A DNA stretch of 62,433 nucleotides from contig CANRMX010000006.1 in assembly GCA_947631855.1 (NCBI GenBank), forward strand, positions 1-62,433. The letters are read 5' to 3'. Both the position numbers and the translations under genes were made by a program. Shown piece by piece: positions 1 through 62,433 of the stretch. This DNA comes from an uncultured Clostridia bacterium. GTDB lineage: Bacteria > Bacillota > Clostridia > Oscillospirales > Acutalibacteraceae. How positions within the stretch are numbered: position 1 is the stretch's first letter; every line of letters starts with the position of its first letter. The notes under the pieces were generated by a model, which saw only the letters and a list, made by a program, of their open reading frames with translations, did no database searches and was not told where the DNA came from.

Positions 1-135
1 TAGGCTGCGCCGGTGATCGCTATGGCCGTCAGGGTCTTTCCGCAGCCCATCTCGAAGAGGAGGCCGAAGCCCTTATTTACCATGGCGCTCACCTGACCAT
101 CCAGTACGGCGCTGGTTTTCTGAAAAGTGAACCAT
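1..135 (-). CDS. SNF2-type phage helicase, Walker A segment (partial, cut by window edge)
   Basis: The frame running off the left edge encodes GFGLLFEMGCGKTLTAIAI, a superfamily-2 Walker A motif of the MGxGKT kind found in phage SNF2-like helicases, which are ATP-driven motors on DNA. The start is unclear. The ATG that overlaps the upstream stop (TGATG at 133-137) is in another frame and would join this one only if a T were lost from the four-T run at 123-126. The alternative is an internal ATG at 81-83. The usual N-terminal part of this helicase family is encoded 2 kb upstream at 2181-2537. Family assignment is good, gene integrity is doubtful. Confidence 0.6.
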
Positions 136-857
136 CAGCAGTACCCCCCCGCACGTCTGAAGCCTATTGTGGTTATGGCGGTCCCTTTGCAGTTCATCTG
201 CAGATCCACCGGCGCTTTGCATTCGAGGCACTGGAAGGGGACCGGCTCGTCGGTGTCTATGTTGGTCATGTACTTGAAGTGGGATCCGCATTTGCCGCAG
301 TTCACGTGGGCGGGGATCAGGTCCTCCAGCGGGATGGCCTCTCCGCAGTTTTGGCACGTGTACTCTGTGATCGGCTGCTTTGCGCAGAAACCTCTGATCT
401 CTCCGCACTCCGGGCATCTGATCAGCAGAAATCCCCGGTAGCCGTCCGGCCTCTCCGCCGCCCGGTTTGCGCCGGGCATCGACCACGTTTCCCTTTTTCC
501 GAAGAGCCTTTCCGTCCGGCTGATCGGGGTCTGGGATTCTGGCTCGATTGTCTCGTGGAGGAAGTCGTTCATGCTGGCCTTTCGGATTCCGATCTTCTCA
601 GCGTAGGCGTTCTCCGCCATGGCTCCGGCGCTTTCGGCCCAGCCGTCAAGCTGCAGGATCGTGTCCGCCGCCTCCAGCATGGCTATGCAGATCCTCATGT
701 AGTCCCGCTGTTCCAGACCGAGGGGGAGCATGGCAGGGTTCAGGGGAATGTCCCCGGCTCTCTCGACGGTGGCGGCAGCGTATTCAAACTGCGCCTTGTA
801 GGTGTCCTCATTCCCGGTAATCGGGCCGGAAATAAAAACTTTTCTCTTTGCTCTCAT
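135..857 (-). CDS. Phage protein: DUF4406 (deoxyribosyltransferase-like) plus zinc ribbons
   Basis: 240 residues. The N-terminal part (about 1-95) carries KVFISGPITG and LDGWAESAGAMAENAYA, the signature of DUF4406. This family resembles nucleoside 2-deoxyribosyltransferases and is common in phages of Clostridia; its substrate is unknown. The C-terminal half has Cys pairs CPECG, CQNCG, CGKCG and CLECK, which look like two zinc ribbons. The start at 857 is preferred because AAAGGA lies about 10 nt upstream; an in-frame extension to 902 has no such site. The gene follows the methyltransferase by 20 nt, and its TGA stop overlaps a downstream ATG, as in a tightly packed phage operon. Confidence 0.75.
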   Translation of the reverse strand: MRAKRKVFISGPITGNEDTYKAQFEYAAATVERAGDIPLNPAMLPLGLEQRDYMRICIAMLEAADTILQLDGWAESAGAMAENAYAEKIGIRKASMNDFLHETIEPESQTPISRTERLFGKRETWSMPGANRAAERPDGYRGFLLIRCPECGEIRGFCAKQPITEYTCQNCGEAIPLEDLIPAHVNCGKCGSHFKYMTNIDTDEPVPFQCLECKAPVDLQMNCKGTAITTIGFRRAGGYC

Positions 858-877
858 TCGCTCACAAATCCTTTCTG

Positions 878-1551
878 TCATTTTTGGGCCGGTCCGGCCC
901 ACTGTTCGGCCATCGCCGCCGCTATGCCGGGGAAGGTCTTACTGCGGATCTTCGGGTCCCGCTCTTTGCGGCCCTGAAAGCGCCGGTAGTTCCCATTGGC
1001 ATCCTTGCACCCGCCGTTGACGTATGGGGTCACTCCCTCGGTGATCACGTTGGATGGCTGGAGGGGCGGCAGCCCTTTGAGCCACAGGCACGTCCGCTTT
1101 GTGTAGGGGTGGCCGTGTTGCCATGGCTGTATGGCCTGGGTGTAGGGCGGCAGTCCGATGATCTTCATCGGTGTCGGGTTCTCCACGCAAATGCGAGGGC
1201 AGTCCGCGTTGTAAAACCGCATGAAGAATTCCTTTGCCGCCATCGCTTTTGCGTATCGCTCCGGCTGGATCTCCCCGTTGACCCTCATCCGCACTGCCGA
1301 GGCGTTGGTCATGTAGGTGCAGGGTGGAAAGGCTATCAGCATATCCCACCGGCCTCTGATATGGTGCTGCCCCCCCCGCAATCCTCGAAGGAGCAGTCTC
1401 CATTGATCAGCGGGAGGGCATCTGCATGGATGTGCCATTCCGGGTGTCCCCCGGAGCAGGGTTCGATGTCGCAGCTGTAGGCTTCATGTCCGAGCCGCCG
1501 CATGGCGATGGCCACCGCCTGGCTTTCTTCACAGGCCACCAGGATCCTCAT
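878..1551 (-). pseudogene. Phage-type DNA cytosine methyltransferase, split by a poly-G frameshift
   Basis: The 5' part (1551 to about 1370) encodes MRILVACEESQAVAIAMRRL and the S-adenosylmethionine-binding strand region. The 3' part continues in another frame with GRWDMLIAFPPCTY, which holds the PPC catalytic motif, then PRICVENPTPMKI and a conserved end, RSKTFPGIAAAMAEQW. Both halves match one family of small phage cytosine methyltransferases. The break lies in a run of eight G on the coding strand (1370-1377); nine G would restore a single frame. The start has AGAGGG about 8 nt upstream and overlaps the preceding stop as ATGA. It may be decayed, phase-variable or a sequencing error. Confidence 0.75.
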
Positions 1552-1763
1552 CGGGCCGACCCTCTGGCGGCTTCGCCGGTGGTCGCTCTGTACCCGTTGG
1601 TGTAGCCGTGATTGATGGCTTGAATGTCTCTCTCGGTGCGGAGGCCCTCCAGCCATATCTTTGCAAGGCTGCGGAGGTGTTCCGCGAGGCGCAGGGCCGT
1701 GGTGCAGATCACGACGGTCATGATCAGGGCCGTCCAGTTGAGGCTTGCCAAAAATTCCAGCAT
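1548..1763 (-). CDS. Small phage membrane protein, 71 aa
   Basis: Not recognised as a family. The chosen start at 1763 gives MLEFLASLNWTALIMTVVIC, with one hydrophobic segment at about residues 9-25, then a basic soluble tail (RLAEHLRSLAKIWLEGLRTE). GGAGGGTGGTGAAAG precedes the start. The gene begins just after the stop of the zinc-ribbon gene at 1769 and ends in an ATGA overlap with the methyltransferase, so it is almost surely translated as part of the phage operon. A single-span protein at this position could be holin-like or anchor-like, but nothing specific supports either role. Confidence 0.6.
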   Translation of the reverse strand: MLEFLASLNWTALIMTVVICTTALRLAEHLRSLAKIWLEGLRTERDIQAINHGYTNGYRATTGEAARGSAR

Positions 1764-1768
1764 TTCTT

Positions 1769-2164
1769 TCACCACCCTCCGAGTTTCTTGCCGCACCAGT
1801 GGCAGTAGGTGTGCTTTGGCGGTACCCGGTGATTGCACTCCGGGCAGTGGTAGACCGAGTCTTTCTTGATCGGCCAGGCTTTGACCTCGTACTTGGTGTG
1901 CATCCGCTCGATCTGTTTTGCCTGTCGCCGGTAGTCCTCGATGATGTCCCGCGTTTCTTCCGCATCATTGATGCCCTCATCCTGCAGGGCGCTCAGAATG
2001 GAGATCGCGGCCTCCAGGGCGGTCACGTCAGCTTGCCAGATCGGGTCCGCATCTTTCTCTTTGGAGAAACTTTCGCTGTTGTCTTTGAGGCTGGATAATT
2101 GCTGGAGGATTTCGTCCATGCCCATGTGCATGGTGTTCATCCCCTCGGTGGGTCTTTCGCTCAT
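1769..2164 (-). CDS. Phage protein with C-terminal zinc ribbon, 131 aa
   Basis: The N-terminal and middle part (about 10-95) is charged and predicted helical, probably coiled coil (QQLSSLKDNSESFSKEKDAD, then RDIIEDYRRQAKQIERMH). The C-terminus carries CPECN and CHWCGKKL, a four-cysteine zinc ribbon typical of small DNA- or protein-binding phage proteins. AGGAG lies 7 nt before the ATG at 2164. The start follows the stop of the helicase N-terminal gene by only 16 nt. Function unknown. Confidence 0.65.
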   Translation of the reverse strand: MSERPTEGMNTMHMGMDEILQQLSSLKDNSESFSKEKDADPIWQADVTALEAAISILSALQDEGINDAEETRDIIEDYRRQAKQIERMHTKYEVKAWPIKKDSVYHCPECNHRVPPKHTYCHWCGKKLGGW

Positions 2165-2180
2165 GCTCTCACGCTCCTAT

Positions 2181-2537
2181 CTATTTTCCGTCCGGCTCGA
2201 TGAAGCCGAAGGTGATCATGGCCATGTTCGCCCCTCGTATCTGGTGCCGGTAAAGCGGCAGCTTTACGGGGTACTTGTACATGGGAACCGGCTCCGGGTT
2301 GACCCGCTCCCGGTCCACTGCATCCTGCACTCTGTGGAGGCTCTCTCTCCGGGCCTCGATGGCCGGGGGGAGTTTGACGATGCTCGACAGCTTATCCAGC
2401 AGCTCCAGGTCTGCGATGCCCTCCAGTTGGGAAAGCCTCTTGTTCCACTTCATTTTGTTCCAGCTTTTGATTACCGTGAATTGGACGTTGTCCGCCTCTT
2501 TGATCAGAAGGGTGTTGCCCTGCAGGGCCATCTTCAT
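2181..2537 (-). CDS. N-terminal part of an SNF2-type phage helicase, standing alone (118 aa)
   Basis: The product resembles the region ahead of the Walker A motif in clostridial phage SNF2 helicases: a helical domain with EARRESLHRVQDAVDRERVN, then MYKYPVKLPLYRHQIRGANM, where the RHQ/HQ motif is the Q-motif-like element ahead of the ATPase core. The frame then stops (EPDGK-stop) with no Walker A motif. The matching Walker A stretch lies at 1-135, beyond four other genes. GGAGGTGA lies 7 nt before the ATG at 2537, which overlaps the upstream stop as ATGA. It may be one half of a split helicase or of a helicase gene interrupted by a 2-kb insertion. Confidence 0.6.
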   Translation of the reverse strand: MKMALQGNTLLIKEADNVQFTVIKSWNKMKWNKRLSQLEGIADLELLDKLSSIVKLPPAIEARRESLHRVQDAVDRERVNPEPVPMYKYPVKLPLYRHQIRGANMAMITFGFIEPDGK

Positions 2538-3286
2538 CGTTCGCTCACCTCCACCATGCCCATGAACATCCAGTAACTCTCTACGGTGTCTCTGCTGTAG
2601 TCGGTTTCGCAGATTCCGGCATCCCATAGGCCCTGCGCCCCGTTCAGGCCGGAATTGTAGGCGATGAACAGTTCGGCGGATCCGTATGTGCTTTCTGGGT
2701 CATCCGGGTTGATGTGCATTGCCAGCCAGTCTATGTAGTCGATGCCCACGGCCACGTTTTGTGCCGGGTCTGTCAGGTCGGTGATCCCCAGCTTTTCGAT
2801 GCGGTCGTATTGCCAGCGGGTGTTGATCTGCATCAGTCCGATGCTCCGCCCGTTGTCGCCTACGGCCTCCGGGTTGAAGCCGGTTTCCTTTTCTGCGATG
2901 GCCATCACCATGCAGAAGATCCGCTGATCCTCGCCGCATATCTCCCAGATCTCGGTCTGTGTTTCCAGGTCCAGGGGGACGATCCCGTCCAGCAGAGCCG
3001 GTCCCTCCGGCTCCGGCTCCGGGGTCGGTTCCGGCGATGGTGCAGGGAGGGTCGCCGGTTCGCTGGTGGCTGTTCCGGGTTCCTTGCTCACCGTTGACTC
3101 CGAAGAGGCGAGGCTTGCCTCTGTGACCTCTGTGGGAGCCGGGCGAAAAACCACCCCCGCAGTAAATGCGGCCAGGGCGATGATCACCACCGTGATCACC
3201 TTGCCCTTTCTTCCGGGTGGTTTTTTGGGCCTCCGGGCAGTCGGCGCTATGCCGGTTGCCGGGGCGATGTTCAGTTCGTTTTTCAT
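2534..3286 (-). CDS. Membrane-anchored lytic transglycosylase (SLT fold)
   Basis: 250 residues. A basic N-terminus precedes one membrane segment (about 30-47, VITVVIIALAAFTAGVVF). A Ser/Thr/Pro/Glu-rich linker follows (about 50-95, ending in Pro-Glu repeats), then an SLT-type domain. Family landmarks are AIAEKETGFNPEAVGDNGRS with the likely catalytic Glu of KET, SIGLMQINTRW, and the later AYNSG motif. Such enzymes cleave peptidoglycan to 1,6-anhydro-muropeptides. In phages and conjugative elements they open the wall for DNA or particle passage; here the membrane anchor and phage-like neighbours fit either use. The ribosome site (AAAGGA) is about 11 nt upstream. Confidence 0.8.
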   Translation of the reverse strand: MKNELNIAPATGIAPTARRPKKPPGRKGKVITVVIIALAAFTAGVVFRPAPTEVTEASLASSESTVSKEPGTATSEPATLPAPSPEPTPEPEPEGPALLDGIVPLDLETQTEIWEICGEDQRIFCMVMAIAEKETGFNPEAVGDNGRSIGLMQINTRWQYDRIEKLGITDLTDPAQNVAVGIDYIDWLAMHINPDDPESTYGSAELFIAYNSGLNGAQGLWDAGICETDYSRDTVESYWMFMGMVEVSER

Positions 3287-3343
3287 AGCGTCTTTAGTCC
3301 TTTCCGCAAAGGCGGCACATTGGCAGGGTGCCGCTTTCGCTCT

Positions 3344-3562
3344 TTACTCGATGTTTTCGCCCTCTCCGGGATCGTCGTTGTACTGGTATTCGATCTCGAC
3401 CCGCTCCAGCGCAAATTCCAGAAGCTCGGTCGCTATGCTGGTAGCGCTCCGGCTGGTTTTGAGGGCGATCTCCTGCAACTGCTTATAGGTGGCGGGGCTG
3501 ATCCGCACCAGACAGTTGCCGCAGGGTTTTTCTGCGCTCTTGATGATGCATTTGTCTTTCAT
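3344..3562 (-). CDS. Small ribbon-helix-helix-like phage protein, 72 aa
   Basis: The middle, CLVRISPATYKQLQEIALKT followed by SRSATSIATELLEFAL, fits the strand-helix-helix pattern of Arc/CopG-type DNA-binding proteins (about residues 17-55). The C-terminus is strongly acidic (DDPGEGENIE). Two Cys (CGNC, about 14-17) precede the strand. GGAGG lies 7 nt before the ATG. The family is not recognised with certainty; a small regulator of the phage operon is the most likely role. Confidence 0.55.
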   Translation of the reverse strand: MKDKCIIKSAEKPCGNCLVRISPATYKQLQEIALKTSRSATSIATELLEFALERVEIEYQYNDDPGEGENIE

Positions 3563-3600
3563 GGTCTTTCCTCCATCTGTTGAATTTTGGGGCCGTCCCT

Positions 3601-3867
3601 TTACGGTCTGCTTTTCAGGCCGACCTCCTGCGGCTGACGGCCACGCCGCTTGAAGTTCTCTTGGATCCGGCGCTGGGCCAGCGTGGCGCTGTACCCCTGG
3701 CGCATATTGCGATCCAGTTTCCCGGTGTCCCCGCGCCGCAGCTCGTTATAAATCGTCGAGACATGGACGCCGACTGCGGCGGCAATGTCTGAAATCCTAT
3801 CGCCTTTCAGGTAGAGCCGCTCCAGCTTTCGCCGGTCATCCAGTACCAAATACCTGTATTTGCCCAT
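3601..3867 (-). CDS. Helix-turn-helix protein resembling the IS30 transposase N-terminus, 88 aa
   Basis: The start at 3867 gives MGKYRYLVLDDRRKLERLYL, then GDRISDIAAAVGVHVSTIYN and ELRRGDTG, a helix-turn-helix of the kind that opens IS30-family transposases. The protein ends soon after, in a basic tail, with no DDE catalytic domain, so it is a stand-alone DNA-binding protein as often seen in clostridial phages. AAAGGTGG lies just upstream of the start; an extension to 4002 would run through repeat DNA. It is the first gene of the minus-strand phage block, next to repeated GCGAAAGG motifs that it might bind. Confidence 0.7.
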   Translation of the reverse strand: MGKYRYLVLDDRRKLERLYLKGDRISDIAAAVGVHVSTIYNELRRGDTGKLDRNMRQGYSATLAQRRIQENFKRRGRQPQEVGLKSRP

Positions 3868-3880
3868 GTTTTCACCACCT

Positions 3881-3943
3881 TTCGCGGGTTCCAGGTAAAA
3901 AAATAAATGCGTCAGGAGGCTTTCGCATCCTTTCGCATTTATT
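3881..3943. promoter_or_regulatory. Inverted and direct repeats at the phage/core boundary
   Basis: AATAAATGCG at 3902-3911 and CGCATTTATT at 3934-3943 form a perfect 10-bp inverted repeat. Within and beside it the minus strand carries three GCGAAAG motifs, two as exact TTTCGCAT repeats on the plus strand (3921-3928 and 3931-3938) and one near 3881-3888. This looks like an operator or iteron cluster between the phage helix-turn-helix gene and the rplU promoter. An attachment-site role is also possible. No experimental counterpart is recognised. Confidence 0.4.
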
Positions 3944-3982
3944 ATCGCAATTTTCACCCCGGCGGGAAACGGAAATTTTTCC

Positions 3983-4011
3983 TTGACTTTCGCCCGCTCC
4001 AATGCTATACT
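3983..4011 (+). promoter_or_regulatory. Vegetative promoter of the rplU operon
   Basis: TTGACT (3983-3988) and TATACT (4006-4011) are separated by exactly 17 bp, a near-consensus sigma-A promoter. Transcription would start near 4018, giving a leader of about 100 nt before rplU. Confidence 0.8.
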
Positions 4012-4017
4012 ATTTAG

Positions 4018-4116
4018 GCCGCATGTGGAAGGCCGACGGGGGCAGTATGCCCATCCGGCGAAAAGCGGGCCCGGCCCCGCCTTGGCACAGCGAGACTATT
4101 GCAAAGGAAGATCAAA
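4018..4116 (+). promoter_or_regulatory. Leader of the L21 operon
   Basis: A GC-rich untranslated stretch of about 100 nt between the promoter and the rplU start contains complementary segments around GGGGGCAGTATGCCC and GCGGGCCCGGCCCCGC. Firmicute L21 operons commonly carry an autoregulatory L21 leader here. I infer the same role from position and hairpin potential, not from a consensus match. Confidence 0.4.
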
Positions 4117-4425
4117 ATGTTCGCAATCATCGAGACCGGCGGCAAGCAGTACAAGGTCCAGTTCGGCGACGAGATCTACGTCGAGAAGCTGGACGCCGCT
4201 GAGGGCCAGTCCGTGGAATTCCCCGTGGTCGCCCTGTTCGGCGACGACGGCGTGCAGGTGGGCGCTCCCTATGTGGAGGGCGCGAAAGTCACGGGCCGGG
4301 TGGTCAAATCCGGCAAGGCCAAGAAGATCACCGTGTTCACCTACAAAGCCAAGAAGAACGAAAAGCGCAAGATGGGCCATCGTCAGCCCTACACCAAGGT
4401 GCAGATCGAGGCCGTCAACGCCTAA
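4117..4425 (+). CDS. rplU: Large-subunit ribosomal protein bL21
   Basis: 102 residues, the normal length for bL21. It opens with [14 protein letters not shown] and ends with [16 protein letters not shown], both typical of the family. bL21 binds 23S rRNA in the large subunit. The ATG at 4117 follows AAAGGAAG; it agrees with the family start better than an in-frame ATG 18 nt upstream. It is first in the operon rplU-prp-rpmA, and the next gene starts 4 nt after its stop, suggesting translational coupling. Confidence 0.97.
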
Positions 4426-4428
4426 AGC

Positions 4429-4752
4429 ATGATCCGCATTGATTTCCTCACCCTGCCGGAGGGCGGCCTAGTGGGGGTTTCCATCCGGGGCCATGCCGGG
4501 TATGGCGAGGCGGGCGCGGACATCGTCTGCGCGGCTGTTTCCTCCGCCGCCTATCTGGTGGTCAACGCCATCACGGACGTTTTGCACGTGACTCCCATGA
4601 CCCTGCGGGCCGATGAAGGCAACCTGTTCCTGCGGGTGATCCCCGCGGACGAGCCTGTTTGCAGGGATTTCCTCAATGGGCTCAAGCTGCACTTCACCCA
4701 GCTGGAAGAACAATATCCCGGTTTCCTGCGGGTGGGGTACACAGAAATATAA
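4429..4752 (+). CDS. prp: Ribosomal-processing cysteine protease Prp
   Basis: 107 residues. It has the Prp catalytic pair in GHAGYG (His22) and DIVCAAVSS (Cys34), the same numbering as the characterised Staphylococcus aureus enzyme. Prp removes the N-terminal extension of ribosomal protein L27 in Firmicutes. Its target is the next gene, whose product begins [14 protein letters not shown] with the expected cleavage after Phe. The gene lies between rplU and rpmA as is usual in this phylum. The start at 4429 is fixed by its 4-nt distance to the rplU stop. Confidence 0.93.
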
Positions 4753-4769
4753 CAAAAGGAGAGATTCTC

Positions 4770-5051
4770 ATGCTGAAACTGAACATCCAGCTTTTCGCGC
4801 ACAAGAAAGGTATGGGTTCCACCAAGAACGGCCGCGATTCCGAATCCAAGCGCCTGGGCGTCAAGCGCGCCGATGGGCAGTTCGTGCTGGCCGGCAATAT
4901 TCTGGTCAAGCAGCGCGGCACCAAGATCCATCCCGGCAATAACGTGGGCCGGGGCTCCGACGACACCCTGTTCGCCCTCATCGACGGCAAGGTGAAGTTC
5001 GAGCGCATGGGCGCTACCCGCAAGAAGGTCAGCGTCTACGCCGAGCAGTAA
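4770..5051 (+). CDS. rpmA: Large-subunit ribosomal protein bL27 with cleavable N-terminal leader
   Basis: 93 residues. The precursor starts [10 protein letters not shown] followed by [20 protein letters not shown]. The leader up to LFA is the Firmicute extension that Prp removes to expose the mature N-terminus near the peptidyl-transferase centre. The rest matches bL27 ([19 protein letters not shown]). AAAGGAG lies 8 nt upstream of the ATG. It closes the rplU-prp-rpmA operon; in Bacillus the next genes are spo0B and obg, whereas here a structured non-coding region intervenes. Confidence 0.97.
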
Positions 5052-5059
5052 ACCGCTTC

Positions 5060-5406
5060 GGTATTAGGAAGATATGGCGGAGTAAGCAAACGCCTACGTA
5101 AGGAAAAGCTAATATTGCCAATCTGTCCCGGAGGCGGACATGCGCCGACTCCGGGACCCCTTGAGAGAAAACCGGCGAAGGCGGTGTCCATTAGGGCGCA
5201 AGCCAAGCCGGTTTTCGACGAAAAGGGGGACAAGCGTGTCGGCTGCGCCGAACGCTGGAAATGCGCTGCCTATGGCAACGCATTTCACGATGGGTTTAGC
5301 TGCTATCAAGGTAGGGCAGCTGCCGCAGCGATCGTGTTTGTCCCTCGAAAGCGTGTCGACGCGGGCGACACGCGCGGCTCCTGGGAGATTCCCCGGGAGC
5401 TTTTTT
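5060..5406 (+). ncRNA. Highly structured RNA locus between rpmA and obgE, family not identified
   Basis: No open frame is supported. The plus strand folds into a chain of perfect or near-perfect stems: 5125-5133 with 5149-5157 (9 bp), 5167-5176 with 5207-5216 (10 bp), 5240-5243 with 5247-5250 inside 5233-5236/5253-5256, 5259-5265 with 5279-5285 (7 bp), 5286-5291 with 5331-5336 enclosing 5298-5303/5316-5321, and 5351-5358 with 5366-5373 (8 bp). It ends in a terminator hairpin at 5377-5400 plus six T. The density of stems and the terminator argue for a dedicated RNA of about 300-350 nt. It does not look like tmRNA, RNase P RNA, SRP RNA or a single-hairpin 6S RNA. The raiA motif is one family to test. 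The 5' end is uncertain and no clear promoter was found, so it may be processed from the rpmA transcript. Confidence 0.65.
5377..5406 (+). terminator. Intrinsic terminator of the structured RNA
   Basis: GCTCCTGGG (5377-5385) pairs with CCCGGGAGC (5392-5400) with one G-T wobble around a short loop, and TTTTTT (5401-5406) follows directly. It separates the rpmA/RNA transcript from obgE, which has its own possible -10 TAGAAT at 5446-5451. Confidence 0.85.
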
Positions 5407-5540
5407 CTGCCCGCTCTGCCGCTGTACTTTTTCGCGGGAATGTGGTAGAATAAAGATGTATTCGGCACAGCCCGGGCCTTTGGATGGAGCGGGCAGTCAG
5501 CCCTGCAAAAAGTGGAGCGCCTGCGGGAAGGGAGTTCAAT

Positions 5541-6812
5541 ATGTTTATCGACGTTGCGAAGATCAAGATCAAGGCCGGGGACGGCGGGGACGGCGCTGTG
5601 GCGTTCCATCGGGAAAAGTACGTGGCCTCCGGCGGGCCCGACGGCGGGGACGGCGGCCGGGGCGGCAGCATCGTGTTCCAGGTGGACGACAACCTGTCCA
5701 CGCTGGCGGATTTCCGCTATAAGCGCAAGTACGCGGCCCAGCGGGGCGAGAATGGGCGGGGCGGCCGCTGCGCCGGGAAAAGCGCCCCGGATCTGGTGAT
5801 CCGGGTGCCCCGAGGCACGCTGGTGAAAGACGCGGAGACCGGGCGGCTGCTGGCCGACCTCTCCGACGACGAGCCCAAGGTGATCGCCAAAGGCGGTCGT
5901 GGCGGCTGGGGGAACACCCATTTTGCCACGCCGACCCGCCAGACGCCGCGCTTTGCCAAGCCCGGCACGCCGGGAGAGGAGCTGGAAGTCCAGCTGGAAT
6001 TGAAGCTCCTGGCCGACGTGGGGCTGGTGGGCTTTCCCAACGTGGGCAAGTCCACGCTGGTATCGGTGGTCAGCGAGGCCAAGCCCAATATCGCCAATTA
6101 CCACTTCACCACCCTGACCCCGGTGCTGGGGGTGGTGCGCATGGGGGAGGGCAGTTCCTTCGTCATGGCGGACATCCCGGGGCTCATCGAGGGCGCGTGG
6201 CAGGGCGTGGGGCTGGGGCACCAGTTCCTGCGCCATGTGGAGCGCTGTCGGCTGCTGGTCCATGTGGTGGATGTTTCCGGCAGCGAGGGCCGGGACCCTA
6301 GGGAGGATTTCCGCATCATCAACGAGGAGCTCAAGAAGTTTGATCCCGAGCTTGCCCGGCGGCCCATGCTGGTGGCGGGGAACAAATGCGACCTCACCGA
6401 CGATGAGACCGTGGAGGATTTCCGCCGGTACGTGGAGGCCCAGGGCTACGACTTTTTCCCCATCATGGCGCCCATCCGGGAAGGGGTGGACGCCCTGCTC
6501 AACAAAATTCGGGAGCGGCTGGCCCAGCTGCCGCCTATCCTGCACTATGAGGCCGAGCCGGCGGCGCTGACGCCGGCGGAGGAGCTGCAGCGCGGGGCGG
6601 TGGAGATCACCGATCAGGACGGAGTGTACTTCGTAAAGGCCCCGTGGCTCTATAAGATCATGGGCACCGTTGACTTCGACGACAGCGAATCCCTGGGCTA
6701 CTTCCAGCGGGTGCTCATCGAGACCGGAGTGATCGATGCCCTGCGGGAGGCCGGCTGTCAGGAGGGCGACACGGTGGATCTGTACGATCTGGAATTTGAT
6801 TTCGTGGAGTAA
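5541..6812 (+). CDS. obgE: Obg family GTPase (ribosome assembly and stress)
   Basis: 423 residues. Domain order is the glycine-rich Obg fold (about 1-158), a G domain with GFPNVGKSTL (G1), FTTLTP (G2), DIPGLIEGA (G3) and NKCDL (G4), then the OCT domain (about 340-423, ending VDLYDLEFDFVE). Obg binds the large ribosomal subunit and links GTP/ppGpp levels to ribosome maturation, and in Firmicutes to sporulation onset. The start MFIDVAKIKIKAGDGGDGAV at 5541 has GGGAG just upstream; an earlier in-frame ATG would add unrelated residues. Mini-RNase III follows by about 12 nt. Confidence 0.96.
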   Translation: MFIDVAKIKIKAGDGGDGAVAFHREKYVASGGPDGGDGGRGGSIVFQVDDNLSTLADFRYKRKYAAQRGENGRGGRCAGKSAPDLVIRVPRGTLVKDAETGRLLADLSDDEPKVIAKGGRGGWGNTHFATPTRQTPRFAKPGTPGEELEVQLELKLLADVGLVGFPNVGKSTLVSVVSEAKPNIANYHFTTLTPVLGVVRMGEGSSFVMADIPGLIEGAWQGVGLGHQFLRHVERCRLLVHVVDVSGSEGRDPREDFRIINEELKKFDPELARRPMLVAGNKCDLTDDETVEDFRRYVEAQGYDFFPIMAPIREGVDALLNKIRERLAQLPPILHYEAEPAALTPAEELQRGAVEITDQDGVYFVKAPWLYKIMGTVDFDDSESLGYFQRVLIETGVIDALREAGCQEGDTVDLYDLEFDFVE

Positions 6813-6824
6813 GGAGGGCTTTTT

Positions 6825-7223
6825 CTGGAAAGGCTTTTAGCGGGGGAGTTCCCGCCCTTAAACGAGATGAGCCCGCAGGCACTGGCTTTTTTGGGGGACG
6901 CCGTCTACGGCCTCCTGGTGCGGGAGCGGCTGCTGCGGCAGGGCAATTCCAACGCCAGGCGCCTCCACGCCATGTCGGTGGATTGGGTGCGGTGCGAAGC
7001 CCAGGCGAGGGCGCTGCAGACCCTCTGGCCGCTGCTCACGGAGGAGGAGCAGGCGCTGGCCCATCGGGGCCGAAACGCCCATGTGGCCCACGCGCCCAGA
7101 AACGCCTCCGTGGAGGATTACCACGCGGCAACCGCTTTGGAGGCGCTGTTCGGCGCGCTGTACCTGGAGGGCAGGCTGGAGCGCCTCCGGGCACTTTTTG
7201 AGCGGATCGCCGACGAAAGGTAG
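6825..7223 (+). CDS. mrnC: Mini-ribonuclease III (23S rRNA maturation), possible CTG start
   Basis: An RNase III catalytic domain without the double-stranded-RNA-binding domain. Landmarks are ALAFLGDAVYGLLVRE near the N-terminus, RNAHVAHAPRNASVEDYHAA, and ATALEALFGALYLEG with the acidic metal-binding residues. Mini-III trims 23S rRNA ends in Bacillus and acts as a dimer. The first ATG is at 6867, but a strong AAGGAGGG (6811-6818) sits 6 nt before a CTG at 6825. That frame encodes LERLLAGEFPPLNEMSPQAL, the sort of N-terminus this family has. The start is therefore either the rare CTG at 6825 (132 aa) or ATG 6867 (118 aa). Confidence 0.85.
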   Translation: MERLLAGEFPPLNEMSPQALAFLGDAVYGLLVRERLLRQGNSNARRLHAMSVDWVRCEAQARALQTLWPLLTEEEQALAHRGRNAHVAHAPRNASVEDYHAATALEALFGALYLEGRLERLRALFERIADER

Positions 7224-7286
7224 CATACAGAGGATTTGGGACGTATCCTGAGAACAAAGAGAAAAGTCCAAGAGGGGTTGAGATTT

Positions 7287-8210
7287 GTGGGTGAAAAAGG
7301 AAAAAATCTCTTGCTGGACGCGCTTTTCCTGCTGGTGGGGTGCGCCATCTACGGGGTATCGGTGAGCGTGTTCACCGCGCCCAACAACATCGCGCCGGGC
7401 GGCGTCACAGGCGTTGCCACGCTGCTGAATTTCGTTTTCGGCACGCCCATCGGCATGATGACTTTTCTGATCAACATCCCCATCGTGATCTGGGCGGTGC
7501 TGGAGATCGGCTGCAAGCTGGTGGTGCGCAGCATGGCGGCGGTGGTGCTGTCCTCCGCCATGATCGACCTGTTCTCGTCGATCCTGCCGGTGTACCGCGG
7601 AGACATGGTGCTGGTGTCCCTGTTCGCGGGGCTCACCCAGGGGCTGGGGCTGGCGCTGACTTTCGTGCGGGGCGCCACCACCGGCGGCACCGATATGCTG
7701 GCCCGGCTGCTGGAGCGGCGGCTGCCCCACCTGTCCATGGGCAAGCTGATGCTGGCCCTGGACGGAATGATCGTGGCGGTGTCCGCGGTGGTATACCGCA
7801 GTCTGGATGCGGCCATGTACGCGTGCATCGTGATCTTCGTCTCCACCAAGCTCATCGATGCGGTGCTCTATGGCACGGATTCCGGCACGGGCCGGCTGTT
7901 TTTCGTCATGTCGCCCCATGTGCGGGAGATGGGCGACAGGATCATCCGGGAGATGGACCGCACGGTGACCTATCTGGATTCCCGGGGCGGATACTCCAAT
8001 CAGCCCGGAGAGACCATGCTCTGCGTGGTGCGCCGATTTGAAGTCTATCACATCCAGACCATCATCCGCGCCGTGGACAAGGACGCCTTTGTCATCGTGG
8101 GCGAGGCGGGGGACATCACCGGCGAGGGCTTCCGCCCGGCCAAATCCGACGACAAGCCCTTGATGGAAGTGCTGCAGGGGCTTAGGAAAAAGGACGGCTC
8201 CGGCCAATAG
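7287..8210 (+). CDS. YitT family membrane protein (DUF161 + DUF2179)
   Basis: About 307 residues. Five or six hydrophobic spans occupy the first two thirds (for example LLLDALFLLVGCAIYGVSVS and MMTFLINIPIVIWAVLEIG), with the family hallmarks FTAPNNIAPGGVTG and GATTGGTDMLARLL. A cytosolic C-terminal DUF2179 domain follows (about 220-300, with GRGGYSNQ-like SRGGYSNQPGETML). The family is widespread in Firmicutes, and its transported substrate is unknown. The GTG at 7287 has GAGGGG upstream; an in-frame TTG at 7236 lacks a convincing ribosome site. A hairpin at 8245-8271 closes the transcript. Confidence 0.85.
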   Translation: MGEKGKNLLLDALFLLVGCAIYGVSVSVFTAPNNIAPGGVTGVATLLNFVFGTPIGMMTFLINIPIVIWAVLEIGCKLVVRSMAAVVLSSAMIDLFSSILPVYRGDMVLVSLFAGLTQGLGLALTFVRGATTGGTDMLARLLERRLPHLSMGKLMLALDGMIVAVSAVVYRSLDAAMYACIVIFVSTKLIDAVLYGTDSGTGRLFFVMSPHVREMGDRIIREMDRTVTYLDSRGGYSNQPGETMLCVVRRFEVYHIQTIIRAVDKDAFVIVGEAGDITGEGFRPAKSDDKPLMEVLQGLRKKDGSGQ

Positions 8211-8244
8211 GCGCGAAGCGTCCACAGACAAAAGCACAAAGAAA

Positions 8245-8271
8245 AGCCCGGCGGGCGATTCCCCACCGGGC
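8245..8271. terminator. Bidirectional hairpin between YitT gene and Asn/Gln-rich gene
   Basis: GCCCGGCGGG (8245-8254) and CCCACCGGGC (8262-8271) pair with one mismatch, flanked by AAAA on the left and TTT on the right. The genes on both sides converge on it. Confidence 0.65.
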
Positions 8272-8287
8272 CTTTCCCAGCCAGCGC

Positions 8288-8473
8288 TCAATACTGTTCG
8301 TTGTTCTGGTTGCGGGATTCCTGACTGTTCTTGCTGTTGTCGTAGTCGAACTCGCGGTTTTTGGAATTCTGAGAATGGTTCTGGGATTTATTCTGGCTCT
8401 TGTTCTGAGAACGGTTCTGAGAATTCTGATTGTTCTGGCTGTTCTTGCTGGTATTGTTCTGATTGTCGTTCAT
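8288..8473 (-). CDS. Asn/Gln/Ser-rich low-complexity peptide, 61 aa
   Basis: Family not recognised. Nearly half of the residues are Asn or Gln, in an irregular SQNKSQN-type repeat, followed by a short acidic/aromatic patch (REFDYDNSKN) and ending NNEQY. It has no hydrophobic segment and no Cys. Translation is well supported by AAAGGAG placed about 8 nt before the ATG at 8473. Low-complexity Asn/Gln-rich peptides of this size in spore-formers are sometimes spore-associated, but nothing here proves that. The gene lies divergently next to the rRNA methyltransferase and ends at a bidirectional terminator. Confidence 0.6.
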   Translation of the reverse strand: MNDNQNNTSKNSQNNQNSQNRSQNKSQNKSQNHSQNSKNREFDYDNSKNSQESRNQNNEQY

Positions 8474-8567
8474 GCTTGATCGCTCCTTTCATGGTCTTAT
8501 TGTGGGCCGCGGGCGGGCGATTATGCAAAAGACGATGCCCAAAATTTTCCATGGAGGAGGTGGGATC

Positions 8568-9890
8568 GTGGAACTGCCCGAAACCTTCCTGCGGCGGATG
8601 CAGGCGCTTTTGGGGGCGGAGTTTGGGGATTTCCTGGAATCCTACAGCCGCCCGGCGTACCAGGGCGTGCGCCTCAATCCCCTCAAGTGCGATTTGGATA
8701 CCCTGCGGCGGGCTCTGCCCGTCCCGCTGATTTCCGCGCCCTTCTCGCCCTTCGGGTACTACGCGCCGGAGCTGCGCAAGCCCGGCAGCCTCTCTGCTCA
8801 CCGGGCGGGGATGTTCTATTCCCAGGAGCCCTCTGCGGCGGCCCCGGTGACGGTCTTGGACCCCAAACCCGGCGAGCGGGTGCTGGATCTCTGCGCCGCG
8901 CCGGGCGGAAAGGCCACCCAGATCGCCGGGCTGATGCGTGGGGAAGGACTGCTCTGGGCCAACGAGGTGGTGCGGGAGCGGGCGAACGCCCTGCTGTCCA
9001 ATCTGGAGCGGCTGGGGGTGCGCAACAGCGTGATCTCCTGCTGCCATCCCCAGCGGCTCTGCGAGGGGCTGCGGGGATATTTCGACCGGGTGCTGGTGGA
9101 CGCGCCCTGTTCAGGCGAGGGGATGTTCCGCCGGGAGCCGGAGGGGATCGGGGAGTGGGCCCCGGAAAGTCCCGCCGCCTGCGCCCAGCGGCAGCGCAGG
9201 ATCCTCGAGTCCGCGGCGCTGGCGGTGAGGGAGGGCGGCGTGCTGGTGTACTCTACCTGCACTTTCTCCCGGGAGGAAAACGAGGATGTGGTGGCAGCGT
9301 TTTTGCGGGAGCATCCCGAGTTTGAACCGCTGCCCATCAACGTGGAGTTCGGCCGCCCGGGCTTCGACGGCTTGTCCCGCCGGGTGCTGCCCATGGACGG
9401 CGGCGAGGGGCATTTTATGGCAAAGCTGCGCAGGATCGGGGAAAATCCCTGCCGGGTGCGCAGATTCGACCGCGCCTTGAACGAGAAGCAGTCCCGACCC
9501 GCCCGGGCGCTGTACGAGAGCCTGTTTGCCGATCCGCCCGATTTCCCGCTGGCCAGGGCGGGCAGCCGCCTGCTGGCCCTGCCGGGAGAACTGCCGGCCC
9601 TGGGGGGGCTGGGGGTGCTGCGGGCCGGTATGGAGCTGGGGGAGGAACGGGGGAACCGCATCGAACCGGCCCACGGACTGTTCATGAGCCGGCAGAAAGC
9701 CCAGTGCCGTCAGGCGTTGGATTTTTCCCCGGAGGACCCGGCGCTGGCCGCGTTTTTCCGTGGGGAGGAGATCGACTGCGCCGCCACGGGCTACACCGCC
9801 GTGTGCGTCTGCGGCGTGACGGCAGGCTTCGGCAAGGCAAGCGGCGGCAAGCTCAAGAACCGCTACCCAAAAGGGCTGCGCAGTCCATAA
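8568..9890 (+). CDS. RsmB/RsmF-type rRNA (cytosine-C5-)-methyltransferase
   Basis: 440 residues of the NOL1/NOP2/Sun family, which places a methyl group on C5 of cytosine in 16S rRNA. Motifs in order: DLCAAPGGKATQIAG (SAM binding, about residue 107), DAPCSGEGMFR with one catalytic Cys, and VYSTCTFSREENE with the second. The C-terminal 130 residues look like the PUA-like RNA-binding extension of the YebU/RsmF group. The GTG at 8568 is preceded by GGAGGAGG and starts the family N-terminus VELPETFLRRM; an ATG further upstream would add unrelated residues. The gene ends before the terminator at 9900. Confidence 0.9.
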   Translation: MELPETFLRRMQALLGAEFGDFLESYSRPAYQGVRLNPLKCDLDTLRRALPVPLISAPFSPFGYYAPELRKPGSLSAHRAGMFYSQEPSAAAPVTVLDPKPGERVLDLCAAPGGKATQIAGLMRGEGLLWANEVVRERANALLSNLERLGVRNSVISCCHPQRLCEGLRGYFDRVLVDAPCSGEGMFRREPEGIGEWAPESPAACAQRQRRILESAALAVREGGVLVYSTCTFSREENEDVVAAFLREHPEFEPLPINVEFGRPGFDGLSRRVLPMDGGEGHFMAKLRRIGENPCRVRRFDRALNEKQSRPARALYESLFADPPDFPLARAGSRLLALPGELPALGGLGVLRAGMELGEERGNRIEPAHGLFMSRQKAQCRQALDFSPEDPALAAFFRGEEIDCAATGYTAVCVCGVTAGFGKASGGKLKNRYPKGLRSP

Positions 9891-9899
9891 AAAACAAAA

Positions 9900-9926
9900 C
9901 CACCCGTTTACCGGGTGGCTTCGTTT
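9900..9926. terminator. Terminator between the rRNA methyltransferase and pduL
   Basis: CCACCCG (9900-9906) pairs with CGGGTGG (9912-9918), and a T-run (9924-9929) follows on the plus strand; AAAAACAAAA on the left gives a T-rich tail on the minus strand. It probably serves both convergent genes. Confidence 0.75.
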
Positions 9927-9940
9927 TTTATGGATAGACT

Positions 9941-10507
9941 TTACAGGATGATCTCCCCATCCACGGTGCCGGGCAGACCGGCGGCGTTGGATTCATCGGT
10001 ATCCACGTGCATGGCCAGGGTGTAGCTGGGGCTGACGCGGCACACCACGTCGCCGAAGATCAGAGCGCGGTCGTTGTAGTCCACCTTGACAGAGACGATC
10101 TGCTTGTCCGTCACACCGGCGGCGGCGGCCTGCTCGGGATCGAAGTGGATGTGGCGCTTGGCGGCGATCACGCCCTTCTCCAGGGTGATCTCGCCCGCCG
10201 GCCCCTTCAGCACGCAGCCGGGGGTGCCTTCCAGGTCGCCGGACTCACGGATGGGCACGGTGACGCCCAGCTTGCGGGCGTCGGTGAGGGAGATCTCCAC
10301 CTGGGTCTCCTTGCGGGTGGGCCCCAGGATGGACATGCTCATGGAGCCCTTGGGGCCCACGACCTCTACCTTCTCAACGCAGGCGAACTGCCCGGGCTGG
10401 GAAAGATCCTTCTTGTTGGTGAGCTGATAGCCGGCGCCGAACAGGGTCTCCAGATCCTTCTCGGAAACATGGACATGATGGGCGGAAGTTTCGACCATAA
10501 CCTTCAT
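9941..10507 (-). CDS. pduL: Phosphate propanoyltransferase / phosphotransacetylase, PduL type
   Basis: 188 residues. PduL enzymes convert acyl-CoA plus phosphate to acyl phosphate using two zinc ions held by histidines. The conserved clusters ETSAHHVHVSEKDLE near the N-terminus and KRHIHFDPEQA in the second beta-barrel are present, as is LGPTRKETQVEISLTDARKLG. AAAGGAGG precedes the ATG at 10507. No microcompartment shell or diol-dehydratase genes are nearby and no encapsulation peptide is evident, so this is more likely the housekeeping partner of AckA (17983-19194) for acetate formation. It has its own promoter at 10548-10576. Confidence 0.92.
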   Translation of the reverse strand: MKVMVETSAHHVHVSEKDLETLFGAGYQLTNKKDLSQPGQFACVEKVEVVGPKGSMSMSILGPTRKETQVEISLTDARKLGVTVPIRESGDLEGTPGCVLKGPAGEITLEKGVIAAKRHIHFDPEQAAAAGVTDKQIVSVKVDYNDRALIFGDVVCRVSPSYTLAMHVDTDESNAAGLPGTVDGEIIL

Positions 10508-10547
10508 AAAAAATTCCTCCTTTGGATTCGGTACGTCCTCTGCCCCT

Positions 10548-10576
10548 ATTGTACTACGGATGGGAGAAAATTTCAA
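10548..10576 (-). promoter_or_regulatory. pduL promoter
   Basis: On the minus strand TTGAAA (10571-10576) and TACAAT (10548-10553) are spaced by 17 bp. The same TTGAAx-17-TACAAT form is seen upstream of ackA. Confidence 0.7.
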
Positions 10577-10713
10577 CCGAAAATTGCCTTTCTTCCCCAC
10601 TTGTGGTATGCTTATGTGAAAGCGGAGCATATTCCGCACCGTATAATCGGAATAATACACGCTGCCGCGCTCCGGCGCGAAGCGTCTGCACAGACAAAAA
10701 GGGGGATTCATCT

Positions 10714-11301
10714 ATGACCGACAATTGGGAGGCCCTGCGGGAAGACTGCCTGCACTGCCGCAAATGCGGCCTCTGCGAGACCCGGCACAATGTGGTATTC
10801 GGCGTGGGGCCGCAGAACGCCCGGGTGATGCTGGTGGGGGAGGGCCCTGGCGAAAACGAAGATCTGCAGGGAGAGCCCTTTGTGGGCCGGGGCGGTCAGC
10901 TGCTGGATAAATATCTGGCGGCGGTGGACTTGAGCCGCGAGACCAATGTGTACATCGCCAACATCGTCAAGTGCCGCCCGCCCAAAAATCGGGATCCCCT
11001 GCCCGAGGAGCAGGACGCCTGCATCGGCTGGCTGCGCAACCAGTTTGCCCTGCTGCGGCCGAAGATCCTGGTCTGCCTGGGCCGGGTGGCAGCGATAAAA
11101 CTCATCAAGCCGGACATCAAGATCACCAGGGAGCACGGGATCTTCTTTGAAAAGGGAAACGTGCTGATGATGGCTACCCTGCATCCCGCGGCCCTGCTGC
11201 GCAATCCCAACCAGAAGCCCGCCGCCCTGGAGGATTTTCTCAAGCTCCGGGCGAAGATCGATGAATTGGGACTGGATATTGCGAAAAGCCCAGCTGATTG
11301 A
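10714..11301 (+). CDS. Family 4 uracil-DNA glycosylase with Fe-S cluster
   Basis: 195 residues. The N-terminal CLHCRKCGLCETR supplies two of the four Cys ligands of the [4Fe-4S] cluster of this family; the others lie in the NIVKCRPPKNR and LVCLGRVAA regions. GEGPGENEDLQGEPFVGRGG is the uracil-binding signature, and HPAALLRNP near the C-terminus is the catalytic-loop motif. The enzyme excises uracil from DNA. The ATG at 10714 follows AAAAAGGGGG. The last 16 codons, including the stop, are the first unit of a tandem array that continues to about 11688. Confidence 0.92.
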   Translation: MTDNWEALREDCLHCRKCGLCETRHNVVFGVGPQNARVMLVGEGPGENEDLQGEPFVGRGGQLLDKYLAAVDLSRETNVYIANIVKCRPPKNRDPLPEEQDACIGWLRNQFALLRPKILVCLGRVAAIKLIKPDIKITREHGIFFEKGNVLMMATLHPAALLRNPNQKPAALEDFLKLRAKIDELGLDIAKSPAD

Positions 11302-11688
11302 GATTCCCGGCGTGCTGGCTTTCTCCGTCTCCGTGCAAAGATCGGCGAGCTGGGATTAGAACTTGCAAATTAAGATTCCGCCTCGCCCTACGGGCGAGGG
11401 GAAGTTCCGGTGCGCTGGCTTTCTCTTTCTCCGTGCAACGGTCGATGGACTAGGGCTGGATATTGCGAAAAGCCCACTGATTGAGATTCCCGGCGTGCTG
11501 GCTTTCTCCGTCTCCGTGCAAAGATCGATGAGCTGGGGCTGGATATTGCCAAAAGTCCAACTGACTAAGATTCCCGGTGCGCTGTATTTCTCCGTCTCCG
11601 GGCAAAGATCGACGCGCTGGGGCTGGATATTGCGAAAAGTCCAGCTGATTGAGATTCCCGGCGTGCTGGATTTCTCCGTCTGCCGATC
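11254..11688 (+). repeat. 84-bp tandem array made of the 3' coding end of the glycosylase gene
   Basis: Units start at 11254 (inside the gene), 11338, 11437, 11521 and 11605, with a period of 84 bp (28 codons); the second unit is longer because it contains a palindrome. Read in the gene's frame, the downstream units encode a variant of RAGFLRLRAKIDELG plus LDIAKSPTD and a stop. Unit 4 (11521) differs from the gene over the last 16 codons at eight codons: six synonymous, one amino-acid change and one stop-to-stop change. The copies have no start codon or ribosome site and lie behind the gene's own stop. Confidence 0.9.
11381..11399. repeat. REP-like palindrome inserted in the array
   Basis: CCTCGCCC-tac-GGGCGAGG is a perfect 8-bp palindrome. 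A closely related sequence occurs at 49631-49664 and a looser one at 49591-49619. It interrupts the second unit of the 84-bp array. Confidence 0.7.
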
Positions 11689-11814
11689 AACCGACGGTTG
11701 TGCCGAAATCACCTGCCGGTTCAGTGGAGCCCGCCGCGACTCAACGGCTGGTCGCTTTACAGGAGTGCGGCAAAACGGTATGCTTTTCTCATCCAAAAAC
11801 AAGGAGGCTCTCAC

Positions 11815-12525
11815 ATGAAAGAACTGATGATCCTGGGGACGTTCCACTTTGAAAGCCAGGCGGACGCCGTACACCTGAGCGCCGCCCAACGGGAGCAGCT
11901 GGCCGTGCGGCGGGACGAGATCGGGCAGATTTCCGAGAAGCTGGCGGCATACCGCCCCACCAAGCTGTTTGTGGAGTGCGAAAAAACCCGCCAGGACGCG
12001 CTGGACAAGCGCTACCGGGCATACCTGACCGGCGGCTGCGATGCCCGAAACGACGAGGTGGCGCAGATCGGATTTCGGGTGGCCCGGCAGAACGGCATCA
12101 CCCCCACCGCCATCGACTGGATGGAGCTGGGCGCCGCCACCCGGCCCTATGAGGAGATCGCGGAGCGGCTGGAGCAGGACGCGGCCCTGCATGGGGAGCT
12201 TGCGCCCTATGCCCGCTCCCCGGTGGACTTGGCGCGGCCGGTGTTGGAAAATCTACGGGTGCTCAATCAAAAGGAGTACGTGGACGGGCAGAAGGCGTTT
12301 TATGTAAACCTGGCGCGGCTGGGTATCGAAGAATATTTCGGCATGGGGTGGCTCATCTGGTGGTACCAGCGGAACCTCCACATCTTCGGGAACATCTCCG
12401 CCGAACTGGCGGAAGACGACCGGGGCATGCTGCTCATCGGCGCGGCCCACAAGGGCATTTTGGAGGAATTCTTCGCCGACAGCAAGACCGTATCTCTGGT
12501 CGATCCTCTGGATTATCTGGCCTGA
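11815..12525 (+). CDS. DUF5694 family protein (TraB/TIKI-like fold suspected)
   Basis: 236 residues, opening MKELMILGTFHFESQADAVH. The GTFHF motif near the start and GAAHKGILEEFF near the end are conserved in DUF5694 and resemble the metal-site histidines of TraB/TIKI-type proteins, some of which are peptidases. The activity of DUF5694 is not known. AAGGAGG lies just upstream of the ATG. It begins about 125 nt after the end of the tandem array; its 3' end meets the convergent flippase gene 10 nt away without a visible terminator. Confidence 0.7.
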   Translation: MKELMILGTFHFESQADAVHLSAAQREQLAVRRDEIGQISEKLAAYRPTKLFVECEKTRQDALDKRYRAYLTGGCDARNDEVAQIGFRVARQNGITPTAIDWMELGAATRPYEEIAERLEQDAALHGELAPYARSPVDLARPVLENLRVLNQKEYVDGQKAFYVNLARLGIEEYFGMGWLIWWYQRNLHIFGNISAELAEDDRGMLLIGAAHKGILEEFFADSKTVSLVDPLDYLA

Positions 12526-12535
12526 GTGCGGGCCG

Positions 12536-13594
12536 CTATTGCTTCTTCTTCCTGCCGTGGAGGAGCTGATCCGCCACCACCAGCAGCGCCCCGGCCATCA
12601 CCACCAGATAGTAGGTGAAGAACCGCCAGACCATCACCGCCGTGTAGAGGTCGTTGTGGACGAAATAATCCTGGAAAAAGGCCGAGAAGCCGATCTCCTG
12701 GGCGCCCGAGGCCCCGGGCATGGGCATGAAGGACACCGACACCTGCAACAGGCTCTGCACCGCCAGCACCTCAAAATAGTTGACGCTGCGGTAGCCGAAA
12801 GCCAGAAACACGAAGTAGATCACGCTCATCTGCAAGATGAACTGGGGCACCGAGAGCAGGATGCCCAGCAGCAGGCTGCCCCGCTTTTCCCGGAAATTGT
12901 CGGTGTAGCTGCCGAAATCCTTTTCAAATTGATCCACCGCCTCCAGCAGGTGAAAGCGTTCCAGGAACCGCAGCTTGCGCACCAGCCCTTTGGCGATCCG
13001 GCACAGGGTGCGCAGGATGGGCTTATAGAACAGGCTGGGGAAAAAGATGATGGAGCCGCCGTTGATCACCAGTCCCACCACGATAAAGGGGATCAGGGTG
13101 GGATTTTCCGCCCGCAGCCGGGGCAGCATGGCCAAAAAGGACACCAGCGAGCAGGTGAAAAACGCGCACTGGAAGCACACGAATTTCATGAACAGCACCG
13201 CAGTGGAGACGCCAACGGGCACCTTTTCCCGGCGCAGATAGGCCGCCTGCATGGGCTGGCCGCCGGTGGCGCTGGGGGTGATATAGGAATAGTACAGGCC
13301 GATGAGGGATATTTTCATGCAGGTGCCCAGGGAGAGCCGGATGCTCTGGCTGCGCATCAGCAGCCGGGTGATGCCCCCCTCGAAGAAGAAATAGGCCACG
13401 GTCACCGCCACGGCGATGATGAGAAACCCGGGCGTCAGGTGGGCGAAGGTGTGGATCACATGGCCGAATTCCCGATTGAACACGCCGAAAAGCACCATCG
13501 CCAGGATGGTGGCCAGAATATACAGCAGTCCCCAGGGGATCTTCCGTTTTTTCTTCGGGGATTCGTCCGTCTGCACAGGCAGGCTCCTTTCCAT
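12536..13594 (-). CDS. Lysylphosphatidylglycerol synthase-type flippase domain protein (UPF0104)
   Basis: About 352 residues and eight predicted membrane spans, for example LLYILATILAMVLFGVF and FLIIAVAVTVAYFFFEGG. The family motif SYITPSATGGQPMQA and the late FMPMPGASGAQEIGFSAFF identify the transmembrane domain found in MprF. The soluble lysyl-transferase domain of MprF is absent, so it is a stand-alone flippase-like member that probably moves a lipid across the membrane. The start is uncertain: ATG 13594 has no clear ribosome site, while TTG 13627 lies close behind AGCAGGA. Confidence 0.8.
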   Translation of the reverse strand: MERSLPVQTDESPKKKRKIPWGLLYILATILAMVLFGVFNREFGHVIHTFAHLTPGFLIIAVAVTVAYFFFEGGITRLLMRSQSIRLSLGTCMKISLIGLYYSYITPSATGGQPMQAAYLRREKVPVGVSTAVLFMKFVCFQCAFFTCSLVSFLAMLPRLRAENPTLIPFIVVGLVINGGSIIFFPSLFYKPILRTLCRIAKGLVRKLRFLERFHLLEAVDQFEKDFGSYTDNFREKRGSLLLGILLSVPQFILQMSVIYFVFLAFGYRSVNYFEVLAVQSLLQVSVSFMPMPGASGAQEIGFSAFFQDYFVHNDLYTAVMVWRFFTYYLVVMAGALLVVADQLLHGRKKKQ

Positions 13595-13714
13595 GGGGTG
13601 GATCGGCGGGCAGAAAGCGGGACTCAAATCCTGCTTGATTGCATTTTACCACGGGCCATGGGGGAATGTCAACGCAAAACGTACAATTGATTTTAGACAA
13701 AGGAGATAGATTTT

Positions 13715-14218
13715 ATGCCATTTGATTCTATCATCCAGCCGGAACTGCTGCCGGTCTCCGCCACGCTGCGCCTGCGCAGGTATGACGCCTCCCGGGCGGA
13801 GGACCTGCAAAGGGCGCTGGATTGGTATGGGGACGAAGAGCTTGTCCGTCTGGTGGACGGCCCCGACGCCAAGCCCTATACGGACGTGCGGGGAATGTAC
13901 GCGTATCTGGACCGCAAAGGGGAGGAGTACTGGATCGAGGAACTGGTGGACGGGGAATTCGTGCCCATCGGCGACGTGACCCTCTGCCGGGACGATCTGC
14001 CCATCGTCATCGGCCCAAAGGAGAAATGGGGCCGGCACATCGGTCGGCAAGTGGTACAGACGCTGGTGGAACGCGCCCGGGCACTGGGCTTAGACCATCT
14101 GGGGGTGGAGGAGATTTACGACTACAACCTGCGTTCTCAGAGGATGTTTGAGAGCCTGGGCTTTCAGGTGGTGGAAAAAACCGAGCAGGGCAAACGCTAC
14201 CGGCTGGAACTGCCCTGA
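13715..14218 (+). CDS. GNAT family N-acetyltransferase
   Basis: 167 residues with the acetyl-CoA-binding pattern KEKWGRHIGRQVVQTLVERA (motif A, about 105-125) and the late DYNLRSQRMFESLGF (motif B). The substrate cannot be predicted. AAAGGAGAT lies upstream of the ATG at 13715. A segment of this gene (13834-13884) is present again, diverged, directly behind its stop at 14229-14279. Confidence 0.82.
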   Translation: MPFDSIIQPELLPVSATLRLRRYDASRAEDLQRALDWYGDEELVRLVDGPDAKPYTDVRGMYAYLDRKGEEYWIEELVDGEFVPIGDVTLCRDDLPIVIGPKEKWGRHIGRQVVQTLVERARALGLDHLGVEEIYDYNLRSQRMFESLGFQVVEKTEQGKRYRLELP

Positions 14219-14228
14219 TCCGGCCGCG

Positions 14229-14279
14229 CGAAGAGCTTGTCCACCCGGTGGACGGCCCCGACGCTAAGCCCTGTACGGA
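14229..14279 (+). repeat. Diverged copy of an internal piece of the GNAT gene
   Basis: About 51 bp starting GAAGAGCTTGTCC and continuing GTGGACGGCCCCGACG match 13834-13884 with about five mismatches, at an offset of 395 bp. The copy starts ten bases behind the GNAT stop codon and is not translated from any obvious start. Confidence 0.8.
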
Positions 14280-14342
14280 TTCTCCTGTACGGTAAAGAAG
14301 CACAACAAACAAAACGGATATGGATGTTTAACGAGGTACCCA

Positions 14343-14870
14343 ATGAGATTATTCGTTTCTTTCTCAGCAAGGAAAACCGGTAATTGCGCTCAGATCATTG
14401 ATTTTATCAAGGAGCCGCAGGACAAGGTGATCTATTATATGGATTTGAACACCCATGGGTGCAGCAATTGCGGTTATGAGTGTTTCAAAACACAATGCAA
14501 ATATCTGGGCGATGATGTTTATCGTCTTTACAGCAGTTTTGAGCGCTATGAAAAAGTCATTTTGCTTGTACCGATGTACTGCGGAAATCCTTCCTCCCTA
14601 TATTTTGGCTTTAACGAAAGAAGCCAGGACTTTTTCATGCACCATGAAAAAGAATATTTATCCTTTGCGGAAAGACTTTTCATCATCGGCGTCTATGGAA
14701 GCGAGAAGGAATCCCCAGATTTTATAAGGTGTTTTGAAAAATGGTTTGAGGGGACTCCTTATCCACATCATGTCCTGGGAATCGAACGCCACTTGTATCA
14801 GCAGACAATGAAGGACAGCGTGCTCGATATTGAGCCGATTAAAAAGGCATTACAGGGGTTTATGCGATAA
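14343..14870 (+). CDS. Flavodoxin-like NAD(P)H-dependent FMN reductase family protein
   Basis: 175 residues. The opening MRLFVSFSARKTGNCAQIID resembles the flavodoxin phosphate-binding loop. CSNCGYECFKTQC (about 40-52) is the Cys cluster seen in iron-sulfur flavoprotein-like reductases, and VPMYCGNPSSLY resembles the second flavin loop. The coding sequence is clearly AT-richer than its neighbours (for example TATTTATCCTTTGCGG) and uses different codons, a sign of recent transfer. The GAGG before the ATG (GAGGTACCCA) is a weak ribosome site. The natural electron partner is unknown. Confidence 0.7.
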   Translation: MRLFVSFSARKTGNCAQIIDFIKEPQDKVIYYMDLNTHGCSNCGYECFKTQCKYLGDDVYRLYSSFERYEKVILLVPMYCGNPSSLYFGFNERSQDFFMHHEKEYLSFAERLFIIGVYGSEKESPDFIRCFEKWFEGTPYPHHVLGIERHLYQQTMKDSVLDIEPIKKALQGFMR

Positions 14871-14891
14871 AAACAGGCTGATTGGGGAAGA

Positions 14892-14979
14892 CCCGGCCGC
14901 ACCCGCCCCCGCGCCCTTTGGGCGCGGGGGCGCCTCCCGTTCCGGGAGGCCGCGCGAGGAGCGCGCGGGTGCGGCCGGG
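14892..14979. repeat. GC-rich cloverleaf palindrome
   Basis: An outer perfect 15-bp stem (14892-14906 with 14965-14979, CCCGGCCGCACCCGC and its complement) encloses three adjacent hairpins: 14907-14916/14920-14929 (10 bp), 14932-14939/14943-14950 (8 bp) and 14951-14955/14961-14965 (5 bp, sharing its last base with the outer stem). The whole 88 bp can fold into a four-arm junction on either strand. It lies between the low-GC flavodoxin gene and the convergent spmB. There is no T-run, so it is not a classical terminator. Confidence 0.85.
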
Positions 14980-14991
14980 GGCCCGATCCCA

Positions 14992-15507
14992 CTACAACAG
15001 CTTCACCGTGAGCACCGCAAGCACCACCGCTGTCGCGTCTCCCAAAAGGGCAGCGGGCACCGTGTACCGCAGCCGTTTATAGCCCCGCGCCCCAAAGTAC
15101 ACCGCCACCGCGTAAAAGGTGGTTTCCGTGGAGGACGCCAGCACCGAGGCGATCTTCCCGGTTTCGCTGTCCGGGCCGAAGCGCTCCATCAGCGACAGGG
15201 TATAGGCCGAAGCGCCGCTGCCGGAGATGGGCCGCAAAAGCGCCAGGGGCAGCACCTCCGGAGAGATGCCCACCACCTCCGCCAGGGGCCGCGCCAGCGA
15301 ACAGACGAGCTCCAGCAGCCCCGAGGCCCGCACCAACGTCACCGCCACGATCAGCCCGATCAGGGTGGGCAGCAGCCGCGCCGAGGTGGCGAGCCCCTCC
15401 TTTGCGCCCTCCAGAAAGGTATCGAACACGTCCACGCCCTTGACGAACCCAAACAGCACGATCGCCCCTACGATCACGGGCATGGCCGCCGCGCCCACCT
15501 GTGCCAT
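14992..15507 (-). CDS. spmB: Spore maturation protein B
   Basis: 171 residues and four or five hydrophobic segments. The family pattern is clear: IVGAIVLFGFVKGVDVFDTF, RPISGSGASAYTLSLMERFG and SSTETTFYAVAVYFGA, the nucleoside-recognition (Gate) type membrane fold. SpmB acts with SpmA in dehydration of the spore core in Bacillus and Clostridium. GAGGAGG precedes the ATG at 15507. It lies 13 nt behind spmA on the same strand, as is usual. Confidence 0.93.
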   Translation of the reverse strand: MAQVGAAAMPVIVGAIVLFGFVKGVDVFDTFLEGAKEGLATSARLLPTLIGLIVAVTLVRASGLLELVCSLARPLAEVVGISPEVLPLALLRPISGSGASAYTLSLMERFGPDSETGKIASVLASSTETTFYAVAVYFGARGYKRLRYTVPAALLGDATAVVLAVLTVKLL

Positions 15508-15520
15508 CCTGTTTTCCTCC

Positions 15521-16099
15521 TCAGTTGATTCTCCGCCGCTCCGCCAGCTTGCAGAAGGCCACGCAGGTGAGCAGCGCCGCGCAGGAGGTGATCCAGATCT
15601 GGGGCAGGATGCCAAAAGGCTCCGCGCTGCCGCATGAAGCCCGCATGGCGGCCATGTTCACCGGCAGCAGCTGGATGGACGCGGTGTTGATCACCACGAA
15701 CAGGATCATCCCTTTCGTCGGCGCGTCTCCGGGATTTTTCGCGGCCATGGCCTCCATCGCCGCCAGACCCAGCGGGGTGGCCGCGTTGCCCAGGCCCAGG
15801 AAATTGGCGGAAAGGTTCATGCAGATCTTCCCTTGAATTTCCCCATCTTCCTGGTATTCGGGGAACAGCCGGCCGATCACCGGCCCCAGCGCCGATGCGA
15901 ACAGCCCGGTGAGGCCGCTCTTTTCGGCGATCTTCAAAAACCCCAGCCAGGCGCACATGCTGCCCAGCAGGGACATTGTCAATTCCACGGCGGTAGCCGC
16001 GCCCTCCAGTAGCGCGACGGAGAGGTCGGCGATCCGCCCTGTGGCCAGGGCGCAGAGCACGCTCAGGACGATCATACCGGCCCAGAGCACATTGAGCAT
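15521..16099 (-). CDS. spmA: Spore maturation protein A
   Basis: 192 residues, polytopic membrane protein of the nucleoside-recognition fold. Recognisable stretches are MLNVLWAGMIVLSVLCALAT, ICMNLSANFLGLGNAATPLG and FVVINTASIQLLPVNMAAMR. It works with SpmB (next gene) in spore core dehydration and heat resistance. GGAGGGAG lies directly upstream of the ATG. The pair is divergent from the dipeptidase gene. Presence of spmAB supports a spore-forming host. Confidence 0.93.
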   Translation of the reverse strand: MLNVLWAGMIVLSVLCALATGRIADLSVALLEGAATAVELTMSLLGSMCAWLGFLKIAEKSGLTGLFASALGPVIGRLFPEYQEDGEIQGKICMNLSANFLGLGNAATPLGLAAMEAMAAKNPGDAPTKGMILFVVINTASIQLLPVNMAAMRASCGSAEPFGILPQIWITSCAALLTCVAFCKLAERRRIN

Positions 16100-16126
16100 T
16101 TTTCTCCCTCCGTTTCTCCATTCCCC

Positions 16127-16155
16127 TTGACTTTGCCGCCAAAAGAGGGTATCGT
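16127..16155 (+). promoter_or_regulatory. Promoter of the dipeptidase gene
   Basis: TTGACT (16127-16132) and TATCGT (16150-16155) with 17 bp between them, 33 nt ahead of the start codon. Confidence 0.6.
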
Positions 16156-16187
16156 TATGGCAGACTCAATGCAGGAAAGGTGATACT

Positions 16188-17567
16188 ATGCTGTTTGGCG
16201 AAAAGATTTTGGCCTATTGGGACGATATCCTGTCCGATTTGGGCAAGCTGGTGGCGGTGCCCTCGGTGGCGACTCCCACCCCGGGGCCCCATCCCTTTGG
16301 CGACGACTGCGCAAAGGCGCTGGATACCGTGCTGGCCATGGCAGAGGGCTATGGGCTCAAGACCAAAAATGTGGATTATTACGCGGGGCACGCCGAGTAC
16401 GGCGAGGGCGAGGGCAACGCGGTGGTCATGGCCCATGTGGACGTGGTGCCCGCCGGCGAGGGCTGGGATACGGAGCCCTATCAACTGGTGATCGCCGACG
16501 GCCGGGCCTTTGGCCGGGGCGTGGCGGACGACAAGGGTGCGGCCATCGTGGCGCTGCACTGCCTGCGGGCCCTCAAGGATGCGGGCGTTCAGGGCAAGCG
16601 CAAGCTGCGGGTGATCTTCGGCTGCGGCGAGGAGATCGGCATGGCCGACATTCCCCACTATTTTGCCCAGGAGCAGCTGCCCGACATGGGCTTCACGCCC
16701 GATTCCAGCTACGGCATCTGCCACTGTGAAAAGGGCATCATCAATCTGCGCGTCACCGGCAGGAACGATTCCCCGGTCGTCAAGACTTTCTCCGCCGGTA
16801 CCGTCTCCAACGCGGTGCCCGCCAAGGCCCTGTGTGAAATTCGCTGCACCGCCGCGGATCGGGAAAAGCTCCTGCGGGCCGCCGAGTCCGCCGCCATCGG
16901 ATTTGAGATCACCCCCACCGAGGACGGCGCATCCATCCTCGCCAAGGGCAGAGCCTCCCACGCGGCGTTCCCTCAGAACGGCCAGAACGCAGCGGCCCAT
17001 CTTGTCAAGCTCCTGGCCCAGGTCTTTGGCGCGGAATCTCTGGGGAGCTTCTTCGCCTTTGTCTTTGACAAGATCGGCCTGGCCACCGACGGCTCCAACA
17101 TCGGCGTGCAGTGCGCGGATGAGTCCAGCGGGCCGCTCACCTTCAATCTGGGGCTGCTCTCTGCCGACGAAACTTCCTGCAGCCTGACGGTGGATATCCG
17201 CTATCCCGCCACCCTGCAGGGCGGGCCCATCAGCGAGACCATCCGGGCCGCCGCGGAGCAGTACGGCCTTACCTACACGCTGCTGTCCGACGCCGAGCCC
17301 CTCTATCTGCCCAAGGAGAGCCCGTTGATCTCCCTGCTGTCCGGCGCGTATCGGGACGTCACCGGGGAGGACTGCACGGTCTTCTCCATGGGCGGCGGCA
17401 CCTATGCCCGGCAGATGCACGGCCGGGGCGTGGCCTTCGGGCCGGGCTTCCCGGGCGATGAGGACGGCCACGAGCACGACGTCAACGAGCGCATCCATCT
17501 GGATTCCCTCAAGCGCCACGCGGAGATCTGTTTGGAGGCCATGTACCGAATGCTCACCGCGGATTAA
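16188..17567 (+). CDS. M20 family dipeptidase, PepV/Sapep type
   Basis: 459 residues, the usual length for PepV. Zinc-site motifs in order: MAHVDVVPAGEGW (first His and its Asp), GRGVADDKGAA (bridging Asp), GCGEEIGMADI (Glu pair) and FGPGFPGDEDGHEHDVNER (last His). The family removes N-terminal residues from dipeptides and requires Zn or Mn. AGGAAAGGTGAT precedes the ATG. The last ten codons including the stop (EAMYRMLTAD) are repeated twice downstream. It is convergent with ackA across a 415-bp gap. Confidence 0.9.
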   Translation: MLFGEKILAYWDDILSDLGKLVAVPSVATPTPGPHPFGDDCAKALDTVLAMAEGYGLKTKNVDYYAGHAEYGEGEGNAVVMAHVDVVPAGEGWDTEPYQLVIADGRAFGRGVADDKGAAIVALHCLRALKDAGVQGKRKLRVIFGCGEEIGMADIPHYFAQEQLPDMGFTPDSSYGICHCEKGIINLRVTGRNDSPVVKTFSAGTVSNAVPAKALCEIRCTAADREKLLRAAESAAIGFEITPTEDGASILAKGRASHAAFPQNGQNAAAHLVKLLAQVFGAESLGSFFAFVFDKIGLATDGSNIGVQCADESSGPLTFNLGLLSADETSCSLTVDIRYPATLQGGPISETIRAAAEQYGLTYTLLSDAEPLYLPKESPLISLLSGAYRDVTGEDCTVFSMGGGTYARQMHGRGVAFGPGFPGDEDGHEHDVNERIHLDSLKRHAEICLEAMYRMLTAD

Positions 17568-17865
17568 GCGTTCTTGTCAATTGTATGGGAGCCTCCGGCG
17601 GCTTATGCCTTGGCCCTCCACTGTGAACTCGTTTTGGTATTTTTTAGGGCACCCCCGATCTTCCTTGAAAGGCCATGTACCGCATACTCACTGCGAACTA
17701 AGTGTTCTTGTCAATTGTATGGATGCCTCCGGCGGGTTATGCCTTGGCCCTCCACTGTGAACTCGCTTTCGTATTTTTTAGGGCACCCCCGATGGGGGTG
17801 CCCTGATTTTCCTTGAAAGCCCGTACCGCATGCTCACTGCGGACTAAGCGCCTTGTCAATTGTAT
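17541..17865 (+). repeat. Tandem repeats of the dipeptidase 3' end plus downstream terminator region
   Basis: Three units begin with the gene's last codons at 17541, 17675 and about 17821 (periods 134 and 146 bp). Each carries the YRxLTAx codons, a stop, then TTCTTGTCAATTGTATGG or its shortened form. The second unit holds a full terminator hairpin, the first has lost one arm of it (about 12 bp). The third unit encodes YRMLTAD-stop exactly as the gene does, with three base differences that are all synonymous. Confidence 0.9.
17781..17810 (+). terminator. Terminator in the second repeat unit behind the dipeptidase gene
   Basis: GGGCACCCCC (17781-17790) and GGGGGTGCCC (17794-17803) form a perfect 10-bp stem with a three-base loop, followed by TGATTTT. 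Confidence 0.8.
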
Positions 17866-17934
17866 GGGAGCAGCGGGTTATGCGCCCGGAAGTCGGCAAT
17901 CGCCAGTGGTGTGCCGGGCTTTCTCTTTGATCCC

Positions 17935-17966
17935 ATAAAAAATGACCTCCCTGCAAAACAGGGAGG
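17935..17966 (-). terminator. ackA terminator
   Basis: Read on the minus strand, CCTCCCTG (17959-17966) pairs with CAGGGAGG (17946-17953), followed by a T-run (17936-17942 on the plus strand is A-rich). It ends the acetate kinase transcript. Confidence 0.85.
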
Positions 17967-17982
17967 CCATTCATTTCTATGC

Positions 17983-19194
17983 TTACTGTTTCTCCACCAG
18001 AGCCTTGGTATCTCTGGCGATGACCAGTTCCTCATTGGTGGGAATGACGTACACGGCGATGGAGGAATCCTCCGTGGAGATCTTGCCCTCCTTGCCCAGC
18101 CGCATCTCCTGGTTGAGATCGGGATCGATCTTCAGGCCCATGTAGCCGAAGTATTCGCCCACGCCCTTCCGGTGGCGGGCCTGGTTCTCGCCCAGCCCGG
18201 CGGTAAACACGATGGCGTCGCAGCCGCCCATGGCGGTGATGTACCCGCTGATGATCTTGGCCACCTGGTACTGCAAGATCTGATGGGCCAGCTGCGCCCG
18301 GGGATTGCCCGAATCGGCGGCAGCGCTCACGTCCCGATCATCGGAGGAAACGCCGGAGAGGCCCAGCAGGCCGGATTTCTTGTTGAGCAGCTGATCCATC
18401 TCGCTGGGGCTCAGGTGCTCCTGCTCCATGATGAAGGTGACCACGGAGGGATCCAGAGAGCCGGAACGGGTGCCCATGATGAAGCCATCCAGCGGGGTCA
18501 GGCCCATGCTGGTGTCGATCACCTTGCCGTGATCCACGGCGGTGATGGAGGAACCGTTGCCCAGATGGCAGGTGACCAGCTTCAACTCCTCGATGGGCTT
18601 GCCCATCAGCTCGGCGCACCGGGCGCTCACATAGCGGTGAGAGGTGCCGTGGAAGCCGTAGCGGCGGACAGCGTACTTCTCGTAATACTCATAGGGTACG
18701 CCGAAGATGTACGCCTTGGGGGGCATGGTGGAGTGGAACGCGGTGTCGAACACCACCACTTCGGGCACGTCCTTGCCGAAGACCTCCTGGCAGGCGCGGA
18801 TGCCCTGCACATGGGCCTTGTTGTGCAGCGGGGCCAGAGGGATCAGGCTCTCGATGCCCTCCACCACCTTGTCGTCCACCAGCACGGATTCGCTGAACAG
18901 CGACCCGCCCTGCACGATGCGGTGGCCCACGGCGGTGACTTCGTCCAGGCTCTTGATCACGCCGTATTCGCTGTCGATCAGGGCGTTCTTCACCTGGGTG
19001 AAGGCGGCGGTGTGGTCGGGCATGGCCACGTCCTCCTTGTGGAGCTCCCGGCCGTCGGCGGTCTTGTGGGTGAACAGACCGGAATCCATGCCGATGCGCT
19101 CGCAATTGCCCTTGCAGAGCATTTCCTCGGTGTCCATGTCGATGAGCTGATACTTCAGCGACGAGCTTCCGGCGTTGATGACAAGAATCTTCAT
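17983..19194 (-). CDS. ackA: Acetate kinase
   Basis: 403 residues. Signatures MKILVINAGSSSLKYQLIDM, TSHRYVSARCAELM, GTRSGSLDPSVVTF and VFTAGLGENQARHR are those of acetate kinase (ASKHA fold). It transfers phosphate from acetyl phosphate to ADP, the ATP-forming step of acetate fermentation. No pta gene is next to it; PduL at 9941-10507 can supply acetyl phosphate. AAAGGATG is placed before the ATG. It is divergent from tmcAL with overlapping promoters. Confidence 0.97.
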   Translation of the reverse strand: MKILVINAGSSSLKYQLIDMDTEEMLCKGNCERIGMDSGLFTHKTADGRELHKEDVAMPDHTAAFTQVKNALIDSEYGVIKSLDEVTAVGHRIVQGGSLFSESVLVDDKVVEGIESLIPLAPLHNKAHVQGIRACQEVFGKDVPEVVVFDTAFHSTMPPKAYIFGVPYEYYEKYAVRRYGFHGTSHRYVSARCAELMGKPIEELKLVTCHLGNGSSITAVDHGKVIDTSMGLTPLDGFIMGTRSGSLDPSVVTFIMEQEHLSPSEMDQLLNKKSGLLGLSGVSSDDRDVSAAADSGNPRAQLAHQILQYQVAKIISGYITAMGGCDAIVFTAGLGENQARHRKGVGEYFGYMGLKIDPDLNQEMRLGKEGKISTEDSSIAVYVIPTNEELVIARDTKALVEKQ

Positions 19195-19250
19195 AAAGCG
19201 ATCATCCTTTCAAATATATCTGCGTCCGGGGTCGGCCCGGGATTTGCCAC

Positions 19251-19279
19251 TTGTGCGCCGGGCTGGAATCGGTTACAAT
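19251..19279 (+). promoter_or_regulatory. tmcAL promoter
   Basis: TTGTGC (19251-19256) and TACAAT (19274-19279) spaced by 17 bp. Confidence 0.5.
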
Positions 19280-19314
19280 AGGAGCAGCACACGCCGCCCG
19301 GCGCCACAACGCCT

Positions 19315-19343
19315 ATTGTAGTACATTTTGGGCGCAAATTCAA
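19315..19343 (-). promoter_or_regulatory. ackA promoter, overlapping the tmcAL leader
   Basis: On the minus strand TTGAAT (19338-19343) and TACAAT (19315-19320) with a 17-bp spacer. It lies inside the tmcAL leader, 16 bp from its start codon, so the two genes' transcription could interfere. Confidence 0.65.
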
Positions 19344-19358
19344 GGAGTTTGAAGGAAA

Positions 19359-20549
19359 ATGCCTGAGAAAATCAAGATTTCCGCCGTGATCTGCGAATTG
19401 AATCCCCTCCACGGGGGCCACGCCCGGCTTTTTGCCCGGGCAAAGGAATCGCAAAACGCCCTGGTGTGCATCCTCAGCGGGAACTTCGTCCAGCGTGGGG
19501 ACGCAGCGATTTTGGACAAGTGGGCCCGTACCCGGCTGGCGCTGGAGACCGGCGCGGACCTGGTGATCGAGCTGCCCCTGCCCTGGGCGTGCGCCGGGGC
19601 CGAGCGGTTTGCCTCTGGCGGCGTGGCGCTGGCGGAGGCGTTGGGCTGTGTGGATTCTCTGGTGTTCGGCTGCAAGACGGAGGATGCCGGGGCCCTCACC
19701 CGGATCGCGGCGGCCCTGCTTTCCCCGGAATATGCCGCCTGCCTTCGGGCTCTCCCGGAGACCGGCGACCCCTTTGCCAAGCGCCGGGAGCAGGCGCTGG
19801 GGCAGCTGCTGGGGGAGGAGATCGTGCCCATCCTGCGGGAACCCAACGCCATTTTGGGGATCGAATACATCAAGGCGCTGCGCAAAGGATCGTCCTCCAT
19901 CCGGCCCGTACCCGTCCTCCGGCAGGGCGCGGGCCACGACCGCCCCGCCCGGCCCCATGAACTGCCCTCCTCCAGTGAGCTGCGGCAGGCGCTGCTGGCG
20001 GGCAGGGACGTGGCCGATATGGTGCCGGAAAGCACTGGGGCGTGCATCCGGCAGCTGCAAGCGGCCGGGGCGTTTCCTTGCTCGCTGGAATATCTGGAGC
20101 GTGCGATTTTATGTAAACTTCGCACCCTGCCTCTGGCCGATTTTGCCGCCCTCCCGGACGTGAGCGAGGGCCTGGAACACCGGCTGCTGGTCGCCGCCCG
20201 CCGGGCCGGCAGCTTGGAGGAATTCTACACCCTGGTGAAGTCCAAGCGCTACGCTCTGGCGCGGATTCGCCGGCTGGCCCTGTACGCTTTTTTGGATCTC
20301 CGCGCGCCCCTGCCGGAGCGGCCCCCGTATCTGCGGGTGCTGGGCATGAGCGCCATGGGGGAGGCGATCCTGCGGCAGGCCGCGCCCACGCTGCCCATCG
20401 TGGCCCGGCCCAAAGACTTGGAGAAGCTGGATGCCGCCGGGCAGGCGCTGTTTGCGCTGGAAGCCCGGGCAGACGATCTATATGCTCTTTCTTCTCCAAA
20501 AGCACAACCTTGCGGGCGGGACTACACAGAAAAGCTGATTCGGGTGTAA
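19359..20549 (+). CDS. tmcAL: tRNA(Met) cytidine acetate ligase
   Basis: 396 residues. A nucleotidyltransferase fold opens with ICELNPLHGGHARLFARAK (the HxGH motif), followed by LSGNFVQRGDAAILDKWART, both diagnostic of TmcAL. This enzyme uses ATP and acetate to make N4-acetylcytidine at the wobble position of elongator tRNA-Met in Firmicutes. The C-terminal helical half carries the tRNA-binding region. The divergent neighbour ackA also handles acetate. CAAGGAG precedes the ATG at 19359. Confidence 0.9.
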   Translation: MPEKIKISAVICELNPLHGGHARLFARAKESQNALVCILSGNFVQRGDAAILDKWARTRLALETGADLVIELPLPWACAGAERFASGGVALAEALGCVDSLVFGCKTEDAGALTRIAAALLSPEYAACLRALPETGDPFAKRREQALGQLLGEEIVPILREPNAILGIEYIKALRKGSSSIRPVPVLRQGAGHDRPARPHELPSSSELRQALLAGRDVADMVPESTGACIRQLQAAGAFPCSLEYLERAILCKLRTLPLADFAALPDVSEGLEHRLLVAARRAGSLEEFYTLVKSKRYALARIRRLALYAFLDLRAPLPERPPYLRVLGMSAMGEAILRQAAPTLPIVARPKDLEKLDAAGQALFALEARADDLYALSSPKAQPCGRDYTEKLIRV

Positions 20550-20627
20550 GAGGTTTCTTTTGAAAAAAAAGAAAAAATAAATTTTTCTTTTGGGCAATCA
20601 GATTTTCCCACGGGGTGCTCTATCCTC

Positions 20628-20655
20628 TTGACGATTTCCCGTTCTGTGATACAAT
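20628..20655 (+). promoter_or_regulatory. Promoter of the nitroreductase-SGNH pair
   Basis: TTGACG (20628-20633) and TACAAT (20650-20655), spacer 16 bp, 29 nt ahead of the nitroreductase start. Confidence 0.7.
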
Positions 20656-20684
20656 GAAAGCAGAAACTTCTGGAGGTGCTTTTT

Positions 20685-21203
20685 ATGGATTTCCTTTCTC
20701 TGGCCAAAGCGCGGTACTCCGTGCGCAAGCTGGCGGACCGGCCCGTGGAGCAGGAGAAGCTGGACAAAATCTTGGCCGCGGCGATGGCGGCGCCCACCGC
20801 CACCAACAGCCAGCCCATTAAGATTTGGGTGATGCAGAGCCCGGAGGCGCTGGAGAAGGTGCGGCAGACCAATTCTTTCCCGTTCGTGCAGGCGGCGCCG
20901 GTGGTGTTCGTCGTCGGCGGCGATCCGAAAACCGCCTGGAAGCGGCCCTTCGACGGCCACAGCTTCGCGGAGGTGGACGCCTCCATCGTGGCGACCCATA
21001 TCATGCTGGCAGTGCAGGATCAGGGTCTGGGCACCACCTGGGTGGGGTATTTCGATCCCGATAAAATGAAGGCGCTTTTCCCGGAGATGGAGGGCTACGA
21101 ATTAGTCGCGCTGTTCGCGGTGGGGTATCCCGCGGAGGATTCCGCGCCCTCCGAGCGGCACGCCCTTTCCAGGCCTGCGGACGAATTGATCCGCGTGCTG
21201 TGA
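20685..21203 (+). CDS. Nitroreductase family FMN-dependent oxidoreductase
   Basis: 172 residues. It starts MDFLSLAKARYSVRKLADRP, the classic RRSVR-type FMN-phosphate motif, followed by AAMAAPTATNSQPIKIWV. DQGLGTTWVGYFDPD and LVALFAVGYPAED mark the C-terminal part of the fold. Such enzymes reduce flavin and nitro compounds with NAD(P)H as homodimers; the physiological substrate is unknown. GGAGGTG precedes the ATG at 20685. The SGNH hydrolase starts 25 nt behind and is probably cotranscribed. Confidence 0.88.
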   Translation: MDFLSLAKARYSVRKLADRPVEQEKLDKILAAAMAAPTATNSQPIKIWVMQSPEALEKVRQTNSFPFVQAAPVVFVVGGDPKTAWKRPFDGHSFAEVDASIVATHIMLAVQDQGLGTTWVGYFDPDKMKALFPEMEGYELVALFAVGYPAEDSAPSERHALSRPADELIRVL

Positions 21204-21228
21204 GCAAAATCGACAGGAGGATGAAACA

Positions 21229-21915
21229 ATGGACGATCAGGAGAAAATGCAGCAGTTTTTTGAGGAAATGAGCAAGCGGGACAAGGCCGACAAGGTGCAG
21301 CGGTACCGCAGGCTCAACAAGTTCGTGCGGCCGGGGCAGATCCTGTTTGTGGGCTCCAGCCTGATGGAGCAGTTCCCGGTCAACGAGCTTTTGATGGATC
21401 TGGGCCTGCCCTACTCCGTTTACAACCGTGGGATCGGCGGCTTCACCACCACGGAGCTGATGGAGGTGCTGGACGTCTGCGTCTACGATTTGAAGCCCGC
21501 CCACGTGTTCATCAATATCGGCACCAACGACCTCAACGGCCCCGACTACTCCTTTGAGGGCCTGATGGAGCGGTATGAGGCCATCCTCACCGCCATTCTG
21601 GAGCACCTGCCTGGGGTGAAGCTGCACCTGCTGGCCTACTATCCCATGAGCGAAAAGGTCATCGCGCAAAACCCCATGATGGCGGGGATCCTCCAGCACC
21701 GCAACAACGTGCGGGTGGCGGAGGCCAATGCCGGGGTCAAGGCGCTGGCGGAGAAGCTGGGCGCGGAATTCCTGGACTGCAATGCAGGCATCACGGACGA
21801 TGAGGGCAACATGAAGCCGGAGTACACCATCGAGGGCATGCACATGTACGGCGACGGGTACTATCAGGTGCTGCAGGCCCTGCTGCCCACCTTGAAGAAA
21901 ATCGCGGAAGCGTAA
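21229..21915 (+). CDS. SGNH/GDSL hydrolase
   Basis: 228 residues. Block I is LFVGSSLMEQFP with the nucleophilic Ser. Block II is NRGIGGFTTTE with its Gly, block III NIGTNDLNG with its Asn, and block V lies in IEGMHMYGDGYY with the catalytic Asp/His region. The family includes lipases, acetyl-esterases and carbohydrate deacetylases; no signal peptide is present, so it should act in the cytosol. Ribosome site GGAGG precedes the ATG. A terminator follows at 21948. Confidence 0.85.
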   Translation: MDDQEKMQQFFEEMSKRDKADKVQRYRRLNKFVRPGQILFVGSSLMEQFPVNELLMDLGLPYSVYNRGIGGFTTTELMEVLDVCVYDLKPAHVFINIGTNDLNGPDYSFEGLMERYEAILTAILEHLPGVKLHLLAYYPMSEKVIAQNPMMAGILQHRNNVRVAEANAGVKALAEKLGAEFLDCNAGITDDEGNMKPEYTIEGMHMYGDGYYQVLQALLPTLKKIAEA

Positions 21916-21947
21916 ACCGGGCGCGGTCAACACAGAAGAACAGCTGT

Positions 21948-21978
21948 CCTCCGGCCTCAACACCCGGAGGATTTTTTT
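21948..21978 (+). terminator. Terminator behind the SGNH hydrolase gene
   Basis: CCTCCGG (21948-21954) pairs with CCGGAGG (21964-21970), followed by seven T. Confidence 0.85.
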
Positions 21979-22167
21979 GCGGTCCGGCAATTTCCCGGGA
22001 AAAGTCCCACCATAAGGCGACAGGATTTGTGCAGGTTTTTTGCCCCCCCAGTTGACGGGGCAGATTTTACACGGTATAATTGACTATATGTATTTCGTGA
22101 TCGGCGTTGAGACGTCCGGCCGTGCACAAAGAAGACCCGTGCCGGCCGGTGGAAAGGAGTGGGACGC

Positions 22168-23367
22168 TTGAAGCGGAGTGTTTTGATCCCGGCGCTTTGC
22201 GCCTGTTTGATTGCCCTGCCCGCCTGCGGGCTGCTGCCCAAGGAGGAGGAGCACCACACGGCCCCGGTGATCCAGACGACCCAGCAGGAGGAATATGAAT
22301 TTGCCTATGTCCAGCGGGGCGATCTGGAGCAGACGGCCACCGTCAACTGTGTCTATCAGCCGGTGCAGACGGAGGCGCTGTCTTTCCCTGTGGGCGGCGT
22401 GGCCTACGACCAGGTGTATGTCAGCCTGGGCGACAAGGTGAAAAAAGGCCAATTGCTTGCCCAGCTGGAACTGAGCGGGGCGGACGAAGCCCTGGCCGAC
22501 CGGGAACAGCGGCTTAAAGAGCTGGCGCTGGAGATGGACAATCTGGAGGAGAACCGGGGCTATGCCTTGGAGCGCACCGAGCTGCAATTGCAGGACGGCA
22601 GCTGGAGCAAGCTCCAGGAGGCGCTGGACAACGTGAACGCGGACTACGACCTGCAAAAGCAGGCGCTGGAGGACGAGCGGTACATCACCCAGCTGGAAAA
22701 AGAGGAATATGAGGCGGCCCTGAACGCCCGGCAGATTCGGGCGAACTTTGACGGCACCGTGACCACCCTCAAGAAAATGCCCCGCACGGAGACCAGCGTG
22801 GCCGGGTCGCCTGTGATCACCGTCTCCGACACGGACAACGCGGTGTTCATGGGCTCCACGCCGCTGTGGGATCATTTCCAGCAGGGACAGACGGTGGAGA
22901 TCGACGTGCGCGGTACGGTCTATACCGCCACGGTGGTGACGGAGGAGGAGCTGGGCCTGCCCCCAGTGGAAAAGGAGCCGGGGAAAGCCGCCAAGCTGTA
23001 CTTTAAGCCGAGCCAGCCCGTTGCCGCAGGCGGAGAGGCCGAAGCCGAGGGAGAAGGATCCGAGGAGAACGAGGCCGGGGAAGGTGAATCGCCCGAAAGC
23101 GAGGGCGGCACGGAAGCCGCAAGCACGGATGCGCTGACGGACAACAGTATGGTAAACGGCACCATCAAGCTGCTGCTGGATTCCCGCAAGGACGTGCTGC
23201 TGCTCCCCAGAAGTGCCCTGAGCACCGCCGGCGGAGAGACCGTGGTGTACTATGTGGATGAAAACGGGCTGCGCGCCTATAAGACCGTGGAGATCGGGCT
23301 GGAGAGCCACGAGATGGTAGAAGTGCTCTCCGGGGTCCAAGAAGGCGAAGCCGTGATCGTAGGCTAG
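22168..23367 (+). CDS. HlyD/MacA-like adaptor lipoprotein 1 of an export operon
   Basis: About 399 residues. The signal peptide ends in a lipobox, LPACG, so the protein is lipid-anchored outside the membrane. Then come a lipoyl/barrel-sandwich half (SLGDKVKKGQLLAQLELSGA), a long coiled coil (about 105-190), the second lipoyl half (IRANFDGTVTTLKKMPRTET), a beta-barrel and an acidic insert of about 40 residues rich in Glu, Gly and Ala (about 290-330). The TTG at 22168 follows AAAGGAG at the right distance; the GTG at 22159 is too close to it. First of six genes that also encode the permease and two ATPases. Confidence 0.82.
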   Translation: MKRSVLIPALCACLIALPACGLLPKEEEHHTAPVIQTTQQEEYEFAYVQRGDLEQTATVNCVYQPVQTEALSFPVGGVAYDQVYVSLGDKVKKGQLLAQLELSGADEALADREQRLKELALEMDNLEENRGYALERTELQLQDGSWSKLQEALDNVNADYDLQKQALEDERYITQLEKEEYEAALNARQIRANFDGTVTTLKKMPRTETSVAGSPVITVSDTDNAVFMGSTPLWDHFQQGQTVEIDVRGTVYTATVVTEEELGLPPVEKEPGKAAKLYFKPSQPVAAGGEAEAEGEGSEENEAGEGESPESEGGTEAASTDALTDNSMVNGTIKLLLDSRKDVLLLPRSALSTAGGETVVYYVDENGLRAYKTVEIGLESHEMVEVLSGVQEGEAVIVG

Positions 23368-23379
23368 GAGGCTGGAAGC

Positions 23380-24474
23380 ATGAGGAACAGAATGAGACTG
23401 ATCGCGTCGCTGCTGGCCCTGGTGTGCCTGGCCGGGTGTGGTGAGCAGGCCGCCACCGCCCCGGAGCTGGTAGAGCCGGTGGGCGTGCAGGCGGACATGG
23501 AGGCGGCCCACCGGGGCGAGCTGTACACCCTGGCCGGCTATTCTGGGGCGGTAGAGCCCTATGTGGAGGAGCTCTCCTTCCCGGTGCAGGGGCAGGTGGA
23601 AAGCACCCCCGGGTATTCCGGCAAGAAGGTGGAGCAGGGGGAGACCTTGATCCTGCTGGACAGCCGGGCGGAGCAGGAGCGTCTGGAGGCCCTGCAGGCG
23701 GAGATGGAATTCCAGGCCCAGGACAACGCCTACGCCGATTCTCTGGCGGAGCTGGAGATCGAGCGGCTGCGGGTGGAGCTGCGACAGCTGTGGTCCAGCG
23801 GCGCGGGATACACCGCCACGGCGCTGAAGGAACTGGAGATCGAGGAGAAGGAGGCCCTGCTGCGGCAGACCCAGGAGCTGCGGCAGATCGCCCTGGACAG
23901 CCAGCAGCAGGAGCTGGAAAAGCTGCAGACCGCCCTGGACAACATGAAGCTGACGGCGCCCTTTGCCGGGCGGGTGGTGGCCTGCACGGTGGAGGCGGGC
24001 AGCGGCGTGGCGCCCTATGCAGCGGTGGCGTATCTGGCCGACGACACCCGGCTGAGCCTTTCCTGCGAATATATGGACGCCGGCTTCCTGGCCTCTGCCC
24101 ATGAGGTGTACGCCCAGATCGGCGGGGAAAGATTTGAGATCGTCCCGCGCCCGGTGGATCAGGAGGAATACACCGCCCGGATGCTGGCCGGGAAGGAAGT
24201 TCGGAGTTATTTCGATTTCGCCGACCCGGAGGCAGCCACGGCCCAGCTGGAAAGCGGGCAGTTCGCGGAGGTCTTCGTGGTGACGGGCTACATAGAGGAC
24301 GCTTTGCTGGTGCCCATGGGGGCGGTGCTCACCGATTCCAAAGGGGCCTATGTGTACGTGGACAACAACGGCCAGCGGGAGCGCCGGGATGTGAAGACCG
24401 GCGGCAGGAACCAGCTCGAGGTGCAGATCGTGGAAGGGCTGGAGGAAGGAGAGGTCGTCTATGTCAAGGATTAA
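23380..24474 (+). CDS. HlyD/MacA-like adaptor lipoprotein 2
   Basis: 364 residues. The lipobox LAGCG follows a short hydrophobic signal (LIASLLALVCLAGC). The fold mirrors the first adaptor: lipoyl half-motif (GYSGKKVEQGETLILLDSRA), coiled coil (about 105-185), second half (LTAPFAGRVVACTVEAG), then the barrel and membrane-proximal domain. It begins 12 nt after the previous stop and overlaps the next start. Three adaptors in one operon is unusual; in MacAB-like systems six copies of one adaptor form the tube. Whether the three assemble together is unknown. Confidence 0.82.
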   Translation: MRNRMRLIASLLALVCLAGCGEQAATAPELVEPVGVQADMEAAHRGELYTLAGYSGAVEPYVEELSFPVQGQVESTPGYSGKKVEQGETLILLDSRAEQERLEALQAEMEFQAQDNAYADSLAELEIERLRVELRQLWSSGAGYTATALKELEIEEKEALLRQTQELRQIALDSQQQELEKLQTALDNMKLTAPFAGRVVACTVEAGSGVAPYAAVAYLADDTRLSLSCEYMDAGFLASAHEVYAQIGGERFEIVPRPVDQEEYTARMLAGKEVRSYFDFADPEAATAQLESGQFAEVFVVTGYIEDALLVPMGAVLTDSKGAYVYVDNNGQRERRDVKTGGRNQLEVQIVEGLEEGEVVYVKD

Positions 24475-25567
24475 GCGCGGGCGGAGGATCGGAGCGCTTC
24501 TGGCGGCCCTGGCGGTGTGCTGCTATCTGGCCGCCCCGGGCGTCCGGGCCCAGGACGATCTGCTGCCTCCCGACGAAGTTGCGCCCCAGGAATACAACTA
24601 CAAGACCGGCACGGTGGAACGCACCACCCTGGTCCGGGAGCAGCAGGGCAGAGGGACGATCTACTATCCCAAGCTCTATCAGGTGAAAAACGAGCAGGCC
24701 GGCGCCACGCTGGTGGAATACAAGGTTAAAGCCAGAGATCAGGTGAAGGCCGGGGACGTGCTGGCGGTGCTGTCCATCGAGGGCGTGGATATCCGGGTGC
24801 AGGAGGCCCAGCGGGCCGTGGAGCGCATCCAGCGGGAGACCGCCCAGGGCGTGGCCGAGCGGGAAGACCGCTTGGAGGACGCCCGGGAGACTTTGGCAGA
24901 GTCCAGCGGATACGGCTGGGAGCTGCAAAATATCGAAGTGCAGCGGCAGGAGACGGAGCTGGAACGGTATCGGACACAGCAGGCGTATGCCCTTTCCCTC
25001 CAGCAGAAGGAACTGGAAAAAGCCCAAAAGGCCCAGGCCGGCACGGAGCTGAAAGCCCCGGTAGACGGGGAGATCATTTCCGTGGCCTCCGATCTGCGCA
25101 GCGGAGATTCCGTGGATGCCGGCAAGGTGCTGGTGTATATGCACGCCCTGGACGTGGCGGTGATCACGGTGGACAACAGCTACCACACGCTGCGCTATAA
25201 CATGGAGGTCACGGTGGACGATCCCCGGAGCATTCTCCGGGAGGGCCTTACCGGCCGGGTGGTGGCCACGGACGACATGGTGCCGGATGAGACCACGACC
25301 AGCAATGTGGCCCTGGTGGAGCTGGACGATCTCGAGGTCGCGGCGGAGATACCCGGCCTCTGCAACGCGACCGCCAACACGGCGTATCTGGAAAACGTGC
25401 TGATGGTCCCGTCCAACGCCATCACCCTGGAGGACGGCAGGACATACGTGACGAAGCTCAAGGACAATATGCTGCAAAAGCGCCGGGTGATCACGGGCAT
25501 GAACACCAAGGACGGCACCTGGATCCTCCAGGGCGTTTCCGAAGGCGACGTGCTGGTGCTGGAGTAG
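24461..25567 (+). CDS. HlyD/MacA-like adaptor protein 3
   Basis: 368 residues with a signal peptide (GALLAALAVCCYLAAPGVRA before Gln-Asp) but no lipobox, so it is either secreted or held by an uncleaved signal anchor. It has a lipoyl half (KARDQVKAGDVLAVLSIEGV), a coiled coil (about 105-185), a second half (LKAPVDGEIISVASDLRSGD) and barrel domains ending GVSEGDVLVLE. Its start overlaps the end of adaptor 2 by 14 nt, indicating coupling. It precedes the permease by 11 nt. Confidence 0.8.
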   Translation: MSRIKRGRRIGALLAALAVCCYLAAPGVRAQDDLLPPDEVAPQEYNYKTGTVERTTLVREQQGRGTIYYPKLYQVKNEQAGATLVEYKVKARDQVKAGDVLAVLSIEGVDIRVQEAQRAVERIQRETAQGVAEREDRLEDARETLAESSGYGWELQNIEVQRQETELERYRTQQAYALSLQQKELEKAQKAQAGTELKAPVDGEIISVASDLRSGDSVDAGKVLVYMHALDVAVITVDNSYHTLRYNMEVTVDDPRSILREGLTGRVVATDDMVPDETTTSNVALVELDDLEVAAEIPGLCNATANTAYLENVLMVPSNAITLEDGRTYVTKLKDNMLQKRRVITGMNTKDGTWILQGVSEGDVLVLE

Positions 25568-25578
25568 GGGGTGCGGAG

Positions 25579-28392
25579 ATGTTCCGATTTATCTATGAAA
25601 AGATGGTGAGCAAGCGCTGGATGGTGCTGGCGCTGCTCATCGGCAATATCCTGCTCACGGGCATCACCTGTTCCAACGCCATGTACGGGCAGGCGTCCCT
25701 CACCCGCACCCTCACCCGGAATCTGGAATCCTCCATGGAGATCACGGGGAAATATCCGGGCCTGGCGGGGTACAACATCAACGGCTCCTCCAAAAACCGG
25801 GATCTGATCTTCAAATCGGAGGCTTTGGCCGAAAAGGTGCCCGATGCCTTTGGCCTGCCCCTCATCGAGCAGGTGAACCACTACACCGCCCTCTCCGGCG
25901 ATCTGGAGCGGGAAGTGGAGCGTTCCACCAGCCTGCGGGAAGTCACTCTGGGCACGCTTTCCGATTTCAAGTCCCACGCGGAGATCGTTTCGGGGGAGAT
26001 GTACGCCGACACGCTGAGCGAGGACGGCACGGTGGACGTGCTGGTGAGCGAGAACGGCCTGGTCAACATGAACCTGGTGCTGGGGGAGAAGCTCATCTTC
26101 CCCGAGCTGGTGCTGGAAAGCGGCAAGCCCCTCAGCGCCCGCATCTGCGGCGTCTTCCGCAACAACGCCGAGGCGGACCCCTATTGGGTGCGCACCCCGG
26201 ACAGCTTCATCAAGGAAGTGCTGATGTCCGAGGAGGTCTTCAAAGAGCTGTTTTTGACGGAAGGCGGATTGGAGGCCAGCCTCAGCGGCCAGTTCTCTGC
26301 CCTGATGGACTACACCGCCATGCGGGGCGATATGGCCGCCCGGATGCTGGAGATCGCCAAAGACCTGCGGGCCACGGGGGAGAACGCCATCGTCTTTAAA
26401 GAGAATTTCTCCACGGTGCTCACGGAATTCCTCCCCACGGAGAAAAAAGTGAACGTGACGCTGTGGGTGCTGCAAGTGCCGGTGTTCGTGCTGCTGGCGG
26501 CGTTCATCTTCATGGTGTCCCGGCAGATGCTGGACATGGAGCAGAATGAGATCGCCGTCATCAAGAGCCGCGGCGCTTCCCGTGGGCAGATCCTGATGAT
26601 CTACCTGCTCCAAAGCCTGATCGTGGCGGCGGTCTCCCTGGTGCTGGGCGTACCGCTGGGCATCTTCCTGATGCAGGTGCTGGGCTCGGCCAATGCCTTT
26701 ATGGAGTTCGTGCAGCGGTCGGCCCTGCCGGTGTTCCTTTCCGGTCAGGTGATCCTGTTCACTCTGGCGGCGGCGCTGCTGTCGGTGGCGGCCATGGTGC
26801 TGCCGGTGATCCGCCATTCCAAGGTGACCATCGTGAACCACAAGCAGAAGAAACACCGCAAAAGCGACGCGCCCTTCTGGAAGAAGATCTTTTTGGACGT
26901 GGTGCTGCTGGGCGTTTCCATCTATGGACTGTATACCTACAACGGCCAGCGGGATCAGCTTGCTCAGCGGGTGCAGGACGGGGCTTCGCTGGATCCCCTG
27001 CTGTATATCAGCTCGTCTCTGTTCATGATCGGCGCGGGGCTTTTCGCCCTGCGGATCATCCCGGCCATCTCCTATCTGGTGTTCCGGCTGTTCCGCAAGC
27101 ATTGGAGCCCGGCGCTCTATGCGGCGCTGCTGCGGGTGATCCGCACCCGCCACAGTCAGGGCTTCATCATGGTGTTCCTGGTGCTCACCATTTCGCTGGG
27201 CATCTTCAACGCCCAGGCGGCCCGCACCATCAATTCCAACGAGGAGGAGAATATCGCCTACAGCGTGGGTGCAGACCTGGTGTTGCAGGAGCGCTGGAAC
27301 AGCAATCGAGAGCAGGTGGTGAAAGCCAAGGCTGCCAATCCGAATTCCACCATGGAGATCGTGTATGAGGAGCCGGATTACGGCGTCTACACCACCATGG
27401 AGGGGGTAAAGAGCTGCACCAAGGTGTTCGTCAGCCGCACGGCCACCACCTCCGTGGGGGGCACCACCATCTCCAATGTGCGCCTGATGGGCATCCACAC
27501 CAAGACCTTCGGCGAGACCGCCTGGTTCAAGGACGGCTTACTGCCCCATCACTTCTACGATTACCTCAACGCCATGGCGTCCAATCCCCGGGCGGTGCTG
27601 CTGTCCAGCAATTTCCGGGATAACTTCGGCTGCAAGCTGGGCGACCCCATCTCCTACAACGACTCCGAGGGGCACCTCATGCGGGGGATCATCTACGGCT
27701 TTGTGGATTACTGGCCCACCTTCTCGCCCAAGGGCTACAAGCGGGTCTCCGACGGCACATACAGCCAGGTGGACAACTACCTGATCGTGGCCAACCTGGC
27801 CCAGCTGCAGGCCAACTGGGGCGTCATGCCCTATCAGGTGTGGATCGATGCGGAGGATTCCACCTCCTTCATCTACGACTACGCGGAGGAGAACGGGCTG
27901 TACTACTCCACCTTCGAGGACGCCTCGGCGGAGATCGTGGAGCTGAAAAACGACCCGGTGTTCCAGGGCACCAACGGCATCCTCACCGTGGGATTCATCG
28001 TGGTGCTGCTGCTGTGCGCGGTGGGCTTTTTGATCTACTGGATCTTGTCCATCCAGTCCCGGGCGCTGCAATTCGGCATCTTCCGGGCCATGGGCATGTC
28101 CATGGGGGAGATCGTCACCATGCTGGTGGGGGAGCAGATCTTTATTTCGGCCACGTCCATCGCCACCGGCGTGCTGGTGGGCGTGCTGACCTCGAAGCTC
28201 TATATGCCCTTCATCCAGATGGCCTACGCCGCCTACGATTCTGCGCTGCCCCTGCGGGTGGTGACCGACCCGTCGGACATGATCCGGCTGGCGGTGGTGA
28301 TCGGCCTGATGGTGATCGTGTGCATGGGTATTTTGGGCTGGCTCATTTCCAAGATGAAGATCGCGCAGGTGCTCAAGCTGGGGGAGGATTGA
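25579..28392 (+). CDS. FtsX-type ABC permease, MacB-like, with two FtsX cores
   Basis: 937 residues. One N-terminal span (about 12-32) is followed by a large extracytoplasmic domain. A first FtsX core (about 290-430) contains the MDMEQNEIAVIKSRGASRGQ motif, then two more spans (about 475-510). A second external domain and a C-terminal FtsX core (about 795-937) contain LQFGIFRAMGMSMGEIVTML. Such permeases move lipids, peptides or drugs or transmit mechanical force rather than forming a channel. One polypeptide carries both halves, so a single subunit could pair with the two ATPases that follow. Substrate unknown. Confidence 0.85.
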   Translation: MFRFIYEKMVSKRWMVLALLIGNILLTGITCSNAMYGQASLTRTLTRNLESSMEITGKYPGLAGYNINGSSKNRDLIFKSEALAEKVPDAFGLPLIEQVNHYTALSGDLEREVERSTSLREVTLGTLSDFKSHAEIVSGEMYADTLSEDGTVDVLVSENGLVNMNLVLGEKLIFPELVLESGKPLSARICGVFRNNAEADPYWVRTPDSFIKEVLMSEEVFKELFLTEGGLEASLSGQFSALMDYTAMRGDMAARMLEIAKDLRATGENAIVFKENFSTVLTEFLPTEKKVNVTLWVLQVPVFVLLAAFIFMVSRQMLDMEQNEIAVIKSRGASRGQILMIYLLQSLIVAAVSLVLGVPLGIFLMQVLGSANAFMEFVQRSALPVFLSGQVILFTLAAALLSVAAMVLPVIRHSKVTIVNHKQKKHRKSDAPFWKKIFLDVVLLGVSIYGLYTYNGQRDQLAQRVQDGASLDPLLYISSSLFMIGAGLFALRIIPAISYLVFRLFRKHWSPALYAALLRVIRTRHSQGFIMVFLVLTISLGIFNAQAARTINSNEEENIAYSVGADLVLQERWNSNREQVVKAKAANPNSTMEIVYEEPDYGVYTTMEGVKSCTKVFVSRTATTSVGGTTISNVRLMGIHTKTFGETAWFKDGLLPHHFYDYLNAMASNPRAVLLSSNFRDNFGCKLGDPISYNDSEGHLMRGIIYGFVDYWPTFSPKGYKRVSDGTYSQVDNYLIVANLAQLQANWGVMPYQVWIDAEDSTSFIYDYAEENGLYYSTFEDASAEIVELKNDPVFQGTNGILTVGFIVVLLLCAVGFLIYWILSIQSRALQFGIFRAMGMSMGEIVTMLVGEQIFISATSIATGVLVGVLTSKLYMPFIQMAYAAYDSALPLRVVTDPSDMIRLAVVIGLMVIVCMGILGWLISKMKIAQVLKLGED

Positions 28393-28396
28393 CCGT

Positions 28397-29074
28397 ATGG
28401 AATGTATGATTCACGCGCAAGGCATCAAAAGGAGCTTTAAGACCAGCGACGGAGAATTCTGGGCGCTGAAGGGGATCGATCTGGAGGCGCCCAAGGGAGC
28501 GCTGACCATCCTCAAGGGGCGCTCGGGCTCCGGCAAGACCACGCTGCTCAACATCCTGGGCGCGCTGGATATGCCCACCGAGGGCAGCGTGCTCTACGAG
28601 GACGAGGACGTCACCCAGATGGACGAGCGGGCCCGCACGCTGTTCCGGCGGACGCAGATCGGCTTCGTGTTCCAGTCGGTGGCGCTGATCCCCATGATGA
28701 CCGCTTTTGAAAATGTGGAATACGCCCTGCGGCTCACCCGTTTCACCGGCGACCGCACGGCCCGCGCCATGGAGTGCCTGAAGCTGGTGGGTCTCACCCA
28801 GCGGGTGCACCATCTGCCCCAGGAGCTTTCCGGCGGCGAACAGCAGCGGGTGGCCATTGCCCGGGCCATCGCCCACAGGCCCCGGGTCATCTTTGCCGAC
28901 GAGCCCACCGGCGAGCTGGACACCAACACCGGCCTGCAGGTGGTGAAAATCTTCAAGGATTTGACCCAGGCGGAGGGCGTGACCATCGTGATGACCACCC
29001 ACGACACCGGCCTGATGGAGATCGGCGATGTTGCCTACGAATTGGAGGATGGTGAGATAGTCCATGGCGAATGA
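28397..29074 (+). CDS. ABC transporter ATP-binding protein, MacB/LolD type (first)
   Basis: 225 residues. Walker A GRSGSGKTT, Q-loop VFQSVALIP, signature LSGGEQQRVAIARA, Walker B VIFADEPTGELD and switch His in MTTHD are all intact, so it should hydrolyse ATP. The family serves FtsX-type permeases such as the gene before it. GGAGG lies ahead of the ATG at 28397. Its 3' end overlaps the start of the second ATPase gene by 11 nt. Confidence 0.92.
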   Translation: MECMIHAQGIKRSFKTSDGEFWALKGIDLEAPKGALTILKGRSGSGKTTLLNILGALDMPTEGSVLYEDEDVTQMDERARTLFRRTQIGFVFQSVALIPMMTAFENVEYALRLTRFTGDRTARAMECLKLVGLTQRVHHLPQELSGGEQQRVAIARAIAHRPRVIFADEPTGELDTNTGLQVVKIFKDLTQAEGVTIVMTTHDTGLMEIGDVAYELEDGEIVHGE

Positions 29075-29975
29075 AGTGATGATCGAATGCGAGAACCTGG
29101 TGAAAATTTACAAGACGGAGGACATCGAAGTCCTGGCGCTGCAGGGGCTGGAAGTGACCATCGAAAAGGGCGAGCTGATGGCCGTCATCGGCAACAGCGG
29201 CTCGGGCAAATCCACCTTCCTCAATATGCTGGGCGGCCTGGATCGGCCCTCTGCCGGGCGGCTGATCGTGGACGGCAAAGACCTGTTCAAGCTGAACGAA
29301 AAGGAACTGGTGGAATACAAGCGGAACACCGTGGGCTTTGTCTGGCAGAACAACGCCCGCAACCTGCTGCCCTATCTTACGGCATGGCAGAACGTGCAGA
29401 TGCCCATGCTGTTCGGCACCGTGGAGAACAAAAAGGAGCGCGCCCTGGAGCTGCTGGACATGGTGGGCCTGAGCCACCGCAAAAACAACCGGCTGAGCCA
29501 GCTGTCCGGCGGCGAGCAGCAGCGCATCGCCATTGCCATCGCTTTGGCCAACGATCCCAAGCTGCTGCTGGCAGATGAGCCCACCGGCTCGGTGGACGCC
29601 AAGACCGGCGCGTATATTCTGGATATGTTCCGGGACATCAACCGCAACACGGGGATCACCATTGTGATCGTCACCCACGACCGGCTGCTGGCCAAAAAGG
29701 TGAGCCGGGTGGTGTCCATCCGGGATGGGAAGATCAGCTCGGAGCGGGTGATGAAGCAGAGCTATCTGGACAGGATGCAGGACATCACGGCGTTTACGGA
29801 GGAAAAGGAAGTCCAGGACGAGTATGTGGTGCTGGATCGTGCCGGACGGGTGCAGATTCCCCGGGAGATGCTGGAGCAGCTCCATGTTCCGGGCAACCGG
29901 GTGCGCATGGAGATGAAGGACGGCAGGATCGTCATCGAGGCCCCGCCCAAAACGGAAAAGCAGCCGGAGGCATAG
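29064..29975 (+). CDS. ABC transporter ATP-binding protein (second) with C-terminal AbrB-like domain
   Basis: 303 residues. An intact LolD/MacB-type ATPase (GNSGSGKST, LSGGEQQRIAIAIA, LLLADEPTGSVD, VTHD) occupies about 1-235. A linker leads to residues 253-293, reading VVLDRAGRVQIPREMLEQLH and VRMEMKDGRIVIEAP, which fits the swapped-hairpin AbrB/SpoVT fold (strand, GR-x-x-IP-x-E helix, two strands). AbrB domains usually bind DNA as dimers; here it could dimerise the ATPase or sense the transporter. Last gene of the export operon, followed by a terminator. Confidence 0.88.
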   Translation: MANEVMIECENLVKIYKTEDIEVLALQGLEVTIEKGELMAVIGNSGSGKSTFLNMLGGLDRPSAGRLIVDGKDLFKLNEKELVEYKRNTVGFVWQNNARNLLPYLTAWQNVQMPMLFGTVENKKERALELLDMVGLSHRKNNRLSQLSGGEQQRIAIAIALANDPKLLLADEPTGSVDAKTGAYILDMFRDINRNTGITIVIVTHDRLLAKKVSRVVSIRDGKISSERVMKQSYLDRMQDITAFTEEKEVQDEYVVLDRAGRVQIPREMLEQLHVPGNRVRMEMKDGRIVIEAPPKTEKQPEA

Positions 29976-29989
29976 CCCGGAATAAAAAG

Positions 29990-30041
29990 CACAAAACAAC
30001 ACCGCCGGGCCCGAAAACCCTGACGGTGTTTTGTGTTTTTC
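29990..30041. terminator. Terminator of the export operon
   Basis: CACAAAACaaCACCG (29990-30004) pairs with CGGTGTTTTGTG (30024-30035) with a small bulge and is followed by TTTTT; the A-rich left flank makes it usable on both strands. Confidence 0.75.
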
Positions 30042-30141
30042 TCCAATCCCATTATAGCACATCCCACAAGGCATTTCAAGACTTGTTCTGCGCCGCTTCC
30101 CGTGGTATCATACTGGTACCATGCAGAAAGGAGGCGTGCCT

Positions 30142-32379
30142 ATGGATTCGGAAGTTGATCGGGAGGAGCAGGCACATCTGGCCCGAATTTTGGAGATCAT
30201 CCGGGGCAATCTGGAAAAGCTGTGCGGGCAGCGGCAGCCGCTGAAAGGAGACGTCCTTGCCGCACGAAAAGAGATGTGGAACGACGGCCCTCATATAGTC
30301 CGGAGCTTTGACGACGTGATCGAGCTGAACGATGCCGATCGGGAGGTGGCGGACCGGGAAAGGCAGTTTGACCAAAACGAACGGGAGATCGCCCGGCTGG
30401 GCAGGATGGAACAGTCGCCCTACTTTGCCCGGCTGGATTTTGAAAACGCCGGCGGCGGAGGCCAAAGGAAGGTGTACATCGGGGCATATAGCCTGCGGGA
30501 CGGGGCCTCGGGCCGGGTGGTCGTGGTGGATTGGCGCGCGCCGGTGGCCTCCATGTTTTATGATTTCGACCTGGGCCCCTGCTTTTTTGAAGCGGCGGGG
30601 GCCCGCAGGGCAGTCAACATCACCTTGAAGCGGCAGTTCAAGATCGAGGGCGGCCAGTTGCAGCTGCTGTACGACACGGATTCTGCCATGTACGACGAGA
30701 TTTTAGGTCAGGTGCTTTCCGGCAGCACCGACCGCCGGCTGCGGGTGATCGTCAGCAGCATCCAGAAGGAACAGAACGCCGCCATCCGCAGCGACCCGGG
30801 GCGCTCCTGCCTGATCTACGGCCTGGCGGGCAGCGGCAAGACCAGCGTGGGGATGCACCGGCTGGCCTACCTGCTCTACCACGACCGGGAAAAGCTGGGG
30901 AGCGAGAATCTGCTGATCCTCTCCAACAACCGCCTGTTCGGCGCCTATATCGCCGCGATCCTGCCGGAGCTGGGCGAGAGCCCGGCGCAGCAGCTGACCT
31001 TCGGCGAGCTGCTGCAAACCTCCCTTGGGAATCGTTACGAGGCGGAGGGGTATTACGAGCAGCTGCGGGCGCTGGAGGCAGCGCCAGATTCCCAGCGGGC
31101 GCGGGGACTTCAAATCAAGTATGCGCCGGAGTTTTTGCGGGCCTGCATCGACCACTTTCTGGCGTTCCCTTTCCGCGCCCCGGAGCTTCGCTACCGTGGA
31201 GAGGTCGTCCTATCCCAGGAGTTGCTGCGGGAAAAATGGCAAAAGCTGCGGTTTTCCTCCTTCAAGGCCGCCCGGGCGATGTTCGAGCAATTGATGCGGG
31301 AAACGGTGGAGGGCTTTTTCCATCGGAACCAGGAGCGCGTGCGGGCGGACCTGGCGGCCAGCCGGGAGGGGTATCTCTCCGACCGGGAGGTGGATTTCCT
31401 CTACCGCAAGCTGCGCAAACGGTACGTGACCGCCGCGCTGGAGGAGGCGGTGCGGATCAACCGCATCGACCCGGCCCTGCAATTGATGGATTTGTTGTGG
31501 GCGTATCTGGAGAAGACCGGCGGCGACACCCGGATAGCTGTGACGCTGCGCCATGCGCTGGAGGGGAAGAAGCTGCTTTTTGAAGACGCGCTGCTGTACC
31601 TCTTTGTCCGGGTGCTAATGGGGGAGACCCACCCGGTGGAGAAGGTGCGCCATGTGGTGGTGGACGAATCTCAGGACTGCAGCCCGGTGCAGCTGTACAT
31701 CATGCAATATCTGTACCCCAAAAGCAGCTTCACTCTGCTGGCGGATATCCATCAGGCGGTGGAGCCCCTCACCACCGTGGGAGACTACGGCCTTTATGAG
31801 CAGGTGTTTGGCGGCGGGCTGCTCAAAATCCGCCTGAGCAGGTGCTACCGCTCCTCCAGCGAGATCAACGCTCTGGCCTTCCGCCTGCTGGAGGAACGGG
31901 AACCCAACATCCGGGAGGAATACGACTGCTTCCACCGGCCGGTGAAAAAGCCCCGGTATATCGTGGGCCCCGATCCCCTGCGCTCTATCGGGCAGGTGTT
32001 GGAGACGCTGGGACGGTACAAGTCCGTGGCGGTGATCACCAAAGACGAAGCGGACGCCGCGGCGGTGGGAGATGCCCTGGGGGACTTCCCCGACGTGCAG
32101 GTGATCCTGTCGCCGGACGGAGAACTGCAAAGCCGGGTGACGGTCCTGCCGCTGCTGCTGGCCAAAGGGCTGGAATTCGATGGGGTGATTTCGCTGAACT
32201 TCTTCACTGCCTATCAGGGCGATGCCCGGCTGCACCGCAAGGTGTATCTGGGCTGCACCCGTGCGCTGCATGAACTGGTCTTTCTGGAGCGCACTTTGCC
32301 CGCAGCGGCGAAGGACTTCCTGCCCTACATGGCGCTGGAGGCGCAGGGATCAAGCGGCGCGGACTGCCAAAACACTTGA
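30142..32379 (+). CDS. helD: HelD-like UvrD/PcrA-family helicase (RNA polymerase recycling)
   Basis: 745 residues. A coiled-coil N-terminal arm (about 1-100) and the HelD-specific segment YFARLDFENAGGGGQRKVYI with VDWRAPVASMFYDF precede the ATPase. Walker A is YGLAGSGKTSVGMHRLAYLL, Walker B VVDESQDCSPVQ, and motif V-like GLEFDGVISLNF lies near the end. HelD proteins insert into RNA polymerase channels and release stalled enzyme from DNA and RNA. AAAGGAGG is placed 7 nt before ATG 30142. A possible -10 TATCAT near 30105 suggests its own promoter. It is a monocistronic gene. Confidence 0.85.
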   Translation: MDSEVDREEQAHLARILEIIRGNLEKLCGQRQPLKGDVLAARKEMWNDGPHIVRSFDDVIELNDADREVADRERQFDQNEREIARLGRMEQSPYFARLDFENAGGGGQRKVYIGAYSLRDGASGRVVVVDWRAPVASMFYDFDLGPCFFEAAGARRAVNITLKRQFKIEGGQLQLLYDTDSAMYDEILGQVLSGSTDRRLRVIVSSIQKEQNAAIRSDPGRSCLIYGLAGSGKTSVGMHRLAYLLYHDREKLGSENLLILSNNRLFGAYIAAILPELGESPAQQLTFGELLQTSLGNRYEAEGYYEQLRALEAAPDSQRARGLQIKYAPEFLRACIDHFLAFPFRAPELRYRGEVVLSQELLREKWQKLRFSSFKAARAMFEQLMRETVEGFFHRNQERVRADLAASREGYLSDREVDFLYRKLRKRYVTAALEEAVRINRIDPALQLMDLLWAYLEKTGGDTRIAVTLRHALEGKKLLFEDALLYLFVRVLMGETHPVEKVRHVVVDESQDCSPVQLYIMQYLYPKSSFTLLADIHQAVEPLTTVGDYGLYEQVFGGGLLKIRLSRCYRSSSEINALAFRLLEEREPNIREEYDCFHRPVKKPRYIVGPDPLRSIGQVLETLGRYKSVAVITKDEADAAAVGDALGDFPDVQVILSPDGELQSRVTVLPLLLAKGLEFDGVISLNFFTAYQGDARLHRKVYLGCTRALHELVFLERTLPAAAKDFLPYMALEAQGSSGADCQNT

Positions 32380-32404
32380 CAATCCGGCTGGAAGGGCGTA
32401 GAAT
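32376..32404 (+). promoter_or_regulatory. Promoter of the DUF6054 gene
   Basis: Consensus TTGACA (32376-32381) and TAGAAT (32399-32404), spacer 17 bp. The -35 element overlaps the end of the helD coding region. Confidence 0.8.
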
Positions 32405-32426
32405 CGACCCAAAAGGAGGGAGCCCC

Positions 32427-32753
32427 ATGGCAAAATTGGAGTGTACCGTCGGCGGCCAGTTCGACGAGGTTTTGCACAGGATCGAGAACGGCATCATGAG
32501 CGGCAGCGTATCCGCCAGCCTGGAGGATTCCAGCGATTTTCACGGCGGCGGTGCCCGGTGCAGCGTGCGGGTGTTCGAGCGCTACAGCTGGGCAGGCGGC
32601 AACCGCGTGAGCATGACCGTCACCCTGTTCCAGTGCGCGGGCGGGCCGGTGCAGCTTTCGGCGATCACGGCGGGCGGCAGTCAGGCGGTGTTTTTCAAGG
32701 TCAACACTTTCGGCGAGGAGGCTTTTCTGGATAAGCTCCGGGAATGCCTGTAA
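32427..32753 (+). CDS. DUF6054 family protein, 108 aa
   Basis: MAKLECTVGGQFDEVLHRIE and SVSASLEDSSDFHGGGARC, then AITAGGSQAVFFKVNTFGEE, are the conserved blocks of DUF6054, a small soluble protein of Clostridia with no known function. AAAAGGAGG precedes the ATG at 32427 and a near-consensus promoter lies just upstream, so it should be well expressed. A strong terminator follows at once, making it a single-gene unit. Confidence 0.8.
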   Translation: MAKLECTVGGQFDEVLHRIENGIMSGSVSASLEDSSDFHGGGARCSVRVFERYSWAGGNRVSMTVTLFQCAGGPVQLSAITAGGSQAVFFKVNTFGEEAFLDKLRECL

Positions 32754-32774
32754 ACCGTCCCACAAATGAAATGA

Positions 32775-32801
32775 CCCTCCGGGTGCGTCCCGGAGGGTTT
32801 T
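32775..32801 (+). terminator. Terminator behind the DUF6054 gene
   Basis: CCCTCCGGG (32775-32783) and CCCGGAGGG (32789-32797) form a perfect 9-bp stem, followed by TTTT. Confidence 0.85.
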
Positions 32802-32811
32802 CGTATGTTTG

Positions 32812-33471
32812 TCAGATCTCCCTGAGCACCCACTGAAGGCCGTTGGTGAAGAGCCGCATGAACATGGGGTGCTGCCACACCGACAGAATGTGCCCCGGCG
32901 ACAGGGCGCAGATGCGGCCTTTGTCCACCTCCCGGGTGTACCCGGCGGGCTGCACGCCGCCGGACGTCGAGCTGCTCTGGAGGAACACTTTGGCGTCCTC
33001 TGCCAGCACTTTAAGCTGATAGTGCTCGTCCCGCACGGTAAAATCCTCCACGCCAGCCGCCACCGGGTGGGCGGGGTCCGTCACATGGAGCCCAACGTCG
33101 CACCGGGGCGGGTGGCCGAAGAAATCAAACCCGATGAGATCGTTATAGGCGGGCACTCCGTAATTCATGAAGGCCAGTCCCGCGTGGACGGCAAAAAATC
33201 CGCCGCCTGCCCGGATGTAGCTTTCCAATTCCGCCGGCCCCACCTCGGTGACGCCCGGCTCGAACCAGGGGGCCGTGTTGGCAGCGTTGATGGAATTGCC
33301 CTTGCAGCAGACCACGGCGGGGTATTCCGCCAGCAGCGCCGGCGTGAGGCAGTCCTTGGCGTCCTGCATCAGGTCGAATGCAAAGCGGTCGTCCTGCCGG
33401 GCGGCCAGTCCCCGGCGGATCACCTCGGCGGGGTGCCAGTTGTCGTCGCAGATCACAAGGATTTTTTGCAT
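32812..33471 (-). CDS. ThuA-like / glutamine amidotransferase-fold protein
   Basis: 219 residues. The pattern MQKILVICDDNWHPAEVIRR, YIRAGGGFFAVHAGLAFM, FFGHPPRC and VTDPAHPVAAGVEDFTVRDE is that of the ThuA (trehalose-utilisation) family, a class I glutamine-amidotransferase-like fold. The enzymatic role is unsettled even in better-known members. GGAGGGAG precedes the ATG. It lies downstream of the PAP2 gene on the same strand, with the 150-bp tandem array between them. Confidence 0.8.
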   Translation of the reverse strand: MQKILVICDDNWHPAEVIRRGLAARQDDRFAFDLMQDAKDCLTPALLAEYPAVVCCKGNSINAANTAPWFEPGVTEVGPAELESYIRAGGGFFAVHAGLAFMNYGVPAYNDLIGFDFFGHPPRCDVGLHVTDPAHPVAAGVEDFTVRDEHYQLKVLAEDAKVFLQSSSTSGGVQPAGYTREVDKGRICALSPGHILSVWQHPMFMRLFTNGLQWVLREI

Positions 33472-33570
33472 GGGTCTCCCTCCTGTTTTCCTGTGGATTT
33501 GATTCCATCATACCCAAAGACAGGGGTTTTGTCAAACGGTTTCTGCAATCGATCTTCCCGAGGAAGCCTT

Positions 33571-33963
33571 TTGTTATTTCCGTGATTCTTGCCAATCCCG
33601 CAGTTTCTTGTCTGCCCACAGCACCGCCAGCGCCGAGAAGACACCCAAAAGCGCTCCTGCCAAAGCGCTTTAGTGAGGATAATTGTGCTCCCCCGCAGCG
33701 CGGGGGAGCACAGAAAAAGATATTTACTTTTTCCTCAATTGCAAGGCCCGCAATTTCTTGCCTACCCACAGCACCGCCAGCGCGGAGAGCGTGCCCAAAA
33801 GAGCCGACTGCCAATGCGCTTTAGTGAGGATAACTGTGCTCTCCCGCAGCGCGGGGGAGCACAAAAAAGATTGTTATTTTTTTCTCAATTGCAAGGCCCG
33901 CAGTTTCTTGTCTGCCCACAGCACTGCCAGCGCCGAGAGAGTACCCAACAATCCGCCTGCCAA
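33571..33963 (-). repeat. 150-bp tandem array of the PAP2 gene 3' end with its terminator
   Basis: Reference points at 33601, 33751 and 33901 (CAGTTTCTTG or CAATTTCTTG) are exactly 150 bp apart. The unit at 33901 is inside the gene; two more follow its stop. Each downstream unit repeats the coding end (LAVLWADKKLR or a variant), a stop codon and a GTGCTC...GAGCAC hairpin. Over the last 26 codons the nearest copy differs from the gene by eight synonymous and two amino-acid changes; the farthest copy has the alternative end RDWQESRK-stop. Confidence 0.9.
33685..33711. terminator. Hairpin in the farther PAP2 repeat unit
   Basis: GTGCTCCCCCGC (33685-33696) pairs with GCGGGGGAGCAC (33700-33711). 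A second version with one changed base lies about 150 bp away at 33836-33862, between the gene and its first copy, with T-rich flanks on the minus strand. Confidence 0.75.
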
Positions 33964-34443
33964 AACGTCCGTGGGGTAATGCACGAACAAAAAGATGCGG
34001 GAGAACGCGATGAGCAGTGCGAAAACCCACGCGGCCCCCACTATCGCCCAGTGGTACCACCCGGGCTGATCTCTGCGGGCGGTGAGCACCGTCGCCGCGG
34101 CGAAGGAGGCGCAGGTGTGCCCCGAAGGAAAGGAAAAGCCGGAGGGGGGCGGGATCATCAGCTCGTAGAGGCCGGGATAGGCGGCAAAGGGCCTTGGGCG
34201 GCAGACCAGGTTTTTGATCGCCACCTCGCCCAGCAGGAACCCCACCGCCATGGCGCACAGCATGAGGGCGCTGCTGCGCCGGGTGGATTTGAACAACAGC
34301 AATAGCAGGGCGACGGCGAACCACAGCAGGCCGCCTTCACCCAAATTGGTGAAGATGGGGAAGATCTGATCGGTGACCGGGTTGTGCAAATAAGTCTGAA
34401 CAAAGGTGAGGATTCCCCCGTCAAAAGGGTTTAGACCGGGCAT
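33874..34443 (-). CDS. PAP2-superfamily membrane phosphatase
   Basis: 189 residues, five or six spans. The three acid-phosphatase motifs are present: KNLVCRPRP (C1), PSGHT (C2) and SRIFLFVHYPTDVLAG (C3 with its nucleophilic His). The family dephosphorylates lipids such as phosphatidic acid, diacylglycerol pyrophosphate or undecaprenyl pyrophosphate at the outer face of the membrane. The C-terminal tail (LAVLWADKKLRALQLRKK) is the repeated part of the 150-bp array. A small membrane protein gene lies 19 nt upstream on the same strand. Confidence 0.9.
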   Translation of the reverse strand: MPGLNPFDGGILTFVQTYLHNPVTDQIFPIFTNLGEGGLLWFAVALLLLLFKSTRRSSALMLCAMAVGFLLGEVAIKNLVCRPRPFAAYPGLYELMIPPPSGFSFPSGHTCASFAAATVLTARRDQPGWYHWAIVGAAWVFALLIAFSRIFLFVHYPTDVLAGGLLGTLSALAVLWADKKLRALQLRKK

Positions 34444-34462
34444 GGCGTCGCATCCTTTCGCG

Positions 34463-34690
34463 TCAGTTTGAGAAGGGGACGATCGGGCCAGTGGGGAGCC
34501 CGATGAAGTAGGCCATCAGCAGGTGCAATCCAAAGCATACCACCAGCAGGGCGATCTCCGAGGCGAAGAAAAGAATAAACAGCGGGCGGCCCTTGAATAC
34601 AAAGGCCATGGCCGAGAGGGTAAATGCAATGAGGGTGAAATGGATGCACTCGATGGCCGTATTGAAGACGACGGAGAATCGATCCTTCAT
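34463..34690 (-). CDS. Small membrane protein, 75 aa, unknown
   Basis: Family not recognised. Two hydrophobic segments, CIHFTLIAFTLSAMAFVF and LFILFFASEIALLVVCFGLH, are separated by a short basic turn (KGRP) and form a helical hairpin; the N-terminus starts MKDRFSVVFNTAIE. AGGAGG lies 8 nt before the ATG at 34690. It shares the strand with the PAP2 phosphatase and stops 19 nt ahead of it, so the two are probably cotranscribed and may function together. Confidence 0.65.
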   Translation of the reverse strand: MKDRFSVVFNTAIECIHFTLIAFTLSAMAFVFKGRPLFILFFASEIALLVVCFGLHLLMAYFIGLPTGPIVPFSN

Positions 34691-34820
34691 GGGATGACCT
34701 CCTGCCGAAATCAAAGGATATATTGATTCTACCACCGGGCGGGCGGAAAGTCAACGCTTCGCGCATATGGGAAAAGGCCCGCGCATAAGTTTTTCGTAAA
34801 AGCGTGAGCGGAGGGAGCCC

Positions 34821-37496
34821 ATGGAGTATCATCATACAGGCTGGCGGGAGGCCGCGGAGCAATTGGGCGCGGACGTCCAAAGGGGGTTGACCGCCCAGGA
34901 GGCCCGGAAGCGGCTGGCCCGGTACGGCAGGAACGAGATTCGGGAGCAGGGCGGCCCCACCCTGGCGGGGCGGTTTTTGGGGCAGTTTAAGGATCTGATG
35001 GTGGCCATCCTGCTGCTGTCGGCGGCGGTGTCCTTTCTGGTGTCGAAGCTGCGGGGGGACGGGGAATACATCGACTCCATCATCATCTTGGCCATCGTGG
35101 TCTGCAACGCGGTGATCGGCACGGTGCAGGAGCTGAAAGCGGACAAAGCCATCGCGGCGCTGAAAAAGCTGTCGTCGCCCCACGCCCGGGTGATCCGGGA
35201 CGGCAAAGGGCAGACGGTGGAAAGCGGCGAGCTGGTGCCCGGGGATCTGGTGCTCTTGCAGGCAGGCGATCTTGCCCCCGCAGACCTGCGGCTGATCCGC
35301 TCGGTGGAGCTGCGGGTGGAGGAATCGGCCCTGACAGGGGAATCGGTGCCGGCGGAAAAGCAGGCGGAGCTGATCTGCCCGGAAGAAGCGCCGCTGGCGG
35401 AGCGGAAAAACACGGTCTTTGCCGGTACGGGCGTGGCGGCTGGCGCCGGGCGGGGCATCGTGACGGCCACGGGGATGGACACCGCCATGGGCCGCATTGC
35501 CCGGATGCTGGAAAAGGAAAACTCCCCCGAAACGCCGCTGCAGCAGAAGCTCCGGCAGACCGGCAAGGTGCTGGGGCTGGGCGTGGCGGCCATCTGCGGG
35601 GTGATCTTCCTGCTGGGCCTGCTCCAGAAGATCGAGCCGCTGGAGATGCTGATGATCGCCATCAGCCTGGGGGTGGCGGCCATTCCGGAGGGGCTGACTG
35701 CCGTGGTGACCATCGTGCTGGCCATGGGGATCAAGCGCATGGCCCAGCGCAGGGCAATCGTGCGGCACATGCCCGCGGTGGAGACCCTGGGCAGCACCCA
35801 GGTGATCTGCTCTGACAAGACGGGCACCCTCACCCAAAACCGCATGACCGTCACGGTATTCTCCGCGCCCTATGGGGAGGAACGGCTGGCCGGGCCCGGG
35901 GCGCAGTTCGCGCTGGAGCTGGCAAGCCTGTGCAATAACGCCGAGGCGGCGGAGGGCAAGATCATCGGCGACCCCACCGAGGCGGCCTTTCTGGCGGCCT
36001 GCGCGACCCCTAAGGCCGCGCTGGAGCGGGCGTATCCCAGGGTGGGGGAGATCCCCTTTTCCTCCGCACGCAAGCTGATGACCACTGCCCACCGGCTGGA
36101 GAAGGGGTACCGGATCATCACCAAGGGCGCGCCGGATGTGCTGCTGGCCCGGTGCACGCGGATGGTGCAGGGCACGGGCACGGCGCCGCTGGGCGGCGGG
36201 CTGAAAGCGAAGCTCCTTTCGGACAACAGCAGGCTGGCCGCCCGGGCCCTGCGGGTGCTGGCGGTGGCCTATAAGGATGTGGAGGAGCTTTCCGAGCACG
36301 ACCGGGAGACGGAAAGCGACCTGATCTTCTGCGGGCTGATCGGGATGGAAGACCCACCACGGCCCGGCGTGCGGGAGGCGGTGGCCCAGTGCAAACGTGC
36401 GGGCGTCCGGCCCATCATGATCACCGGCGACCACGCAGAGACCGCCCTGGCCATTGCCCGCCGGGTGGGGATCGCGGGTGAGCACGATACCGTGCTCACC
36501 GGCCCTCAGCTGGACCGGCTCACCGACGGGCAGCTCAGCGAAAAGGTTTTGACCGTCAGCGTATTTGCCCGGGTGTCACCGGAACACAAGGTGCGGTTGG
36601 TGAAAGCCCTCCAGCGGCAGGGGCTGGTGGTGGCCATGACCGGCGACGGGGTCAACGATGCGCCGGCGCTGAAATCCGCCGACATCGGCTGCGCTATGGG
36701 CAGAAGCGGCACGGAGGTGGCCAAATCCGCCGCGGACATGGTGCTGACGGACGACGATTTCTCCACCATCGTCTCGGCGGTGCGGGAGGGCCGGGGCATC
36801 TACAAGAACATCCGCAAGACCATCCACTTCCTGCTCTCCTGCAATATCGGGGAGATTTTGGTGGTATTCGTGGCCTTCCTGCTGCGCGCCCCGGCGCCGC
36901 TGCTGGCGATCCAGCTGCTGTGGGTGAATCTCGTCACCGATTCCCTCCCGGCGCTGGCCCTTGGGGCCGACCCTATTCTAAACGACGTGATGGACGAACC
37001 GCCCCACCCGAAAGACGAGGGAGTGTTCTCCGGCGGGATGGGCTTTTCCGTGGCGGTGGAGGGCTGTCTGGTGGGGGCACTGGCGCTGCTCAGCTATACC
37101 GTGGGCCGGGTCTGGTTTGATCTCGACCCCGCCCAGCCGGTGATCGGCCGCACCATGGGTTTCGCTGTGCTGAGCCTTTCCCAGCTGGCCCACAGCTTCA
37201 ATATGCGGTCGGAGCACTCCGTGTTTGCCATCGGGCTGTTTTCCAATCGCCGGCTCACGGCGGCCTGTGCGGTGTGCGCGGCGCTGGTGGTAGGGGTGAT
37301 CACCGTGCCGTCCCTGTCGGCGCTGTTCCGCACCCAGGCGCTGAACGCCTTTCAGTGGCTGATCGTGCTGGGACTGTCCCTGTTCCCGCTGGCGGCGGTG
37401 GAGGCGGAGAAGCTGCTGCTGGAGCACTTCCCTGCAAAAGCGCGCAAAAAGAAGCCCCGGAACCGGGGCAAAATCCAACGAAAAACGCAACACTGA
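34821..37496 (+). CDS. Calcium-translocating P-type ATPase (P2 type)
   Basis: 891 residues with the full P2A layout: N-terminal cation-ATPase domain, actuator loop ALTGESVPAEK, M4 motif PEGLTAVV (about 289), phosphorylation motif DKTGTLTQ (Asp about 332), nucleotide-binding domain (FSSARKLM, KGAPDVLL), hinge TGDGVNDAPALKSAD, and M6 NLVTDSLPALALG with cation-binding Asn/Asp. This points to Ca2+ (possibly Mn2+) export. GGAGGGAG precedes the ATG. It is divergent from the small membrane gene and convergent with nfo, whose 3' end lies 8 nt away. Confidence 0.92.
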   Translation: MEYHHTGWREAAEQLGADVQRGLTAQEARKRLARYGRNEIREQGGPTLAGRFLGQFKDLMVAILLLSAAVSFLVSKLRGDGEYIDSIIILAIVVCNAVIGTVQELKADKAIAALKKLSSPHARVIRDGKGQTVESGELVPGDLVLLQAGDLAPADLRLIRSVELRVEESALTGESVPAEKQAELICPEEAPLAERKNTVFAGTGVAAGAGRGIVTATGMDTAMGRIARMLEKENSPETPLQQKLRQTGKVLGLGVAAICGVIFLLGLLQKIEPLEMLMIAISLGVAAIPEGLTAVVTIVLAMGIKRMAQRRAIVRHMPAVETLGSTQVICSDKTGTLTQNRMTVTVFSAPYGEERLAGPGAQFALELASLCNNAEAAEGKIIGDPTEAAFLAACATPKAALERAYPRVGEIPFSSARKLMTTAHRLEKGYRIITKGAPDVLLARCTRMVQGTGTAPLGGGLKAKLLSDNSRLAARALRVLAVAYKDVEELSEHDRETESDLIFCGLIGMEDPPRPGVREAVAQCKRAGVRPIMITGDHAETALAIARRVGIAGEHDTVLTGPQLDRLTDGQLSEKVLTVSVFARVSPEHKVRLVKALQRQGLVVAMTGDGVNDAPALKSADIGCAMGRSGTEVAKSAADMVLTDDDFSTIVSAVREGRGIYKNIRKTIHFLLSCNIGEILVVFVAFLLRAPAPLLAIQLLWVNLVTDSLPALALGADPILNDVMDEPPHPKDEGVFSGGMGFSVAVEGCLVGALALLSYTVGRVWFDLDPAQPVIGRTMGFAVLSLSQLAHSFNMRSEHSVFAIGLFSNRRLTAACAVCAALVVGVITVPSLSALFRTQALNAFQWLIVLGLSLFPLAAVEAEKLLLEHFPAKARKKKPRNRGKIQRKTQH

Positions 37497-37503
37497 AAGC
37501 GGC

Positions 37504-38346
37504 CTATCCTTCCTCTTCCCGATAAACCGCTTGGACTGCCGCGATCTCCCGGGCATATCCCGGGAGGTCGTTTGGCGTTTCCAGATAAAAGGGCAGCTCC
37601 CGCAGGGCAGGGTGATTGACGATCCGCCCCACCGCCTCCATGCCGATGGCGCCTTCTCCCAGCTTCTGGTGCCGGTCCTTGTGGCTGCCCATGGGATTCA
37701 TGCTGTCGTTCAGGTGGACCGCCCGCAGCCGGTTGAGGCCGATCACCCGGTCGAATTCCTCCAGCACGGCCTCCAGACCGTCCACGATATCATACCCGCC
37801 GTCGTAGACGTGGCAGGTGTCCAGGCACACGCCCACTCGGTGCTTGAGCTCCACCTGCTCCAAAATGGCACGCAGCTCCTCGAACCGGCCGCCCACTTCG
37901 GAGCCTTTTCCGGCCATGGTCTCCAGCAGCACGGTGGTGTGCTGCTCCTCCCGGAGGATCGCGTTCAAAAGCGCGGCGATGCGCCGAACGCCGGTGTCCG
38001 TGCCCTGCCCCACATGGCTGCCGGGATGGAAATTATACATGCTGCCGGGGAGGTATTCCAGCCGGGCCAGATCGTCCGCCATGGTCTCCCGGGCAAATTC
38101 CAGCACTTCTGGCCGGGCCGCACAGGCGTTGAGGGTGTAGGGTGCGTGGGCCAGCGCGGGGAAGAGGCCGTGCGCCTCTGCGAAGGCAAGATATGCGGCG
38201 ATGCCTTCCTGATCCAGCGCCTTGGCCTTGCTGCCTCTGGGATTGCGGGTGAAGAACTGAAAGGTGTTGCCGCCCAGCCGGACGATCTCCTGCCCCATGG
38301 CAAGGAATCCCTTTGCGCTGGACAGATGACAGCCGATCTTCAGCAT
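37504..38346 (-). CDS. nfo: Deoxyribonuclease IV (AP endonuclease)
   Basis: 280 residues, TIM-barrel EndoIV. Zn-ligand motifs: HAPYTLNACA (early His), SMYNFHPGSHVGQG, LLETMAGKGSEVG (Glu), GVCLDTCHVYDGGYD (Asp and His), VHLNDSMNPMGSHKDRH (His, Asp, His) and YLETPND (Glu). It cuts DNA at abasic sites in base-excision repair, downstream of glycosylases such as the one at 10714. AAAGGAGG precedes ATG 38346. It is followed on the transcript by nothing obvious; the HAD gene is 14 nt upstream. Confidence 0.95.
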   Translation of the reverse strand: MLKIGCHLSSAKGFLAMGQEIVRLGGNTFQFFTRNPRGSKAKALDQEGIAAYLAFAEAHGLFPALAHAPYTLNACAARPEVLEFARETMADDLARLEYLPGSMYNFHPGSHVGQGTDTGVRRIAALLNAILREEQHTTVLLETMAGKGSEVGGRFEELRAILEQVELKHRVGVCLDTCHVYDGGYDIVDGLEAVLEEFDRVIGLNRLRAVHLNDSMNPMGSHKDRHQKLGEGAIGMEAVGRIVNHPALRELPFYLETPNDLPGYAREIAAVQAVYREEEG

Positions 38347-38360
38347 AAACGTGCCTCCTT

Positions 38361-39194
38361 TTAGAGTTTCCCGGCGTCCGCCCGCGCCTGCAAAAACCGG
38401 GCCACGCCGTCTTCGTCGTTGCCGCCGATCACCCCGGTGGCGATCTCCTTGAGCGCGTCCACGGCGTTGGCCACGGCGTAGCACTCGTCGGCCATGCGGA
38501 ACATGGGGATATCGTTGACCGCGTCGCCAAAGCACACCACCCGGCTGCAGCCCAGCCGCTCCTTGAGCTTGAGAATGGCGTTGGCCTTGGTGGCCTCCCG
38601 GGGCATGATCTCCAGCCAGTATTCCGTGCGGTACAGCTCCTGCTGGAAGGTGCAGGTGAACCGCGCATCGTGGCGGAAGCGCTCATAGGCGGGCAGCAGA
38701 TCGTCCCGCTCGCCGATGCAGGTGAAGTAGAAGATTTCCCCGGCGTACAGCGCTGCCGTCGAATCCACCGGCCGCATCCGCGGGTCGCCGGGGCGGCTGC
38801 CAATATAGTGACGCATGGGTGCATTCTCATGGGCGGGCATCCAGGATTTTCGCAGCACGCTGTCCACAAAGGCGTCCACCGTTGGGGAGATTCCGCAGTC
38901 CGCCAGGGTCGTCTGGATCGAAAGCGCCTCGCTGGCAGAGAAGAACTCCGAAGACAGACGCGCGCCGGTGGCGGGGTCGAGAATAAACGCCCCGTTAAAG
39001 GTGATCACCGGGCCATGCAGGGTCAGGCCCCGTGCCACTCTGGAGGCCGATGTCAGCGAGCGGGCCGTGGCATAGGTGAAGCACATCCCCTGCGCCACCA
39101 GCCCGTTGATGAGCTCCAGACTTTTGGGGCCGATGAAGCTGCGGGTGTTGAGCAGGGTCCCGTCCAGATCGGAAACATACAGGGTCTTTTCCAT
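38361..39194 (-). CDS. Cof-type HAD hydrolase
   Basis: 277 residues. Motif I DLDGTLLNT (nucleophile Asp), motif II TARSLTSA, the C2B cap domain (about 85-190), Lys motif EATKANAI and motif IV VVCFGDAVNDIPMFRMA identify the Cof/YbjI subfamily of sugar- or cofactor-phosphate phosphatases. The cap sequence does not point to one substrate. It shares a transcript with nfo downstream and DUF1622 upstream (17 nt). Confidence 0.9.
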   Translation of the reverse strand: MEKTLYVSDLDGTLLNTRSFIGPKSLELINGLVAQGMCFTYATARSLTSASRVARGLTLHGPVITFNGAFILDPATGARLSSEFFSASEALSIQTTLADCGISPTVDAFVDSVLRKSWMPAHENAPMRHYIGSRPGDPRMRPVDSTAALYAGEIFYFTCIGERDDLLPAYERFRHDARFTCTFQQELYRTEYWLEIMPREATKANAILKLKERLGCSRVVCFGDAVNDIPMFRMADECYAVANAVDALKEIATGVIGGNDEDGVARFLQARADAGKL

Positions 39195-39211
39195 AGCGTG
39201 CTCCTTGGAAT

Positions 39212-39538
39212 TTATGTAGTGTGGCCTTTTTCTTCTTCCTTGATCTCCCAGTGGATCAGGAAGGTCAGCGCCGCCCGCAGCACGATGATCCCGGCCACGA
39301 TGGCGATCTCACTCCACTGGCGGACGATGACCGTGCGCAGGATCTCGCTGCCCAGCTTGAATTCCAGGCCCATGGCCAGGCCCTTGGCCAGATAGATGCG
39401 GGTATCGGGCTTGCGGGTGACGTACTTGTACAGGGCCACGGCGCTGGTGACGATGATCACGCCGACGCCGATGTACTCAAAAAAGAGGATGCCGAATTCC
39501 GTGATGATCTCCAGCACCTCCCGCAGTGTGTCCAGCAT
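39212..39538 (-). CDS. DUF1622 family membrane protein, 108 aa
   Basis: Three hydrophobic helices: FGILFFEYIGVGVIIVTSAV, a shorter one around GLAMGLEFKLGSEILRTVIV, and IAIVAGIIVLRAALTFLIHW. The middle block YLAKGLAMGLEFKLGSEIL is the conserved part of DUF1622, a small family of unknown function common in bacteria. It lies in the minus-strand series DUF402-DUF1622-HAD-nfo. GGAGGCAAACCC precedes the ATG. Confidence 0.82.
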   Translation of the reverse strand: MLDTLREVLEIITEFGILFFEYIGVGVIIVTSAVALYKYVTRKPDTRIYLAKGLAMGLEFKLGSEILRTVIVRQWSEIAIVAGIIVLRAALTFLIHWEIKEEEKGHTT

Positions 39539-39556
39539 GGGTTTGCCTCCTTTCTG

Positions 39557-40162
39557 TCAGATTTTGATGCGGCTTTCCAAGCCATTCAATTTCAGCTGAT
39601 ATTTCCGATCCTCGATCATTTGCATTGCCTCGTGCAAAATTGCAAGAGAGGTTTGCTCGGCTTTTCTGAGATCGACAAACATCTCCGAAAGAATGGCGTC
39701 ACATTCATCCAGTGCTGATTCGTACTGCTCTTGCGTCAAGTCTTTCTTCCGATAGGCTTCGTCCAGTTCATCTCTGTCGTCAATTTGTATGTCGCCCTGC
39801 GGCGTAGCAATCACATCCAAATATTTGTCCCAATATACCGCAACGCCGTCGCTGTCATATCCATATTTTTCAATGACGTCCACATACCATACCGATACAG
39901 AATGATCCCTTCCCCTTTCCGCAGGGTGAAACATTGCCGTGATCAGTCGCTTTTTTCCTTTCGGGATCAGCTGCAGCCAGACCATTCCGCCACCCGTCAC
40001 AGGTGCTTTTCCGGCTTTTTCAAAATCCCAAAAATTCGGTTCTCCGTCTGTCAGCAGAATGACGCTGACAAAGCCCTGAAACACCGCGTTGTCCATGACC
40101 ATCTGATAGTACGGGTAGTGCTGGAATCCCCATAGATCCCGGTTCAATCGTTTTGTTTTCAT
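39557..40162 (-). CDS. DUF402 domain protein, AT-richer than its neighbours
   Basis: 201 residues. The region WLQLIPKGKKRLITAMFHPA, VWYVDVIEKYGYDSDGVAVY and DKYLDVIATPQGDIQIDDRD with ELDEAYRKKDLTQEQYESAL matches the DUF402 fold, whose relatives include nucleoside tri/diphosphate phosphatases with acidic metal sites. The N-terminal portion (DLWGFQHYPYYQMVMDNAVF) is less usual. Base composition is visibly lower in GC than both flanking genes (for example ATATTTGTCCCAATATACCG), suggesting recent acquisition. GGAGGG precedes ATG 40162. Confidence 0.75.
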   Translation of the reverse strand: MKTKRLNRDLWGFQHYPYYQMVMDNAVFQGFVSVILLTDGEPNFWDFEKAGKAPVTGGGMVWLQLIPKGKKRLITAMFHPAERGRDHSVSVWYVDVIEKYGYDSDGVAVYWDKYLDVIATPQGDIQIDDRDELDEAYRKKDLTQEQYESALDECDAILSEMFVDLRKAEQTSLAILHEAMQMIEDRKYQLKLNGLESRIKI

Positions 40163-40178
40163 TGCACCCTCCGCGCAG

Positions 40179-41546
40179 TCAGTCCGCGATCTGCGACATC
40201 CACACCGCGCACTCCACATGCGCCGTGCCGGGGAACATATCCACCGGGGCGGCCTCCACGGGCGGGTAGCCCAGGGCGGCAAATTGCTTCAAATCCCGGG
40301 CCAGGGTGGCGGGGTCGCAGGAGACATACACCACCCGGCGGGGCGCCATTTGGGCGATGGTCTCGATGAGCGGGGCGGTAAGTCCCTTGCGCGGCGGGTC
40401 CACGATCACCACGTCGGGCTTTTCGCCCTGGGCCCGCAGCTGCTCCGCCGCGAAAGCGGCGTCACCGGCCATGAATTCCGCGTTTTCGATGCCATTGTCC
40501 AGGGCGTTCTGCCGGGCGTTTTCCACCGCCTCGGTGACGATCTCCACCCCCAGGAGCCGCCGGGCTTTTCCGGCCAGCGACAGCCCGATGGTGCCCGCGC
40601 CGCAGTAGAGATCCAGCAGCAGTTCGCTGCCTGTGAGCCCCGCGAATTCCCCTGCCAGCGTGTAGAGCCGCTCGGCCTGGGTGCGGTTCACCTGATAGAA
40701 GGACAAGGGCGACAGCCGGAAGGTGAGGCCGCACAGCTGGTCCCGGATGGTATCGCTGCCCCAGACGGTGCGCGAGATTTTGCCCAGCGCCGCGTTGGTC
40801 TTTTCCCGATGGACGTTGATCACCACGCTGCTGATTCCCGGCACCGCAGCCCGCAGCGCGTCCGCCAGTTCCTGCTCGTGGTGGAGGCCGTTGCCGTTGA
40901 CCACCACGCAGGCCATGATCTCCCCGGTCTTTTCGGCCTTGCGGAGGTACAGCCTGCGCATCCGGCCGGTGTGTATCGCTTCATCGTAGACGGGGTCGCC
41001 GTACCGCACCGCCCAAATCCGGAAAGCTGCCATGGCTGCGGCAAATTCCGGGGGCTGCAACAGGCAGCGGTCGCAGTCCACGATGCGGTGGGAATTCACC
41101 GCGTAAAAGCCCATGGAAAGCGTTCCGTCGGGCTTCTGCCCAAGAGGCAGCAGGGCCTTGTTGCGGTAGCCGTTCCGGCTGTCCGCGCCCAGGATCGGCC
41201 GGAGGGGGAGATCGGGAAAGCCGCCGATCCGGGTCAATGCGTCCCGCACCCGGTCCTCCTTGATTTTCAGCTCCGCCGCGTAGGAGATGTGCCGGTAACA
41301 GCACCCGCCGCACTGGGCGAACACCGGGCAGTCCGGCTCCACACGGCAGGGCGCAGGGGAGAGCAAGTCCACCAGTTTGCCGTAGGCAAAGTTTTTTTGC
41401 AGCTTCACGATTTTCACCCGGGCCCTGTCTCCCGGCGCGGTGAGAGGCGTGAACACGGCCAGCTCTCCGGCACGGCCCACGCCCATGCCCTGGGCGGTCA
41501 TGCCGGTGATCTCCATCTCAAAGACGTCGTTTTTTCGGATTGCCAT
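40179..41546 (-). CDS. rlmD: 23S rRNA (uracil-5-)-methyltransferase, RlmD/RlmCD type
   Basis: 455 residues of the TrmA/RumA family. Order: N-terminal TRAM-like RNA-binding barrel (about 5-60), [4Fe-4S] site Cys in PCRVEPDCPVFAQCGGC, SAM-binding DLYCGAGTIGLSLAG, DPPRKGLTAPLIE and the catalytic loop VSCDPATLARDL. It methylates U747 and/or U1939 of 23S rRNA; a single copy in Firmicutes often does both. The kinase-like gene lies 15 nt upstream on the same strand and the DUF402 gene 16 nt downstream. Confidence 0.9.
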   Translation of the reverse strand: MAIRKNDVFEMEITGMTAQGMGVGRAGELAVFTPLTAPGDRARVKIVKLQKNFAYGKLVDLLSPAPCRVEPDCPVFAQCGGCCYRHISYAAELKIKEDRVRDALTRIGGFPDLPLRPILGADSRNGYRNKALLPLGQKPDGTLSMGFYAVNSHRIVDCDRCLLQPPEFAAAMAAFRIWAVRYGDPVYDEAIHTGRMRRLYLRKAEKTGEIMACVVVNGNGLHHEQELADALRAAVPGISSVVINVHREKTNAALGKISRTVWGSDTIRDQLCGLTFRLSPLSFYQVNRTQAERLYTLAGEFAGLTGSELLLDLYCGAGTIGLSLAGKARRLLGVEIVTEAVENARQNALDNGIENAEFMAGDAAFAAEQLRAQGEKPDVVIVDPPRKGLTAPLIETIAQMAPRRVVYVSCDPATLARDLKQFAALGYPPVEAAPVDMFPGTAHVECAVWMSQIAD

Positions 41547-41561
41547 GCTGATTCTCCCCGC

Positions 41562-42548
41562 TTATTCTCCGCAGATCGCGGAACCCACCGCGTCCAGCTC
41601 GTTCCAATTTGCGCCCACCCACAGGATCTCCCGCAAAAAGCGGGCGGTCTTCGCTTCATGTCCGGCAAACACTTCCGGCGATACCCACCAGGGCGCTTCC
41701 ACGCACCATGTCACCCGCAGGGCGTCGGCCACGTCTTTTGCCGAAAGCGGGCCAAACCCCCGGTATCCCCGCACAAAAGCCGCTGCCTTTTCTGTCTCCA
41801 ATCCGCCGTCTCCCAGCGTCAGGGACAGCAGCGCCCGACCGATGTCGTGGAGGAGAAAGCCCCGCTGGCAGCGGTCAAAATCCACGATGGCGGAGAGCCT
41901 GTCCGGGAGGAAAAGCAGGTTGTCGGCGGCAAAATCCTCGTGGCATACGCCGGTGGCGAAGTCGTCCAGGAAGGTATCGGGCAGGGTTTCCGCCAAAGCG
42001 CATTGTGCCACCGCAATTTCCCGAAACCCTTTGGGCGCGGTCTTGGCGCGTTCCACTTGTCCGCGCAGGTGCGCCTTGAGGCGCGCCACGGTTTCCTCCG
42101 GCGCAGTGTTCCCGCCGCCGGCGACAGCCTCCACAGGCAGCGCGGCAAAAAAGGCTTTCATCTGCCCACAGGCACGGCCCAGGCTTTCCATCTGCTTGAC
42201 GGTCACCGTCTCCGGCCCCACGGGCGTGCCGGGCAGGAATTCCATCACCGCGTAGGGCGTATGCTCGTCCACCCAACGGATCATCCCTTCGGGTGCGGCG
42301 CAGACGGCAGGGCAGGGGAACCCGGCGGCGTGGGCCTGCTGCTGCACGGCCAGCGCCCGGTCGATATGACGGAGCCCTTCGGGGGAATACCGCCGGGTGG
42401 AAAACAGCTTCACCAGCACCGTGCCCCGCTGGGTGACGGCCCGCCATTTTTGATTCTGCCACCCGCCGGGCACCGGGCTGGAGGACAACACGGTGAGGCC
42501 GAAAGCGGCGGGCAGGTCGTCCAGAATACAGGGGAGAAGCGTTTCCAT
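41562..42548 (-). CDS. Aminoglycoside phosphotransferase-fold kinase
   Basis: 328 residues. An early glycine-rich loop (VPGGWQNQKW) is followed by a strand with a candidate Lys (GTVLVKLFS), hinge YAVMEFLPGTPVG, catalytic loop GVCHEDFAADNLLF (the usual HGDxxxxN with Glu for Gly) and metal-binding IVDFDRCQRGF. The family phosphorylates small molecules such as choline, homoserine or thiamine and includes CotS-like spore-coat kinases; the substrate cannot be told from sequence. GGAGGTG precedes the ATG. Promoter at 42597-42626. Confidence 0.82.
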   Translation of the reverse strand: METLLPCILDDLPAAFGLTVLSSSPVPGGWQNQKWRAVTQRGTVLVKLFSTRRYSPEGLRHIDRALAVQQQAHAAGFPCPAVCAAPEGMIRWVDEHTPYAVMEFLPGTPVGPETVTVKQMESLGRACGQMKAFFAALPVEAVAGGGNTAPEETVARLKAHLRGQVERAKTAPKGFREIAVAQCALAETLPDTFLDDFATGVCHEDFAADNLLFLPDRLSAIVDFDRCQRGFLLHDIGRALLSLTLGDGGLETEKAAAFVRGYRGFGPLSAKDVADALRVTWCVEAPWWVSPEVFAGHEAKTARFLREILWVGANWNELDAVGSAICGE

Positions 42549-42596
42549 CGGGCACCTCCATGGGTGAAAGAGAAGAAGTTAAAATCTCTATACGGT

Positions 42597-42626
42597 ATTA
42601 TACCCCATACCCGGCGGTTCCCGCAA
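42597..42626 (-). promoter_or_regulatory. Promoter of the kinase-rlmD transcript
   Basis: Minus strand: TTGCGG (42621-42626) and a perfect TATAAT (42597-42602), spacer 18 bp. Confidence 0.6.
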
Positions 42627-42662
42627 CAAAATCTTTTTGCCGCCGAAACCAGCGCCGCCCTC

Positions 42663-42691
42663 TTGATTCCCACGGAAAAATGTGGCATAAT
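42663..42691 (+). promoter_or_regulatory. Promoter of the ABC exporter-murD transcript
   Basis: TTGATT (42663-42668) and CATAAT (42686-42691), spacer 17 bp, divergent from the kinase promoter. Confidence 0.65.
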
Positions 42692-42732
42692 ATTCTGGCA
42701 TATGAATAACTACCTATGAGAGAGGTAAGAGA

Positions 42733-44532
42733 ATGGAAAAGACCGAAAAAAAGCCCGGGCAGCTGCGGCGGGTGCTGCCCTATTTCCTGCGGTACAAGGG
42801 GATTTTGCTCTTTGACCTGTTCTGTGCATCCATGACCACGGTGTGCGAACTGGCCCTGCCCATGCTGATCCGCCGGGTGACCAATCTGGCCATCAACGAC
42901 CTGGCCTCCCTGACCCTGGCCTTTGTGCTGAAGATCGGCGGGCTGTACCTGTTCCTGCGGATGGTGGATGTGGCGGCCAATTTCTTCATGGCCAACACCG
43001 GCCACGTGATGGGCGCGAAGATCGAAACCAATATGCGCTCCGATCTGTTCAACCACCTGCAAAAGCTGTCCTTCAATTATTTCGACAACACCAAGGTGGG
43101 GCAGATCATGTCCCGCATCACCACCGACCTGTTCGATGTCACCGAATTCGCCCACCACGGCCCGGAGGAAATCTTCATCTCCACCATCAAGCTGGTGGGA
43201 TCCTTCATCATCCTGTGCGGCGTCAACCTGCCCCTGACCTTGATCGTCTTCTCCGTGGTGCCGGTGATGGTGGTGGTGGCGATCTTCTTCAACCTCAAGC
43301 TGCGGGAGCAGAACCGCAAGCAGCGGGTGCAGATCGGCGAGATCAACGCCCAGGTGGAGGACAGCCTGCTGGGGGTGCGGGTGGTCAAGTCCTTCGCCAA
43401 CGAGGCCATCGAGGTGGATAAATTTGAAAAGGGCAACAAGCTCTTCCTGGGCCTCAAGCGCAAATATTACCTGTATATGGGCGGCATGGACGCCAGCAAC
43501 CGCATCTTCGACGGCCTGATGAACCTGCTGGTGCTGGTGGTGGGCTCCATCTTCCTGATGCACGGCTCCATCCGGCCGGAAGACCTGGTGGCCTATATCA
43601 TGTATGTGGGCACGCTGATCGCCTCCATCCGCCAGCTGGTGCAGTTCGCGGAGCAGTTCCAGCGGGGCATGACGGGCATCGAGCGGTTTTTGCAGATCAT
43701 GGATGCAGACGTGGATATCTTCGACGAGCCCGGCGCCAAGCCGCTGGAGCTGAAAGCCGGCGACGTCACCTTCGAGAACGTGAGTTTCAGCTACAACGAC
43801 GACGGCAAGCAGGTGCTGTCCCACATCAATATGCACGTGCGTCCCGGAGAAAACGTGGCGCTGGTGGGGCCCTCGGGCGGCGGCAAGACCACCCTGTGCA
43901 ACCTGATCCCCCGATTCTACGACCTGAGCGGCGGCCGCATCCTCATCGACGGCCAGAACATCCACGACGTGACGCTGAAATCCCTCCGCTCCCAGATCGG
44001 CTTCGTCCAGCAGGACGTATACCTGTTCTCGGGCACGGTTTTCCAGAATATCGAATACGGCCGGCCCGGCGCATCCCGGGAGGAAGTGATCGCCGCGGCG
44101 AAGCAGGCGGGCGCACACGAATTTATTGAGGCGCTGAAAAACGGCTACGACACCTACGTGGGCGAACGGGGCGTCAAGCTGTCCGGCGGGCAGAAGCAGC
44201 GCATCAGCATCGCCCGGGCTTTTCTGAAAAACCCGCCCATCATGATCCTGGACGAGGCCACCAGCGCCCTGGACAACGAGAGCGAGAAGATCGTCCAGGC
44301 GTCCCTGGAGAAGCTGGCCAAGGGCCGCACTACCTTTACCATCGCCCACCGGCTCACCACCATCAAGAACGCCACGGTGATTTTGGTGCTCACGGAAAAC
44401 GGCATCGAGGAGCGGGGCACCCACGAGGAGCTGATGGCCCGCCGGGGCATATACTATCATCTGTACGAGAGCTATTCCGACGACCCGGCGCTGGCCGGGC
44501 ACATTGATGAAAACGGAAGTGAGATCGCTTGA
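42733..44532 (+). CDS. ABC exporter, fused membrane and ATPase domains (MsbA-like)
   Basis: 599 residues. Six spans in the first 320 residues precede an ATPase with Walker A GPSGGGKTT, Q-loop FVQQDVYLFSGT, signature LSGGQKQRISIARAF, Walker B IMILDEATSALD and switch His in IAHRL. It is a half-transporter that acts as a homodimer; lipid or drug export is usual. It overlaps the murD start by four bases, so the two are translationally coupled. This could mean a role in envelope precursor handling, but that is inference. Confidence 0.9.
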   Translation: MEKTEKKPGQLRRVLPYFLRYKGILLFDLFCASMTTVCELALPMLIRRVTNLAINDLASLTLAFVLKIGGLYLFLRMVDVAANFFMANTGHVMGAKIETNMRSDLFNHLQKLSFNYFDNTKVGQIMSRITTDLFDVTEFAHHGPEEIFISTIKLVGSFIILCGVNLPLTLIVFSVVPVMVVVAIFFNLKLREQNRKQRVQIGEINAQVEDSLLGVRVVKSFANEAIEVDKFEKGNKLFLGLKRKYYLYMGGMDASNRIFDGLMNLLVLVVGSIFLMHGSIRPEDLVAYIMYVGTLIASIRQLVQFAEQFQRGMTGIERFLQIMDADVDIFDEPGAKPLELKAGDVTFENVSFSYNDDGKQVLSHINMHVRPGENVALVGPSGGGKTTLCNLIPRFYDLSGGRILIDGQNIHDVTLKSLRSQIGFVQQDVYLFSGTVFQNIEYGRPGASREEVIAAAKQAGAHEFIEALKNGYDTYVGERGVKLSGGQKQRISIARAFLKNPPIMILDEATSALDNESEKIVQASLEKLAKGRTTFTIAHRLTTIKNATVILVLTENGIEERGTHEELMARRGIYYHLYESYSDDPALAGHIDENGSEIA

Positions 44533-45902
44533 ACGCACAGCAGTATTTTGAATGGATCCGCGGGAAGACGGTGGCCTTCTGCGGCATCGGCCGCAGCCAC
44601 CTGCCGTTGATCGAGCTGTTCCGGGAAAAGGGCGCGGTGGTGTCCGCCCGGGACCGACGCACCTTGGAGGCGCTGGGAGAGACCGGCGTCCGGCTCCAGG
44701 ATATGGGTATAAAACTGGTGCTGGGGGAGGGGTACCTGGAGGACCTCACCGAGGAGATCATCTTCCGCACGCCGGGAATGCGCTATCATCTGCCGGAGCT
44801 GGAGGCTGCCCGCAAACGGGGCGCGGCCGTCACCAGCGAGATGGAGACCTTTTTCCGGCTCTGCCCCTGCAAGCTCTACGCCGTGACCGGCAGCGACGGC
44901 AAGACCACCACCACCACCATCCTTTCCGAATTCCTCAAGGCGGCGGGGAAGACCGTCCATCTGGGCGGGAATATCGGCAAGCCGCTGCTGCCGGAGATCG
45001 AACAGATCCAGCCCACGGACTGCGCCGTGGCGGAGCTCTCCAGCTTCCAGCTGATCTCCATGGGGGAAAGCCCGGACGTGGCGGTGGTGACGAATCTGGC
45101 CCCCAATCATCTGGACGTCCACAAGGATATGCAGGAATATATCGACGCCAAGCGGAACATTTTCCGCCACCAGGGGGCGTACTCCCGCACGGTGCTCAAC
45201 GCCGACAACGACATCACCGCCTCCTTTGCGGCGGAGGTGCGGGGCGATTGCTGGCGATTCAGCCGCAAAGGCCCGGTGGAGCGGGGCGTGTGGTGCGACG
45301 GCGAAAAGATTTATGTCAACCAGGAGTCTCTGCTGGACGTCCGGGATATCCGCATTCCCGGCTGGCACAACGTGGAAAACTACATGGCCGCCATCGCCGC
45401 GGTGTGGGGCGATGTGGATCCCGAGGAAATCCGCCGGGTGGCGAAGACCTTCGGCGGGGTGGAGCACCGGGCCGAGCTGGTGCGGGAATTTGAAGGCGTG
45501 CGGTATTATAACGATTCCATCGCCAGCAGCCCCTCCCGCACGATCCAGGGCACTCTTTCTCTGTACGGGGAGAAGATCATCTTGATCTGCGGCGGCTACG
45601 ACAAGCACATCCCCTACGACCCCTTGGGGCCGGTGGTGTGCGACAAGGTGAAGACGCTGATCCTCCTGGGCGCCACCGCAGATAAGATCGAGGCGGCGGT
45701 GCGCAACTCCGACAATTACGCAGAGGGAAGCCCGGAGATTATTCACGTGGAGGACATGGCCCAGGCGGTGGAGACTGCCCGCACCCATGCCCAGCCCGGG
45801 GATGTGGTCTCCCTTTCTCCGGCGTCGGCGGCCTTTGACCTGTACCCCAATTTCGAGGTGCGGGGCCGCCATTTCAAGGAACTGGTCAACGGATTGAAAT
45901 AA
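44529..45902 (+). CDS. murD: UDP-N-acetylmuramoyl-L-alanine:D-glutamate ligase
   Basis: 457 residues. Mur-ligase motifs: N-terminal dinucleotide fold (VAFCGIGRSHLPLIE), ATP loop GSDGKTTTTTIL, AELSSFQLISM, TNLAPNHLDVHKDM, GVEHRAELV, YNDSIASSPSRTI and the late ICGGYDKHIPYDPLGP. It adds D-Glu to the peptidoglycan precursor in the cytosol. The start is TTG 44529, overlapping the exporter stop as TTGA. The gene lies outside any division/cell-wall cluster, as in several Clostridia. Confidence 0.92.
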   Translation: MNAQQYFEWIRGKTVAFCGIGRSHLPLIELFREKGAVVSARDRRTLEALGETGVRLQDMGIKLVLGEGYLEDLTEEIIFRTPGMRYHLPELEAARKRGAAVTSEMETFFRLCPCKLYAVTGSDGKTTTTTILSEFLKAAGKTVHLGGNIGKPLLPEIEQIQPTDCAVAELSSFQLISMGESPDVAVVTNLAPNHLDVHKDMQEYIDAKRNIFRHQGAYSRTVLNADNDITASFAAEVRGDCWRFSRKGPVERGVWCDGEKIYVNQESLLDVRDIRIPGWHNVENYMAAIAAVWGDVDPEEIRRVAKTFGGVEHRAELVREFEGVRYYNDSIASSPSRTIQGTLSLYGEKIILICGGYDKHIPYDPLGPVVCDKVKTLILLGATADKIEAAVRNSDNYAEGSPEIIHVEDMAQAVETARTHAQPGDVVSLSPASAAFDLYPNFEVRGRHFKELVNGLK

Positions 45903-45936
45903 GCAAAGGGGAGAGAGATCCCCGGAAAAGAGGACT

Positions 45937-48150
45937 ATGAAAAAGCAGATCAACCGGCAGGGGCCGGGCCGTGGAAATTCCGGCAGGCTGGCCTATTCGT
46001 CGGAGGCGGTGGGCGCATACTATGAGCTGCCCAGCGCCGCCAAAACGCTGGAAGAAAAACTGATCGTGGCCGCGCTGAAACGCAGCTCCGGCAAGGACGG
46101 GGTGCCTTACCGCGCCCTGATGCGGGAGGCGGGCATCCGCAATGAGCAGGATTTTGCCGGCTTCATCGAAAGCCTCAAGGACAGCGGCGAGATCACGGTG
46201 GACAAGGACAACTGGGTGAAGCTCACGCCCTATTCCGGCGACGTGGAGGCCACCATCGTCTCCCTTTCCCAGCGATTCGGCTTCGCCAAGCCCCGGGTGG
46301 GGACGGAGGATATCTTCATTCCCGGCGGCGCGCTGGGCGGGGCTTTCGTGGGGGACACGGTGATCCTCACCGACCTGCGGGCCAGCGACCGCGGCCCCAG
46401 CGGCCGGGTGAAGAAGATCAAGGCGAAAAATACCAGCCCGCTCACCGGCACGGTGCATTTGGGCGAGGAGGGCGCAAGCGTCACCCCTGACGGGGCCATT
46501 CGGTACGATTTTGCTCTGCCGCCGGGCAGTCTGGGCGGCGCGCAGGACGGCGACAAGGTGCTGCTGGAGCCCGTGGCCGATCCCTCGGGCGAGTGGAAAA
46601 ACGCCCGGGTGGTGAACGTCTTTGGCACGGGGGATCGGGCCCGGGTGTGCGCGGACGCCATTCTGGTGCGGTACGGGATCCCCACGGCTTTCCCGGAGGA
46701 AGTGCTGCGGGAGGCGGAGGCCATCTCCCGCATGACCCTCACCGAGGCGGATTACGGGGAGCGGCTGGACCTCAGAGAAGAGCCGATCTTCACCATCGAC
46801 GGCGCGGACTCCAAGGACCTGGACGACGCGATCTCCGTGCTGAAAACCGCCGACGGCTACTCCCTGGGGGTGCATATCGCCGATGTTTCCCACTACGTGA
46901 AGCCCGGCTCGGCCATCGACAAGGAGGCGTACCGCCGGGGCACTTCGGTGTATTTTGCCGACCGGGTGGTGCCTATGCTGCCCGAGGCCCTTTCCAACGG
47001 GGTGTGTTCGCTGAACGCCGGGGAGGACAAGCTGGCGTTTTCCGCGCTGATGGATTTCGATTCCGCAGGGAACATGACCGACTTTCTTTTCCGCAAATCG
47101 GTGATCCGCTCCAAAGTCCGGGGCGTGTATTCGGAGGTCAACCGCATCCTGGACGGGACAGCGGACGCAGCCATCCAGGCCAAGTATGCCCCGGTGGCGG
47201 AAAGCCTTTGCGCCGCCAAAGAATTGGCGGATATTCTCCGCCGGCGGGGCAAAGAGCGGGGAGAAATGAACCTTACCAGCGACGAGACCAAGTTTGTGCT
47301 GGACGAAAACGGCGTGTGCGTGGATGTGATCCCCCGCACCGAGGGCGAAGCCGAGCAGCTGATCGAGCAGCTGATGGTGGCCGCCAATATCGCCGCCGCC
47401 AGGGTTTCTCTGGAAGCCGGGGTGCCCTTCCTGTACCGGGTGCACGAAAAGCCGGTTGCCGGCCGGGTGGAGGAGCTTTACGAACTGCTGGATAAGCTGA
47501 CCGTGCCCTGCGGCGAGCTGAAAAAGGGCGATCCCACGGCGCTGGATTTTTCCACCGTGCTGGAGCGGGTGCGGGGCACCCACCGGGAATCTCTGGTGAA
47601 TCAGCGCATCCTGCGCACCATGGAGAAGGCCCGCTACGCCGATCGGGAGCTGGGCCATTTCGGACTGGCGCTGGGGGAATACAGCCACTTCACCTCGCCC
47701 ATCCGGCGCTATCCCGATACCGCCATCCACCGGGTGTTGGGGGAGCTTGCCGCTGGCACGCCCAAGGCGGAGATCGTCTCCCGCTATAAGGCCTTCATGG
47801 CGGGGGCCGCCGGGCAATCTACCGAGACGGAGATCCGTGCCGTCACCGGCGAGCGGGCGGCGGAGGACTGCTACATGGCGGAATATATGAAAGCCCACCT
47901 GGGCGAGCACCATGTGGGGGTGATCAGCGGCGTGACGCCCCGGGGCGTATTCGTGAAGCTGGACAACAACGCCGAGGGCTTTGTGAGCCTCAACGATTTT
48001 GAAGACGCCGATTTTGAATTCGACGGCGAGATCGCCCACCGTGACCTGCGCAGCGGCCGGGTGCTGATGATGGGGGAGGAGCTGCCCATCATCGTGGCGG
48101 GTGCGGATGTGGCCACCGGACGCATCGATTTCGTGCCCCAGCAGCCCTGA
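45937..48150 (+). CDS. rnr: Ribonuclease R
   Basis: 737 residues: N-terminal winged helix (about 40-90), cold-shock domains with RFGFAKPRVGTEDIFIPGG, RNB catalytic domain with the metal-binding FTIDGADSKDLDDAIS and PIRRYPDTAIHRVL, and a C-terminal S1 domain (GVISGVTPRGVFVKLDNNAE). The enzyme degrades structured RNA 3' to 5' and takes part in rRNA and tmRNA quality control. No smpB follows. It begins 34 nt after murD and ends 82 nt before bofA, which has its own promoter. Confidence 0.94.
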   Translation: MKKQINRQGPGRGNSGRLAYSSEAVGAYYELPSAAKTLEEKLIVAALKRSSGKDGVPYRALMREAGIRNEQDFAGFIESLKDSGEITVDKDNWVKLTPYSGDVEATIVSLSQRFGFAKPRVGTEDIFIPGGALGGAFVGDTVILTDLRASDRGPSGRVKKIKAKNTSPLTGTVHLGEEGASVTPDGAIRYDFALPPGSLGGAQDGDKVLLEPVADPSGEWKNARVVNVFGTGDRARVCADAILVRYGIPTAFPEEVLREAEAISRMTLTEADYGERLDLREEPIFTIDGADSKDLDDAISVLKTADGYSLGVHIADVSHYVKPGSAIDKEAYRRGTSVYFADRVVPMLPEALSNGVCSLNAGEDKLAFSALMDFDSAGNMTDFLFRKSVIRSKVRGVYSEVNRILDGTADAAIQAKYAPVAESLCAAKELADILRRRGKERGEMNLTSDETKFVLDENGVCVDVIPRTEGEAEQLIEQLMVAANIAAARVSLEAGVPFLYRVHEKPVAGRVEELYELLDKLTVPCGELKKGDPTALDFSTVLERVRGTHRESLVNQRILRTMEKARYADRELGHFGLALGEYSHFTSPIRRYPDTAIHRVLGELAAGTPKAEIVSRYKAFMAGAAGQSTETEIRAVTGERAAEDCYMAEYMKAHLGEHHVGVISGVTPRGVFVKLDNNAEGFVSLNDFEDADFEFDGEIAHRDLRSGRVLMMGEELPIIVAGADVATGRIDFVPQQP

Positions 48151-48182
48151 AACGCATACCTGGCGGATCCTTTGCATAGGCA

Positions 48183-48211
48183 TTGCAAAAGGGGACAAAT
48201 CCCCGTATACT
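48183..48211 (+). promoter_or_regulatory. bofA promoter
   Basis: TTGCAA (48183-48188) and TATACT (48206-48211), spacer 17 bp. It is a vegetative-type promoter; no sporulation-sigma consensus is obvious. A GGGGACAAATCCCC hairpin lies in the spacer. Confidence 0.6.
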
Positions 48212-48232
48212 GATGGAAAGGGATCCGCAGAG

Positions 48233-48406
48233 ATGAAAGGCTTTTTTGTATCCATGGTGCTGGGGCTGCTGGCGCTGGCGCTGCTGAATTACCTGGCGCC
48301 CTATACCGGCGTATCGCTGCCGGTGACCCGGCTGAGCGTGCTTTCCGCAGGCTTTTTGGGCATCCCCGGCGTGACGCTGCTGGTGATTCTGGACGCCCTG
48401 CTGTAA
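48233..48406 (+). CDS. bofA: BofA family protein (pro-sigma-K processing control), 57 aa
   Basis: Two hydrophobic segments, FVSMVLGLLALALLNYL and a second one ending FLGIPGVTLLVILDALL, joined by APYTGVSLPVTRL. The LP-x4-L...FLGIPG pattern is that of BofA, which in Bacillus holds the SpoIVFB protease inactive until late sporulation. The family is shorter than Bacillus BofA in many Clostridia. Start at ATG 48233, behind AAAGGGATC. Supports a sporulating host; nagA follows by 33 nt. Confidence 0.8.
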   Translation: MKGFFVSMVLGLLALALLNYLAPYTGVSLPVTRLSVLSAGFLGIPGVTLLVILDALL

Positions 48407-48439
48407 CGTTCCGAAGAAATTCCGAAAGGAGACGTTGAA

Positions 48440-49582
48440 ATGATCCTCACAGGCGCAAAGTATTTTGACCGAGATTTCCACCTGGTTTCCGGCGACATCC
48501 GCCTGGAAAACGGCCGCATCCGGGAAGTTGGGGCAGCCCTGTCCCGTGGAGCGGGAGAGGAGGTGCTGGACTGCACCGGGCTGCTCATCGCCCCGGGCTT
48601 TGTGGATGTGCACATCCACGGCTGCGCAGGAGCGGATACTTGTGACGGCACCCGGGAGGCGTTGGATACCATGGCCCGGTTCCTGCTATCCCATGGCGTG
48701 ACTTCCTTCTGCCCCACCACTATGACCATCGGCGTGGAGACCATCCAGCGGGCCCTGCTGGCCGCCAAAGACTGCGCGGAGCGTCCGCTGGAGGATGGCG
48801 CCCGGGTGGTGGGGATCAACATGGAAGGGCCCTTCATCTCGCCGAAGAAAAAGGGCGCCCAGCTGGAGGAGGCCATCTTGGCCCCGGACGCCGCGCTCTT
48901 CCGCCGGTGCTATGAGCTGTCCGGCGGGCTGGTGAAGCTGGTGTCTCTCGCGCCGGAGCAGCCCGGAGGTTTCGATTTTGCTCGGGCGGTCAGCCCCTGC
49001 TGCCGGGTGTCCATCGCCCACACGGACGCGGATTACGATACGGCGAAACAGTCCTTTGACTGCGGCGTGACCCACGCCACCCATCTTTTCAACGCCATGA
49101 GCGGCCTGCACCACCGGGAGCCCGGCGTGGTGGGCGCGGTGTTCGACGACGATCGGGTGGAGGCGGAGCTGATCTGCGACGGCATCCACATCCATCCGGC
49201 GGTGCTGCGCACGGCGTTCCGGCTGCTGGGCGGCCGGGCGCTGGTCGTCAGCGATTCCATCCGGGCCAACGGCATGGCGGAGGGCCAGCGCTATGAATTG
49301 GGCGGCCAGATGGTCACGGTGCGGAGCGGCAAGGCAACGCTGGAGGACGGCACCATCGCCGGGTCGGTGACAAACCTTCACGACGAGGTGAGGAACCTTG
49401 TGCGCTTCGGCGTGCCGCTGGAGCAGGCGGTGCGGGCCGCATCTCTGGTCCCGGCCCGGGCCATCGGTCTGGATGGTGAGATCGGCAGCATCGAGCCGGG
49501 CAAGCGTGCCGATCTGGTGCTGCTCACCCCCGATCTGGATGTGGCCGATGTGCTCTTAGCCGGGCGGCGAATCCAAGGTTGA
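48440..49582 (+). CDS. nagA: N-acetylglucosamine-6-phosphate deacetylase
   Basis: 380 residues, amidohydrolase TIM barrel. Motifs: PGFVDVHIHGCAGADTCD (first metal His pair), GINMEGPFISPKKKGAQ (metal Glu), IAHTDADY and THATHLFNAMSGLHHREPG (His ligands), and VVSDSIRANG (catalytic Asp). It converts GlcNAc-6-P to glucosamine-6-P for amino-sugar catabolism or cell-wall recycling. No nagB is adjacent. AAAGGAG precedes the ATG. Two REP-like palindromes follow the stop. Confidence 0.93.
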   Translation: MILTGAKYFDRDFHLVSGDIRLENGRIREVGAALSRGAGEEVLDCTGLLIAPGFVDVHIHGCAGADTCDGTREALDTMARFLLSHGVTSFCPTTMTIGVETIQRALLAAKDCAERPLEDGARVVGINMEGPFISPKKKGAQLEEAILAPDAALFRRCYELSGGLVKLVSLAPEQPGGFDFARAVSPCCRVSIAHTDADYDTAKQSFDCGVTHATHLFNAMSGLHHREPGVVGAVFDDDRVEAELICDGIHIHPAVLRTAFRLLGGRALVVSDSIRANGMAEGQRYELGGQMVTVRSGKATLEDGTIAGSVTNLHDEVRNLVRFGVPLEQAVRAASLVPARAIGLDGEIGSIEPGKRADLVLLTPDLDVADVLLAGRRIQG

Positions 49583-49590
49583 TTTTGTAG

Positions 49591-49664
49591 ATTCTCCCTG
49601 CCCTACGGGTGGGGAGAATTGTCTGATTAAGTTATTCCTTCGCCCGTAGGGCGAGGGAGATAAC
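49591..49664. repeat. Pair of REP-like palindromes behind nagA
   Basis: First: ATTCTCCC (49591-49598) with GGGAGAAT (49612-49619) around CCC-tac-GGG. Second: GTTAT (49631-49635) with ATAAC (49660-49664) around CGCCC-gta-GGGCG. The CGCCC(TAC/GTA)GGGCG core is shared with 11381-11399. They may also end the nagA transcript. Confidence 0.7.
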
Positions 49665-49699
49665 TAAAAGATAAACTTTCGGAAAATCCTCGCAGGTAG

Positions 49700-49728
49700 T
49701 TGCAAATTACCCCGGAATGCGTTACAAT
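49700..49728 (+). promoter_or_regulatory. Promoter of the zinc-ribbon membrane protein gene
   Basis: TTGCAA (49700-49705) and TACAAT (49723-49728), spacer 17 bp. Confidence 0.7.
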
Positions 49729-49764
49729 TTATTCACAGAAATTTAACTTTTGGAGGTCGTTGCT

Positions 49765-50661
49765 ATGATTTGTCCCAACTGCGGACGTCCCATCCCGGAC
49801 GGTCAGCCGTGCCCCTATTGCGGCGTCCAGCCCGCCTATTCCAGCAATCCGGCGGTGAACGTGCTCAAGCGAGTGGGTGCTTCCGGCGTGTTCCTGGCCG
49901 CCGTCATCTGTTTCACCCTGGGCACTGTGCTCAATGTCTTTGCGTCCGGCGAGGCCAACAACACCATGGACGCCCTTCTGCAAACGCTGGTCCGTACCGG
50001 CGCGGTGGACCCGGAGCTCTACTACCAGATGATGGGCGCCATGTCCACCTCCACCATCGTGGGCGCGGTGATCGGCGCGGCCCCGGGCATCCTCATCGTC
50101 GTGGCCTTGTGGATCACCTGCATCTCCTGCCGCAATCGGACTACCGGCAACGTGTCCACCGCAGGGCTCACCATCTGCAAGGTGCTGACGGTCATCAAAC
50201 TGGTGATGCTGATCATCGTGGCCGCCCTGCTGGTGATCCTGATGATCCTCGCCTTCGCCGCCGGCGGCATGGCTTACGCCGAGGCGGATGACGTGGCGTT
50301 TTACATGGGCTTCATGGTGGGCTTTTTCCTGGTTTTGGCAGTGACGCTGGCGCTGGCGATTTGCTTCTCCGTCAGCACGCTGCGCACCATCAACCGCATT
50401 CGCGGCACCGCCCTCACCGGCATGCCCGACAACCGCATTTCCCGCTTTCTCACCGTCATGCTGATCCTCTCCGCGGCGTGCAGTATCCTTCTTGGGATCT
50501 GGTCCGTGGGCGATACGCCTGTGGCCACCCTGGCCATGCTGTGCACCTCCGTGGGCGAGATCCTGATCGCCATGGCGTTGAACCGCTACCGCCGGGAGAT
50601 GACCGCCCTGATGATGCCCGCGCCCATGGCCGACGGCTATCCCATGCCTCCGCAGCAGTAG
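49765..50661 (+). CDS. Zinc-ribbon multi-pass membrane protein, unknown function
   Basis: 298 residues. The N-terminus is a zinc ribbon, MICPNCGRPIPDGQPCPYCG. Six or so spans follow, including GVFLAAVICFTLGTVLNVFA, GILIVVALWITCISC, LVMLIIVAALLVILMILAFA and a last group at about 230-285. The tail ends MPAPMADGYPMPPQQ, a Pro/Met-rich cytosolic end. The layout resembles many clostridial zinc-ribbon membrane proteins with no known role. GGAGGTCG precedes the ATG at 49765. Confidence 0.75.
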   Translation: MICPNCGRPIPDGQPCPYCGVQPAYSSNPAVNVLKRVGASGVFLAAVICFTLGTVLNVFASGEANNTMDALLQTLVRTGAVDPELYYQMMGAMSTSTIVGAVIGAAPGILIVVALWITCISCRNRTTGNVSTAGLTICKVLTVIKLVMLIIVAALLVILMILAFAAGGMAYAEADDVAFYMGFMVGFFLVLAVTLALAICFSVSTLRTINRIRGTALTGMPDNRISRFLTVMLILSAACSILLGIWSVGDTPVATLAMLCTSVGEILIAMALNRYRREMTALMMPAPMADGYPMPPQQ

Positions 50662-50701
50662 ATCCCAAAGCATTGTTAGACCCATTCGACCGCCTGCGGC
50701 A

Positions 50702-50718
50702 CCGCCCCGGGCGGTTTT
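50702..50718 (+). terminator. Terminator behind the zinc-ribbon membrane protein gene
   Basis: CCGCC (50702-50706) pairs with GGCGG (50710-50714) around a three-base loop, followed by TTTT. The rest of the 304-bp gap up to hydC holds the inverted repeat at 50844 and nothing else I can identify. Confidence 0.6.
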
Positions 50719-50843
50719 CTGCGGGAAGATCACATGGAAAAGGACCTGTCCGCATATAGATGGATGGGACGTGTTCCGGAAGGTTTTGCATCAATTTTTA
50801 GAATTTGGGAGGGGAGGAAAGAGAAATCTGTCAATCTTTTTTG

Positions 50844-50866
50844 TATAATTCCTTAGTGGAATTATA
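50844..50866. promoter_or_regulatory. Perfect inverted repeat ahead of the hydrogenase operon
   Basis: TATAATTCC (50844-50852) and GGAATTATA (50858-50866) are exact complements around TTAGT. It lies about 100 bp before hydC, near likely -10 elements TATAGT and GATACT (50884-50898). It does not match the Rex operator (TTGTTAA...TTAACAA). It may be an operator for a redox or metabolic repressor, such as the PucR-type regulator encoded behind hydA. Confidence 0.5.
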
Positions 50867-50965
50867 AATCGCCGCTTCTTTGTTATAGTATTTGATACTG
50901 GGCGGCGTGTGCCGTCTTGTGGACAGAGCATTGAATTTTACACTAAAGCAATGGGAGGAAAAGCA

Positions 50966-51466
50966 ATGCAAAAGCGTATCAGTCACTTGCCGTTTCATGA
51001 TACTCCTGAGCAGGCGCAGAAGCTGGACGCCGTCATCGAAAGCCTGAAGGGTCAGGCCGGTGCGGTTATGCCCGCCCTGCACCAGGCACAGGATATCTAC
51101 GGCTACCTGCCTCTGGAGGTCCAGAAGAAGATCGCGGAGGGCCTGGGCGTGTCCCTGGAGGAGGTTTTCGGCGTATCCACCTTCTATTCTCAGTTCTCGC
51201 TGACGCCCAAGGGCAGAAATCACATCTCCGTGTGCCTGGGCACAGCGTGCTACGTCAAGGGCTCCGATAAGGTGCTGGACCGCCTGGTGGCCAAGCTGGG
51301 CATCCATCCTGAGGAGTGTACCGAGGACGGGGAATTCTCTTTGACCGCCTGCCGCTGTATCGGCGCCTGCGGCCTGGCCCCTGTCATGACCGTCAACGAC
51401 GAGGTGTACGGCCGTCTGGTGCCCGAGGATGTGGACAAGATCCTGGCGCAGTACGCCGCCAAATGA
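50966..51466 (+). CDS. hydC: HydC: NuoE-like [2Fe-2S] subunit of an NADH-dependent [FeFe]-hydrogenase
   Basis: 166 residues. An N-terminal helical part (PALHQAQDIYGYLPLEVQKK, GVSTFYSQFSL) precedes a thioredoxin-like [2Fe-2S] domain with VCLGTACYVKG and CRCIGACGLAP supplying the four Cys. It transfers electrons within the HydABC complex. The ATG at 50966 follows GGGAGGAAAAGC; the in-frame ATG 15 nt upstream overlaps that site. First gene of the hydC-hydB-hydA operon. Confidence 0.93.
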   Translation: MQKRISHLPFHDTPEQAQKLDAVIESLKGQAGAVMPALHQAQDIYGYLPLEVQKKIAEGLGVSLEEVFGVSTFYSQFSLTPKGRNHISVCLGTACYVKGSDKVLDRLVAKLGIHPEECTEDGEFSLTACRCIGACGLAPVMTVNDEVYGRLVPEDVDKILAQYAAK

Positions 51467-51518
51467 TCCGAAGCCGGTTTTGAGCTTTTGAAAACAAACG
51501 AAAGGATTGATCGTTAAC

Positions 51519-53402
51519 ATGAAATCGTTAGCGGAACTTCAGGCCGTCAAGGAAAGATCCGTCGGCTCCCTGACCCTCCGTGAACACGGCGCAACTCCCA
51601 ATCCGGGTTCCAGCGTCAGGCTCAACGTGCTGGTGTGCGGGGGTACCGGCTGTACCTCTTCTCACAGCGAGCAGATCGTCGAAAAGCTCCATGAGGAGAT
51701 CAAAGCCAATGGCCTCGAGGACGAGGTGGAAGTGGTCCGCACCGGCTGCTTCGGCCTGTGCGCCTTGGGCCCCATTATGATCGTCTATCCCGAAGGCGCG
51801 TTCTACAGCTGCGTTACGCCCGAAGACATCCCCGAGATCGTGGCCGAGCATTTCGTCAAGGGGAATATCGTGAAGAAGCATCTCTATCAGGAGACGGTCC
51901 AGGAGGACGGCTCCATCAAGTCCCTGAACGAGACCCGTTTCTATTCCAAGCAGATGCGCCTTGCCCTGCGCAACTGCGGCGTTATCGATCCCGAAAAGAT
52001 CGACGAGTACATCGCCCGCGACGGCTATCAGGCCCTGGGCAAGGTGCTCACCGAGATGAAGCCCGATGAGGTCATCGAGCTGGTGCTGGCTTCCGGCCTG
52101 CGCGGCCGCGGCGGCGCCGGATTCCCCACCGGCCTCAAGTGGAAGCTGTGTGCCCCCAATCAGGCTGACCAGAAGTACGCCTGCTGCAATGCCGACGAAG
52201 GCGACCCCGGCGCGTTCATGGACCGTTCCGTGCTGGAGGGCGACCCCCACAGCGTGCTGGAGGCCATGGCCATCGCGGGCTACGCCATCGGCGCGACCCA
52301 GGGCTATGTGTACATCCGTGCCGAGTATCCCATCGCCGTCAAGCGCCTGCAGATCGCCATTGACCAGGCCCGCGAATACGGCCTGCTGGGCAAGAACATC
52401 TTCGGCTCCGGCTTTGACTTCGACGTGGACATCCGGCTGGGCGCCGGCGCGTTCGTCTGCGGCGAGGAGACTGCCCTGATGACCTCCATCGAGGGCAAGC
52501 GCGGCGAGCCCCGGGTGCGTCCTCCGTATCCGGCGCTGAAGGGCCTGTTCGGCAAGCCCACCGTGCTCAATAATGTTGAGACCTACGCCAATATCCCCCA
52601 GATCATCCTCAAGGGCGCGGATTGGTTCAAGTCCATCGGCACCGAGAAGTCTTCCGGCACCAAGGTCTTCGCCCTGGGCGGCAAGATCACCAACACCGGC
52701 CTGGTGGAAGTGCCCATGGGCACCACCCTGCGCGAAGTGGTGGAGGACATCGGCGGCGGCGTGCCCGGCGGCCACACCTTCAAGGCGGCCCAGACCGGCG
52801 GCCCCTCCGGCGGCTGCATCCCCGCTTCGTTGATCGACACCCCCATCGACTTCGACCATCTGGCGGCCATCGGCTCCATGATGGGCTCTGGCGGCCTGAT
52901 CGTCATGGACGAGACCACCTGCATGGTGGATATCGCCAAGTTCTTCCTGGAGTTCACCGTGGATGAGTCCTGCGGCAAGTGCACGCCCTGCCGGGTGGGC
53001 ACCAAGCGTCTGCTGGAGATCCTGGAAAAGATCACCAGCGGCAAGGGCACCCTGGAGGACATCGACCGCATGGAAGAGCTGTGCTACTACATCAAGGAGA
53101 ACTCCCTGTGCGCCCTGGGCCAGACCGCTCCCAACCCGGTGCTGTCCACGCTGAAGCACTATCGGGACGAGTACATTGCCCACGTCACCGAGCATCGCTG
53201 CCCGGCCGGCGCCTGCAAGGCTCTCACCAATTACAGCATTGATCCCGAAAAGTGCAAGGGCTGCACCCTGTGCGCCCGCAACTGCCCCGTCGGTGCCATC
53301 ACCGGCAAGGTCCGCGAGCCCCATGTCATCGACACCGATAAGTGCATCAAGTGCGGCGTCTGCATGGAGAACTGCAAGTTCGGCGCGGTTGTTAAGAAAT
53401 AA
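51519..53402 (+). CDS. hydB: HydB: NuoF-like flavoprotein subunit of the hydrogenase
   Basis: 627 residues. Domain order: thioredoxin-like [2Fe-2S] (Cys40, Cys45 and RTGCFGLCALGP), NADH/FMN-binding core with GRGGAGFPTGLKW and NADEGDPGAFMDR, SLBB domain, [4Fe-4S] motif DESCGKCTPCRVGTKRL, and a C-terminal pair of [4Fe-4S] sites CKGCTLCARNCPVGAI and CIKCGVCMENCKFGA. It oxidises NADH; in bifurcating complexes this subunit splits electrons between NAD and ferredoxin. It starts 52 nt after hydC. The ribosome site AAAGGATTG is somewhat distant from the ATG. Confidence 0.95.
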   Translation: MKSLAELQAVKERSVGSLTLREHGATPNPGSSVRLNVLVCGGTGCTSSHSEQIVEKLHEEIKANGLEDEVEVVRTGCFGLCALGPIMIVYPEGAFYSCVTPEDIPEIVAEHFVKGNIVKKHLYQETVQEDGSIKSLNETRFYSKQMRLALRNCGVIDPEKIDEYIARDGYQALGKVLTEMKPDEVIELVLASGLRGRGGAGFPTGLKWKLCAPNQADQKYACCNADEGDPGAFMDRSVLEGDPHSVLEAMAIAGYAIGATQGYVYIRAEYPIAVKRLQIAIDQAREYGLLGKNIFGSGFDFDVDIRLGAGAFVCGEETALMTSIEGKRGEPRVRPPYPALKGLFGKPTVLNNVETYANIPQIILKGADWFKSIGTEKSSGTKVFALGGKITNTGLVEVPMGTTLREVVEDIGGGVPGGHTFKAAQTGGPSGGCIPASLIDTPIDFDHLAAIGSMMGSGGLIVMDETTCMVDIAKFFLEFTVDESCGKCTPCRVGTKRLLEILEKITSGKGTLEDIDRMEELCYYIKENSLCALGQTAPNPVLSTLKHYRDEYIAHVTEHRCPAGACKALTNYSIDPEKCKGCTLCARNCPVGAITGKVREPHVIDTDKCIKCGVCMENCKFGAVVKK

Positions 53403-53474
53403 TTTGGAGACTGGGACGGCGCGCCCGTCCCGTGGACTGTTCCACAGCCGAAAGACAAGAAAGGAAGAAGAACT

Positions 53475-55214
53475 ATGGATATGGTCAATATTAAAGTCAA
53501 CGGCGTCTCCTACGAGGTGCCCAAGGATTCCACCATCCTTGAGGCCGCCCGTTACGCCGGAATTGATATTCCCACCCTGTGCTATCTGAAGGACATCAAC
53601 CAGATCGGCGCCTGCCGTATGTGCATGGTGGAGGTCAAGGGGGCCAGGTCCCTGATGGCCGCCTGCGTGATCGGCGTGAACGACGGCATGGAGATCTTCA
53701 CCAATTCTCCCAAGGTGCAGGAATCCCGCAAGATGACGCTGGAGCTGCTGCTCTCCGTCCACGACCGCAAGTGCCTCACCTGCGAGCGCAGCGGCAACTG
53801 CGAGCTGCAGACCCTGTGCAACGAGATGGGCATCGAGGAAGACAGCCGCTTTGAGGGCGCTCTGCCCGCCGGGGAGAAGGACAACACCACCCTGTATCTG
53901 GAGCGCAACAACGCCAAGTGCATTCTGTGCCGCCGCTGCGTGGCAGCCTGCCAGAATCAGCATGTTTCCGTGATCGGCGCCAACAACCGCGGCTTCGATA
54001 CCTCCATCGGCTGCGCCTTTGAGAGCGGCCTGGCGGATGTGCCCTGCGTGGCCTGCGGCCAGTGCATCGTCAGCTGCCCCACCGGCGCCCTCACCGAGAA
54101 GGACAATACCCAGGACGTGATCGACGCCATCAACGACCCCGAGAAGACCGTGATCGTGCAGACTGCTCCCGCCGTGCGTGCGGCTCTGGGCGAAGAATTC
54201 GGCCTGCCCATCGGCACCAACGTGGAGGACAAGATGGTGGCCGCCCTGCGCCGCCTGGGCTTCGACAAGGTGTTCGATACCGACTTCGGCGCCGACATGA
54301 CCATCATGGAGGAAGCCAGCGAATTCATCCACCGGGTGCAGAACGGCGGCAAGCTGCCCATGATCACCTCCTGCTCTCCCGGATGGGTCAAGTTCTGCGA
54401 GCACTACTATCCCGACCTGATCGACAACCTGTCCACCTGCAAGTCCCCCCAGAACATGGAGGGTGCGCTGATCAAGACCTGGTATGCCCAGCGTGAAGGC
54501 ATCGACCCGAAGAACATCGTGTCCGTGTCCGTCATGCCCTGCACCGCCAAGAAGTTCGAGATCAAGCGGGATGACGAGGACGCGGCAGGCCTGCCCGACG
54601 TGGATATCTCCCTCACTACCCGCGAGCTGGCCCGGCTGATCAAGAAGGCCAAGCTCAACTTCAACGCCCTGCCCGATGAGAAGTTCGACGACGCCATGGG
54701 CATCTCCACCGGCGCCGGCGTGATCTTCGGCGCCACCGGCGGCGTGATGGAGGCCGCTCTGCGTACCGCGGCGGACGTGCTGGACGGCACCTCCCACGAG
54801 AACGTGGAGTACCATGAGGTGCGCGGCACCGAGGGCTTCAAGGAGGCTGTCTACAAGGTGGGCGGCATGGATGTGAAGGTGGCTGTTGTCAGCGGCCTGT
54901 CCAACGCCGACGCCCTGCTCCAGAAGGTCCGTTCCGGCGAGGCCGACTACCAGTTCATCGAGGTCATGTGCTGCCCCGGCGGCTGCGTCAATGGCGGCGG
55001 CCAGCCCATCCAGTCCGCCACCACCCGCGCCTATGTGGATCTCAAGGCCACCCGCGCCAAGGCCCTGTACGATCAGGACAAGGCCATGCCTCTGCGCAAG
55101 AGCCACGAGAATCCCGTGCTGAAGCAGTGCTATGAGGAGTTCCTGACCGACGGCCCCAACGGCCACAAGGCCCACGAGATCCTGCACACCAGCTATGTGA
55201 AGCGCGGCGTGTAA
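53475..55214 (+). CDS. hydA: HydA: catalytic [FeFe]-hydrogenase subunit
   Basis: 579 residues. N-terminal [2Fe-2S] ferredoxin domain (Cys36, Cys47, Cys50, Cys64), His-Cys [4Fe-4S] segment HDRKCLTCERSGNCELQ, two [4Fe-4S] sites CILCRRCVAACQ and CVACGQCIVSCPTGA, then the H-cluster domain with L1 TSCSPGWVKF, L2 MPCTAKKFE and L3 EVMCCPGGCVNGGGQP. All H-cluster Cys are present, so it should be active. With HydB and HydC it forms a trimeric, probably electron-bifurcating group A3 enzyme making H2. Maturation genes hydEFG are not in the window. Confidence 0.96.
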   Translation: MDMVNIKVNGVSYEVPKDSTILEAARYAGIDIPTLCYLKDINQIGACRMCMVEVKGARSLMAACVIGVNDGMEIFTNSPKVQESRKMTLELLLSVHDRKCLTCERSGNCELQTLCNEMGIEEDSRFEGALPAGEKDNTTLYLERNNAKCILCRRCVAACQNQHVSVIGANNRGFDTSIGCAFESGLADVPCVACGQCIVSCPTGALTEKDNTQDVIDAINDPEKTVIVQTAPAVRAALGEEFGLPIGTNVEDKMVAALRRLGFDKVFDTDFGADMTIMEEASEFIHRVQNGGKLPMITSCSPGWVKFCEHYYPDLIDNLSTCKSPQNMEGALIKTWYAQREGIDPKNIVSVSVMPCTAKKFEIKRDDEDAAGLPDVDISLTTRELARLIKKAKLNFNALPDEKFDDAMGISTGAGVIFGATGGVMEAALRTAADVLDGTSHENVEYHEVRGTEGFKEAVYKVGGMDVKVAVVSGLSNADALLQKVRSGEADYQFIEVMCCPGGCVNGGGQPIQSATTRAYVDLKATRAKALYDQDKAMPLRKSHENPVLKQCYEEFLTDGPNGHKAHEILHTSYVKRGV

Positions 55215-55239
55215 GCTGCACAACAGAAGCAAAAACCGA

Positions 55240-55265
55240 GAGCGCCGGTGGACCGGCGCTCTTTT
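55240..55265 (+). terminator. Terminator of the hydCBA operon
   Basis: GAGCGCCGG (55240-55248) and CCGGCGCTC (55253-55261) form a perfect 9-bp stem with a four-base loop, followed by TTTT. Confidence 0.88.
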
Positions 55266-55352
55266 CTGCGCTTTGGATGGGGGCAAATCCGCTGAAAAGC
55301 CGTAAATCAAAAAAATTTCTGCCCAAAACCGGCGGGATTTTTGAAAAAAAGG

Positions 55353-55381
55353 TTGAATTTCTTCCAAGGATTCTGTAAAAT
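55353..55381 (+). promoter_or_regulatory. Promoter of the PucR-type regulator gene
   Basis: TTGAAT (55353-55358) and TAAAAT (55376-55381), spacer 17 bp. Confidence 0.6.
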
Positions 55382-55462
55382 AATGATATATCCATGCCCG
55401 TCAATCAACGATCTTCCGGTGGGGGAAAGGCTCTGCCGTACACAGTCGAAAGGAGAATAGGG

Positions 55463-56548
55463 ATGTCCAATCGATTATTTCAGGGAATTATCCATCAGAT
55501 GGGGGATACCATCGACCGCACCATTGGCGTGATGGACGAATCCTCGGTGATCATCGCCTGCAGCGAGCTGGGGCGGATCGGGGAGGTGTGCGAGAGCGTC
55601 TCCGACGAGAACCTTGCGGGCGAGGATGTTTTCCTTGCCGATGGGTTCACCTTCAAGGGCTTCGGTAGCCGGCCCCGTCCGGAATATGCGGTGTTCGTGG
55701 CCGGGAGCGATCCCGAGGCCGCGAAGTTCGCGCACATCCTGGCGATTTCCCTGAACAACATCAAGCAGTACTACGACGAGAAGTATGACCGGGGGAACTT
55801 CATCAAGAATGTCATTCTGGACAATATCCTGCCCGGGGATATCTATCTCAAGAGCCACGAGCTGCACTTCGATTCCGAAGTGAGCCGGGTGTGCATGCTC
55901 ATCAAGATCACCGACAAGAACGACATTTCCGCCTACGACGTTTTGCAGAATCTGTTCCCCGACAAGAACAAGGATTTCATCATCAGCGTCAACGAGACGG
56001 ATATCGCCCTGGTGAAGGAGATCAAGGCTCACATCGACGAGCGGGATATCGCCAAGCTGGCCAATTCCATCGTGGACACCCTTTCCGGGGAATTCTACAC
56101 CCACTGCTGCGTGGGCATCGGCACCGTGGTCCACAACATCAAGGATTTGGCCCGTTCCTTCAAGGAGGCCCAGGTGGCCCTGGAGGTGGGCAAGGTCTTC
56201 GACACGGAGAAGGCCATCGTCAGCTACAATCATCTGGGCATCGCCCGGCTGATCTACCAGCTGCCCACCACGCTCTGCGATATGTTCCTGAAAGAGGTGT
56301 TCCGCAAGGGCTCCATCGATTCGCTGGACCACGAGACGCTGTTCACCATCCAGCGCTTCTTCGAGAACAACCTGAACGTCTCCGAGACCTCCCGGAAGCT
56401 GTTCGTCCACCGCAACACCCTGGTGTACCGGCTGGAGAAGATCAAGAAGATCACCGGGCTGGATCTCCGGGAATTCGAGGACGCCATTGTGTTCAAGGTG
56501 GCGCTGATGGTCAAGCGCTACCTGTCCAGCGGGGTCGACAAGCTGTAA
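55463..56548 (+). CDS. PucR/CdaR family transcriptional regulator
   Basis: 361 residues. An N-terminal sensory half (about 1-130) precedes a GGDEF-like middle domain (about 130-250) and a C-terminal PucR-type helix-turn-helix, FFENNLNVSETSRKLFVHRN followed by TLVYRLEKIKKITGLDL, which is the family signature. Members regulate purine, sugar-acid or amino-acid catabolism and often act on neighbours. It has its own promoter behind the hydrogenase operon. Control of hydCBA or of itself is possible but unproven. AAAGGAG precedes ATG 55463. Confidence 0.85.
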   Translation: MSNRLFQGIIHQMGDTIDRTIGVMDESSVIIACSELGRIGEVCESVSDENLAGEDVFLADGFTFKGFGSRPRPEYAVFVAGSDPEAAKFAHILAISLNNIKQYYDEKYDRGNFIKNVILDNILPGDIYLKSHELHFDSEVSRVCMLIKITDKNDISAYDVLQNLFPDKNKDFIISVNETDIALVKEIKAHIDERDIAKLANSIVDTLSGEFYTHCCVGIGTVVHNIKDLARSFKEAQVALEVGKVFDTEKAIVSYNHLGIARLIYQLPTTLCDMFLKEVFRKGSIDSLDHETLFTIQRFFENNLNVSETSRKLFVHRNTLVYRLEKIKKITGLDLREFEDAIVFKVALMVKRYLSSGVDKL

Positions 56549-56634
56549 GGCGATTTGACCGGATCCATCCCGGCAGCCCGCCAATTGTTACAAATTGATT
56601 ACAAATCAATTCTTTTCGGGAATTAAATAACCAA

Positions 56635-56669
56635 CACCCATTGGTATAATACCCTTATGCCGATGGGTG
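56635..56669. promoter_or_regulatory. ftsE promoter region with flanking inverted repeat
   Basis: CACCCAT (56635-56641) and ATGGGTG (56663-56669) flank a perfect TATAAT (56645-56650). The -10 box therefore lies in the loop of an inverted repeat that could bind a regulator. No strong -35 is visible. The start codon of ftsE lies 71 bp downstream. Confidence 0.5.
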
Positions 56670-56739
56670 TCCTTGCGTGTTTACGGCGGGAGGCACGGAC
56701 TTTAGCGGCAAGGGTTCCATGTGAAATGGAGGAAGCATT

Positions 56740-57756
56740 TTGATCGAATTTCACAACGTATCGAAAAAATATAATAACGGCACCGAGGCGCTGCACAACA
56801 TCAATCTCAACGTGGACAAGGGCGAATTTGTCTTTATCGTGGGCTCCTCCGGTGCGGGCAAGAGCACCTTTTTGAAGCTCATCACCTGCGAGGAGCGGGT
56901 CACCAGCGGCAAGATCATCCTGGACGGCACCGATATCACCCGCATCCGCAAGGGACGCATCCCTTATATCCGCCGGAAGATGGGCATGGTCTTCCAGGAT
57001 TTCCGCCTCATCGAGCAGATGACGGTGTACGAAAATGTGGCCTTCGCCATGCGCGTGGTGGGCACCCGGCCCAAAACCATCAAAAAACGTGTGCCCTATA
57101 TCCTCAGCCTGGTGGGCCTGCAGCACAAGGCGAAGCACTATCCCAACGAGCTTTCCGGCGGCGAGCGGCAGCGGGTGGGCCTTGCCCGGGCGCTGGTGAA
57201 CAACCCCAGCATCATTATCGCCGACGAGCCCACCGGCAACATCGACCCGGCGCTGTCCTTCGAGATCGTGGATCTGCTCAGCGAGATCAACCGCCGGGGC
57301 ACCACGGTGCTGATGGTCACCCACGAGCATTCTCTGGTGAAGCATTTCCACAAACGGATCATCCAGATCCACAGCGGCGAGATCGTGGCCGATACCGCGG
57401 ACATGACCGACAGTTACGCGCCTCCGGAGCAGTACGAGAGCCCGGAGGAGGCGGTGCAGAACGACGACGACTACGCGCCCTACGACGTTTACCAAACCTA
57501 CGGGGACGAGGGAGAGGAAAGGGCAGAGCCCTTCGTGCCCATGCCGCCTGAGCCCCAGGAGGCCGGGGACGAGGTGTTCGTGCCGCAGCCGGAGGGGATG
57601 GACGAAGCGCCGCCCGAGCCGGTGCTGCCGGAGACTTATGAGCCGGCGGTCGATCTGGAAAGGTACCCCGACTATGACGCGATCAGCGGTACCATCGAGC
57701 TTTCCGCGGAGGACATTCGCGCGGCGAGCATCCCCAAAGACCACGAGGAGGTGTGA
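56740..57756 (+). CDS. ftsE: FtsE, cell-division ABC ATPase with acidic Pro-rich C-terminal extension
   Basis: 338 residues. The FtsE core (about 1-225) has GSSGAGKSTFLKL, VFQDFRLIEQMTVYENVAFA, LSGGERQRVGLARAL and IIIADEPTGNID. A tail of about 110 residues follows, rich in Glu, Asp and Pro (PPEQYESPEEAVQNDDDYAP and onward), beyond the normal end of FtsE at about 228. FtsEX activates peptidoglycan hydrolases at the septum or in sporulation. The start codon is TTG at 56740 with GGAGG about 7 nt upstream. ftsX follows after two bases. Confidence 0.92.
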   Translation: MIEFHNVSKKYNNGTEALHNINLNVDKGEFVFIVGSSGAGKSTFLKLITCEERVTSGKIILDGTDITRIRKGRIPYIRRKMGMVFQDFRLIEQMTVYENVAFAMRVVGTRPKTIKKRVPYILSLVGLQHKAKHYPNELSGGERQRVGLARALVNNPSIIIADEPTGNIDPALSFEIVDLLSEINRRGTTVLMVTHEHSLVKHFHKRIIQIHSGEIVADTADMTDSYAPPEQYESPEEAVQNDDDYAPYDVYQTYGDEGEERAEPFVPMPPEPQEAGDEVFVPQPEGMDEAPPEPVLPETYEPAVDLERYPDYDAISGTIELSAEDIRAASIPKDHEEV

Positions 57757-57758
57757 GT

Positions 57759-58667
57759 ATGGGTCTGCACAGTATCGGATATCTGCTCCGGGAGGGCATC
57801 AAGAGCCTGTGGAAGCACCGTACCATGACCATCGCTTCCGTGGCCGTGCTGGTCTCCTGCCTGTTTTTGACAGGCGTGGCCGGGCTCATCACCCTGAGCC
57901 TTTCCTCCACCATGGAGTCCATTGAAGGGAAGAACACCATCACGGTGTTTTTGGATAGCGGCCTGCCCTCGCTGCAGGCGGTGAAGGTGGGCGAGGAGCT
58001 GCGGCAGATCGGGAACATCGCGGACTGCTCCTTTGTGCCCAAGGACGACGGGCTGCTGTCGGTGATGCAGAGCATCGGCGGCGACCGGGAGATCTTCGAC
58101 GCCATGCAGGAATCGAACCCTCTGCCGGATTCCTACAGCCTCACGCTAAAAGATCTGAGCCTGTATAAGGAGACTATCGAGGCCATCGAAACGGTGGAGG
58201 GCGTGGAGAGCATCACGGATTACAGCTATATCGCCGACCTGCTCAGCAATCTGGACCGGCTGATGCGCTACGGCAGCATCGCCGTGGTGGCGGTGCTGGG
58301 CATCGTGTCCCTGTTTATCATCTCCAACACGGTGAAGGTGACGGTGTTCTCCCGCCGGATGGAGATCAGCATCATGAAATCCGTGGGCGCCACCAATGGC
58401 TTTGTGCGCACGCCCTTTTTGATCGAGGGCATCGCCATCGGCACCATTTCCGGGGCGGTGGCGGCCACGCTGCTCTACTTCGTCTACGTGAAGGCGCTGG
58501 AGGTCATCTACAGCGTCACGACGATCCTGAAAATGGTGGACCTGCGGCCCTATGTGATGTGGCTCTATGTGCTGTATATCGCGGCGGGCGTGCTGTTCGG
58601 CATGCTGGGCGGCGTGATCTCCATCGGCCGGTACCTGAAAAAAGAGGGCGAAGAAGCGGTCATTTGA
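57759..58667 (+). CDS. ftsX: FtsX, cell-division ABC permease-like protein
   Basis: 302 residues, four spans: one near the N-terminus (IASVAVLVSCLFLTGVAGLI), an extracytoplasmic domain (about 45-170), then three at the end with the conserved EISIMKSVGATNGFVRTPF between them. It partners FtsE to signal to wall hydrolases. ATG 57759 has GGAGGTG ahead; the GTG six bases earlier overlaps that site. Directly follows ftsE. Confidence 0.92.
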   Translation: MGLHSIGYLLREGIKSLWKHRTMTIASVAVLVSCLFLTGVAGLITLSLSSTMESIEGKNTITVFLDSGLPSLQAVKVGEELRQIGNIADCSFVPKDDGLLSVMQSIGGDREIFDAMQESNPLPDSYSLTLKDLSLYKETIEAIETVEGVESITDYSYIADLLSNLDRLMRYGSIAVVAVLGIVSLFIISNTVKVTVFSRRMEISIMKSVGATNGFVRTPFLIEGIAIGTISGAVAATLLYFVYVKALEVIYSVTTILKMVDLRPYVMWLYVLYIAAGVLFGMLGGVISIGRYLKKEGEEAVI

Positions 58668-58679
58668 CCGCCGAAAACA

Positions 58680-58708
58680 TTGACAACCGGGACGGCCCGC
58701 CCTATAAT
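58680..58708 (+). promoter_or_regulatory. greA-lysS promoter
   Basis: Consensus TTGACA (58680-58685) and TATAAT (58703-58708) with an exact 17-bp spacer, 35 nt before greA. Confidence 0.88.
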
Positions 58709-58742
58709 GGGCAGATAAAAAAGAAAAAAGGATGGGACAATC

Positions 58743-59225
58743 ATGGCAGAAAGACAGTATTTTGTAACCGAGGAAGGCTATGCTTCTCTGGAGAAGGAGC
58801 TGGAATATCTGAAGACCGTGCGCCGCAAGGAAGTGGCCGAGAAGATCAAAGTGGCCCTTTCCTTTGGCGACCTTTCGGAAAACAGCGAGTACGATGAGGC
58901 CAAGAACGATCAGGCCATCGTGGAGGCCCGGATCGCCGATCTGGAAGTGATGGTGAAGAACGCGGTGGTCATCGACGAGAGCGCCCTCTCCAACGAGACG
59001 GTGCACATCGGCTCCACCGTGGAGGTGGACGTGGTGCTGCCCAGCGGCAAGAAATCCCAGCGGGAATTCAAGATCGTGGGCAGCAACGAGGCGGACCCCA
59101 GAAACGGAAAAATTTCCGATGAATCCGCCGTGGGCAAGGCCCTGCTGGACGCCAGGGCCGGGCAGACCGTCCATGTGGAGACGCCGGCGGGCGTTTCCGA
59201 ATACACGGTATTGGTGATTCGCTAA
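58743..59225 (+). CDS. greA: Transcription elongation factor GreA
   Basis: 160 residues. An N-terminal coiled coil opens [20 protein letters not shown] and carries [17 protein letters not shown], the acidic tip motif that reaches the RNA polymerase active site. The C-terminal FKBP-like domain ends [17 protein letters not shown]. GreA rescues backtracked polymerase by RNA cleavage. It is first in greA-lysS, an arrangement common in Clostridia. Confidence 0.96.
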
Positions 59226-59255
59226 AGGGATCGGGAGAAGGAAAGGACGAACACT

Positions 59256-60761
59256 ATGACGGATGAGAGAAACAACGCGCCTCAAGCCGAGGAGCAGGAC
59301 ATCAAGGAGATTCTGAAGATTCGCCGGGATAAGCTGCAGGCCCTGTGCGACAGCGGCCACGATCCCTATGAGATCACCACCTTCGACGTGCAGCAGAAGG
59401 CCAGGGAGATCGTGGAGGGGTTTGAAAACGGCTTCGAGGGGCAGCATGTCTCCGTGGCCGGGCGGATCATGAGCCGCCGGGACATGGGCAAGGCCGCCTT
59501 TATGGACTTGCGGGATTCCACCGGGCGGATCCAATTATATGTGAAGATCGACGTGATGGGGGAGGAGGCCTACCGCGCCCTGGCCGCCACTCTGGATATC
59601 GGGGACATCGTGGGCGTCACCGGCGAGGTGTTCCGCACCCGCCGTGGCGAGATCTCCATCAAGGCGGACAGCGTCACCATCCTGTCCAAGGCGCTGCTGC
59701 CTCTGCCGGAAAAATACCACGGCCTCAAGGATACGGACGCCCGGTACCGCCAGCGGTATCTGGACCTCATCATGAATCCCGAGGTGAAGGAGGTCTTCCA
59801 GCGCCGCAGTCGGATCATCACCGCCATCCGGGAGTATCTGGACGGCTTGGAATTCCTGGAGGTGGAGACGCCCGTGCTCCACGGCCAGGCAGGCGGCGCC
59901 GCGGCCCGGCCCTTTATCACCCACCACAACACGCTGGATATGGAGATGTACCTGCGCATCGCCCTGGAGCTGCATTTGAAGCGGCTGATCGTGGGCGGCT
60001 TCGACCGGGTCTATGAGATCGGCCGGGTCTTCCGCAACGAGGGCATGGATACCCGGCACAATCCCGAGTTCACCATGCTGGAGCTCTACCAGGCGTATAC
60101 CAATATCGACGGCATGATGGAGATCACCGAGAACATGATCCGCACCGTGGCCCACAAGGTACTGGGCACCGGTGTGGTGGAGCGGGACGGCGTGACCATC
60201 GATCTGGACAAGCCTTTTGCCCGCATGACCATGGTGGAGGCCGTGGAGAAGTATTCCGGGGTGGATTTCACCCAGGTGGAGACGCTGGAACAGGCCCGGG
60301 CGCTGGCAGATCAGCACCACATCGAGTACCTGCCCCGCCACAAAAAGGGGGACATCCTCAATCTGTTCTTTGAGGCCTACTGCGAGGCGAAGCTGGTGCA
60401 GCCCACGTTCCTCTATGGCCACCCGGTGGATATTTCCCCGCTGGCCAAGAAGCAGAAGGACGATCCCGAGTACACCCAGCGATTCGAGCTGTTTATCTGC
60501 GGCAGCGAGTTCGCCAACGCCTTCTCTGAGCTCAACGACCCCATCGACCAGCGGGCAAGATTTGAGGCCCAGGCCGCGCTGAAGGCCGCCGGCGACGAAG
60601 AAGCCACCGGCGTGGACGAGGACTTCCTCACCGCGCTGGAATACGGGATGCCACCCACCGGCGGTATGGGCATGGGCATCGACCGCCTGGTGATGCTCCT
60701 CACCGGCGCCCAGTCCATCCGGGACGTGCTGCTGTTCCCCACAATGAAGCCCATCGATTAA
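59256..60761 (+). CDS. lysS: Lysyl-tRNA synthetase, class II
   Basis: 501 residues. An OB-fold anticodon domain (VSVAGRIMSRRDMGKAAFMD) is followed by the class II core with motif 1 (FLEVETPVL), motif 2 (GRVFRNEGMDTRHNPEFTML) and motif 3 (GMPPTGGMGMGIDRLVMLLT). It charges tRNA-Lys. It starts 30 nt after greA. Its 3' end is the last core gene; an integrative element begins directly behind, but the coding end itself looks complete. Confidence 0.97.
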   Translation: MTDERNNAPQAEEQDIKEILKIRRDKLQALCDSGHDPYEITTFDVQQKAREIVEGFENGFEGQHVSVAGRIMSRRDMGKAAFMDLRDSTGRIQLYVKIDVMGEEAYRALAATLDIGDIVGVTGEVFRTRRGEISIKADSVTILSKALLPLPEKYHGLKDTDARYRQRYLDLIMNPEVKEVFQRRSRIITAIREYLDGLEFLEVETPVLHGQAGGAAARPFITHHNTLDMEMYLRIALELHLKRLIVGGFDRVYEIGRVFRNEGMDTRHNPEFTMLELYQAYTNIDGMMEITENMIRTVAHKVLGTGVVERDGVTIDLDKPFARMTMVEAVEKYSGVDFTQVETLEQARALADQHHIEYLPRHKKGDILNLFFEAYCEAKLVQPTFLYGHPVDISPLAKKQKDDPEYTQRFELFICGSEFANAFSELNDPIDQRARFEAQAALKAAGDEEATGVDEDFLTALEYGMPPTGGMGMGIDRLVMLLTGAQSIRDVLLFPTMKPID

Positions 60762-60986
60762 AAAACCCAGTATTTATGCGGGTTTGCGGCACCTCAAATT
60801 CAAGTTGACAACAAATTGACAACAATTTTTCGTATAAATACGAAGAACTGTGACGCAGGATGAATAAGTTGATGAAGCGGATTCGCGCATAGCGCTCATG
60901 TATCTGGGGCACCTTCTGGAAGTGATTTCAGGAGGTGCTTTTTTCGTAGGATGTCTTCCGTCAAAAAAAGGAAAGGAAAATCTGTT
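60762..60986. other. Left end of an integrative element: probable attachment region
   Basis: 225 bp without a gene between lysS and the first mobile-element gene. It holds two direct copies of TTGACAACAA (60804-60813 and 60815-60824), a CGTATAAATACG palindrome (60832-60843) and a related GTATTTATGCGGG at 60771-60783. Tandem short repeats near an element's edge are typical arm-type binding sites of tyrosine recombinases. I infer an att site; the core crossover sequence cannot be fixed from one end. The CACCTTCTGGAAGTGATTTC-AGGAGGTG segment near 60910-60938 is another inverted repeat, perhaps a terminator. Confidence 0.5.
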
Positions 60987-61259
60987 ATGCTCAGTGACAA
61001 GACAAAAGCTTATTATGACTTGAAAAAGCGAAACGAGGTGCGTGAGAGTGCGAAAAAACTGCGCAGGCAGTTTCTGCGTTATAAGGATGCGGAAATTGTT
61101 TACAGCATGTCCCACAAGCTGCTTTTTGAGCACGCGAGTAAGGCCGGCGCTATTTACCGAATGGAGGGAACGGTTTTAATTAACCGGGATATTTTTGATG
61201 AATATCTGGAACAGTTTCATGAACCGAGTACTCTTGCGCCGATGGAGGTTCTGGAATGA
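60987..61259 (+). CDS. DUF6462 family protein, 90 aa (excisionase-like)
   Basis: The stretch RYKDAEIVYSMSHKLLFEHA, followed by KAGAIYRMEGTVLINRDIFD, is the winged-helix-like core of DUF6462. Such proteins occur in conjugative elements of Lachnospiraceae and Oscillospiraceae and resemble Tn916-type excisionases. AAAGGAAAA precedes ATG 60987. Codon use is AT-richer than the lysS side. It overlaps the next gene as ATGA and is paralogous to that gene's N-terminal half. Confidence 0.72.
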   Translation: MLSDKTKAYYDLKKRNEVRESAKKLRRQFLRYKDAEIVYSMSHKLLFEHASKAGAIYRMEGTVLINRDIFDEYLEQFHEPSTLAPMEVLE

Positions 61260-61735
61260 GCGGAAATATTTGGATGTTCTCGGATAAAATCGATGACGAA
61301 GATATTGAGATCCTGAAGCATGATTTCCTGACATATTATCAGGGTGCCGACTATTATGGGCTTGGTCTGAAGGTGTTTACCAGAATGGCTCATGAAGCAG
61401 GAGCGGTATATAAACTTGGAAAAAGGGTTTTGATCCGCCGGGATATTTTTGAAGAATATCTGCGTTTGCATCAGTATCGAGAGGATACGGATGAAGTTGA
61501 TGACGAAGAGATGCAATCGAAAAGTAGGTATGGCACATTGGTTCAGAATCTGGAATCGGGCCGTATGGATATTCGACTCGGATTACAGGAGTATTACGGC
61601 GAATTGCAGACCGGACAGACAATGGAGGTGCAGGTAGATGGAGAGTGGATTCCAACAAGGCTCGAAATGGGTGACGGCTGGTATCTTGTTGGAATCGAAA
61701 CGGATAATCTGATAGGACTGGCAGTAAGAATTTAA
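61256..61735 (+). CDS. DUF6462-DUF5348 fusion protein of an integrative element
   Basis: 159 residues. Residues 1-80 repeat the DUF6462 pattern (VFTRMAHEAGAVYKLGKRVL and IRRDIFEEYLRLH). Residues 84-159 match DUF5348 (RLGLQEYYGELQTGQTMEVQ, VDGEWIPTRLEMGDGWYLVG), a small domain normally encoded by its own gene next to DUF6462. A Met at residue 84 could still serve as an internal start, although its ribosome site is weak (GACGAAGAG). Function unknown; both families belong to clostridial conjugative elements. Confidence 0.68.
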   Translation: MSGNIWMFSDKIDDEDIEILKHDFLTYYQGADYYGLGLKVFTRMAHEAGAVYKLGKRVLIRRDIFEEYLRLHQYREDTDEVDDEEMQSKSRYGTLVQNLESGRMDIRLGLQEYYGELQTGQTMEVQVDGEWIPTRLEMGDGWYLVGIETDNLIGLAVRI

Positions 61736-61818
61736 TAACAATCAAATAAGCAACCAAACTTGCCGGCAGGAGAAATCTTGCCGGCTTTTTTTATTTCTAC
61801 GGAGAGGAGGATCCCGAT

Positions 61819-62433
61819 ATGAAGTGTCTGCTTCGCTACCAGTGGGTAAAGCTGCCGCGCAACCGCTTACCCGAGGGCAAGGGAATTATGGGTATGTGGG
61901 CCAGGCTCGCGGCCAGGGCGGCGTTTCGCAAGGGAGAAGCCCTCTACTGTGGCCACAGAAACGCAGTGAATCCCGGTATGTGGTCCGGAGGCGTTGTAGG
62001 GCTCAAAAGTATTTTGGGCGTCCAGCGACGCTCTGCGGCTCTCCAAACGATGGAGGAGCTTGACCGACTGGGATATGTGAAGTTCACGCTTGACAAGAAG
62101 ACAAAGAAGTTGACCTACCAGCTCTGCGACTGGGTGGTCAAATGCAGCGGCGCCGAATGTATGGATGGCGCTGTCTATGCTACGGAAGGCTATGGGTTTC
62201 TCTGCCTTCCCAGAAATATCACGGATACCCTGGCAAAAGAATGCCGGGTATTTGAAGAAGCGGACGCATGGCTGGATCTCTGGTGCCACACGGTATTTGA
62301 GGATCGTGGCAATGCGTTCTCTTTTTTGGCTCCTTCCGTTCAATACGGAAAATACAGAGCCGCATTGACTTTGGAAACCCTGGGTCGCCGTTGGAAATGG
62401 GAGAAAACAAAGGTATGGCGGTTTTTCAGAAAG
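61819..62433 (+). CDS. Conserved protein of clostridial integrative-conjugative elements (partial, runs off window)
   Basis: At least 205 residues, open at the right edge. It starts MKCLLRYQWVKLPRNRLPEG and continues GIMGMWARLAARAAFRKG, VVGLKSILGVQRRSAALQTM, then KFTLDKKTKKLTYQLCDWVV, GYGFLCLPRNITDTLAKECR and LDLWCHTVFEDRGNAFSFLA. I recognise it as a family common in Tn916-like and other elements of gut Clostridia, usually ahead of the relaxase and coupling genes. Its role is not established; replication or DNA binding has been assumed because of helix-turn-helix-like segments. AGGAGG lies directly upstream of ATG 61819. Confidence 0.7.
   Translation, partial: MKCLLRYQWVKLPRNRLPEGKGIMGMWARLAARAAFRKGEALYCGHRNAVNPGMWSGGVVGLKSILGVQRRSAALQTMEELDRLGYVKFTLDKKTKKLTYQLCDWVVKCSGAECMDGAVYATEGYGFLCLPRNITDTLAKECRVFEEADAWLDLWCHTVFEDRGNAFSFLAPSVQYGKYRAALTLETLGRRWKWEKTKVWRFFRK

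Follow-up and report, generated by a model that had tools for sequence, protein, structure and literature searches.

Tandem copies of gene 3' ends, stop codon included, at unrelated genes in two lineages of a Neglectibacter-like genus

RESULTS

Three genes in the window (the whole stretch analyzed, 62,433 nucleotides of contig CANRMX010000006.1 of an uncultured Clostridia bacterium) are followed by tandem copies of their own 3' coding end and stop codon: four copies at a uracil-DNA glycosylase (UDG) gene, two at an M20 peptidase gene, and two at a PAP2 phosphatase gene. The copied tails correspond to the last 30 to 90 bases of the respective gene plus its stop, slightly altered. All three arrays, which the first-pass annotation had proposed, were found by TRF and by codon-level reading, and they were the three highest scoring of the six TRF rows obtained for the window.

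The UDG gene (10714 to 11301, plus strand; PF03167, profile match E = 1.6e-33) has its last 66 nt duplicated downstream in an array of the gene tail and four copies (11236 to 11681, plus strand; TRF period of 84 at 11407 to 11681). In the codon-level reading, the tail is FLKLRAKIDELGLDIAKSPAD followed by the stop, and the copies start at 11320, 11420, 11503, and 11587 (spacings of 84, 100, 83, and 84). The copy at 11420 has a frameshift close to its end, the last few residues of the copy at 11320 differ from those of the gene, and in three of the four copies CTCCGT replaces the CTCAAG of the gene. A hairpin (CGCCTCGCCCTACGGGCGAGGGG, 11379 to 11401) is located between the second and third UDG tails. 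When compared with its own genome, the array stretch gave no strong second match, the best other match (E = 4e-4) lying past the array. Directly past the array starts a dispersed non-coding repeat of ~110 bp (11683 to 11791).

The array of the M20 peptidase gene (16188 to 17567, plus strand; profile match to PF01546) extends from 17536 to 17883 on the plus strand and comprises the tail AMYRMLTAD with its stop, the copies, and 3' flank. Its tail copies lie at 17672 to 17701 and 17824 to 17847, at spacings of 134 and 146 (TRF period of 134 at 17536 to 17793), with a hairpin (TTAGGGCACCCCCGATGGGGGTGCCCTGA, 17778 to 17806) between copies 2 and 3. The PAP2 gene (33874 to 34443, minus strand; profile match to PF01569) carries an array of 150-bp units (33574 to 33967, minus strand; TRF period of 150 at 33597 to 33964), in which the gene tail at 33951 to 33874 is followed at a spacing of 150 by copies at 33801 to 33724 and 33651 to 33574. 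Hairpins are present between tails 1 and 2 (TGTGCTCTCCCGCAGCGCGGGGGAGCACA, 33835 to 33863) and between tails 2 and 3 (TGTGCTCCCCCGCAGCGCGGGGGAGCACA, 33684 to 33712).

The three window arrays have no sequence in common, and repeat families D1 to D4 are each confined to their own locus; one unit sequence at many loci, as in MIRU, was not found for these arrays. A named RNA family was rejected as the identity of the repeats, as the window gave 0 Rfam matches at the gathering threshold. Neighboring genes matched PTAC, DUF5694, LPG_synthase_TM, GNAT, two Gate proteins, acetate kinase, HIGH_NTase1, a UvrD-like helicase, DUF6054, ThuA, and a P-type ATPase, and two (14343 to 14870 and 34463 to 34690) matched no family. 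None of the neighbors tested matched a mobile-element family, integrase, or transposase, in agreement with the earlier statement that no mobile-element protein lies at the three sites. The same span holds a fourth case of a different kind, in which an internal piece rather than a 3' tail is copied: 51 bp (13834 to 13884, plus strand) of the GNAT gene (13715 to 14218) recur, 90% identical, as a partial copy at 14229 to 14279 (plus strand), 10 bp past the stop.

The first-pass annotation had further described the copies as differing from the gene mainly synonymously. This held for most copies: pN/pS between gene and copy, with tails chosen by hand, was 0.13 to 0.40 at UDG (four copies), the two PAP2 copies gave 0.13 and 0.61, and M20 copies 2 and 3 showed 3 synonymous differences each, with 2 and 0 non-synonymous ones, respectively. 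It did not hold for the last PAP2 copy, with 6.5 synonymous and 11.5 non-synonymous differences.

Arrays were found at 8 of 762 predicted genes in 862 kb of the genome of the window (G000), i.e., about one gene in a hundred, at 10 of 383 genes in 450 kb of its congener G023 (about one in forty), and at none of 1,012 genes in the 1.18 Mb sampled from seven other congeners, counts that rest on our own gene prediction, with G008 under-called (63% coding), and on one genome per species. The genome scan over sampled stretches thus yielded more cases in G000 and G023, which bears out the earlier view of a genome-wide process rather than three accidents. The host genes belong to many unrelated families, and UDG carries an array in both genomes, with different periods. 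The M20 tree groups G000 with G004 (99/98) and G023 with G043 (100/99), and G000 and G023 are therefore not sisters, and shared descent of the habit in the two was rejected; placement of both was not resolved in the UDG tree.

In the stop-anchored scan, shuffled pairings of genes and downstream regions gave 0, 0, and 0 matches for the sample that holds the window. At a looser threshold, a second G000 sample gave 5 matches versus 1, 2, and 0 in shuffled controls, and the controls of a second G023 sample gave 1, 1, and 0; from these second samples, L241 and L246 of G000 and L276 and L257 (9915 to 10829) of G023 were not counted as tails. No excess was seen at 80 loci of named genomes (2 matches in 693 genes versus 3, 2, and 2 in controls); one of these matches, L113, consists of a tail, a hairpin, and an 8-residue tail copy in which all differences are synonymous. 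Dropped were L145 and L151 of G023 (tandem paralogous genes), L139 of G022 (a paralogue), and L040 of G000 and L175 and L167 of G004 (non-coding repeats or doubtful gene calls). L239, L264, and L113 resemble tail copies and stand outside the 18 loci of the DNA-level scan described below.

Since both G000 and G023 are fragmented, incomplete assemblies (59 and about 160 contigs) that look like metagenome bins, contigs of coexisting strains might have been joined end to end, which would place two allelic tails in tandem. The copies do differ as alleles do, and the single-contig congener G022 had no case in 337 genes. We nevertheless regard such an artifact as very unlikely, because there are arrays of 4 to 6 units that share derived features and keep a near-constant period, because breakpoints fall at the 3' and not the 5' ends of genes, because UDG has arrays of different period in two separately assembled species, and because neither G004 nor any other multi-contig congener sampled had a 3'-end case. 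Two cellular defects were also rejected as causes: a MutS match over the cut-off was found in all 29 genomes of the genus (loss of mismatch repair), and an SbcD match over the cut-off was found in both G000 and G023 (loss of hairpin nuclease).

The DNA-level scan of G000 and G023 revealed 18 arrays over 3' coding ends and 1 over a 5' end (binomial P = 7.6e-5), and the ratio was 19:1, 18:1, and 14:1 at a minimum coding overlap of 9, 24, and 36 nt, respectively. Arrays were scarce in gaps between divergent genes, which hold 3 of the 53 arrays that could be placed (11 more, at stretch edges, were excluded) yet make up 113 of the 493 gaps of at least 60 bp. At the 18 loci, the nearest detected copy lay 85 to 288 bp away and unit lengths were specific to each locus; copies were head to tail with periods of tens to hundreds of bp, as in VNTR-type repeats. 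L263, L272, and L274 (gene 9665 to 10915) are true tandem units, because the 3' flank is repeated along with the tail. The head-to-tail arrangement is not plain at L242 and at a few further loci with two copies. At L242, a recent case (97% identity), the tail copy stops exactly at the stop codon and 111 bp of unrelated DNA separates the tails, a geometry that simple tandem duplication does not give without later deletion. Best copy identity ranged from 79 to 97% across the 18 loci, and recent and old duplications thus occur side by side. The distance to the nearest copy was a multiple of 3 at 6 of 18 loci (8 of 18 with the TRF periods of 84 for UDG and 150 for PAP2), which gives no clear sign of selection for in-frame fusion.

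Across the 18 loci, pN/pS was 0.30 (interval, 0.22 to 0.43; NG), versus 0.41 to 0.55 in simulated duplication and drift, which overlaps the observed interval at its edge. A diversity-generating retroelement (template/variable repeat), expected to cause non-synonymous, adenine-directed variation at the gene 3' end, does not fit the mostly synonymous differences at these loci. Most of the synonymous bias is no surprise, since synonymous change is the only kind open to the intact gene, and the pattern, although real, is weaker evidence than the first-pass annotation took it to be, as duplication and drift by themselves predict about half the per-site non-synonymous rate. A modest synonymous excess over drift remains. 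The ratio of second-position to fourfold differences was 0.36 (0.25 to 0.55) versus 0.59 to 0.73 simulated, fourfold divergence was 0.204 and exceeded that of the simulated sets (0.104 to 0.167), and the stop was kept in 32 of 33 copies versus 0.77 to 0.89 simulated, a figure biased upward by the need for alignments to extend into the stop region. Synonymous excess, stop retention, and fourfold divergence above simulation stand against duplication and drift, as do the UDG copies of G023 and the Sir2 locus (L239). Among themselves, the former differ at 22 of 69 third versus 2 of 69 second positions. Over 21 codons, the Sir2 copy differs from its gene at 12.5 of 14.7 synonymous sites and at 9.5 of the 48.3 non-synonymous ones (pN/pS, 0.23; 0.06 in a 14-codon core), and gene and copy are equally distant from the G023 orthologue (pN/pS, 0.40 and 0.41), as two independently evolving coding tails would be.

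These observations raise the alternative of serial C-terminal displacement, in which DNA of another strain, arriving as a linear molecule or as a small excised circle, would recombine into the 3' end of a gene, so that a new tail arrives with its own 3' flank and the old functional tail is shoved downstream, each downstream tail having once been coding. The geometry of L242 also fits, and rhs loci offer a precedent with circular intermediates (PMC2935791). Such displacement is, in our judgment, unlikely as the general explanation. Several arrays repeat tail and flank at a fixed period and copies have features in common that the gene lacks, such as the CTCCGT of the UDG copies, which argues that units multiply from one another. 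Moreover, many copies fit drift: an in-frame nonsense codon occurs in 5 of 35 copies and gap columns in the coding part of 20 of 35, copies of L155 in G023 differ among themselves at 22 of 152 second versus 18 of 152 third positions, as drift predicts, and the Sir2 copy itself has 6 of 21 residues changed. By locus, the synonymous excess over drift is strong at the G023 UDG gene, suggestive at Sir2, and absent at L155 of G023.

At 36 unit borders of 24 nt each, approximate for old copies, the commonest 5-mer occurred in 5 borders versus 5 to 11 in 20 control draws, and the search for a shared short motif, proposed in the first-pass annotation, thus came out negative. If an integrase or a different site-specific recombinase acted on gene 3' ends and rebuilt each gene with a tail version that it carries, the stop would be restored at the same place, as seen in nearly all copies. 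With no border motif, no integrase or transposase match among the window neighbors tested, unrelated target sequences, and no cargo, we consider this extremely improbable. A small non-autonomous element, also suggested earlier, does not agree with unit sequences and lengths that vary by locus or with the lack of a Y1_Tnp match. A transformation or recombination scar is possible at a minority of loci.

A strong hairpin is present in about half of the loci. A palindromic hairpin element of REP or MITE type, or another dispersed repeat, inserted beside the stop with a long target duplication, could place such hairpins between tails. In G000, direct repeats flank 20 of 188 intergenic G+C-rich hairpins, located at 12 loci, versus 1 of 188 when flanks were swapped and 6 of 199 gaps free of hairpins; the hairpin sequence of the MGMT locus recurs at about ten further places in G000, and the dispersed repeat next to the UDG array would fit as well. 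However, G023 showed no association (7 of 113 hairpins versus 8 of 90 hairpin-free gaps), array spacers were not enriched in hairpins (10 of 18 versus 201 of 510; P = 0.14), and several arrays lack a strong hairpin. No Y1_Tnp/RAYT (PF01797) match was found in G000 or G023, which are 81 and 86% complete, so that absence is not certain; the family was matched in 9 of 29 genomes of the genus, among them G012 and G040, which had no arrays in the stretches sampled. The hairpin was therefore rejected as the common cause, the association being limited to G000 and not seen across array spacers overall, and insertion of such an element is a very doubtful explanation of the arrays.

DISCUSSION

The arrays look as though gene ends had been copied locally time after time, not as though a mobile element had produced them. 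On balance, and with confidence only a little above even, we favor minisatellite-like tandem duplication of gene tail, stop, and 3' flank, with lineage-specific proliferation, drifting copies, and some exchange between strains. On this view, two non-sister lineages of a Neglectibacter-like genus would gain and retain short intergenic tandem duplications more often than is usual. The duplications may arise by slippage, or by illegitimate exchange, close to where a transcription unit has its 3' end, and units would then be gained and lost through unequal recombination. A duplication that reaches into the 3' coding end would be harmless because the upstream copy remains the functional tail, ending at its own stop, and tolerance of such tail duplications could produce the 3' bias. 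As the downstream tail would drift and the real tail change synonymously only, gene and copy would come to differ mainly synonymously; the modest further synonymous divergence probably comes from strain exchange or from turnover in which copies pass through the coding position.

If correct, this reading describes bacterial minisatellites of a form that recurs, is confined to certain lineages, and takes the gene's own 3' end as its unit. Such arrays would offer strain-typing loci for a little-known gut lineage and a natural record of tail evolution, with the caution that a "synonymous" downstream copy would largely reflect neutral decay beside a constrained gene. The strong asymmetry between 3' and 5' ends may mean that selection tolerates copies at 3' ends, or that mutation is biased toward the ends of transcripts. 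A bolder and rather improbable proposal is that, in the two lineages, ordinary housekeeping genes repeatedly receive a new functional tail before the old one through a process that targets the 3' ends of transcription units. Coupling to transcription termination or serial uptake of strain DNA would be examples of such a process, which would make the arrays an ordered set of fossil C-termini.

A literature search turned up no account of gene 3' ends arranged in tandem arrays, although a differently worded paper could have escaped it. Bacterial minisatellites (VNTRs) occur at several loci per genome. Like VNTRs and the MIRU-VNTRs of mycobacteria, the arrays described here consist of short intergenic tandem units restricted to a lineage; in contrast to them, each unit derives from the 3' coding end of its own gene, stop included, and, unlike in MIRU-VNTR, the three window arrays are unrelated in sequence. 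The rnc-fpg1 repeat region, which varies between isolates, is long in the M. tuberculosis complex alone (PMC2734929). In rhs loci of Enterobacteriaceae, former C-terminal ends remain behind the intact gene in silent arrays (PMC2935791), and the tail copies found here likewise lie downstream of an intact gene. The rhs tips are distinct, laterally acquired ends on a conserved core, whereas the tails found here encode near-identical protein ends with mostly synonymous differences. Also unlike rhs, the genes concerned are housekeeping genes and the period is near constant. Genomic islands, e.g., those at tRNA genes, restore the 3' end of their target and leave a second copy at the far side. The arrays resemble such islands in the restored tail and second copy and differ from them in having no integrase match, cargo, or common core and in affecting many unrelated genes. 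With REP/RAYT systems they share the presence of dispersed palindromic intergenic repeats but not a Y1_Tnp match in either array-bearing genome, and we know of no long gene-tail duplications as a feature of REP sequences.

Tail arrays in the window and their recurrence

In the window (contig 6 of G000, a genome of 1.84 Mb in 59 contigs that is 81% complete), the genes with downstream arrays were identified as those for a uracil-DNA glycosylase (UDG), an M20 peptidase and a PAP2 phosphatase, and each is followed by repeats of the 3' end of its coding sequence together with the stop codon and the adjoining 3' flank (four copies at UDG and two each at M20 and PAP2). The duplication at a GNAT acetyltransferase gene differs from these tail copies, since the 51-bp piece involved (13834-13884) comes from inside the gene and not from its end; its copy lies at 14229-14279, 10 bp past the gene's own stop. 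Directly after the UDG array starts a dispersed non-coding repeat of ~110 bp (11683-11791), weaker copies of which were present in G000 on contig 49 (80%) and in the congener G004 on contigs 48 (84%) and 36 (75%).

The last 24 residues of each gene, fixed at the stop, were aligned to any stop-anchored peptide up to 900 bp downstream, with three shuffled pairings as controls. The first G000 sample gave 5 matches among 405 gene calls (one match being a non-coding repeat, and UDG being absent from those calls) and 0, 0 and 0 in the controls. The first samples of the congeners G022, G023 and G004 gave 1/390, 5/184 and 2/324 (controls 0), and at a looser threshold second samples gave 5/333 in G000 (controls 1, 2, 0) and 6/224 in G023 (controls 1, 1, 0).

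With improved gene calls, we then scanned DNA only, accepting direct repeats that were 35 bp or longer, 72% or more identical and 25 to 700 bp apart, and leaving out pairs both inside one gene or both fully coding. Arrays over 3' coding ends numbered 8 in 862 kb of G000 (5' coding ends, 1; all arrays, 36), 10 in 450 kb of G023 (0; 28), 0 in 400 kb of G004 (0; 15) and 0 in 400 kb of G022 (1; 3). Five further congeners, sampled at 63-80 kb each (377 kb combined; G008 was under-called), yielded no arrays, at either gene end or elsewhere. The frequency of 3'-end arrays, 18 of 1,145 genes in G000 and G023 versus 0 of 1,012 in the other congeners (Fisher P = 1.2e-5), together with the empty shuffled controls of the first G000 sample, bears out the view of the first-pass annotation that the three arrays are more than accidents. 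In G000 and G023, arrays overlapped 3' and 5' gene ends in 18 and 1 cases, respectively (P = 7.6e-5), a comparison in which starts are less certain than stops; the asymmetry was stable across minimum overlaps of 6 to 36 nt. Gaps between divergent genes were poor in arrays (3 of 53 placed arrays versus 113 of 493 gaps). The sole array overlapping a predicted 5' end in these two genomes (locus L246 of G000, 2196-3238) has ~150-bp units and a hairpin, TGGTATCCCCGCCTGCGGCGGGGATACCA.

Intergenic duplications without a coding tail were also seen in G000 (L022, 5765-6299; L023, 12454-12870; L039, 8574-8953; L040, 17594-18371); by-eye promoter and gene calls place in them promoter-like sequence upstream of genes, or a terminator after a cold-shock-like gene. 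The first 462 kb of the G000 sample, L039 and L040 included, contain six occurrences of the sequence GTGCGCAGCCGGAGCCGCGCACCGAAAAA, partly within promoter-side repeats. Array hosts in DNA repair or nucleotide hydrolysis were UDG (two species), MGMT/Ogt, a MutY-like HhH-GPD/NUDIX protein and a NUDIX protein, and three hosts were aldo/keto reductases, counts of function that are too small for testing.

Distribution among lineages

The UDG gene of G023 also carries an array, of 102-104-bp units with a spacer unlike that of G000. These two genomes were the only ones with an array at UDG in a test of 92 loci, of which at least 2 were the same contig. In the M20 tree, G000 groups with G004, and G023 with G043. 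The habit is therefore patchy, and the UDG arrays either originated independently in two lineages or were ancestral and mostly lost. In a more distant genome (CAMWRX010000064.1, L113, 3103-3650), the tail TDNITVDC* is followed by a strong hairpin and then by the tail again, with synonymous changes only.

Anatomy of the units

Across the 18 loci, the coding tail within the unit measured 24-123 nt and lay 85-288 nt from its nearest aligned copy, a distance divisible by three in 6 of 18 loci (8 of 18 with TRF periods for UDG and PAP2); alignment of the last copy ended from 2 nt before to 135 nt after the stop. L272 and L263 consist of plain tandem units of tail and terminator-like hairpin. At L242 of G000 (1139-1387), a 69-bp tail copy, 97% identical, ends exactly at the stop and 111 bp of unrelated DNA separates the copies, a geometry not explained by simple tandem duplication. 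Joining of strain alleles during assembly could also produce repeated tails; this is unlikely where an array has four to six units of near-constant period, whereas a two-copy locus could have arisen in this way.

Spacer hairpins occurred in about half of the arrays, without significant enrichment over other gene ends (stem of at least 9 in 10 of 18 versus 201 of 510, P = 0.14). Direct repeats flanked 20 of 188 intergenic hairpins in G000 (12 loci) versus 6 of 199 hairpin-free gaps; G023 had no such excess. A dispersed G000 hairpin around GGTCTCCCCGCCC(NNN)GGGCGGGGAGACC occupies about ten places (C1, C4, C5, C18, C23, C27, C36 and C59), some near contig ends, and differs from that of G023 (CAAAGGGGGGAGC..GCTCCCCCCTTTG).

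Readings as an Rfam RNA, a mobile element, a RAYT product or a loss of repair found no support: no Rfam family was found in the window, no mobile-element protein among the window neighbours tested, no RAYT-type transposase in G000 or G023, and no loss of MutS or SbcD. The short motif that the first-pass annotation had suggested looking for at unit borders was likewise not found.

Synonymous bias

In 35 copies at the 18 loci, pS was 0.272, pN 0.082 and non-coding divergence 0.107. The stop was retained in 32 of 33 readable copies, 5 of 35 had an in-frame nonsense codon and 20 of 35 had gaps in the coding part. The locus-weighted pN/pS was 0.30 (bootstrap, 0.22-0.43), and the second-position/fourfold ratio was 0.36 (0.25-0.55) for gene-copy pairs and 0.53 (0.25-1.04) for pairs of copies. 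A copy drifting beside a gene limited to synonymous change would be expected to give a ratio of roughly half. Simulated duplication and drift of real tails (two transition biases, two constraint strengths on the gene and three ages, with detection rule and flank constraint of our choosing) gave pN/pS of 0.41-0.55, second-position/fourfold ratios of 0.59-0.73 and stop retention of 0.77-0.89. Therefore, the synonymous bias that the first-pass annotation had noticed is real, but most of it can arise without any special process, which only a modest remainder requires. The excess was concentrated: the G023 UDG copies showed it (22 third-position versus 2 second-position differences over 69 compared codons), as did L272 and L153, and it was absent at L155 and L274. 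At L239 (Sir2), located by protein similarity, a route favoring conserved residues, gene and copy, compared over 21 codons, had 12.5 synonymous differences among 14.7 sites and 9.5 nonsynonymous differences among 48.3 (6 residues), and both were about equidistant from the G023 orthologue.

Interpretation

The best account of the arrays is a lineage-specific proliferation of minisatellite-like tandem duplications. Duplications entering a gene from its 3' side would be tolerated, which may be why arrays reaching into that side are the ones seen, and the duplicated tails would then drift. The main rival to such proliferation is that tails are exchanged between strains or serially displaced, and some loci may have been shaped in this way; serial displacement is known from rhs genes (PMC2935791).
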